A stretch of 23,130 nucleotides of DNA, from positions 1 to 23,130 of IMG/VR virus record IMGVR_UViG_3300044984_003494. The stretch is one strand, 5' to 3'. The translations under genes and the position numbers were made by a program. Shown here in pieces: positions 1 through 23,130 of the stretch (position 1 is its first letter; each line of letters opens with the position of its first letter). The notes beneath the pieces were generated by a model that searched no databases, was not told the origin of the DNA, and saw only the letters and a program-made list of their open reading frames with translations. This DNA is from a virus.

Positions 1-91
1 CTGAGCATGATGGAGAAGCAAGTAATTAAGTTCACTACCCAAAACACAGTGCGTATGATTGCCGCAAGGTCTGCTTCTCCATCATGCTCAG
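1..91. repeat. 20-bp perfect inverted repeat at the left edge
   Basis: Bases 1-20 are the exact reverse complement of bases 72-91, with 51 bases between them. Both arms lie inside the partial minus-strand gene. A perfect 20-bp foldback that begins at base 1 is more typical of a chimeric read or contig-end artefact than of a functional hairpin, but a real hairpin cannot be excluded. Confidence 0.9.
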
Positions 92-146
92 TTGCCTTTT
101 GCCCCATTGCTTTTGCCCAAATTCTCCACAGCCTTTTGACGCTCAT
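1..146 (-). CDS. Small phage membrane protein, 3' end beyond left edge
   Basis: This is the first 48 codons of a gene that continues past the left edge. The start ATG (144-146) overlaps the TGA of the upstream YopX gene in an ATGA, as between its neighbours. The product begins MSVKRLWRIWAKAMG, followed by an acidic patch with the pattern HDGEAD and a hydrophobic stretch from about residue 35 (VFWVVNLITCFSIML). This resembles a common small phage protein with an amphipathic N-terminus and one C-terminal membrane segment, whose function is unknown. The last visible codons lie in a 20-base inverted repeat (1-20 with 72-91), so the sequence next to the edge may be artificial. The coding frame is supported by the operon overlap and the residue pattern; the family assignment is from memory. 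Confidence 0.6.
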   Translation of the reverse strand, partial: MSVKRLWRIWAKAMGQKATEHDGEADLAAIIRTVFWVVNLITCFSIML

Positions 147-544
147 GCTTTTAGTAGTTCACTATTCTCAAACTTATTTCCAATTACTGTATGATTGTCT
201 AAAATATCAGGTGAATGACCATAGACATGATCAAAAAACGGACCATCGCCATCAATCATGTATGTACCCGCTGCAAAATAGACAACACCAATGTTATCAT
301 TGTCGTGTGGTAGTATAAGATCATTTGCGAGAATATCGCCTTCATAGATTGGTGTGCCATTCTTATCATAGCAACCAGTCCATTGCACTAGCACACAGTT
401 AACTTTCTCAAGCTTTTCATGTGAGCTAAATGTACCGCCATAGTCTGCCTCATATGAGAAGAGCTCTCCATCACTTGCTCGAATGTAACGTTCGTCTGTT
501 GCAAACTGCTTCATAACAGGACGCCAAATTTTATATTTTTTCAT
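143..544 (-). CDS. YopX-domain protein, copy 1
   Basis: This 133-residue protein carries the YopX family hallmark at about residues 55-71: TGCYDKNGTPIYEGDI, where other members have TGLKDKNGxxIYEGDI. It ends with the matching tail IGNKFENSELLKA. YopX-domain proteins are common in phages and prophages, often in accessory gene clusters, and their biochemical role is not established. It is one of three adjacent paralogues and overlaps the next one upstream by an ATGA (541-544). It diverges most at the N-terminus, where the usual IKFRAW is replaced by YKIWRPVMKQF, and it has a longer acidic middle segment. The family assignment is strong; no function is proposed. Confidence 0.85.
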   Translation of the reverse strand: MKKYKIWRPVMKQFATDERYIRASDGELFSYEADYGGTFSSHEKLEKVNCVLVQWTGCYDKNGTPIYEGDILANDLILPHDNDNIGVVYFAAGTYMIDGDGPFFDHVYGHSPDILDNHTVIGNKFENSELLKA

Positions 545-894
545 GCTTTTAAGAGTTCAGGATTTTCCATAATGTTTCCAATGACTTCAATATCATTGGG
601 ATCTTCAATGTTATATCCATAAACAAATCCGCAACATCCGCAGTTCCAATCTAACTTAGATTCAACCTGTTGGACTTTATGATTGTGTTTGAGAATATCA
701 CCTTCGTAAATCTCTACACCATTCTTGTCTTTAAGACCAGTGTATTGCATGACTTTGCTCCATTTCATCCATTCTGCAAAATCCCACAAATCTCCCCCGC
801 TTCCGCTCATTGCATTATGCTCATAATGAGCGGTTGTAATGTTATAATGCATTTTATTTTCGCGCCAAGCTCTAAATTTAATTTCTCTGTTCAT
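541..894 (-). CDS. YopX-domain protein, copy 2
   Basis: This 117-residue YopX-family protein starts MNREIKFRAW, the classic family N-terminus. It contains YTGLKDKNGVEIYEGDIL near the middle and ends IGNIMENPELLKA. A cysteine cluster CGCC lies between the EGDIL motif and the C-terminal strand. It overlaps both neighbouring paralogues by four bases (ATGA), so the three are probably translated as a coupled unit. It is the shortest and most canonical of the three copies. The conserved ends and the variable middle suggest tandem duplication followed by divergence. The family's function is unknown. Confidence 0.87.
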   Translation of the reverse strand: MNREIKFRAWRENKMHYNITTAHYEHNAMSGSGGDLWDFAEWMKWSKVMQYTGLKDKNGVEIYEGDILKHNHKVQQVESKLDWNCGCCGFVYGYNIEDPNDIEVIGNIMENPELLKA

Positions 895-1319
895 GCTTCT
901 AATAGTTCAGGGTTTTCAAAGCTGTTGCCAATTACTTTGCCTAAATGAGAACGGTTTTGAACATAAGGATGAGTTGCCGCAACAATTGGATACTTTTGAT
1001 CACTATAAAGACCTTCTGTTCTATTAAAACAAATAAAGTCTCCCTCATAAATCTCTACTCCATTTTTGTCTTTCATGCCAGTAAATTGAACAAGAACATA
1101 TCTCGGCTCATTCACAATCTCACTGCCACGAAAATAATAATTAGGAGCAGGATTGGCATTATAGCGCGTTTCACGATCACCATCAATTGCACCAACAAAA
1201 TCAGTTAGCTGCCCTGTGAAGGGATCAATCTGCCAATTACTGAAACAATGCAGCGAGCAATCGTTCTCAGCCCATGCTTTGGCTTGTCTGTCCCAAATGC
1301 GGAATTTAATTTCTCTCAT
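891..1319 (-). CDS. YopX-domain protein, copy 3
   Basis: This 142-residue YopX-family protein begins MREIKFRIWDRQAKAW, has FTGMKDKNGVEIYEGDFI at about residues 79-96 and ends IGNSFENPELLEA. It is the first translated of the three paralogues and carries an extra segment of about 45 residues before the hallmark (containing NWQIDPFTGQL), a variant seen in longer YopX proteins. The start ATG is preceded by AATAAT, giving the AATATG context that recurs in this window, with no Shine-Dalgarno motif. Its end overlaps copy 2 by ATGA. Confidence 0.87.
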   Translation of the reverse strand: MREIKFRIWDRQAKAWAENDCSLHCFSNWQIDPFTGQLTDFVGAIDGDRETRYNANPAPNYYFRGSEIVNEPRYVLVQFTGMKDKNGVEIYEGDFICFNRTEGLYSDQKYPIVAATHPYVQNRSHLGKVIGNSFENPELLEA

Positions 1320-1328
1320 ATTATTCTT

Positions 1329-1631
1329 TTAATAACAAATTCTTACTTGTTGCCATGATGGAGCATTCATCCAGTCTCTCTCATCATTTGTGATGACTAA
1401 CCACTCTTGCCCCGTGCCAAATGTAATACGATTATCTTGTTTGTCAATAGTAAAATCATAAAGATCACATTCTTTTAGGATAGAAAAGATTTCATCAACA
1501 GAATAAAATCGTGAATACCATAAAGCATCACCATCTCCACCAGCAGAAATTACTTCCGCAATCAACCAATTGATTAGTTTTTTGATATGCGGCACTTGAT
1601 CAGTTCCGATTGTTGTATATTGCGTGTTCAT
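1329..1631 (-). CDS. Hypothetical protein
   Basis: This 100-residue soluble, acidic protein has no recognised domain. It sits in the minus-strand operon between the PPP phosphatase gene and the YopX trio, with 32 bases to the phosphatase stop and 9 bases to the next start. It has no signal peptide or membrane segment. A TTGACA occurs at 1655-1660 on this strand, but it is only 23 bases from the ATG, too close for a promoter in the pattern used elsewhere in the window. The coding call rests on length, operon position and the absence of any competing frame. Confidence 0.7.
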   Translation of the reverse strand: MNTQYTTIGTDQVPHIKKLINWLIAEVISAGGDGDALWYSRFYSVDEIFSILKECDLYDFTIDKQDNRITFGTGQEWLVITNDERDWMNAPSWQQVRICY

Positions 1632-1663
1632 TGTTTAATGTTTATTAAGCTTCTTGTCAAGAA

Positions 1664-2344
1664 CTAATTGCTTCTGACGAAAGAATATTTTGGTCCGTCG
1701 ATTACCATTGCTGTAATGTAACCATCAGGCAAAAACGATCCCGTGTCAATACAAATTCTAAATCCATCATCAACAACTCCACCTCTTTGGATAGAGTGAC
1801 CGCAAACAACAGTTTTGCCAGATTTGTGTGGATAAATTTCTCTGAATGAGTTCCAAATGCATCGCCACTCTTCCTGATCTTCTACATCTTGTTCGTGAGC
1901 CAAAAATCCATGAACAAAAATGTGGTTTTCGGTTTCGTAAGTGAGTTTTAAATTATTTAAAAATTGACCATGAAGTTCAAGCATTTTATGTAACGCTCTA
2001 GTGAGATAGCCGTCTCGAACAGCTTTGCAATCATAAGATTCCAAGCATTCATAGCCTCCATGCATCATCCATGACTTTTGCATTTGTGCGCTAGATATTT
2101 GACCGCTGGACCATTTCATAGATTCCAAAGCCATTCTCTCATGATTCCCCAGCAGAGTAACCAAATTGCACTTATCCTCAAGAGACAAAACAAAATCAAT
2201 TACACCTTTACTATCTTTGCCGCGATCAATGTAATCACCAAGAAAGATTATTGTATCATCTTCGGTGAAAGATAGTTTTTTGAAAAGATTTTCAAGGTGA
2301 TCAAGTTCACCATGAACGTCTCCGATAGCTATTGTTTTGCTCAT
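1664..2344 (-). CDS. PPP-family serine/threonine protein phosphatase, lambda NinI-like
   Basis: This 226-residue metallophosphatase has the signature of the PPP family: GDVHG at residues 8-12, GDYIDRG at 36-42 and GNHER at 66-70, plus later metal-binding histidines in FVHGF and VCGHS. Its length matches lambda protein phosphatase (about 221 residues). Known members use two metal ions to hydrolyse phosphoserine, phosphothreonine or phosphohistidine, and some act on nucleotides. All core metal and phosphate ligands visible by motif are intact, so it should be active in the cytoplasm. It lies in the early minus-strand operon, consistent with altering host signalling during takeover; that role is inference. 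It belongs to a different branch from the phosphoesterase at 19204-19734. Confidence 0.92.
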   Translation of the reverse strand: MSKTIAIGDVHGELDHLENLFKKLSFTEDDTIIFLGDYIDRGKDSKGVIDFVLSLEDKCNLVTLLGNHERMALESMKWSSGQISSAQMQKSWMMHGGYECLESYDCKAVRDGYLTRALHKMLELHGQFLNNLKLTYETENHIFVHGFLAHEQDVEDQEEWRCIWNSFREIYPHKSGKTVVCGHSIQRGGVVDDGFRICIDTGSFLPDGYITAMVIDGPKYSFVRSN

Positions 2345-2368
2345 TTTTTGTGTATAATGTCTTTTTAT

Positions 2369-2551
2369 TCATTTGATTAAAAATCGCTCCAGTATCGTAA
2401 AAATCGCCAACATAACGATCAGTAATACCGCTGGAATCCAAAGTGGACTAAAAACCCACCACCACGACCAGTGAATCTGCTCGGTTAATTTAAGCGCAAT
2501 AAACACGCCAGTCAAAAAATAAAGCACTCTGGCTTGTTTAACTTCTTCCAT
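2369..2551 (-). CDS. Small two-segment membrane protein
   Basis: This 60-residue protein starts at the ATG at 2549-2551, separated by one base (TAACATG) from the stop of the gene upstream. The frame is open further upstream, but that part overlaps the preceding gene and reads like non-coding sequence, so the short start is preferred. The protein has a hydrophobic stretch at about residues 9-20, a tryptophan-rich loop (HWSWWWVFSPLWIP) and a second hydrophobic stretch ending near ERFLIK. The W-S-W-W-W-V-xSPLWIP pattern is the one usually labelled Fragile-X-F-type transmembrane protein in phage annotations, a name that says nothing about function. It is probably an inner-membrane protein. Confidence 0.72.
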   Translation of the reverse strand: MEEVKQARVLYFLTGVFIALKLTEQIHWSWWWVFSPLWIPAVLLIVMLAIFTILERFLIK

Positions 2552-2552
2552 G

Positions 2553-2837
2553 TTATTGTTTTGCTTTAAGCTGTTCAATTTCTTTTCGAGCATCCTGCAA
2601 TTGTTTGCGCAAAATAGGCACACAGCTACAATGAACTTCATCAGCATAATCTGCATCCACATGTTTCGCGGCATCATGCCATTCATCAAGCTCATCTGTC
2701 GCCTTTTGCAAACGATCTTTTAAGGAAACTACTTCTTCAAAAAGAGTTTTGCCGCTATCGAGATGATTCTTGCCAATGATTAGAAACTCGCAGCATAGAT
2801 CGTGCTGTCCTATTGCGTATTGTTGTCTTTTGTTCAT
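2553..2837 (-). CDS. Hypothetical coiled-coil protein
   Basis: This 94-residue protein has predicted coiled coil in two parts: a central LKDRLQKATDELDEWHDAA segment and a C-terminal segment rich in Q, K, E and L (about residues 76-94). Two cysteines form a CSC motif at about residue 70, and two others are adjacent near residue 15. It shares one base with the start of the upstream gene's stop (TAATG), so translation is probably coupled. It has no membrane segment, and no function can be assigned. Confidence 0.72.
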   Translation of the reverse strand: MNKRQQYAIGQHDLCCEFLIIGKNHLDSGKTLFEEVVSLKDRLQKATDELDEWHDAAKHVDADYADEVHCSCVPILRKQLQDARKEIEQLKAKQ

Positions 2838-3292
2838 TATTTTTTTTGTTTAAAACGCTTTCCAATATTTTTGTTATTGTCGTCAGGAGCAAAATCATTA
2901 TAGGGAACAATACAGCAACAATAGCACCACTTTGTCGCCATGATAGCAGCTACTCCATTAATGGCATCGCACTCTTCTCTTGTTTCTGGAATAAGCCACA
3001 AAACTGTGCTGCTTAGAGGCAGTGTGTAGCCATCTTCTTGAGCTTCTTCGTGCGTGTCTATCACAAACGCTTCGCACATTGCCAAAGAGCCATCGTCCAA
3101 GTATTGAGGTTTGCGATCAATACATCCAGACGACATCATGTATCGTACGTAAAGATACTTATGATTTTCACTATTAAAATCCACCAACCATTGACCTTTT
3201 TCGTTTTTGGTGACATTGATTTTTTTGATGACTATTTTGTCTTCAGGTTTAGCGGTTTTGTGTTTTCGTATTTTTTCTAAATGGTATTTCAT
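2837..3292 (-). CDS. Hypothetical protein
   Basis: This 151-residue protein has a basic N-terminus (HLEKIRKHKTAK), a lysine-rich KKINVTKNEKGQW segment and an unusual CYCCCI cysteine cluster near residue 122. The C-terminus is basic (KRFKQKK). The cysteine cluster could bind metal, but spacing alone does not show this. It overlaps the upstream gene by ATGA (3289-3292) and the downstream gene by one base, fitting a translationally coupled operon. I do not recognise the family. Confidence 0.75.
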   Translation of the reverse strand: MKYHLEKIRKHKTAKPEDKIVIKKINVTKNEKGQWLVDFNSENHKYLYVRYMMSSGCIDRKPQYLDDGSLAMCEAFVIDTHEEAQEDGYTLPLSSTVLWLIPETREECDAINGVAAIMATKWCYCCCIVPYNDFAPDDNNKNIGKRFKQKK

Positions 3293-3549
3293 ATTTTATT
3301 ATTTTTTATTGCAGAAGCACCTTGTATTGCGGAGCGCCATGCTTCGTTTATTTGTTTTTGTTGCTCCTGTCTTTTTTCTTCGGCGACTTTCACGGCAATT
3401 TCAAAACCGTCTTGATCGCACTCGAATTGACTGACAGCATTCGCAAGCATAGAGTGAACTTCGTTTAGTGTCAATGCTTTCATGTCAGACTCTGAATATG
3501 ACCAGCCGCGAATGTATTCTGCTAATTGTTCGAAGGTATATGTTTTCAT
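3289..3549 (-). CDS. Hypothetical protein
   Basis: This 86-residue, mostly helical protein has no membrane segment. The C-terminal half, from about residue 52 (KVAEEKRQEQQKQINEAW), is charged and likely coiled coil. It has ATGA overlaps at both ends (3546-3549 with the upstream gene, 3289-3292 with the downstream gene), strong evidence that it is translated as part of the operon. No homologue is recognised and no function is proposed. Confidence 0.72.
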   Translation of the reverse strand: MKTYTFEQLAEYIRGWSYSESDMKALTLNEVHSMLANAVSQFECDQDGFEIAVKVAEEKRQEQQKQINEAWRSAIQGASAIKNNKI

Positions 3550-3809
3550 TGATCAATAAATTTGCTAACTGCCTTAACAGAAGGAAAGGAAAAAGGATTT
3601 TGCCTCAATTGCTTAGCGATCTCTCCTTGTATGACATCATGATATAAATCATATAATAAGCGATTAGCAGCAGCTTTATCTCGGATTAAAAAGCTTTCCC
3701 TTTTTTGATAACTGGAAATTGTATTGTATAAATCTACTTCTTTCGATGCCCTTTCATTGAGAAGTCGAACAGCTTCTTCGTGAGTTGTGTTTTCGGTGTT
3801 GTTTGTCAT
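3546..3809 (-). CDS. Hypothetical protein
   Basis: This 87-residue, predominantly helical protein begins MTNNTENTTHEEAV and ends in a segment with PFSFPSVKAVSKFIDQ. It has no cysteine, signal peptide or membrane segment. The start lies one base after the TAA of the upstream gene, and its stop overlaps the next gene by ATGA. It is probably a small soluble early protein; the family is not recognised. Confidence 0.7.
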   Translation of the reverse strand: MTNNTENTTHEEAVRLLNERASKEVDLYNTISSYQKRESFLIRDKAAANRLLYDLYHDVIQGEIAKQLRQNPFSFPSVKAVSKFIDQ

Positions 3810-3810
3810 T

Positions 3811-4056
3811 TTATTGTTTGGTTGAGTTATCAGAGTTCGATGTCGGCAGCGATGCCATCACAGAGGCGTTCGGCAGAAGAAATTCACTATGCTCGTAGAA
3901 TACCCTACCACCATCTATCGGTTCGCATAACCATCCATCTCCTAGCTGACGCTCAATGAGCTTTACAGTTCGCTTTGATCTTTCGTGCCATGCTGTCATG
4001 CCTAAGCTAAAGCCTTCAGGCATTCTTACCATCGAATCGTCAACTCCATTTTTCAT
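3811..4056 (-). CDS. Hypothetical protein
   Basis: This is an 81-residue protein. The frame is open to an ATG at 4068, but the ATG at 4054-4056 overlaps the upstream gene's TGA exactly as ATGA, the arrangement used by its neighbours, so I choose 4056. The sequence contains MTAWHERSKRTVKLIERQLGDGW (broken over residues 20-42), a compact pattern like a small beta-rich domain of the kind that reads 'MxVWHxRxxRxVxLxxRxxxGWxCEP'. This is a description and not a family assignment. The C-terminus is serine- and asparagine-rich and probably disordered. Confidence 0.68.
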   Translation of the reverse strand: MKNGVDDSMVRMPEGFSLGMTAWHERSKRTVKLIERQLGDGWLCEPIDGGRVFYEHSEFLLPNASVMASLPTSNSDNSTKQ

Positions 4057-4418
4057 GCTTTGCGCCATCTTGAGGATTTTTTAATATCGGGGTTTTCAAT
4101 ACAAAAGTCATCGCTTTCAAAAATCAGATGACCATCACCATCCCAAGCCCATGCGACTTTGAGATTTGTTTCTGAATCAATAAAACAATGAATACTGTCT
4201 CTTTCTTCGTCGGTGCATTCTTCGATGTATAAATGTTCACCTAGCAACATAGGGGCGTATTTATCAAAACCTTCGGGAAAAGGAACGAATGAATCGCGCA
4301 GTTTGAAGTTCGAATAACAACCTCTGCCCTCGCTAGGAAAAGCATATTCCAAAAGAGATTCGCCTAAAGTGCATTCATCTTGTTTAGCAAATTGTAAAAT
4401 GTAATCGTCAAGTTTCAT
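4053..4418 (-). CDS. Hypothetical acidic protein, first gene of a minus-strand operon
   Basis: This 121-residue acidic protein is rich in aromatic residues and aspartate, with a beta-strand-like C-terminal half (LKVAWAWDGDGHLIFESDDF). It is the first gene after the promoter at 4430-4458, and its mRNA is predicted to have only about five bases before the ATG. There is no Shine-Dalgarno sequence. The end overlaps the next gene by ATGA. It has no membrane segments or known motif. Being promoter-proximal in the operon suggests early, strong expression, as for many small phage takeover proteins; that is inference. Confidence 0.72.
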   Translation of the reverse strand: MKLDDYILQFAKQDECTLGESLLEYAFPSEGRGCYSNFKLRDSFVPFPEGFDKYAPMLLGEHLYIEECTDEERDSIHCFIDSETNLKVAWAWDGDGHLIFESDDFCIENPDIKKSSRWRKA

Positions 4419-4429
4419 CGCTGCGGAGG

Positions 4430-4458
4430 AATGTATGGTATTTTGTGGATGTTGTCAA
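4430..4458 (-). promoter_or_regulatory. Early promoter for the 4418-to-left operon
   Basis: On the minus strand a perfect -35 box TTGACA (4453-4458) is followed after 17 bases by TACATT (4430-4435). This is the same pair and spacing as the rIIB promoter. Transcription should start about five bases before the ATG at 4418. Confidence 0.72.
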
Positions 4459-4465
4459 GATATTT

Positions 4466-5371
4466 TTATTGATTACTCAAAACTTGTAGGATTGCTAAGT
4501 CTTTGCCTTTGAGTTCGAATTCCCAGACACAATCGTTGTTCATAGATACTACAGCAGGAACGTGAGATGCAAACTCAGCATGACTACGAGGCTTATCAGG
4601 CAAACCCTCGCTCCAGTGCATGACGGGAGTGTAATTGCGCCATGTGTTTTTGAACAATTTAAAATGACAAAAATCAGAAGGATTAACTGCATCATGAAGG
4701 TTGTCAAACACCAAAGGAACAAGCTCGCCAAATGATTTATATAGATTCTTGCAATTCCAATAGCCGCCATGCTCGTTCTCCAATACTAAGCGATTCTGAA
4801 CTGATGGCGAGCAAGAGAACAATGCTGACACAAAGCGATCAATGTAACTGGCGAGAGTTTCTCGCTTGAAGTCAGGCGAGAGATTGAGGTGAAGGCACAT
4901 TGGCGCGGAATAGTTTTGTGGTAGTCCCATCAAATCCAACATGTAAGCTTGGTGATTGAGTTCTTTGATACTACGATCAACAACGTCTGCACTGTATGAT
5001 GTAAGCACATTGAATTGATCAGGATGAGAAGAAACAGAAACGCCGCAGTGTTGTGCTGTTGCGCCAACATCTGCCAATGCAGACTCAATCGCCGACATGT
5101 CTGGTAAATCGCTATAGGAGATATTGAGAGTGCTGTCTGTAACGAGCGGAGCTAAACAGCTAGAGACACGGTAATGAGAAATACCGTTTGCGGCACAATG
5201 CAAAACAATTTGTTTGGTTAGTCGGCAGTTGTGTAGAATGCGTGACGAAAGCTCTACAAGCGCAACATCTCGACCCAGCTCCAAAAAGCGTTTGCGTGTC
5301 ATGGTTTTAAAGGCAAGAGACTTGTCTTTCTTCTTGAGGATTTCACTGATGCATACGAGTCCTAATTTCAT
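4466..5371 (-). CDS. uvsE: UV damage endonuclease (UvdE/UvsE family)
   Basis: This 301-residue TIM-barrel repair enzyme of the UvdE/UvsE family incises DNA 5' to UV photoproducts, independently of UvrABC. Visible family motifs are YRVSS (67-71), SSHPDQF (114-120), a histidine at about 140, LENE (197-200), FDNLHD (222-227), HWSEG (252-256) and SHAEFASH (263-270). Together these supply the histidine and acidic ligands of the metal cluster. The frame is open to a GTG at 5378-5380, but the ATG at 5369-5371 fits the family start (MKLGLVCIS) and lies three bases from the predicted transcription start, so I use it. It is transcribed divergently from rIIA and probably serves early repair of phage DNA in sunlight-exposed environments (inference). 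Confidence 0.92.
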   Translation of the reverse strand: MKLGLVCISEILKKKDKSLAFKTMTRKRFLELGRDVALVELSSRILHNCRLTKQIVLHCAANGISHYRVSSCLAPLVTDSTLNISYSDLPDMSAIESALADVGATAQHCGVSVSSHPDQFNVLTSYSADVVDRSIKELNHQAYMLDLMGLPQNYSAPMCLHLNLSPDFKRETLASYIDRFVSALFSCSPSVQNRLVLENEHGGYWNCKNLYKSFGELVPLVFDNLHDAVNPSDFCHFKLFKNTWRNYTPVMHWSEGLPDKPRSHAEFASHVPAVVSMNNDCVWEFELKGKDLAILQVLSNQ

Positions 5372-5380
5372 GTGGCGCAC

Positions 5381-5408
5381 AGAGTAACATTTCGTAGCAG
5401 CTTGTCAA
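5381..5408 (-). promoter_or_regulatory. Early promoter of uvsE
   Basis: On the minus strand TTGACA (5403-5408) is followed after 16 bases by TACTCT (5381-5386), a weaker -10. The predicted transcription start is about three bases before the ATG at 5371. The -35 is preceded by TTG, giving TTGTTGACA, the same extended box as at rIIA. Confidence 0.6.
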
Positions 5409-5451
5409 CAAAAATCTTGCCGCGAAAATTTTTTCAAAAAACTTGTTGACA
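5403..5451. promoter_or_regulatory. Divergent uvsE/rIIA promoter region with 9-bp dyad
   Basis: The nine bases TGTCAACAA at 5403-5411 and TTGTTGACA at 5443-5451 are perfect inverted copies that carry the two divergent -35 boxes. The 31 bases between them are very AT-rich (GCGAAAATTTTTTCAAAAAA core). Back-to-back -35 boxes could let one bound factor affect both genes; that is inference. Confidence 0.7.
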
Positions 5452-5474
5452 TGTCCACTATTTCTGATTACTAT
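5446..5474 (+). promoter_or_regulatory. Early promoter of rIIA-like gene
   Basis: TTGACA (5446-5451), 17-base spacer, TACTAT (5469-5474). The expected transcription start at about 5481 is only about four bases before the ATG at 5485. There is no Shine-Dalgarno motif upstream of the ATG. Confidence 0.72.
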
Positions 5475-5484
5475 TGCCCCCGAC

Positions 5485-7428
5485 ATGAAAACGCAACTCA
5501 ACACATCACCTATCTTCACTCAAGGAATTGAATCTTCGCAAGTGTCCAACATGGATATGGATTTGGAAGGCATGAAACAAGCTTGTCAAATCTTCCGCGA
5601 CAATATCTACACCGACAAAATTCTCGCCGTTGTGCGTGAATGGGTAAGCAATGCTGTCGATGAGCATCTGAAACACGGTATCGAGCAATCTGTTCAAACT
5701 GGCGTAAAAGAAGGTCGCTTCTTTGTTCGTGACTTCGCTAACGGTTTGGACGACAACGGCATTCGCAACGTGTTTGGCAAATACTTCCGCTCGACAAAGT
5801 CGAACAGCGATCAACCTATCGGTGGTTTCGGCGTAGGTGCAAAAGCAGGTCACTGCTACCAAGACACTTTTTACGTCACCTCTTTCTACAATGGCACGAA
5901 GACAGTCTATTCGTGCGTTCTTGGTGGCGACGAATCTGGCGCATCTATCGGTCAAGTGATTGAAATGTCACAAGAACCCACAAACGAAAGTGGTTTGTTG
6001 GTGGAAATCGACATCAAAGCAGAGCGCGGCAACAATGGTGACACTAGCACGTTTGTGGTTTATGCTCAAGCAATGGCAGACTACGCTACTCTGGCAAACA
6101 TTGAAGTGATCGACGATAGCGGTAATATTGTAGATGGCATCTACGAAAACAATAAGAAAACATTAATCTTAGAAAAAGACGGCATTCGATTCTATTCTTT
6201 TGAAAGTGGTTTGATTAGCGATCCACGACTTTTTGCCATTACGATGGGTGGCGTAAAGTATCATACTCCCGATAGCTTCAAGGGTTTTGGGTTTGAAGAT
6301 CAGTGTTCTCCAGCAACAGCTATTCAGATTGATGTTCCTGTTGGATTTTTTGAAGTGCCTATTTCGCGAGAGTTTTTTCGTGAGACTGCAAAGTTCACCA
6401 ATGGCATTGCCAAGTGTGAAGCAATTCTTGGTGAATTTATTAATCAACAAAAAGAATCATTGGGTGAGTTGACACTTTCTGATTTGTGCGTGAACAAGCT
6501 AAACAAGACTTCTGATTTTAAATTCAAAAATAATGCATTCGTGCCATCGAAAGTAGCATTGTCTTTAGCGAAAATTGGCAGCCTCAATCCAAACAATACT
6601 CTGGCTGAACACAATGGTCGTAAATTGGTTCTTCTTCTTTCTGATTCTTATCATCACCGTGGCGAGCAGGTTCGCAAAATCGAAGACTGGTGCAAAACAA
6701 ATAACAAATCTGTTCTGTATTGCACGAAACACGGCATGGAGTATGTTTGTTCCGCGATCTCACAATATTCAACGCCATCTGATTTGGTATTTCGTGCTGC
6801 TTCAACAATCTACCCCAAAAACACACAAGGCAGTGGCATCAGCGACAATAGATACACTGTAAATCGTCGTGGCTACGGCAGCAAAAGTTTTCGCTGGTCT
6901 GCTCTCGAATTGCACAATGAATATTGGAGTGTCGATCATACAGAACAAGAGGCGCAACAATTCTTGGCGCAGATTCCCCAATCAAACAAATTAGACTTGG
7001 TTCAAAAAATCCTCATCCTAGACAATGGATTTCATAGCACCTATTCGTTTAAGTCGGTGCTATTAAAAAGGGATTTAATTGCTCTTGGGTATGCATCTTA
7101 TGATGATCCAGCAATCGTAGCTACGATCAAGCAGTTGCAAAAGAGCAAGACAGAGCGCGATCAAGCAAGATCAGAAATGAGCCAACGCTATCATAAATGC
7201 AAAAATCTTTTGAGCAGCAAGTCTCAGCAAACTTTCAGTAATAGAATTTCTAAAGACCCATTCTCCCCAATTCTCGAAAAACGCGTATGCGCTTTGGAGA
7301 AGATTACTGAAGAATTAAAAAACAATAAAAACGAACTCGTCGCAACATTTACCAAATTGACTTTGGAAAGCTACTATTTCCAAGCCAGTCGTTCAGACGT
7401 AAGAAAATTCATCAAAGCGGCAAAATAA
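5485..7428 (+). CDS. rIIA: rIIA-like protein with GHKL ATPase fold
   Basis: This 647-residue protein resembles T4 rIIA, the membrane-associated protector from prophage-induced early lysis. The N-terminal third has a GHKL ATP-binding fold: the N-box REWVSNAVDEH (51-61), an acidic DFANGLDD loop (83-90) in the place of the DxGxG motif, and the lid GGFGVGAKAG (113-122). The C-terminal part (about 540-610) is charged and probably coiled coil. The open frame extends to 5443, but the ATG at 5485 is preferred because the promoter's -35 and -10 lie between 5446 and 5474, and residues before it do not match the family. It is followed by its usual partner rIIB. It probably contributes to resisting host or prophage exclusion systems. 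Confidence 0.82.
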   Translation: MKTQLNTSPIFTQGIESSQVSNMDMDLEGMKQACQIFRDNIYTDKILAVVREWVSNAVDEHLKHGIEQSVQTGVKEGRFFVRDFANGLDDNGIRNVFGKYFRSTKSNSDQPIGGFGVGAKAGHCYQDTFYVTSFYNGTKTVYSCVLGGDESGASIGQVIEMSQEPTNESGLLVEIDIKAERGNNGDTSTFVVYAQAMADYATLANIEVIDDSGNIVDGIYENNKKTLILEKDGIRFYSFESGLISDPRLFAITMGGVKYHTPDSFKGFGFEDQCSPATAIQIDVPVGFFEVPISREFFRETAKFTNGIAKCEAILGEFINQQKESLGELTLSDLCVNKLNKTSDFKFKNNAFVPSKVALSLAKIGSLNPNNTLAEHNGRKLVLLLSDSYHHRGEQVRKIEDWCKTNNKSVLYCTKHGMEYVCSAISQYSTPSDLVFRAASTIYPKNTQGSGISDNRYTVNRRGYGSKSFRWSALELHNEYWSVDHTEQEAQQFLAQIPQSNKLDLVQKILILDNGFHSTYSFKSVLLKRDLIALGYASYDDPAIVATIKQLQKSKTERDQARSEMSQRYHKCKNLLSSKSQQTFSNRISKDPFSPILEKRVCALEKITEELKNNKNELVATFTKLTLESYYFQASRSDVRKFIKAAK

Positions 7429-7431
7429 TCC

Positions 7432-7460
7432 TTGACAAACTATCAAAATAACAATACATT
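7432..7460 (+). promoter_or_regulatory. Early promoter of rIIB-like gene
   Basis: TTGACA (7432-7437), 17-base spacer, TACATT (7455-7460), starting four bases after the rIIA stop codon. The predicted leader is about 20 bases, the longest of the set, and has no Shine-Dalgarno motif. It gives rIIB its own transcript. Confidence 0.7.
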
Positions 7461-7486
7461 AAAAGCGCAACGCAACTTAACAACCT

Positions 7487-8500
7487 ATGAAGTATATCAT
7501 TAATCAAACAGGAATCGTCCTATTCATGAACAACAAACCGCAAAAGTTTGCCAGTTCAGATCCGAAATATGCGGCGATTATCGCAGCCCTACGCTTGCCA
7601 TCTGATCAACAAGAGGCAGCGATTAACAAAGCTCTGGAAGCGGCAGATGTAAATCGCAACATTCAATCCAAAGGATTTCAATTGAATCCTAACACCAGAG
7701 AAGTATCTTATCATGGAGAACTCCTTCCAGCACCATTGGCGCAGAAAGTGTTTTCTTTGATCGAACAGAATCTGCCAGTTACCCTACTGGAGAAGTTCTG
7801 GGAAAATCTCAAACAAAATCCATCGTATAATTCGGTGCGAGAATTGTATGACTTCCTTTCCTATAAAGAACTTCCTATTACCGAAGACGGTTGTTTCTTG
7901 GCATATCGCGGTCTTCAAGATGACTTCTATTCTGTTTCTGGTAATCTGCAAACTAAAGTATTGCAAGGCGCTGTAAACAGCAAAGGACAAATCTACAATG
8001 GTGTGGGCGAGCATATTGAAGTGCAGCGCAACTGCGTGGATGACAATCGCGAGAATCACTGCTCGTTTGGTGTTCATGCTGGTTCGTGGGATTATGCTCT
8101 CAACTGGTCTCGCGGCAAAATGGTTGTCGTAAAAATCAATCCAAAAGATGTTGTCAGTGTTCCTTCTGATTACAATTGCCAGAAACTGCGCTGCTGTGCT
8201 TACACTGTCGTTTCAGAAGTAGAAGTAGAAATCACTTCTGCCGCTACTGACGATGATGGCAACGAATTGGAAGATCAATCTTTTCAAGAAGAAGTTAGCA
8301 ATCGCAGCGAAGTTATTCGTCGAGTGCAGCAATACCTGACTCGTAAGCAAGATCAGGGAGTTGAAGAAGTTTCTTTCCGCGCAATTCAAAGTTGCTTCTC
8401 GCCAGATTGCCCTAGTATGGCAGAGATTGCTGATGCCGTAAATGCTCTTGGTTATAGCTGGTTCTTCTTTGGTGAGAAAAAAATGGTTGACTTGAGCTAA
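7487..8500 (+). CDS. rIIB: rIIB-like protein
   Basis: This 337-residue protein is related to T4 rIIB. The recognisable block runs from about residue 100 to 245. It contains LEKFWENLKQNPSYNSV, the PITEDGCFLAYRGL motif, a cysteine-containing CSFGVHAGSWDYA segment and INPKDVVSVPSDY followed by KLRCCAYTV. The N-terminus has an extra domain of about 90 residues (MKYIINQTGIVLFMNN). The C-terminus (about 270-337) has a helical, possibly DNA-binding-like segment not found in all members. rIIB acts with rIIA in T4 rapid-lysis and exclusion phenotypes; the biochemical mechanism is unsolved. The start ATG is placed after its own promoter and has no Shine-Dalgarno sequence. Confidence 0.85.
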   Translation: MKYIINQTGIVLFMNNKPQKFASSDPKYAAIIAALRLPSDQQEAAINKALEAADVNRNIQSKGFQLNPNTREVSYHGELLPAPLAQKVFSLIEQNLPVTLLEKFWENLKQNPSYNSVRELYDFLSYKELPITEDGCFLAYRGLQDDFYSVSGNLQTKVLQGAVNSKGQIYNGVGEHIEVQRNCVDDNRENHCSFGVHAGSWDYALNWSRGKMVVVKINPKDVVSVPSDYNCQKLRCCAYTVVSEVEVEITSAATDDDGNELEDQSFQEEVSNRSEVIRRVQQYLTRKQDQGVEEVSFRAIQSCFSPDCPSMAEIADAVNALGYSWFFFGEKKMVDLS

Positions 8501-8506
8501 CACTAA

Positions 8507-8526
8507 GAGGGGGCGAAAGCCCCCTC
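8507..8526 (+). other. GC-rich hairpin with GAAA tetraloop
   Basis: GAGGGGGC (8507-8514), GAAA, GCCCCCTC (8519-8526) form a perfect 8-bp stem capped by a GNRA tetraloop, right after the rIIB stop. No T-run follows, so it is not a normal intrinsic terminator. It may block 3' exonucleases, partly attenuate, or act as an RNA processing or stability element. Confidence 0.85.
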
Positions 8527-8537
8527 ACAAATTACTT

Positions 8538-8792
8538 ATGGCCACAAAAAATAACATTACGGGCGACGAGATAAAGAGCAAAGTTCTTTCAAAACAAGGT
8601 CGCGAAAATTGGGACAAAGCTTTTGCGAAAAAGACAGCAATAGAGTGGGCAAAGCTTGATGAAATCATTATTTTAGATCCAGATGGATTCAGAGACGACG
8701 ATGGCATTACAATCGAAACGCCTATTTCTTATGCTGAATACAGTAGACGAATTCCCTTTGCGACTGTCATGATGAAAAAAAATCCTATTTAA
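8538..8792 (+). CDS. Hypothetical phage protein with ILDPDGFRDDDG motif
   Basis: This 84-residue soluble protein starts MATKNNITGDEIKSKV, has a helical lysine-rich middle and then the pattern ILDPDGFRDDDGITIETPISYAEY (split over residues 45-68), which I recall from a family of small phage proteins found in many siphoviruses. The function is unknown. It lies 11 bases after the hairpin that follows rIIB and shares no overlap with its neighbours. The start ATG follows ATTACTT, with no Shine-Dalgarno motif. Confidence 0.78.
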   Translation: MATKNNITGDEIKSKVLSKQGRENWDKAFAKKTAIEWAKLDEIIILDPDGFRDDDGITIETPISYAEYSRRIPFATVMMKKNPI

Positions 8793-8802
8793 TCAATTTT
8801 TA

Positions 8803-8812
8803 AGTGTAAAAA
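8803..8812 (+). promoter_or_regulatory. Late promoter motif of the small membrane protein
   Basis: AGTGTAAAAA lies with its GTG 14 bases before the ATG at 8818. It is one of five copies of the (A/G)GTGTAAWWA motif, all just upstream of tail, lysis or membrane protein genes. If TGTAAAAA acts as a -10 element, transcription would start exactly at the ATG. Confidence 0.55.
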
Positions 8813-8817
8813 TAGAC

Positions 8818-9015
8818 ATGACAGAAGTACTCATTCCTATCGTATTGGACATTGTTAAAGCTTACCCATGGTTTCCAGTGGTGACAAGCGCTGTCGCACT
8901 AGCTTCCGCTGTGGCTGCTGTGACTCCAACACCTAAAGCTGGAAGCACTTGGTCCAAAGTCTACAAAGTAGTCGATATTGTCGCTTTGAACTTTGGCAAA
9001 GCCAAGCAAAAATAA
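8818..9015 (+). CDS. Small membrane protein, possible accessory holin
   Basis: This 65-residue protein has two hydrophobic stretches, about residues 3-12 and 19-38 (the second ALASAVAAV-rich), and ends VYKVVDIVALNFGKAKQK. The C-terminal 'KVVDxLALNxGKAKN' pattern recurs in short phage membrane proteins that are often encoded near lysis genes and sometimes called putative holins. It has the late promoter motif directly upstream, which fits late expression. The strong terminator at 9041-9081 follows it. It could help the holin at 16622-16939, or be a membrane protein with another role; I would not assign holin function without tests. Confidence 0.65.
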   Translation: MTEVLIPIVLDIVKAYPWFPVVTSAVALASAVAAVTPTPKAGSTWSKVYKVVDIVALNFGKAKQK

Positions 9016-9040
9016 TCATTAAAATAGATTAAAAAATCCC

Positions 9041-9081
9041 ACTGAGCTAGAGAAATAAAACACTCTGGCTCAGTTTTTTTT
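9041..9081 (+). terminator. Intrinsic terminator
   Basis: ACTGAGCTAGAG (9041-9052) pairs with CTCTGGCTCAGT (9063-9074), 12 pairs with one G-T, around a loop of 10 bases (AAATAAAACA). A run of eight T follows (9074-9081). It ends the rIIA/rIIB/membrane protein unit and separates it from the promoter that starts at 9083. Confidence 0.9.
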
Positions 9082-9082
9082 G

Positions 9083-9111
9083 TTGACAAGCCGCAGATGA
9101 TATGAGATTAT
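9083..9111 (+). promoter_or_regulatory. Early promoter, predicted leaderless
   Basis: TTGACA (9083-9088), 17-base spacer, GATTAT (9106-9111). Seven bases downstream of the -10 is 9118, the A of the start ATG, so the mRNA should be leaderless. The -35 is the extended TTGTTGACA and starts just two bases after the preceding terminator's T-run. Confidence 0.72.
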
Positions 9112-9117
9112 CAGCTT

Positions 9118-9351
9118 ATGCAGAAACTGATACTAAGATACGATTGGTCAGTTCCTTACGAAGCGTCAGGAACTGGAGTCATCCCATTTGAATACGAATC
9201 ACTTGAACTTGCTTATGTTGACTTTTATGATTTACAAGAAAAATCTGAATACTATTTCTGGTTTTTGGGTCACGAATTTAACAAATCTGAAGATGTCGAA
9301 TTCTTTACTTTAGAAGAATGGTTTGAGCGTTATAAATTTAAACAACAATGA
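9118..9351 (+). CDS. Hypothetical acidic aromatic protein
   Basis: This 77-residue protein is very rich in tyrosine, tryptophan, phenylalanine and glutamate (DFYDLQEKSEYYFWFLGHEF). It has no cysteine, signal or membrane segment. It is the first gene of the right-hand plus-strand operon. The promoter is predicted to start transcription at the first base of its ATG. It overlaps the next gene by ATGA (9348-9351). No family recognised. The composition is reminiscent of small phage proteins that bind host proteins, but that is not evidence of function. Confidence 0.72.
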   Translation: MQKLILRYDWSVPYEASGTGVIPFEYESLELAYVDFYDLQEKSEYYFWFLGHEFNKSEDVEFFTLEEWFERYKFKQQ

Positions 9352-9740
9352 AAAAAAATCAATTAATCGAACAATTGCAAAAAATCAAAGGCAACCCCGA
9401 AATCAAAATGTGGAACGGGTATGTTGATGATTGGATGGATATTAAGCTTTGCGAACAAGAGTTTGTCAAAGAATCGGAGGACTTTATTCGTTGGGGTGTC
9501 GAAATGGAGTGGAAAGAAAAGAACCGATCGTGGGAAATCCCTGAAGAGGCACAGATTCAAATCGAAGAGGTTATAAAAGAAATGTTAAAAAATAGACAGT
9601 GGGAATTGCCGAATCAATATTTGCAAACAGAAGAAGATGAGAAGCGTTGGTATGGTAAAAATAAAAAGAAGTTTGTTTTAATCAACGGAAAAATTCGCGG
9701 CAAATCAATTGAAGATCGACTTGGAAAAGTCAGCTACTAA
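9348..9740 (+). CDS. Conserved phage protein of unknown function
   Basis: This 130-residue soluble protein begins MKKNQLIEQLQKIKGNPEIKMWNGYVDDWM. It ends GKSIEDRLGKVSY, where I recall similar phage proteins starting 'LIExLxxxxGNPxVxxWNGxVxDWM' and ending 'DRLGxxxY'. The middle is highly charged. This family is widespread in phages, and its function is not established. It is coupled to the preceding gene by ATGA, and its TAA is one base from the RNA ligase ATG (TAATATG), so all three should be co-expressed. Confidence 0.8.
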   Translation: MKKNQLIEQLQKIKGNPEIKMWNGYVDDWMDIKLCEQEFVKESEDFIRWGVEMEWKEKNRSWEIPEEAQIQIEEVIKEMLKNRQWELPNQYLQTEEDEKRWYGKNKKKFVLINGKIRGKSIEDRLGKVSY

Positions 9741-9741
9741 T

Positions 9742-10824
9742 ATGAAACTACCAAACAAAGAAGAATTTAATTTCAAAGATTGCGTCATCGCTGGTGACGA
9801 ATGTTGGCTCATTACACCAAAAGAAATCGGAGTTAAGTGGACAGAAGATACGATGAAATTTCGTTCGATGATCGTTCGCAAGTCTGATAATTTTATCGTA
9901 TCGCGTTCGTTTTCGAAATTTTTCAATTATACGGAGCAGCCAGATTTGGACAAATTTCCTCTGGATGAATCTTTTGTTGCTTATGAGAAATTAGATGGCA
10001 GCTTGCTCATTTGCGATCAATACAAAAACGATCTTCTGCTTAGAACTAGAGGCACGACAGATGCAAGACAAATGCCTAATGGTCATGAGATTGATTTTTT
10101 AATCAATAAATATAAAAAGTTTTTTGAATTCATCACAAGCGTTGATAGCAATTCGGAATTTACATTTTTGTGTGAGTGGCAGACTAATAGTAACGTGATT
10201 GTTATTGGTGGTTTTCCAGAGCCTAAATTGTCTCTGATTGGAATCATTAAAAAAGATTCTGGATGGATGGCATCGCAAAAATATTTAGACGAATTGGCTA
10301 TTGCTCTTGAAATCGAAAGACCTGTAAAATATTCCTACAACTCTATTCAAGAATGTCTTGAGGATGTTGAAATGTGGGTAGGTAGAGAGGGTGTCGTTCT
10401 ATACTCTGAATCGGGAAAAATGCGCAAGGCAAAGAGCAGTTGGTATTGTTCTGTTCACCGATTGGCAACTGGATTGCGTAGCACTTCTCACGTTTTAGAA
10501 TTCTTTTTGGAGTCTCCGAGATACACTGATTATCAGGATTTTTATAATTATACTGTCGATCACATCGACTTCGAAGTGGCAGAAAAAATCAAAAACGAGG
10601 CTAAATTAATTACCGATGCCTATGCTAAATTCGTAAAGTGCGTAGATAATATCAACCAGAGGATGCTATTCATTCGTGATTATTCCAATCGCAAAGAACA
10701 AGCAATGGCAATTCAACAAGAGTTTCGTGATTGGAAGACTGCTATTGCATTCATTCTACTCGATAATCGTAAGATTGATGATAAGGTCGTGCGCAAAGCA
10801 ATGGAGAAAATCTTAGAAATCTAA
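9742..10824 (+). CDS. rnlA: RNA ligase, T4 Rnl1-like
   Basis: This 360-residue protein has the nucleotidyltransferase motifs of the ATP-dependent Rnl1 group. Motif I is YEKLDGSL with the catalytic lysine at 83. Further motifs are RTRGT (101-105), FLCEW (142-146, motif III), REGVVLY (215-221, motif IV) and KMRKAK (226-231, motif V). The C-terminal 110 residues are helical, as in Rnl1. T4 Rnl1 is 374 residues long. It seals 5'-phosphate and 3'-hydroxyl RNA ends, classically to repair tRNA cut by host anticodon nucleases. The frame is open to 9709, but the ATG at 9742 lies one base after the upstream stop and matches the start style of its neighbours. See 18797-19734 for likely end-healing partners. 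Confidence 0.88.
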   Translation: MKLPNKEEFNFKDCVIAGDECWLITPKEIGVKWTEDTMKFRSMIVRKSDNFIVSRSFSKFFNYTEQPDLDKFPLDESFVAYEKLDGSLLICDQYKNDLLLRTRGTTDARQMPNGHEIDFLINKYKKFFEFITSVDSNSEFTFLCEWQTNSNVIVIGGFPEPKLSLIGIIKKDSGWMASQKYLDELAIALEIERPVKYSYNSIQECLEDVEMWVGREGVVLYSESGKMRKAKSSWYCSVHRLATGLRSTSHVLEFFLESPRYTDYQDFYNYTVDHIDFEVAEKIKNEAKLITDAYAKFVKCVDNINQRMLFIRDYSNRKEQAMAIQQEFRDWKTAIAFILLDNRKIDDKVVRKAMEKILEI

Positions 10825-10827
10825 AAC

Positions 10828-11000
10828 ATGATACTCATTAACATATTCAATGCATCTTGCCCAAAAGTGTCGTAGTGGATATTACTGATGACCAGAAGAT
10901 TATTGAAATCAATAATTTGTTTACAAGTGGTTGGTATAGCTGCGATCTGGAAAAGATTATCGCGGCAGTAAAGAAAGAACTTGACAAATTCAAACACTAA
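10828..11000 (+). CDS. Small ORF in two frames: possible -1 frameshift or broken gene
   Basis: An ATG at 10828, three bases after the ligase stop, opens a frame of 15 codons that stops at 10873. The -1 frame then reads cleanly to TAA at 10998-11000 for 44 residues with normal protein character (DITDDQKIIEI and a helical C-terminus). The frames join at CCCAAAA (10860-10866), read C CCA AAA in the first frame, exactly the X XXY YYZ slippery pattern for -1 frameshifting. The joined product would be about 57 residues. The alternatives are a one-base sequencing error, a degenerate gene, or a TTG start at 10857 in the second frame giving 47 residues. The promoter for the next gene overlaps the ORF's end. 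Confidence 0.45.
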
Positions 11001-11008
11001 CGTATATT
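10981..11008 (+). promoter_or_regulatory. Early promoter, predicted leaderless
   Basis: TTGACA (10981-10986), 16-base spacer, TATATT (11003-11008), the best -10 in the set. Seven bases further on is the A of the ATG at 11015, so a leaderless mRNA is expected. The -35 overlaps the last codons of the upstream small ORF. Confidence 0.75.
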
Positions 11009-11014
11009 GAGCGT

Positions 11015-11200
11015 ATGGAAAAAGATCCTGATATTCTTGACGTTTTGCGTCACCATGACAAGCTCCCCGCGATACTTCGCAATATGGATAACGAACTCAG
11101 CACCATTTGGCAAATCGTTGCCAGAGCGGAAGATGAGATTGTCAAGTTGAGAGAAGAAAACAAACAATTAAAAAAACAATTAAAAAATAATGAATTATGA
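11015..11200 (+). CDS. Hypothetical coiled-coil protein
   Basis: This 61-residue protein is almost entirely helical. Its C-terminal half (about 38-61) has a heptad-like pattern with many lysines and glutamates (IVKLREENKQLKKQLKNNEL), suggesting a short parallel coiled coil. It is the first gene after a predicted leaderless promoter and overlaps the next gene by 11 bases (ATG 11190 inside its end). No membrane segment or cysteine is present, and no family is recognised. Short coiled-coil proteins of this type often dimerise, but a partner cannot be inferred. Confidence 0.7.
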   Translation: MEKDPDILDVLRHHDKLPAILRNMDNELSTIWQIVARAEDEIVKLREENKQLKKQLKNNEL

Positions 11201-11420
11201 ATTTCAATGCTCTTTCTGTCGAAAGGCAGAAGCTTCATGGATTTATATGCCTAGTGATGAATACGCCTGTGATGACTGTGTGCCGCGAAAGTGTTCCTGT
11301 AATATGGAGCCGATAGATGGCAATTGGGAAAACGAAAATGAAAGCAATTGGGACTATATAAAAGATGAAAAAGGAAAACATTTGCCTTGCTGTGAATGGG
11401 AACAGATAACAATAGAATAA
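11190..11420 (+). CDS. Small zinc-ribbon-like protein
   Basis: This 76-residue protein has a cysteine pattern suited to metal binding: CSFC at residues 7-10, CDDC at about 28-31, CSC after PRK, then CC near the C-terminus. The stretch PSDEYACDDCVPRKCSC closely follows a pattern I recall in phage proteins of the form YxCDDCVPRGCSCN. Tryptophan and acidic residues fill the rest. It may bind zinc and contact nucleic acid or protein, but no function is established. It overlaps the previous gene by 11 bases and is followed after one base by the next ATG. Confidence 0.75.
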   Translation: MNYEFQCSFCRKAEASWIYMPSDEYACDDCVPRKCSCNMEPIDGNWENENESNWDYIKDEKGKHLPCCEWEQITIE

Positions 11421-11421
11421 T

Positions 11422-11751
11422 ATGACAATTTTCGAAAAACGAATGCAAGCAGTAATTTTAAAATTGCGAGAGCAAACTGAGTCTGCGGAATATCAACAAC
11501 TAACCAGTTGGCAAAAGACTGCATCTAATCGCCAAATACTCAGGGACAGTCGTGAGGGCGACTATCTGATTAAAGTCAGTCGCAACAACGTTCTTAACTT
11601 TTGCGGTGAAGATCAGCAATACATCGACTACACATACATTCGTCATGGATGGTTTGCTTTAGGACCTCGTAAAGATGCTCAATGGTTCACTGGTGCTGAA
11701 GCCTATGAATGGCTCAAAGGAAAGAAAGGATTCGCAGTAGTAAAAAGATAA
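11422..11751 (+). CDS. Hypothetical protein
   Basis: This 109-residue protein has a helical N-terminus (FEKRMQAVILKLREQ) and a C-terminal half with many aromatic residues (YIRHGWFALG, AQWFTGAEAYEWLKG). It has one cysteine and no membrane segment. The start follows AGAATAAT, giving the AATATG context without a Shine-Dalgarno sequence, and sits one base after the preceding stop. No family recognised. Confidence 0.7.
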   Translation: MTIFEKRMQAVILKLREQTESAEYQQLTSWQKTASNRQILRDSREGDYLIKVSRNNVLNFCGEDQQYIDYTYIRHGWFALGPRKDAQWFTGAEAYEWLKGKKGFAVVKR

Positions 11752-11755
11752 ACAT

Positions 11756-12157
11756 ATGAATAAAATAGATTTTTTAAATAAAGGTATACGATTCTTCAAG
11801 GATGAGATCAAAGAAATTCGTCGAACTGTTGAAATCTTTGAGAAACAAAGGGATGAAATCATTTTAAATTCTCAATTTACATGGAATGATAAGACATTCA
11901 ATGTTTCTGATATGCGATGGTTTAACGAATGGATGTATGAGGATTGTCCTTATACTCCAGGATTTAAAAGCTACACTGAAACATTGCATATATTTTCCAC
12001 AGACGGCAAATCTATCCATTTTAGCTTGCCTGAAAACAAACACGGATGGTATGATGAAAAACACCAACAATTCAAAGACTTCGAAGATTTCTTTATTGAC
12101 AAATTTGGAGTATCGTTTAAAATGGTATTAAAAAAAGGAGAAGTGAAAGAACAATAA
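11756..12157 (+). CDS. Hypothetical protein
   Basis: This 133-residue protein has a coiled-coil-like N-terminal third (KDEIKEIRRTVEIFEKQRDEI begins at about residue 15) and a beta-like, aromatic C-terminal part (SYTETLHIFSTDGKSIHFSL). It is soluble and carries a single cysteine. It lies four bases after the preceding stop, and its own TAA is one base from the next ATG (TAATATG). No function is recognised. Confidence 0.7.
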   Translation: MNKIDFLNKGIRFFKDEIKEIRRTVEIFEKQRDEIILNSQFTWNDKTFNVSDMRWFNEWMYEDCPYTPGFKSYTETLHIFSTDGKSIHFSLPENKHGWYDEKHQQFKDFEDFFIDKFGVSFKMVLKKGEVKEQ

Positions 12158-12158
12158 T

Positions 12159-12386
12159 ATGTTAGAAGAAAGCATGGAAATCGCAAGACAATATCTTGAG
12201 AAAGAAAAAAACGGTACATTAGACCTAAACAATCTAACTGAAGATGAACAACAAATGCGTATGTTTAGTAAAGCTTATGATGAGTCGGGTTTAGGTGAAT
12301 TGTTTGCGGATGCCGTTATTGAAGCAGCAAATGGTCAATGCGATAATAAGAGAATCTCTCAAGCAGTAGGAGCAAAATTGAATTGA
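12159..12386 (+). CDS. Hypothetical helical protein
   Basis: This 75-residue, acidic, entirely helical protein (ESMEIARQYLEKEK at the N-terminus; SGLGELFADAVIEAA in the middle) has one cysteine. It starts and ends one base from its neighbours (TAATATG, TGATATG), so it is co-translated with the thioredoxin-like gene. No recognised domain is present, and neither a regulatory nor a structural role can be chosen. Confidence 0.7.
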   Translation: MLEESMEIARQYLEKEKNGTLDLNNLTEDEQQMRMFSKAYDESGLGELFADAVIEAANGQCDNKRISQAVGAKLN

Positions 12387-12387
12387 T

Positions 12388-12624
12388 ATGAAAAAAATAC
12401 TAGCTACAAGTGCAACTTGCGGTCCATGTCACTTGCTGAAAGCAAGACTGGAAAAATCCGCAATATCAGTGAATATAAAAAGCATGAATGAACCCGAAAA
12501 CATTCCTTGGTTTCGTGAAAAAAGCATTAGAAATGTTCCTATGCTTATCATCGAAGACGATCAAGGAAATGAGATCGAGCGAATTACAGGCGTAGAAGAT
12601 ATTTATAACAATTTAAAACAATGA
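12388..12624 (+). CDS. Thioredoxin-like protein with CGPC motif
   Basis: This 78-residue protein has a thioredoxin/glutaredoxin-like fold: beta strand MKKILAT, then the redox motif CGPC at residues 11-14, helix HLLKARLE, and later the cis-proline segment [18 protein letters not shown], typical of the family. It is shorter than thioredoxin (about 105 residues), like phage NrdH- or glutaredoxin-like proteins. It could reduce ribonucleotide reductase or phage proteins, but no reductase gene is visible here. It overlaps the RlpA-like gene by ATGA (12621-12624), suggesting they are made together. Confidence 0.85.
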
Positions 12625-12965
12625 AAAAAACACTAATGGCACTATTAGCCACAACGATGTTAGCGAATGCTCTGGAGTATGGAAAAGCTTCTTTTTACTC
12701 TGTGAAAACAAACAGAGGATCAATTACTGCAAGCGGCGAAAGACTCAACGATACAAAGCTAACTGCTGCGCATAGAACTCTTCCTTTCGGCTCAATCGTT
12801 AAAGTGACTAATTTGTCCAATGGTCGATCTGTTATTGTAAGGATAAATGACAGAGGACCATTTATTTCGGGCAGAGTAATTGACGTTTCTCTTGCCGCAG
12901 CAACATCTCTCGACTTCAAACACAAAGGCATTACAAGAGTCAAAGTGGAAAATGTAAAAAAATAA
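12621..12965 (+). CDS. Exported RlpA-like double-psi beta-barrel protein
   Basis: This 114-residue protein has a signal peptide ([17 protein letters not shown], cleavage near residue 17) and a double-psi beta-barrel domain of the RlpA type. Marks are [30 protein letters not shown] and VRINDRGPF followed by [11 protein letters not shown]. RlpA proteins act on naked peptidoglycan glycans or bind them in the periplasm. The whole domain is present, but it has no SPOR domain, and the length is that of the isolated domain. It may help wall modification, DNA entry or lysis. It lies in the early or middle operon rather than beside the late endolysin, an unusual placement for a wall-active enzyme. Confidence 0.85.
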
Positions 12966-12966
12966 C

Positions 12967-12995
12967 TTGACAATCTTTAACTTATCTGTTTAAAT
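12967..12995 (+). promoter_or_regulatory. Early promoter of 13012 gene
   Basis: TTGACA (12967-12972), 17-base spacer, TTAAAT (12990-12995). Transcription should start about 10 bases before the ATG at 13012. No Shine-Dalgarno motif is present; CCCCCCGCAC lies between the -10 and the ATG. Confidence 0.62.
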
Positions 12996-13011
12996 CCCCC
13001 CGCACAATATT

Positions 13012-13410
13012 ATGGAAACTAATGAACTACAAACTAAGCTAGTCTTATGGCTAGAAAACGCTGCACAAGCAATTGGCGACTTTGCTGTAAAAGAAATCCC
13101 GCCTGTTATTCACGAATATCTTCAATGGAAATTCTTTGAAGCGTGTTATTGGGCAATTTTCCCAATTATTTGTTTTATTATCGGCGCATTGATATTTCGC
13201 TATGGCATGAAGATGATAAAAGATCCAAAATGCGATTATGATGGATTGGAAGTTGTGCCATCAGTAATCGGTGCGGTAGTGATCTTTGTTGCTACTATCG
13301 GAATACTGTCAAGCTCAGTCTCTCGTATTAAAACAGCAATTCAAATCAAGGTAGCCCCGAAAGTCTATCTTATCGAACAAGCCTCAGACATCATTAAAGG
13401 AAAAAAATAA
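13012..13410 (+). CDS. Two-segment phage membrane protein
   Basis: This 132-residue protein has hydrophobic stretches at about 46-64 (YWAIFPIICFIIGALIF) and 82-103 (VVPSVIGAVVIFVATIGIL). The N-terminal 40 residues are amphipathic, and the tail is basic (KVAPKVYLIEQASDIIKG). The 'APKxYLIExA' tail is a pattern I recall from small phage membrane proteins of unknown function. A loop of about 18 residues (MKMIKDPKCDYDGLEV) probably lies between the segments. It begins the third plus-strand unit from its own promoter and is followed after five bases by a small membrane ORF. It may affect the host membrane or exclude other phages, but that is guesswork. Confidence 0.75.
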   Translation: METNELQTKLVLWLENAAQAIGDFAVKEIPPVIHEYLQWKFFEACYWAIFPIICFIIGALIFRYGMKMIKDPKCDYDGLEVVPSVIGAVVIFVATIGILSSSVSRIKTAIQIKVAPKVYLIEQASDIIKGKK

Positions 13411-13415
13411 ATAAT

Positions 13416-13511
13416 ATGGACATACTACTTTCAACAACTAATGGATGGGACGCACTTATTACGTGTGTTATGTTTGGAGTTATCGCTATTTTATTTCTTT
13501 CAACACCATGA
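13416..13511 (+). CDS. 31-residue single-span membrane peptide
   Basis: A short ORF, missed by length filters, starts at ATG 13416 in an AATATG context and ends TGA at 13509-13511, overlapping the next start as ATGA (13508-13511). The product is 31 residues: a polar start with NGWDALIT and then one hydrophobic span (CVMFGVIAILFLSTP). It sits between a membrane protein gene and the next operon gene, which makes a real coding role likely. It is probably a small inner-membrane peptide of unknown function. Confidence 0.6.
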   Translation: MDILLSTTNGWDALITCVMFGVIAILFLSTP

Positions 13512-13717
13512 AAAACTGGATAATCAATAAATGGGACTGGTGGATTTACTTGAGATCGCTCTCAGTTTTACGCCGAATGTCTAAAAGTAATATTGGATTG
13601 ACTTATTTGTTTGAACTATATCTGCGCGAATATAATCAAAAAATACATTCTCTCCCCGACTTAAAATCAGCAACAGAATATTTCTACAACTCTCTACCGC
13701 AAAACAATGAAGATTAA
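13508..13717 (+). CDS. Small basic aromatic protein
   Basis: This 69-residue protein has a tryptophan- and lysine-rich N-terminus (MKNWIINKWDWWIYLRSL) followed by helical segments. The frame is open further upstream to 13445, but the ATG at 13508 overlaps the preceding small ORF as ATGA, and the upstream residues look like non-coding sequence. It overlaps the next gene by 11 bases. No family is recognised. The aromatic, basic N-terminus suggests membrane-surface association (inference). Confidence 0.65.
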   Translation: MKNWIINKWDWWIYLRSLSVLRRMSKSNIGLTYLFELYLREYNQKIHSLPDLKSATEYFYNSLPQNNED

Positions 13718-13907
13718 CGAAGAATACAATGTTACAACTGGTGACGTTTTGACATCTATCAAATCCATTGACGATAAATTGTCTATGGCAAAAGAAGGAT
13801 GGGATGACGCTCCTGTAGATAAAAAATCAAAGTGGATGGCAACAATCAATCAACTACTAGATGATAGGCTTTCACTCATGAACATGCGAGACAAATATTG
13901 TAGTTGA
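13707..13907 (+). CDS. Hypothetical helical protein
   Basis: This 66-residue protein is helical and charged (LTSIKSIDDKLSMAKEGW; QLLDDRLSLMNMRDKY) and has one C-terminal cysteine. Its start lies inside the end of the previous gene (11-base overlap), the same arrangement as at 11190. It has no signal peptide or membrane segment and no recognised motif. Confidence 0.65.
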   Translation: MKINEEYNVTTGDVLTSIKSIDDKLSMAKEGWDDAPVDKKSKWMATINQLLDDRLSLMNMRDKYCS

Positions 13908-13929
13908 AACCAACCAAAAAAACACGCTT

Positions 13930-14214
13930 ATGACAGAAGAACTATTTATCAAAATGGACGGATATGAAAAATGCATTGTGGGGGTTGTCGAGCAATTCGG
14001 CAGACCCCCTATTCTTTGCTATGATAAAAGAAAAATTCTAGCAAAGCTAATAGACGATGGAATGTCGTATGATGAAGCTGAAGAGTTTTTTGAATACAAT
14101 CAAATTGGCGCTTACATTGGCGATTCTACGCCATGTTTCGTGACTCTGATGACAAAAAGCGATAAAGACTTATTTCAAGCTTTGGGTATAGTGACTTATG
14201 AGGGCGAAAATTAA
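13930..14214 (+). CDS. Conserved phage protein, GMSYDEAEEFFEYN family
   Basis: This 94-residue protein matches a very widespread phage family that I recall with the order F-G-x-P-P-x-L-x-YD-x-x-K-I near residues 23-36, then DDGMSYDEAEEFFEYN at about 44-60 and IGAYIGDSTPCF. The function of the family is unknown, though it is common in siphoviruses and in marine and freshwater phages. It starts 22 bases after the preceding stop and overlaps the next gene by 17 bases. An imperfect GC-rich hairpin within the gene (13980-14009) coincides with Gly-Val and Pro-Pro codons and needs no separate explanation. Confidence 0.85.
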   Translation: MTEELFIKMDGYEKCIVGVVEQFGRPPILCYDKRKILAKLIDDGMSYDEAEEFFEYNQIGAYIGDSTPCFVTLMTKSDKDLFQALGIVTYEGEN

Positions 14215-14800
14215 TCTCAAAAACTTTGAAAAGTTCAAAGAGTATGTGCATGAATATTGCCAAAAGCACGAAAAAACAATTACGTTAGTTCCACGCAAAA
14301 CCGTATCACAAGAAGCATTTAAAGATTTTAAGTGCGGCGGTTTTTGCGATGGAGATGAAATGGTCGTAGCGACCAAGAATCCTAATTTTCATACTATATT
14401 TATTCACGAATTTGCGCATCTGACACAAGCCGTTGAGCGCATTCCAGCGTGGTATGAGTCTGGAGACATTTGGAGCGCTTTAGACAAGGGCAAGGTGTCG
14501 TTGCGGCAATGGGACGAGTTCGTCAAAGTAATTGCCGTAGAGAGGGATTGTGAGCGCAGAGCGCTGAATTTAATCAAGAAATTTAATATCACCTGCCCCG
14601 AAATCTATGCTCGTAATGCGAACGCTTATTTGTATTATTATCAGTATGTGTTTCTGACTAAGCGGTGGTCACGCCGTAAAAGCTTGTATGAATGTGAGAA
14701 ACTACACGATCTAGTGCCAGATAAACTGCTTCCCGCTAGTCATTTCAAGAATATCAATATGGAAGTAATGACTTGTTTTTTTGATTACTATAAAAGATAA
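14198..14800 (+). CDS. HExxH putative metallopeptidase
   Basis: This 200-residue protein has a zinc-peptidase signature, HEFAH (70-74) in the context IFIHEFAHLTQ, followed after about 40 residues by ERDCE (115-119), which could supply the third ligand. This order, with a conserved tryptophan between and an NAYLYYYQY-type helix later, is shared by phage proteins I recall as uncharacterised metalloproteases. The catalytic residues visible are intact. No signal peptide is present, so it should be cytoplasmic or packaged in the virion. The natural substrate is unknown; phage prohead maturation is possible but speculative. The start ATG at 14198 overlaps the previous gene by 17 bases. Confidence 0.78.
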   Translation: MRAKINLKNFEKFKEYVHEYCQKHEKTITLVPRKTVSQEAFKDFKCGGFCDGDEMVVATKNPNFHTIFIHEFAHLTQAVERIPAWYESGDIWSALDKGKVSLRQWDEFVKVIAVERDCERRALNLIKKFNITCPEIYARNANAYLYYYQYVFLTKRWSRRKSLYECEKLHDLVPDKLLPASHFKNINMEVMTCFFDYYKR

Positions 14801-14803
14801 AAA

Positions 14804-14813
14804 AGTGTAATTA
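14804..14813 (+). promoter_or_regulatory. Late promoter motif of the tail fibre-like gene
   Basis: AGTGTAATTA with GTG 15 bases before the ATG at 14820. It matches the late motif less well at the sixth to eighth base (ATT for AAA/T). Predicted transcription starts about one base before the ATG. Confidence 0.55.
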
Positions 14814-14819
14814 AAAGAA

Positions 14820-16277
14820 ATGAGTCCCCGCAAATTACAAAATGAAATAAAACAAGACTTTAGAGCTGATAATTCGGTTTGGTCAAGTTATAAAAATTCT
14901 ATTGCTAGTGAATTTGCGCAGATAAATTATCAGGATTTAAGTGATCACTTGTTGAGAGAATTCAACAGAAAAATTGTTAATTTGGGATTAAGCGGAGATT
15001 TGATGTTCGCCCCATTTGACGCTGGTTTTAGATTTACTGGATCGTCTATCGACACCACTATTCCATCTGCTCTTCTTGATTTTTACTTCGCAGAAGATCG
15101 AACGCTTGTTCCAAGAATTGGTGCGACTCCATCGTTCGCTAGAGCTTCTATTGGAAATTATTATGGACCAAATAGAGTGATTGTTAACGACTCAAACCGT
15201 TTAATGAGCCAAGGAGGTTCGGTTTTAAATGGAAGGATAATTTGGGAAAGTGTCGTTGGTGGTCCTGGGGAGTTTGATTATCAAGCGACATACAATGGCA
15301 CTAGATGGGCAATGAGAATCAGATATTGGACAAGTGGCGAAGACTACGAGCAATCTGATTACCTCGCTGCTCTTGGCAGTGAATGGCGACCTGAAGATGC
15401 TGATTGGAGCGCTACAGGTATTACTGTTGTTGCTGGCAATACCTTTGGTATTGTAAAAGCGGCTACCAATGAACCTCGTTTTGAATACGATCCTGTAACA
15501 TTAGAGTGTTTGGGATGGTTAGCAGAAGATTCATCGACAAATTATGTCTTTCCTTCTGCTACTCTGACCAGTCAGATTAGAACAGTTCCTCCTATAGCAC
15601 ATACTTTATCATTTTATGGCACGGGAACGGTAACGCTTGGAGGAACTCACTCTGCGACGATTGTTGGCACAGGCTCAACTACCCGCACGACTTATACATT
15701 CACTCCAAATTTTGGCAGTTTATCATTAGATGTGACAGGCAGCGTTACATCTGCACAGCTTGAAAGAAAATCGGCAGCTTCATCTTACATAGAAGCTGTA
15801 TCTGGTTCTGCAACAAGAAGCGCAGATGTTTTACAATATACAAATATTTCCAGTTTTTACAATGAAACTGCTGGAGTGCTTTTTTGTCAATTGATTGTGA
15901 AAGGAGTTTCTTCCGATTTCTCCTCTGCTTGGTTTGGTGGTTCCCAAAATGGAATACGAATGCAGAATAGTAATTCTTTAGCTGGAGTCATTACCAATGA
16001 TGAACAAACACAGTTTAGTAATACCATAGGGAGTGTTGCGTATGGAGCGTCAAGAAAAGCAGCTATGGCATTTCAAAATAATGGCAGCGCTGTTATTTGT
16101 TTAAATGGAACTCTTGGAACTCAAGATAATGAAGTGCTATTACCAAGATCAGAAAATAACGGCATAGAACCGACAAATTTAGTGCTATTTACTAATCAAA
16201 ATTCAATTATAAAGTCTTTCCGCTATTATTCTGTTCGCCTCTCTAACTCACAATTACAAACATTAACAAGTCCATGA
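14820..16277 (+). CDS. Tail fibre- or appendage-like protein with lectin-like C-terminus
   Basis: This 485-residue protein resembles a class of phage tail appendage proteins that contain FARAS (106-110) and later NEPRFEYDPVT (217-227), a signature seen as 'FTRAS...INEPRFDYDPVT...IEEARTNL' in fibre and collar-type proteins; here the last element is WLAEDSSTNYV. The C-terminal half is beta-rich and serine/glycine/threonine-rich. From about 345 it looks like a concanavalin-like jelly-roll (GVLFCQLIVKGVSS; ending VRLSNSQLQTLTS). A segment of about 80 residues (125-205) containing FDYQATYNGTRWAMR and two tryptophan-rich strands interrupts the two halves of the signature. It probably binds the cell surface. 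The late promoter motif precedes it, and it overlaps the next gene by ATGA. Confidence 0.75.
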   Translation: MSPRKLQNEIKQDFRADNSVWSSYKNSIASEFAQINYQDLSDHLLREFNRKIVNLGLSGDLMFAPFDAGFRFTGSSIDTTIPSALLDFYFAEDRTLVPRIGATPSFARASIGNYYGPNRVIVNDSNRLMSQGGSVLNGRIIWESVVGGPGEFDYQATYNGTRWAMRIRYWTSGEDYEQSDYLAALGSEWRPEDADWSATGITVVAGNTFGIVKAATNEPRFEYDPVTLECLGWLAEDSSTNYVFPSATLTSQIRTVPPIAHTLSFYGTGTVTLGGTHSATIVGTGSTTRTTYTFTPNFGSLSLDVTGSVTSAQLERKSAASSYIEAVSGSATRSADVLQYTNISSFYNETAGVLFCQLIVKGVSSDFSSAWFGGSQNGIRMQNSNSLAGVITNDEQTQFSNTIGSVAYGASRKAAMAFQNNGSAVICLNGTLGTQDNEVLLPRSENNGIEPTNLVLFTNQNSIIKSFRYYSVRLSNSQLQTLTSP

Positions 16278-16606
16278 TTGACTATATTTTAAAATTCCCA
16301 AATAAAGAAACAGCTCAACAATTTGGTTTAGCCAATGGTTTTGCTACCCAAAACGAAGATGGTGAAATCGTCACCAATCTTGCAAATCTCGAATACGCTT
16401 TGCATATACATGGCGAATATTATCCAGAACCGCAAATCGAAAGCGAAGAAATTCCAGTTGGCGATGGTCATTGGTGGGTTCTTTTCCGCGATATTTCAGA
16501 AATGCCAATTCCAGATGGCGGAGAGCAATACATCTATTGGTCAAGTGCATCTGGATCTCCGCGCCCCACTGGAGAAGGTGTGCCAAATACTTGGTGGGCA
16601 GAATAA
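16274..16606 (+). CDS. Hypothetical tail-associated protein
   Basis: This 110-residue acidic protein is rich in tryptophan, proline and glycine in its second half (GDGHWWVLFRDI; PRPTGEGVPNTWWAE at the end). It is coupled to the fibre-like gene by an ATGA overlap (16274-16277), so the two products are probably made in similar amounts. This suggests a tail structural or assembly role such as a fibre chaperone. The sequence does not match the known lambda Tfa-type chaperones as far as I can see. It faces the holin gene across a 15-base gap. Confidence 0.65.
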   Translation: MIDYILKFPNKETAQQFGLANGFATQNEDGEIVTNLANLEYALHIHGEYYPEPQIESEEIPVGDGHWWVLFRDISEMPIPDGGEQYIYWSSASGSPRPTGEGVPNTWWAE

Positions 16607-16607
16607 T

Positions 16608-16623
16608 AAAAGATTAATCTTTT
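16608..16623. terminator. Possible bidirectional terminator (AT palindrome)
   Basis: AAAAGATTAATCTTTT is a perfect 16-base palindrome placed exactly between two convergent genes, overlapping the holin's stop codon. It can form a 6-bp stem with a TTAA loop, flanked by T-rich sequence on the plus side (TACTTTTT). The stem is weak, so termination efficiency is uncertain. Confidence 0.4.
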
Positions 16624-16939
16624 ACTTTTTGATGTATTTTTCGGGATCTTCTTGGAATCGTTTGCCAAGTTTTATGATTCCATTGATTATTTCTGGACTA
16701 ATGACACCAATAATGCCATAGCAAATGGCTTTATAGAGCGACGAAATATCTGTCTGCTCCAAAATAAACCACGCAATAGAAGAAGAGATTGCCGCTGCGG
16801 TGATCTTTTTTGCGTATTCGAGAATACCAACTTTTTTCTGAGCCGACAATAAGCGAGCTAACATTGCTGCTGCACCGATCAGAGGAATGACCCAACCTCC
16901 GTCTAAAAACTCCTTGATTATTGATTTTTCTGGCTCCAT
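16622..16939 (-). CDS. Holin
   Basis: This 105-residue membrane protein has three hydrophobic stretches at about 16-33 (VIPLIGAAAMLARLL), 46-60 (ITAAAISSSIAWFIL) and 68-86 (ICYGIIGVISPEIINGI). The N-terminus is acidic and the C-terminus strongly charged (KRFQEDPEKYIKK). This architecture and the SPEIINGIIKL motif resemble LydA-type holins of phage P1 and similar holins. Holins form the membrane lesion that releases the endolysin at a set time. The gene directly follows the endolysin gene on the same strand and has its own copy of the late promoter motif. No second start giving an antiholin is evident. Confidence 0.82.
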   Translation of the reverse strand: MEPEKSIIKEFLDGGWVIPLIGAAAMLARLLSAQKKVGILEYAKKITAAAISSSIAWFILEQTDISSLYKAICYGIIGVISPEIINGIIKLGKRFQEDPEKYIKK

Positions 16940-16946
16940 TTGCAGG

Positions 16947-16956
16947 TATTTACACT
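16947..16956 (-). promoter_or_regulatory. Late promoter motif of the holin gene
   Basis: AGTGTAAATA on the minus strand, with its GTG 16 bases before the holin ATG (16939). If TGTAAATA works like the T4 late TATAAATA box, the transcript starts about two bases before the ATG. Confidence 0.6.
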
Positions 16957-16964
16957 AGATTTTT

Positions 16965-17567
16965 TTATTTAAAATGCTTTTTTAATGCTTCGTAAAATTT
17001 AGCAAATTCTTTTGGATTAAGGTCTTTTTTACGGTTTGGAGCAATCGTTCTGTGGTCAGTAACCATGTCAAGAGTGATGTTCCATTTCTTCATGAGTGGC
17101 ACGATATATTCAATCGCAGACTCGATTGCGGCAGGTTGTAGCGGCTCTGTGTAGGAACTACGCTCAAATGCCACACCAATAGAACAGTTATTGAGGCTAG
17201 TCATACCCTTAAACGAGCTTACACCAGCATGATACGCTCTATTGTCATCGCGATTCGTGATCGTGCGTCTGCCGTCACGCGCAATGATGCAATGATAACT
17301 AGCGTAAAGTCTTTCGCCAGTTGATGGATTGTTGATTTTACTAGTCCAATCAATTGAGCCGTTGTAATTACCTTCTGTATCGTGCATAACAATAGCCTTG
17401 GGAGCGATTTTACGGGCGCGTGGTCCGTTTGTTTGAGGCGACAAAGCAACTGTTTCAGGATATTTATTAGTCATTATATTTGGTGTCTTAGGGGTAGAAA
17501 GCGGCAAACTTGGGGTCGAAGATTTCGCCCCAAGTAAACTTGTAAGTTTTGAGAAAATGTTTTTCAC
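16965..17567 (-). CDS. Endolysin, N-acetylmuramoyl-L-alanine amidase
   Basis: This 200-residue amidase_2-type enzyme cleaves the bond between muramic acid and L-alanine. It has MHDTEG (61-66, zinc ligand H62), YHCIIARDG (91-99), YHAG (112-115, H113) and DHRTIAPNRKKDLNP (171-185). The last supplies H172 and D182, ten residues apart as in AmpD. The N-terminal 40 residues are a serine/proline linker after a basic amphipathic segment (MKNIFSKLTSLLG). The start codon is GTG, chosen because the late promoter motif lies 16 bases upstream; a later ATG (residue 32) is less well supported. It has no signal-anchor sequence, so it depends on the holin. Confidence 0.92.
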   Translation of the reverse strand: MKNIFSKLTSLLGAKSSTPSLPLSTPKTPNIMTNKYPETVALSPQTNGPRARKIAPKAIVMHDTEGNYNGSIDWTSKINNPSTGERLYASYHCIIARDGRRTITNRDDNRAYHAGVSSFKGMTSLNNCSIGVAFERSSYTEPLQPAAIESAIEYIVPLMKKWNITLDMVTDHRTIAPNRKKDLNPKEFAKFYEALKKHFK

Positions 17568-17574
17568 TTTCTTG

Positions 17575-17584
17575 TATTTACACC
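17575..17584 (-). promoter_or_regulatory. Late promoter motif of the endolysin gene
   Basis: GGTGTAAATA on the minus strand, with its GTG 16 bases before the GTG start codon at 17567. It is the copy with G instead of A at the first base. It supports the GTG as the real start. Confidence 0.6.
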
Positions 17585-17591
17585 GTATTTT

Positions 17592-17858
17592 TTAAGTATT
17601 CTTCATTTCTTCAATAAATTGACAGATCATTTTGTCTCGCTCGGTTGCTTTTCGAAGTCTGAATTCAGTCTCAAAGGAATGAGAAGAGTAAACAGTCGTT
17701 TTATGAAACACCCAATCTTCGTGATTATCGCCATCTGCACGTATCGAATAGGACGTTTTCCAATCAAAAACAGCACAAATATACTTTATCGCGACTTCTT
17801 TTGCCTCAGTTGGAGACAGATCGACGCTAATGATTTGAGACACTTTTGCCGAAATCAT
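17592..17858 (-). CDS. Hypothetical protein
   Basis: This 88-residue protein has a helical N-terminal region (LSPTEAKEVAIKYICAVF) and a beta-rich centre (WVFHKTTVYSSHSFETEF) with a charged C-terminus. It has two cysteines. Its start overlaps the upstream gene by ATGA, and the endolysin's late promoter motif lies in the gap just downstream of its stop. The domain is not recognised. Confidence 0.72.
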   Translation of the reverse strand: MISAKVSQIISVDLSPTEAKEVAIKYICAVFDWKTSYSIRADGDNHEDWVFHKTTVYSSHSFETEFRLRKATERDKMICQFIEEMKNT

Positions 17859-18139
17859 GATAATACAACCTCCAATGGCGCAAACTGTTCGATTTCTCGG
17901 CAGAAACCTTGAACTTGCAGGGTGTCGAAGTTTTTCGCCGCCATTTTAAGTATCAAGATTTTTTGCATAAATTTGCAATAGTCGTCGTTTTGATAAAACA
18001 ATTCACCAGTTTTTGAATCACTAATGTAATTGTCTCCGATTTTGTATCGCAAAGGATCAATGACTAGCTCCAGTGGGTGATAGCTGCAAAACCCCAAGAC
18101 ATAATTAACAATATCGTGGTATTTGATGTTGATTTTCAT
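17855..18139 (-). CDS. Hypothetical protein
   Basis: This 94-residue protein has mixed helix and strand, three cysteines and a leucine-rich C-terminus (QGFCREIEQFAPLEVVL). It begins one base after the stop of thyX in a TAATATG context and overlaps the next gene by ATGA. Its N-terminus (MKINIKYHDIVNYVLGF) is a plausible strand-helix pair. No function is recognised; it may be a small product co-expressed with ThyX. Confidence 0.72.
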   Translation of the reverse strand: MKINIKYHDIVNYVLGFCSYHPLELVIDPLRYKIGDNYISDSKTGELFYQNDDYCKFMQKILILKMAAKNFDTLQVQGFCREIEQFAPLEVVLS

Positions 18140-18140
18140 A

Positions 18141-18797
18141 TTAGTAGCCCCAGGCTTTTAGTGTGTGTTCAAAAGGATTTCCATCTATTTGTTTAACAAG
18201 CTGTAGCATTTCGTCAGCAATTTCGCGAATTTCTTTTTGAGCATGTTCGCTGCGACGAAGCTTAATGAAATTGGCGAAAGAACGCATGTTAAACATAACG
18301 TCTCCTTCAATTTGACTGTTGTAAGTCTTAAAGAAGCGAGCGGATTCTTTTGCGCGTTTGCGTCCAAGAACAGGCTCAAGGTCTTTTAAACAAGCATGAT
18401 AGAGTTCGTTTCCTGCTTTTGTATATGATTCCAACATTTCTGCCCAGTCTTTGCCACCAGCTTTTATACAATTTTCATTAGGATAGATACCTTTCCAATC
18501 TTCTGGAATATAAAACTTATCTTCTTTTAGTTCTTTATATCGAGCAGACTCAGCATTGATGGATGCAATACGATGTTTAAGCAAATGAATGTGACTAGCG
18601 ATTTCCGTATCAACTAGGAAGTGAACCACTCCCTTTTCAAACGGTGTCTCATGACCATTACTCCATAGCATGTCGATTAGTTTTGGGATTCGAGACTTCT
18701 TATCCTCCGTCAAATCGCGACTTGTGGAAGTCCATGCGCTACAAGCGATAATTTCGTCGCTTCCATAATGCCCTAGCAGGGTTACTTTATTATTCAT
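18141..18797 (-). CDS. thyX: Flavin-dependent thymidylate synthase ThyX
   Basis: This 218-residue enzyme is of ThyX length and carries the family motif at residues 74-84: KHRIASINAES, where most members have RHRxxSxNExS, with H75, R76 and S84 in place. It also has ETPFEKGVVHFLV (50-62) upstream, and ARYKEL follows. ThyX makes dTMP from dUMP using FAD, NADPH and methylene-tetrahydrofolate, supplying thymidine for phage DNA synthesis. The first arginine of the motif is lysine here, a small deviation. It is followed closely by the small gene at 17855 and shares a TAATG junction with the kinase-like gene upstream, so it is probably co-expressed with the RNA repair-like pair. Confidence 0.93.
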   Translation of the reverse strand: MNNKVTLLGHYGSDEIIACSAWTSTSRDLTEDKKSRIPKLIDMLWSNGHETPFEKGVVHFLVDTEIASHIHLLKHRIASINAESARYKELKEDKFYIPEDWKGIYPNENCIKAGGKDWAEMLESYTKAGNELYHACLKDLEPVLGRKRAKESARFFKTYNSQIEGDVMFNMRSFANFIKLRRSEHAQKEIREIADEMLQLVKQIDGNPFEHTLKAWGY

Positions 18798-19207
18798 TAA
18801 ATAAGTTTTAGAGAGTTGATGATGTTGTTTAATTGACGCGATTTTGCATCAATGGGAACATTGTGAATGTCAGTATTTCCATGGCGATTTTCAATCACAA
18901 AATAGAATACATCTGCCCCGATTTCTTTTGCCTTTTCATCGTAAAAGGCGAATTCTTGCTCTCGACTATTAGTATTTGCTACCACAACGGTATCAACTTG
19001 ATCGTCTTGCAATGCCGCAACAAAAGCTTTACGACAATATTCGTGAGCCTCTGGAGTGCGTGATGCTTCAAATTGATACTTGCCTTCATCAGAAGTAAAG
19101 AAATCATCGGCGCAGCAGATTTTCACATTGCCGCCAAACAGTGTCGCAGCAGCGGATTTGCCAGATCCACTTACTCCGCGCAGGATAATTACATTTTTAT
19201 TTTTCAC
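18797..19207 (-). CDS. Polynucleotide kinase-like P-loop protein
   Basis: This 136-residue kinase is of the AAA_33/zeta-toxin-like P-loop group. The Walker A motif GVSGSGKS spans residues 11-18, followed by CCADDFFTSDEGKYQFE (aspartates near 34-35). The C-terminal part has NRHGNTDIHNVP, a pattern typical of the T4 polynucleotide kinase and N4BP2 kinase group, then a conserved arginine (KSRQL). Such enzymes phosphorylate 5'-hydroxyl ends of DNA or RNA using ATP. It lacks any phosphatase domain, but the phosphoesterase immediately upstream overlaps it by ATGA (19204-19207). Together these could act as end-healing enzymes before the RNA ligase at 9742-10824. Nucleotide or other small-molecule kinase activity is an alternative. 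Confidence 0.83.
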   Translation of the reverse strand: MKNKNVIILRGVSGSGKSAAATLFGGNVKICCADDFFTSDEGKYQFEASRTPEAHEYCRKAFVAALQDDQVDTVVVANTNSREQEFAFYDEKAKEIGADVFYFVIENRHGNTDIHNVPIDAKSRQLNNIINSLKLI

Positions 19208-19734
19208 TTGATATTTAGTTTTGCTTTGATTTCTTCAAGAGAGGTGAAGATGGTCTTGCCTCCAGTTTTTTCATAAACATGATCGACGCACGTATTGATG
19301 TATTGAGGATCATCTTTCCAAGTGCCATACCACGTTTTCTTTTTGATGCTTTTGGAATGAACATGTCCGTGAATGTTTGCTACTCGACCTCGCATTTCAA
19401 GCGGGTGAATAGGACAATGCGTTAGCCACATTCGCTTATATGACAACATGCCATAGATTTCATCAAACACTTCTGCTTGGAGTTTTGTTGAAACATAATC
19501 ATCGTGATTTCCTTTGATTAGAATTTTGCGACCACGAAGATTTTTGAATACCGCCAAAGCTTCATCAGAGAACGCTGCATCGCCCATGACGTAAACGGTG
19601 TCATTTTTGCGAATAGTTTGTTGCCAATGATGACAAAAGATTGTCGTGTTGTCTTCCACAGATTTTACCCATGGTCGATATTTAGGGATGTTTTTGTGAC
19701 CCAAGTGTGGGTCGCCTACGAAATATGCACTCAT
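19204..19734 (-). CDS. Calcineurin-like phosphoesterase
   Basis: This 176-residue metallophosphoesterase has GDPHLGHKNI at residues 7-16, MGDAAF at 50-55, GNHDD at 75-79, THCPIHP at 105-111 and HGHVH at 122-126. The D8, H10, D52, N76, H106 and H122/H124 ligand set is complete. Known relatives include DNA/RNA phosphodiesterases and phosphatases. Its position beside the polynucleotide kinase-like gene, sharing an ATGA, fits a role in removing a 3'-phosphate or cyclic phosphate from broken RNA ends. That is by analogy to the bacterial Pnkp protein, which fuses kinase, metallophosphoesterase and ligase parts. The first glycine-histidine pattern is GDPHLGH rather than the more usual GDxHG, common among small phage members. 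Its substrate is unknown. Confidence 0.88.
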   Translation of the reverse strand: MSAYFVGDPHLGHKNIPKYRPWVKSVEDNTTIFCHHWQQTIRKNDTVYVMGDAAFSDEALAVFKNLRGRKILIKGNHDDYVSTKLQAEVFDEIYGMLSYKRMWLTHCPIHPLEMRGRVANIHGHVHSKSIKKKTWYGTWKDDPQYINTCVDHVYEKTGGKTIFTSLEEIKAKLNIK

Positions 19735-19937
19735 TTTGATTTACCTTGATCTACGAAATCGTAGAGTTTAAATGGGTTCGTGACATTGGCGAAATCGAAC
19801 TCGCTATATTGAAAAACATAACCGCCGATTTTCTTTGCGCAATCTCTTGCCCATTGTTCTGCACCTTTTAATGCTCCATCATACGATTGATGGAAGTTAT
19901 TTTTTTTGTCGAATACTCTGTATTTGCTATGTGCCAT
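19731..19937 (-). CDS. Hypothetical protein
   Basis: This 68-residue protein has a likely strand at the start (KYRVFDKK), a helix (SYDGALKGAEQWARDCAKKIG) and a mixed C-terminus. It has one cysteine and no membrane segment. It overlaps the phosphoesterase start by ATGA (19731-19734) and starts in an ACAATATG context, so its expression is linked to the RNA repair-like pair. It might be an accessory to them, but nothing in its sequence shows this. No family recognised. Confidence 0.7.
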   Translation of the reverse strand: MAHSKYRVFDKKNNFHQSYDGALKGAEQWARDCAKKIGGYVFQYSEFDFANVTNPFKLYDFVDQGKSK

Positions 19938-19941
19938 ATTG

Positions 19942-20004
19942 TTATTTTGTTGTTTCTAGGATAATTAGAATGATTATTGCTGTTATTGTTTGAAAGTTAT
20001 TCAT
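19942..20004 (-). CDS. 20-residue hydrophobic peptide ORF
   Basis: The only gap in this operon, between the genes at 19997-20242 and 19731-19937, holds a 20-codon ORF (ATG 20002-20004 to TAA 19942-19944). It starts with MNNFQTITA and continues with one short hydrophobic run of nine isoleucine, leucine and similar residues, ending ETTK. The start overlaps the previous gene's end by eight bases, and the next ATG is four bases after its stop. It could be a small membrane peptide. An ORF of this length can also occur by chance. Confidence 0.35.
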   Translation of the reverse strand: MNNFQTITAIIILIILETTK

Positions 20005-20242
20005 AAGTTAATTTGAATGCAACTCGTCCAGTGTCGAAATTGTTGGTAACGTAACAGTCGATGAATATTTCGTTGCCGTGAATTTGCGTGGAGTTAATTT
20101 GCATTATGTATTGAACTTTGTCAAGAACTATTTTGTGTAATTTTTCGGGCATTGACTCAAATTGCTCACAAACAGGTTCGTCGCCAAGCTTCCATGGGAA
20201 GAGATGGTTCTGACCGATAATTGTTACTTTAGGCATTTTCAT
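19997..20242 (-). CDS. Hypothetical protein
   Basis: This 81-residue protein has a beta-rich C-terminus (EIFIDCYVTNNFDTGRVAFKL) and a helix in the middle (EKLHKIVLDKVQYIMQI). It has two cysteines and no membrane segment. Its start overlaps the end of the preceding gene by ATGA (20239-20242). A TTGACA inside it (near 20112-20117, minus strand) lacks a good -10 and is not counted as a promoter. No function is recognised. Confidence 0.7.
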   Translation of the reverse strand: MKMPKVTIIGQNHLFPWKLGDEPVCEQFESMPEKLHKIVLDKVQYIMQINSTQIHGNEIFIDCYVTNNFDTGRVAFKLTYE

Positions 20243-20757
20243 TGTTTTTTAAGTATTGTGTGTTTGATTCCGTCAACGATGTCTGTCATTTTAATCAAAG
20301 AAAGAAGATCTTTACGCCCTCTTCTTTGATAGCCAGTATAGAGTGGCATACGAACCTCTACGTTGACTTGAGAAAGATCGCATAGCTTTTCACAGAGCCG
20401 CGCCAAAAGCTTTCTATCTACCAGCAGGAAGTCGTGTTCACGCTCAAATGCAATGATGTTTGAAGCTCCATAAAGCCAACCTCTTTTTCCTTGCACGTTG
20501 GCAAACTCAATCCACACTACATCATCGTTGTATTTGTCATCTGCGCGTTTTACTTTCTTGCGCGATTTTACATCCACTGCTGTTCTTGGAAGCCTCGATC
20601 CTTCGACCCAATAGTCAATGTGACGAATCTCTTCTTGAAAAGAGGATTTCTCGCAAGATAAACCTGCTTTTCTAATAGAGCTTTCAAACGAGGACTCAGC
20701 TTTATCGCCGCTCTCGAATGCCTCGCCTGTTTTGTCGTATCTGTTTTTATAAGCCAT
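20239..20757 (-). CDS. Conserved phage protein, possible PD-(D/E)XK nuclease fold
   Basis: This 172-residue protein starts at the ATG at 20755-20757 (MAYKNRYDKTGEAFE). The frame is open to 20808, but the promoter at 20767-20793 lies there and the extension overlaps the previous gene. Features: HIDYWVEGSRLPRTAVDVKSRKKVK (broken over 46-70), where the D, then DVKxR, could be the acidic residue and DxK core of a restriction-nuclease-like fold, then WIEFANVQGKRGWLYGASNIIAFE. The latter pattern, 'WxEFxNVQGKxGWLYG', recurs in phage proteins I recall, and a nuclease role has been suggested for such folds. No experiment is known to me. The C-terminal part is strongly charged. Confidence 0.72.
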   Translation of the reverse strand: MAYKNRYDKTGEAFESGDKAESSFESSIRKAGLSCEKSSFQEEIRHIDYWVEGSRLPRTAVDVKSRKKVKRADDKYNDDVVWIEFANVQGKRGWLYGASNIIAFEREHDFLLVDRKLLARLCEKLCDLSQVNVEVRMPLYTGYQRRGRKDLLSLIKMTDIVDGIKHTILKKQ

Positions 20758-21205
20758 CTCTGCTATATGATACCAAAATCTTGCCATTGTCAAGGGAAAA
20801 TTTTGCACTAGGATCTTTTTTTTGGATGAAATTTAAAAATGGTTTTAATTTGTGCTTGCGTTTAATTTCTGTGGCGAATGGAAGATGACAATTATTGTGA
20901 TTCCAATATTGGCTGCGAAAGACGCAAAAATCTTTCAACATTGTCGCGGCATCGCCAAAAATAAATTCTATTGTTATTTGAGATTCTTCGCGCTTAATGG
21001 AAACAAAGAATCTTAAATGATCGTTTTGCATGAGATAAAAAATGTCAGTCGCGCCTACAAGATATTCGTAGTATTTTTTAATTTGTGTTGTGCGAATTGA
21101 TGGATTTTTAATTGAGCAAAAATCATAAGGCTTAGAGCGAATGCAAAAATCTTCAAATGCTGATTGAACTACAGGATTGCTGTTGTTTAACTGCTGAAAG
21201 TTCAT
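20747..21205 (-). CDS. Hypothetical phage protein
   Basis: This 152-residue protein has an alpha/beta mix with several aromatic and basic stretches: TQIKKYYEYLVGATDIFYLMQ, EFIFGDAATMLKDFCVF and IKRKHKLKPFLNFIQKK. It has four cysteines and no membrane segment. The pattern of alternating strand and helix could suit an acyltransferase-like or other alpha/beta fold, but no motif settles this. It is the first gene of the minus-strand lysis and repair operon, and its end overlaps the next gene's start by 11 bases. The upstream 31 bases hold promoter-like sequences for both strands. Confidence 0.72.
   Translation of the reverse strand: MNFQQLNNSNPVVQSAFEDFCIRSKPYDFCSIKNPSIRTTQIKKYYEYLVGATDIFYLMQNDHLRFFVSIKREESQITIEFIFGDAATMLKDFCVFRSQYWNHNNCHLPFATEIKRKHKLKPFLNFIQKKDPSAKFSLDNGKILVSYSRDGL
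20767..20793 (-). promoter_or_regulatory. Early promoter of the nuclease-fold protein
   Basis: On the minus strand TTGACA (20788-20793), 15-base spacer, TATCAT (20767-20772). Transcription is predicted three bases before the ATG at 20757. The short spacer makes it weaker than the others. Confidence 0.55.
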
Positions 21206-21245
21206 TTTTTTAATTTATAATAGTGTAAATTAGAGTATGGCACAA
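21206..21245. promoter_or_regulatory. Overlapping divergent promoters in 31-bp gap
   Basis: On the minus strand TATTAT (21217-21222) lies 11 bases before the ATG at 21205, with a weak -35 TTGTGC (21240-21245) 17 bases upstream, partly inside the gpL gene. On the plus strand the late motif AGTGTAAATT (21222-21231) lies before the ATG at 21237. The two elements touch at base 21222. Confidence 0.5.
21222..21231 (+). promoter_or_regulatory. Late promoter motif of the tail tip gene
   Basis: AGTGTAAATT with GTG 14 bases before the ATG at 21237. If TGTAAATT is the -10 element, transcription starts at the first base of the ATG. It is one of five copies in the window. Confidence 0.58.
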
Positions 21246-23130
21246 GGACAAGATCGGATAGCAAGCAGTTTATTAGAGCTGCAACCCACAGCTATTATAG
21301 AGCTTTTTTTACTCTATTTCAATACTGTTGACAATCCAAATGCATTTATTGCATTTCATGGTGGATCTGTCTATAACAAAGGAGTTGTATGGCAGGGTGT
21401 TGAGTACTTGCCTATTCCTGTAGAAACTGACGGGTTTGAAGTCAATGCTAATGGTCAGTTGGCTCGACCAAAAATGCGCGTCTCAAATAAAGATTATTTT
21501 GCTACTGATCTATTGATTAACAATGATGATTTGCAATTTGCCAAAATCATTCGTAAACGAACTTTTGTAAAGTATTTGGACGATGTTAATTTTGATGGCG
21601 GAAATCCTTGGAGTCAAGCTGATGCATCAGCAGAACTTTCTAACGATACTTTTGTCATTGGTCAAAAGACAGCAGAAAACAAAGTATTTATTGAGCTAGA
21701 GTTGACTTCTCCACTAGACTTGGAAAATTTCGAAGTTAATAATCGTTTGATTATGTCTCGTTATTGTTCGTGGCATTATCGCGGCAATGGCTGCAATTAT
21801 AATGGCATTCCCGTTGCTACTGAAGAAGGAGAAAAGCTCATTGTGGCGAATCCAGTTGATTGGTTTACTAATCAGGCTCAAAAAAAATGGTCAGAACAAG
21901 GAGCTTATGTTTCAGGCGATGCTGCATATATTGAAAATCAAAAGATTACCATTGCTAATCCAAAAGATTCATCGCAAACTGAATTCGCAAAAATTTGGTA
22001 TGTATGCCAATCGGGACATGCTAGCTCTAGCTCTACAATACCAGATAAAAATCCATCTATTTGGAAAAGAGACGGTTGCAATAAAAAACTAGATGGATGC
22101 AAATTACGCTTTGGTAAAGGAGCGGTTGAATTTAATGAATTGATTGAACAAAGAACAGCGCATTTTGTTGATTTTACCTCGCGTAATAAAACACTGCGCT
22201 ATAGCAACATCGCTCCTAATGCTGCCGTATCTGGATCTTCTTTTGTTCCAGGTTCGCCAGCAACTAATGCTGTAAATTTATTGACAGGAAAAAGTGATTG
22301 TTGGCAAGCAACTGGATCTAAACCAACTGGTGGAATATTAACTTTAGAATGGTCCAGCCCTAAAAATATAAATAGAATTGACATCTATGACAATACTAAT
22401 CCTAAGACAAGTATTGATTTTGGAAATGCTTACATTCGACTATTTAATGAAAGCAATGTTGTAATTAGAAGTGGAATATTAAATGTGCCAACTAATGGAG
22501 CAAGAGCAACAACGGGTTTCGCTAACGAATCAGTTAAGAAAATTGTTATCTCTGGCAGTGGAGGGAAAGCTTCTCCTTCATTAAGTGAAGTGGCTGTATT
22601 TGAAACTAATCCTCCAAATTTGCTTTACTATGATCAAGAAACTGTTCCTTTGCATAGAAATAACTTCTTCCAAATCTCTACATGGATTGGATTGAGCGGT
22701 CGTGATTTATATCCGAATGAACTTTATTCGGTATTGCACAATATCAGCGGTGGCTGTCGATATAGCGGTATTAATTTATACCTTTCTGGGCAAAATCTTT
22801 TATTAGACTTTGCAACACGCACTACGGGCGCTCAACAAACAAATAGAACTTTAACTCTGCCATGGAAAAATGATGAATTGCGACCATTGCATTTGATATG
22901 TTCAGGTGGAAATGCAACTGGACTATCGCCTACTGTAACAACTGCTGGCTATATTGAATTGACTGATGGAATATCTGAAACAAGTCGTTTTACTTTATCT
23001 GGATCAGTAGGTGAATATTTTAAATTTAAAAATTCTGATTATCAAAATGGCATTGTAAGCAATCAATATCGCCTCAAGTTTGGATTAAATGATTGGCAAT
23101 TTCCAACTGGTAATGAATTTGTTCCAAGTC
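21237..23130 (+). CDS. gpL-like minor tail (tail tip) protein with added lectin-like modules, 3' end beyond right edge
   Basis: 631 residues are visible and the frame stays open to the window end. Residues 1-315 match phage lambda gpL (232 residues), the tail tip protein that binds an iron-sulphur cluster. Matches include VVWQGVEYLPIPVETDGFEV, RPKMRVSN and MSRYCSWHYRGNGCNYNG, then RDGCNKKLDGCKLRFG. Four cysteines at 177, 186, 281 and 288 correspond to the cluster ligands. Between 186 and 281 is an insertion of about 70 residues with a chitin-binding-like pattern (WSEQGAYVSGDAAYI; WYVCQSGH...P...W). Residues about 325-456 look like an F5/8 type C domain (NRIDIYD, GNAYIRLF, SLSEVAVFE), and about 465-620 like a concanavalin/LamG domain. 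The late promoter motif precedes it. Confidence 0.85.
   Translation, partial: MAQGQDRIASSLLELQPTAIIELFLLYFNTVDNPNAFIAFHGGSVYNKGVVWQGVEYLPIPVETDGFEVNANGQLARPKMRVSNKDYFATDLLINNDDLQFAKIIRKRTFVKYLDDVNFDGGNPWSQADASAELSNDTFVIGQKTAENKVFIELELTSPLDLENFEVNNRLIMSRYCSWHYRGNGCNYNGIPVATEEGEKLIVANPVDWFTNQAQKKWSEQGAYVSGDAAYIENQKITIANPKDSSQTEFAKIWYVCQSGHASSSSTIPDKNPSIWKRDGCNKKLDGCKLRFGKGAVEFNELIEQRTAHFVDFTSRNKTLRYSNIAPNAAVSGSSFVPGSPATNAVNLLTGKSDCWQATGSKPTGGILTLEWSSPKNINRIDIYDNTNPKTSIDFGNAYIRLFNESNVVIRSGILNVPTNGARATTGFANESVKKIVISGSGGKASPSLSEVAVFETNPPNLLYYDQETVPLHRNNFFQISTWIGLSGRDLYPNELYSVLHNISGGCRYSGINLYLSGQNLLLDFATRTTGAQQTNRTLTLPWKNDELRPLHLICSGGNATGLSPTVTTAGYIELTDGISETSRFTLSGSVGEYFKFKNSDYQNGIVSNQYRLKFGLNDWQFPTGNEFVPS

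Follow-up and report, generated by a model that had tools for sequence, protein, structure and literature searches.

GTGTAA as a probable phage-specific promoter element without a -35 partner in a family of uncultivated phages

Introduction

The late promoters of phage T4 have no -35 element, and the gp55-type sigma factor of T4 is devoid of region 4. According to the accessible text of PMC1524935, these promoters, which involve gp55, gp33 and gp45, consist of a short -10-like box, TATAAATA, at positions -13 to -6. In phage phiEco32 the phage sigma factor gp36, which has no region-4 homology, acts with the host core polymerase on middle and late genes, whose promoters (tAATGTAtA) possess a single conserved element, no -35 element and a start 6-8 bases downstream, and the late genes of phage 7-11 are expressed from promoters of the form GTAAtg-16-aCTA with the sigma factor gp47 (both as given in the accessible text of PMC8948821). 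Leaderless messages are described for the middle and late genes of the Thermus phage phiYS40 (accessible text of PMC3594737) and in Deinococcus-Thermus, where a -10 element located few bases before open reading frames leads to leaderless mRNA (accessible text of PMC12340547).

The window, i.e. the whole stretch of 23,130 nt analysed here (IMG/VR record IMGVR_UViG_3300044984_003494, positions 1 to 23,130), carries a short element at a nearly constant distance from five start codons. No earlier report of a GTGTAA phage promoter was found in the literature searched, as far as its accessible text goes.

Results and Discussion

The elements in the window

A first-pass annotation had proposed the motif (A/G)GTGTAAWWA at distances of 14, 15, 16, 16 and 14 bases from the start codons of five genes, and all five sites were recovered at these positions. 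The motif as worded fits four of them and fails at the fifth, which reads AGTGTAAATT; the true core is GTGTAA. The elements, their genes and two promoters of a contrasting class are:

8803..8812, plus strand: GTGTAA promoter-like element AGTGTAAAAA, GTG at 8804, 14 bases upstream of the ATG at 8818
8818..9015, plus strand: small protein of unknown function (PHROG 9685, 2.4e-8)
14804..14813, plus strand: element AGTGTAATTA, GTG at 14805, 15 bases upstream of the ATG at 14820
14820..16277, plus strand: tail protein (PHROG 5939, 8.7e-29)
16947..16956, minus strand: element AGTGTAAATA, GTG at 16955, 16 bases upstream of the ATG at 16939
16622..16939, minus strand: holin-like protein (PF16083, weak at 8e-4, below the cut-off)
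17575..17584, minus strand: element GGTGTAAATA, GTG at 17583, 16 bases upstream of the GTG at 17567
16965..17567, minus strand: endolysin with GTG start (Amidase_2, 8.5e-21)
21222..21231, plus strand: element AGTGTAAATT, GTG at 21223, 14 bases upstream of the ATG at 21237
21237..23129, plus strand: gpL-like tail tip gene, running off the window (4.9e-42)
5446..5487, plus strand: promoter of the contrasting class, TTGACA-N17-TACTAT, with its end 10 bases upstream of the ATG at 5485 of an rIIA-like gene
20755..20793, minus strand: promoter of the contrasting class, TTGACA-N15-TATCAT, with its end 9 bases upstream of a start codon

Among the 45 gene starts of the window, GTGTAA was found five times at a distance of 14-16 bases compared to 0.03 expected (Poisson P ~3e-10), while no other hexamer exceeded three and none of 2000 random start sets gave more than one. 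RGTGTAAWWA matched at four of the five sites (0.6 expected), a number reached in 0 of 100 shuffles. The window contains 11 copies of GTGTAA, five outside genes, all of them upstream of a start codon, and six inside genes, one of which sits 20 bases 5' of an internal ATG. Neither TGTAAWWA nor GTGTAAATA with one mismatch is enriched in the window by number alone, the observed counts being reached in 24 and 31 of 100 shuffles, respectively. The signal of the window is thus the position relative to the start codon and not the number of motifs.

Occurrence in related phages

The search was extended to an overlapping contig of the same phage (G001; 99.994% identity over 16,863 bases) and to relatives, where further structural and lysis genes are preceded by the motif. 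Gene calls were obtained with a simple script, so that start positions are approximate. In the pooled count 59 of 693 gene starts carry GTGTAA at distance 14-16 (4.9 expected), whereas its 18 one-letter variants occur 0-2 times each and the T4-like variant GTATAA twice (0.8 expected). An unbiased hexamer count ranked GTGTAA at distance 14 first in G009, G010 and G008 and second in G002. The top hexamer in G002, TTTCCC at distance 10 (seven genes), was rejected as a third class because such stretches lie 3' of the -10 element of several TTGACA promoters. Across 18 records, of which some are near copies of one another, the motif pattern followed by a start was detected 163 times and the reversed pattern 30 times; G005, apparently a near copy of G009, is included in these totals and left out of the script counts.

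The enrichment is weak in G007 and G014 and absent in L283, while G028 (105 kb) shows GTGTAT instead (10 compared to 1.5 expected). A start codon at 12-18 bases is missing for 13 of the 31 GTGTAA sites outside called genes in G002 and for 13 of the 29 such sites in G008. Chance gene ends reading GTG-TAA do not account for the signal, since no other NNNTAA hexamer comes near the enrichment of GTGTAA (a ratio of 2.9 at best, versus 12); the GTGTAA sites of one gene do coincide with such a gene end.

In a set of 74 non-redundant sites the distance is 14 in 41 cases, 15 in 14, 16 in eight, 17 in six and another value in five; sites within called genes, with short flanks, at distances outside 12-18 or nearly duplicating others were left out. 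The observation that nothing like TTGACA accompanies the motif holds across these 74 sites, no column exceeding 0.23 bits in the 50 bases upstream. TTGACA-N15-19-TAnnnT stands before other genes and GTGTAA before lysis and tail genes. The assignment to structural and lysis genes was nevertheless too narrow, as the genes of a ribonucleotide reductase, PhoH and an ATP-dependent protease are, among others, also preceded by the motif.

Conservation, operon position and probable start point

In a count taking in all G002 genes with reciprocal orthologues, the motif was present at 43 of 48 orthologues when the G002 gene carries it but at only three of 255 when it does not, in support of the first-pass annotation. 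It was retained by orthologues of the G002 copies of the small protein of PHROG 9685 (4/4), the holin-like protein (4/4) and the gpL-like tail tip gene (5/5). At four conserved motif genes, chosen by us, the flanks are only 37-43% identical.

None of 73 motif genes has a same-strand gene less than five bases upstream, whereas 317 of the 569 genes lacking both promoters do. For this and for the orthologue count, alternative in-frame starts close by were also accepted, and in the former the start was moved to the motif-bearing one.

A pyrimidine directly precedes the start codon at all 41 sites with distance 14, but only at 353 of 606 starts (58%) otherwise; such a pyrimidine-purine step is expected if transcription starts at the start codon. 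If the element is aligned like the T4 late box, distance 14 would put +1 exactly on the A of the ATG. Shine-Dalgarno-like sequences occur at chance level in the GTGTAA phages.

Taken together, GTGTAA is very probably a promoter element. We propose that GTGTAA(A/T)(A/T)(A/T) functions as a phage-specific -10-like promoter of one element without -35. In an uncultivated family of phages it would head the transcription units of lysis, tail and virion genes and of some metabolic genes. Transcription would begin with the A of the start codon or, where the distance is longer, a few bases upstream of it, and presumably yields leaderless or nearly leaderless messages.

Two phage sigma factors as candidate readers

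The expectation of a phage sigma factor encoded outside the window was confirmed, as the relatives encode two, one sigma70-type and one ECF-like, the former (hereafter core sigma) also on G001. The core sigma (189 aa, PHROG 351) is encoded together with dUTPase and SSB, and its structure model matches the fold of sigma32/SigH at 8e-5. It is present in all seven genomes first fetched, including G001, and in 17 of 23 records overall. In three of the seven genomes (G002, G001 and G009) a TTGACA promoter of the host type precedes its operon.

The ECF-like sigma, found in 14 of 23 records, is encoded near PhoH and terminase and matches PHROG 1740, over residues 145-219, and Sigma70_r2 (PF04542 at 6e-5 and 8e-5, just under the cut-off). 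Its fold search gave a list headed by sigma chains, mostly ECF, at a weak E of 7e-3. An extra segment between its two sigma domains contains four invariant cysteines. Both sigma models have low TM-scores (about 0.25-0.42) and a C-terminal helical domain; sequence-profile searches of the PDB with both sigmas retrieved no significant sigma chain, the best-scoring sigma being WhiG (E 0.19). The sites show no -35 element although a region-4-like domain seems to be retained in both sigmas.

The element is probably read by a phage sigma. Between the two, the ECF-like sigma seems the better candidate, because the motif persists where only this sigma was found and because one phage uses GTGTAT; we lean towards it on the basis of its co-occurrence with the motif in records that are partly redundant and mostly incomplete. 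In 16 records with an ECF-like sigma and no core-sigma match, many of them fragments, GTGTAA occurs 47 times compared to 6.2 expected (pooled). Conversely, nine of 23 records have a core sigma and no ECF-like sigma, while large close relatives carry both. The four core-sigma-only records checked (G007, G008, G010 and G014) are probably incomplete since they also lack the terminase and PhoH genes. No simple residue rule distinguishing GTGTAA from GTGTAT users was seen by eye in the ECF-like sigma. Of the alignments made, A3 comprised 34 sequences (42 of 80 loci checked, two of these 42 left out for a stop codon) and A2 comprised 37 (35 of 80 loci together with the copies from G002 and G014).

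A less likely reading, though the strongest competitor, assigns the same promoter class to the core sigma as reader, leaving the ECF-like sigma to serve another, unseen class. The wide distribution of the core sigma, including the nine records in which no ECF-like sigma was found, speaks for it, and the core sigma would be made early because its operon has a host-type promoter. However, GTGTAA is enriched in the pool of 16 records, many of them fragments, that gave no match to the core sigma profile, a profile that did detect the sigma in 17 of 23 records, and the core sigma is missing in the GTGTAT user G028.

It appears improbable that GTGTAA is bound by an activator of the phage, or marks promoters at which the host sigma70 depends on a co-activator. 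The lack of a -35 element would be in line with activator-dependent promoters and the spacing fits a -10 element, but sigma70 requires the A in position two of TATAAT, which TGTAAW does not have, and the hexamer tolerates hardly any change.

Recognition by a phage RNA polymerase rather than a sigma factor is very unlikely. The strict hexamer would suit it, as short promoters are also used by the polymerases of phiKZ and AR9 (accessible text of PMC5312081); however, the beta'-type profile PF04998 matched in none of nine records while all 14 controls were positive, and no RNA polymerase was found by PHROGs matches among the 40 genes scanned of 182 called in G002. The search for single-subunit polymerases had no positive control and is uninformative. 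Equally remote is a translation signal, suggested by the fixed distance and the chance-level Shine-Dalgarno-like sequences. It was rejected because the motif is absent from genes lying tightly within operons, which need translation as well, and it is at odds with the strict pyrimidine at distance 14.

We return to a phage-specific promoter without -35 giving leaderless or near-leaderless messages, with the ECF-like sigma as the more likely reader and the core sigma as second candidate, which as a whole we consider likely. Promoters of the host-sigma70 type seem to activate the operons of both sigmas, which would give an early-to-late cascade. The chances are about even for the most specific version, in which an undescribed sigma family, ECF-like and with a zinc-knuckle-like four-cysteine insert, fires -35-less GTGTA(A/T) promoters with +1 exactly on the start codon in a large group of uncultivated phages, alongside another phage sigma of that cascade.

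Significance and comparison with known systems

A search of a phage collection for the helicase and sigma genes found no close isolate for either, and a scan of genome contigs returned three loci, all in assemblies titled MAG or uncultured and hence no host. For this phage group GTGTAA offers a handle on regulation from sequence only, as it predicts which genes head operons, their exact start codons and where transcription probably starts. If the proposal is true, a sigma that reads one strict hexamer without -35 and gives leaderless messages would be a compact model of start specification by sigma domains and possibly provide an orthogonal promoter-sigma pair.

The GTGTAA class would join the known phage-sigma promoters as a further variant. 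It resembles the phiEco32 promoters in its single conserved element without -35, with a reader sigma and a start site shortly downstream that are predicted in the GTGTAA phages, but differs in sequence and in that both sigmas seem to have a region-4 domain, which gp36 lacks. A fixed distance to the start codon is not mentioned for the gp36 promoters in the accessible text of PMC8948821. A phage sigma and late genes would also be common ground with phage 7-11, but the two elements and spacer of its promoters contrast with the one element of GTGTAA. The likeness to phiYS40 lies in leaderless phage messages, which are predicted for the GTGTAA phages, although phiYS40 belongs to another phage group, whereas in Deinococcus-Thermus the motif is the bacterial -10 element itself; GTGTAA is no TATAAT-like box and was studied in phages only. 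With the T4 late promoters the element shares the register that would place +1 at the A of the ATG. A search for a gp45-type clamp matched none of nine records, and of 14 named controls only one responded, below the cut-off. Membership in the gp55 system of T4 was rejected as box and sigma architecture both differ: where the TATAAATA box has A as its second base, the sites, defined by GTGTAA, have G, and the sigmas of the GTGTAA phages have two domains.

GTGTAA sites upstream of gene starts

The window, a 23,130-base virus record, contains 11 copies of GTGTAA, and all five that lie outside genes precede a start codon by 14-16 bases, counted from GTG:

8818, plus strand: small protein without known function
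14820, plus strand: PHROG 5939 tail protein
16939, minus strand: weakly matched holin
17567, minus strand, a GTG start: Amidase_2 endolysin
21237, plus strand: gpL-like tail protein

Chance would provide 0.03 such sites over the window's 45 gene starts, and other hexamers reach a maximum of three by the same position count. The five sites and distances reported in the first-pass annotation were all found, while its consensus RGTGTAAWWA fits four of them, the fifth ending in T. Shorter forms of the motif are unremarkable in the window by count alone; it is their placement that is unusual.

The 62-kb record G001 shares 99.994% identity with the window across 16,863 bases and evidently represents the same phage. 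The relative G002 (133,831 bases; patchwise identity to the window 75-97%) is probably complete, since it carries a terminal repeat of 95 bases. Every hexamer was tallied at every distance upstream of called gene starts, genome by genome. GTGTAA at 14 was the top-ranking hexamer-distance pair in the relatives G008 (11 vs 0.02 expected), G009 (10 vs 0.024) and G010 (7 vs 0.028); in G002 it ranked second and third at 14 and 15 (6 and 6 vs 0.042 each) behind TTTCCC at 10, and the signal was weak in G007 (2 and 2) and G014 (3, at distance 17). Pooled over six genomes, 59 of 693 gene starts carry GTGTAA at 14-16 (4.9 expected), the 18 one-letter variants reaching 0-2 each. Across 18 records, some near copies of one another, the pattern with its start codon occurs 163 times vs 30 for the reversed control pattern.

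The distances among 74 non-redundant sites are 14 (n=41), 15 (n=14), 16 (n=8), 17 (n=6) and others (n=5). Their only further signal is a mild A/T preference directly 3' of the hexamer, plus the start codon and the base preceding it. A -35 element is absent, since no column in the 50 upstream bases exceeds 0.23 bits, which bears out the earlier remark that no TTGACA-like partner accompanies the motif.

The motif is retained at 43 of 48 reciprocal orthologues of 15 G002 motif genes in the other five genomes, but at only 3 of 255 orthologues of G002's motif-free genes; at four conserved-motif genes the flanking sequence is just 37-43% identical. The recurrence outside the window's own genes, proposed as a check in the first pass, was thus observed.

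Motif retention at orthologues of selected G002 genes
gpL: 5 of 5
holin: 4 of 4
small protein: 4 of 4
ribonucleotide reductase small subunit: 5 of 5
ATP-dependent protease: 5 of 5
DUF5824 gene: 2 of 5 (partly lost)
G002 gene 126: 0 of 1 (missing)

Promoter element or translation signal

The upstream neighbour of 73 motif genes lies on the opposite strand (25), on the same strand at a distance of at least 15 bases (36) or 5-14 bases (12), and never closer than 5 bases. By comparison, among 569 genes lacking both promoter types, 317 sit less than 5 bases behind the preceding gene (Fisher P 3e-24 against motif genes), as do 7 of 44 genes with a host-type TTGACA site. This spacing speaks against a translation signal and suggests that GTGTAA is very probably a promoter element. 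Shine-Dalgarno-like sequences precede none of the 73 motif genes and occur at chance level in the 569 (0.06 vs 0.066 in shuffles).

The T4 late box TATAAATA spans -13 to -6 (PMC1524935); setting TGTAAATA in this register at distance-14 sites would make the start codon's first base the predicted +1. The preceding base is a pyrimidine at 41 of 41 such sites (38 ATG, 3 GTG) and at 353 of 606 motif-free ATG starts. As a rule, transcription prefers to begin on a purine (+1) that follows a pyrimidine (-1). Only 12 of 29 sites at distance 15-18 show this step at the corresponding position, so their start point is probably shifted slightly.

Of the TTGACA-N15-19-TAnnnT sites in G002, 17 of 27 end 7-11 bases upstream of the start codon; many host-type transcripts therefore look nearly leaderless too, in agreement with the first reading.

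Gene content of the two proposed promoter classes

In G002, GTGTAA precedes the endolysin (identified via the window's copy), holin, gpL, two virion structural PHROG matches (1645, 8510) and a 664-aa gene following the terminase. The original description as structural and lysis genes holds for this virion and lysis set but is too narrow, as PhoH, ribonucleotide reductase, an ATP-dependent protease, a ferredoxin-like gene and several genes of no known function also carry the motif. TTGACA sites precede rIIA- and rIIB-like genes, a DnaB-like helicase, part of the DNA polymerase and an operon of dUTPase, dNMP kinase, sigma and SSB. This content would fit a split into middle/late (GTGTAA) and early (TTGACA) genes.

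Individual genes of the window and of G002 were as follows:

541-1319, minus strand: two adjacent YopX-family genes (1.1e-20 and 6.1e-15); the adjoining ORF 143-544 appears similar by eye
4466-5380, minus strand: UvdE-type UV endonuclease (1.3e-32)
5443-8500: rIIA-like beside rIIB-like gene, a TTGACA promoter-like site ahead of each
9709-10824, plus strand: T4-type RNA ligase (best PHROG 'RNA ligase and tail fiber protein attachment catalyst'), co-occurring with the lambda-like gpL tail gene in the same genome
18141-18797, minus strand: ThyX thymidylate synthase (4.6e-35), 60% identical to its match in an uncultured Manatee Spring phage of 60.8 kb
G002:8275-8922, minus strand: PHROG 3704 'ferredoxin' match (2.5e-52) downstream of a GTGTAA element

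Candidate sigma factors

A phage-encoded late sigma factor or activator had been predicted outside the window, and two candidate sigma genes were found, one of them, the core sigma, on G001. This sigma70-type protein of 189 aa matches PHROG 351 (2.6e-6); the G002 copy is 44-62% identical to those of five relatives and 97% to that of G001. It is present in 17 of 23 records and has 126 relatives in the viral collection. Chains of the sigma70 family, sigma32 among them, match its model (pLDDT 81, pTM 0.49) with a best E of 8e-5 and TM of about 0.3-0.4.

The second candidate, ECF-like and about 237 aa long, has cysteines 96, 99, 108 and 120 invariant in 34 of 34 aligned sequences. It matches Sigma70_r2 at 8e-5, slightly below the cut-off, and in G002 PHROG 1740 at 2e-6; sigma chains, mostly ECF, head the fold list of its model at a modest E of 7e-3 (pLDDT 76, pTM 0.39). 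It has 218 relatives in the viral collection, whereas a search of 84,980 species genomes by pattern gave 3, which suggests a phage gene. No close isolate was found in the phage collection with the helicase or either sigma as query: the top-ranked helicase match shares 24.5% identity, the core sigma has two matches, both weak, and no match to the ECF-like sigma emerged at E up to 0.01.

The ECF-like gene lies close to PhoH and terminase, downstream of a small zinc-ribbon-like gene. It may be made early, since a hairpin stands between PhoH and these two genes (z -4.4 in G009; less clear in G002, z -2.1) and, by eye, 39 stretches upstream of the pair show no GTGTAA at distance 12-18 and frequent TTGA...TATAAT-like boxes. 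At many of the loci L209-L287 a conserved TNGAAAAA ... CATTATAAT-like block, seen by eye 5' of the zinc-ribbon gene, stops within a few bases of the start codon and is possibly a further promoter subtype.

Candidate readers of GTGTAA

Both sigmas occur in 8 of the 23 records (G002, G009, G020, G022-G026), the core sigma alone in 9 and the ECF-like sigma alone in 6. Four of the nine core-sigma-only records were checked and are probably incomplete, because terminase and PhoH are missing in all four. Conversely, the core sigma had no match at E up to 1 in 16 records with the ECF-like sigma (5 of them among the six), comprising whole contigs for 3 and 14-21 kb loci for 13, some near-duplicates. 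There GTGTAA is the top hexamer at 13-17 (47 vs 6.2), and GTGTAT (15 vs 2.9; 9 of the 15 from the record G028) and GTGTAC (11 vs 1.5) are also raised; locus L283 has no GTGTAA site and L274 one. In G030, GTGTAA occurs along with the replication genes and the ECF-like sigma, and the core sigma has no match. G028 (105 kb) has the ECF-like sigma as well as packaging and rII-like genes in common with the group, but lacks the replication genes and the core sigma. GTGTAT heads its hexamer list (10 vs 1.5), and three GTGTAA sites precede GTG codons. The persistence of the motif without a core-sigma match and the GTGTAT of G028 favour the ECF-like sigma as reader, although the majority of these records are fragmentary. 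AAGGAG is likewise among the top hexamers of G028 (L289-L294) at 12-18, so its host may use Shine-Dalgarno sequences.

A single-subunit phage RNA polymerase, for which the search was run without a working control, would be another but improbable reader. A beta'-type phage polymerase is opposed by the absence of its domain from 9 of 9 records, with 14 of 14 controls positive.

Comparison with known systems

No earlier report of a GTGTAA phage promoter was apparent in the literature searched. Mechanistically, the closest described systems are the single-element, -35-less promoters of phiEco32 gp36 (PMC8948821), T4 late promoters (PMC1524935) and phiYS40 with its leaderless messages (PMC3594737). 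We rate the GTGTAA sites as putative phage-sigma-driven promoters of a known kind, distinguished by a hexamer of unusual strictness whose position is tied to the start codon.
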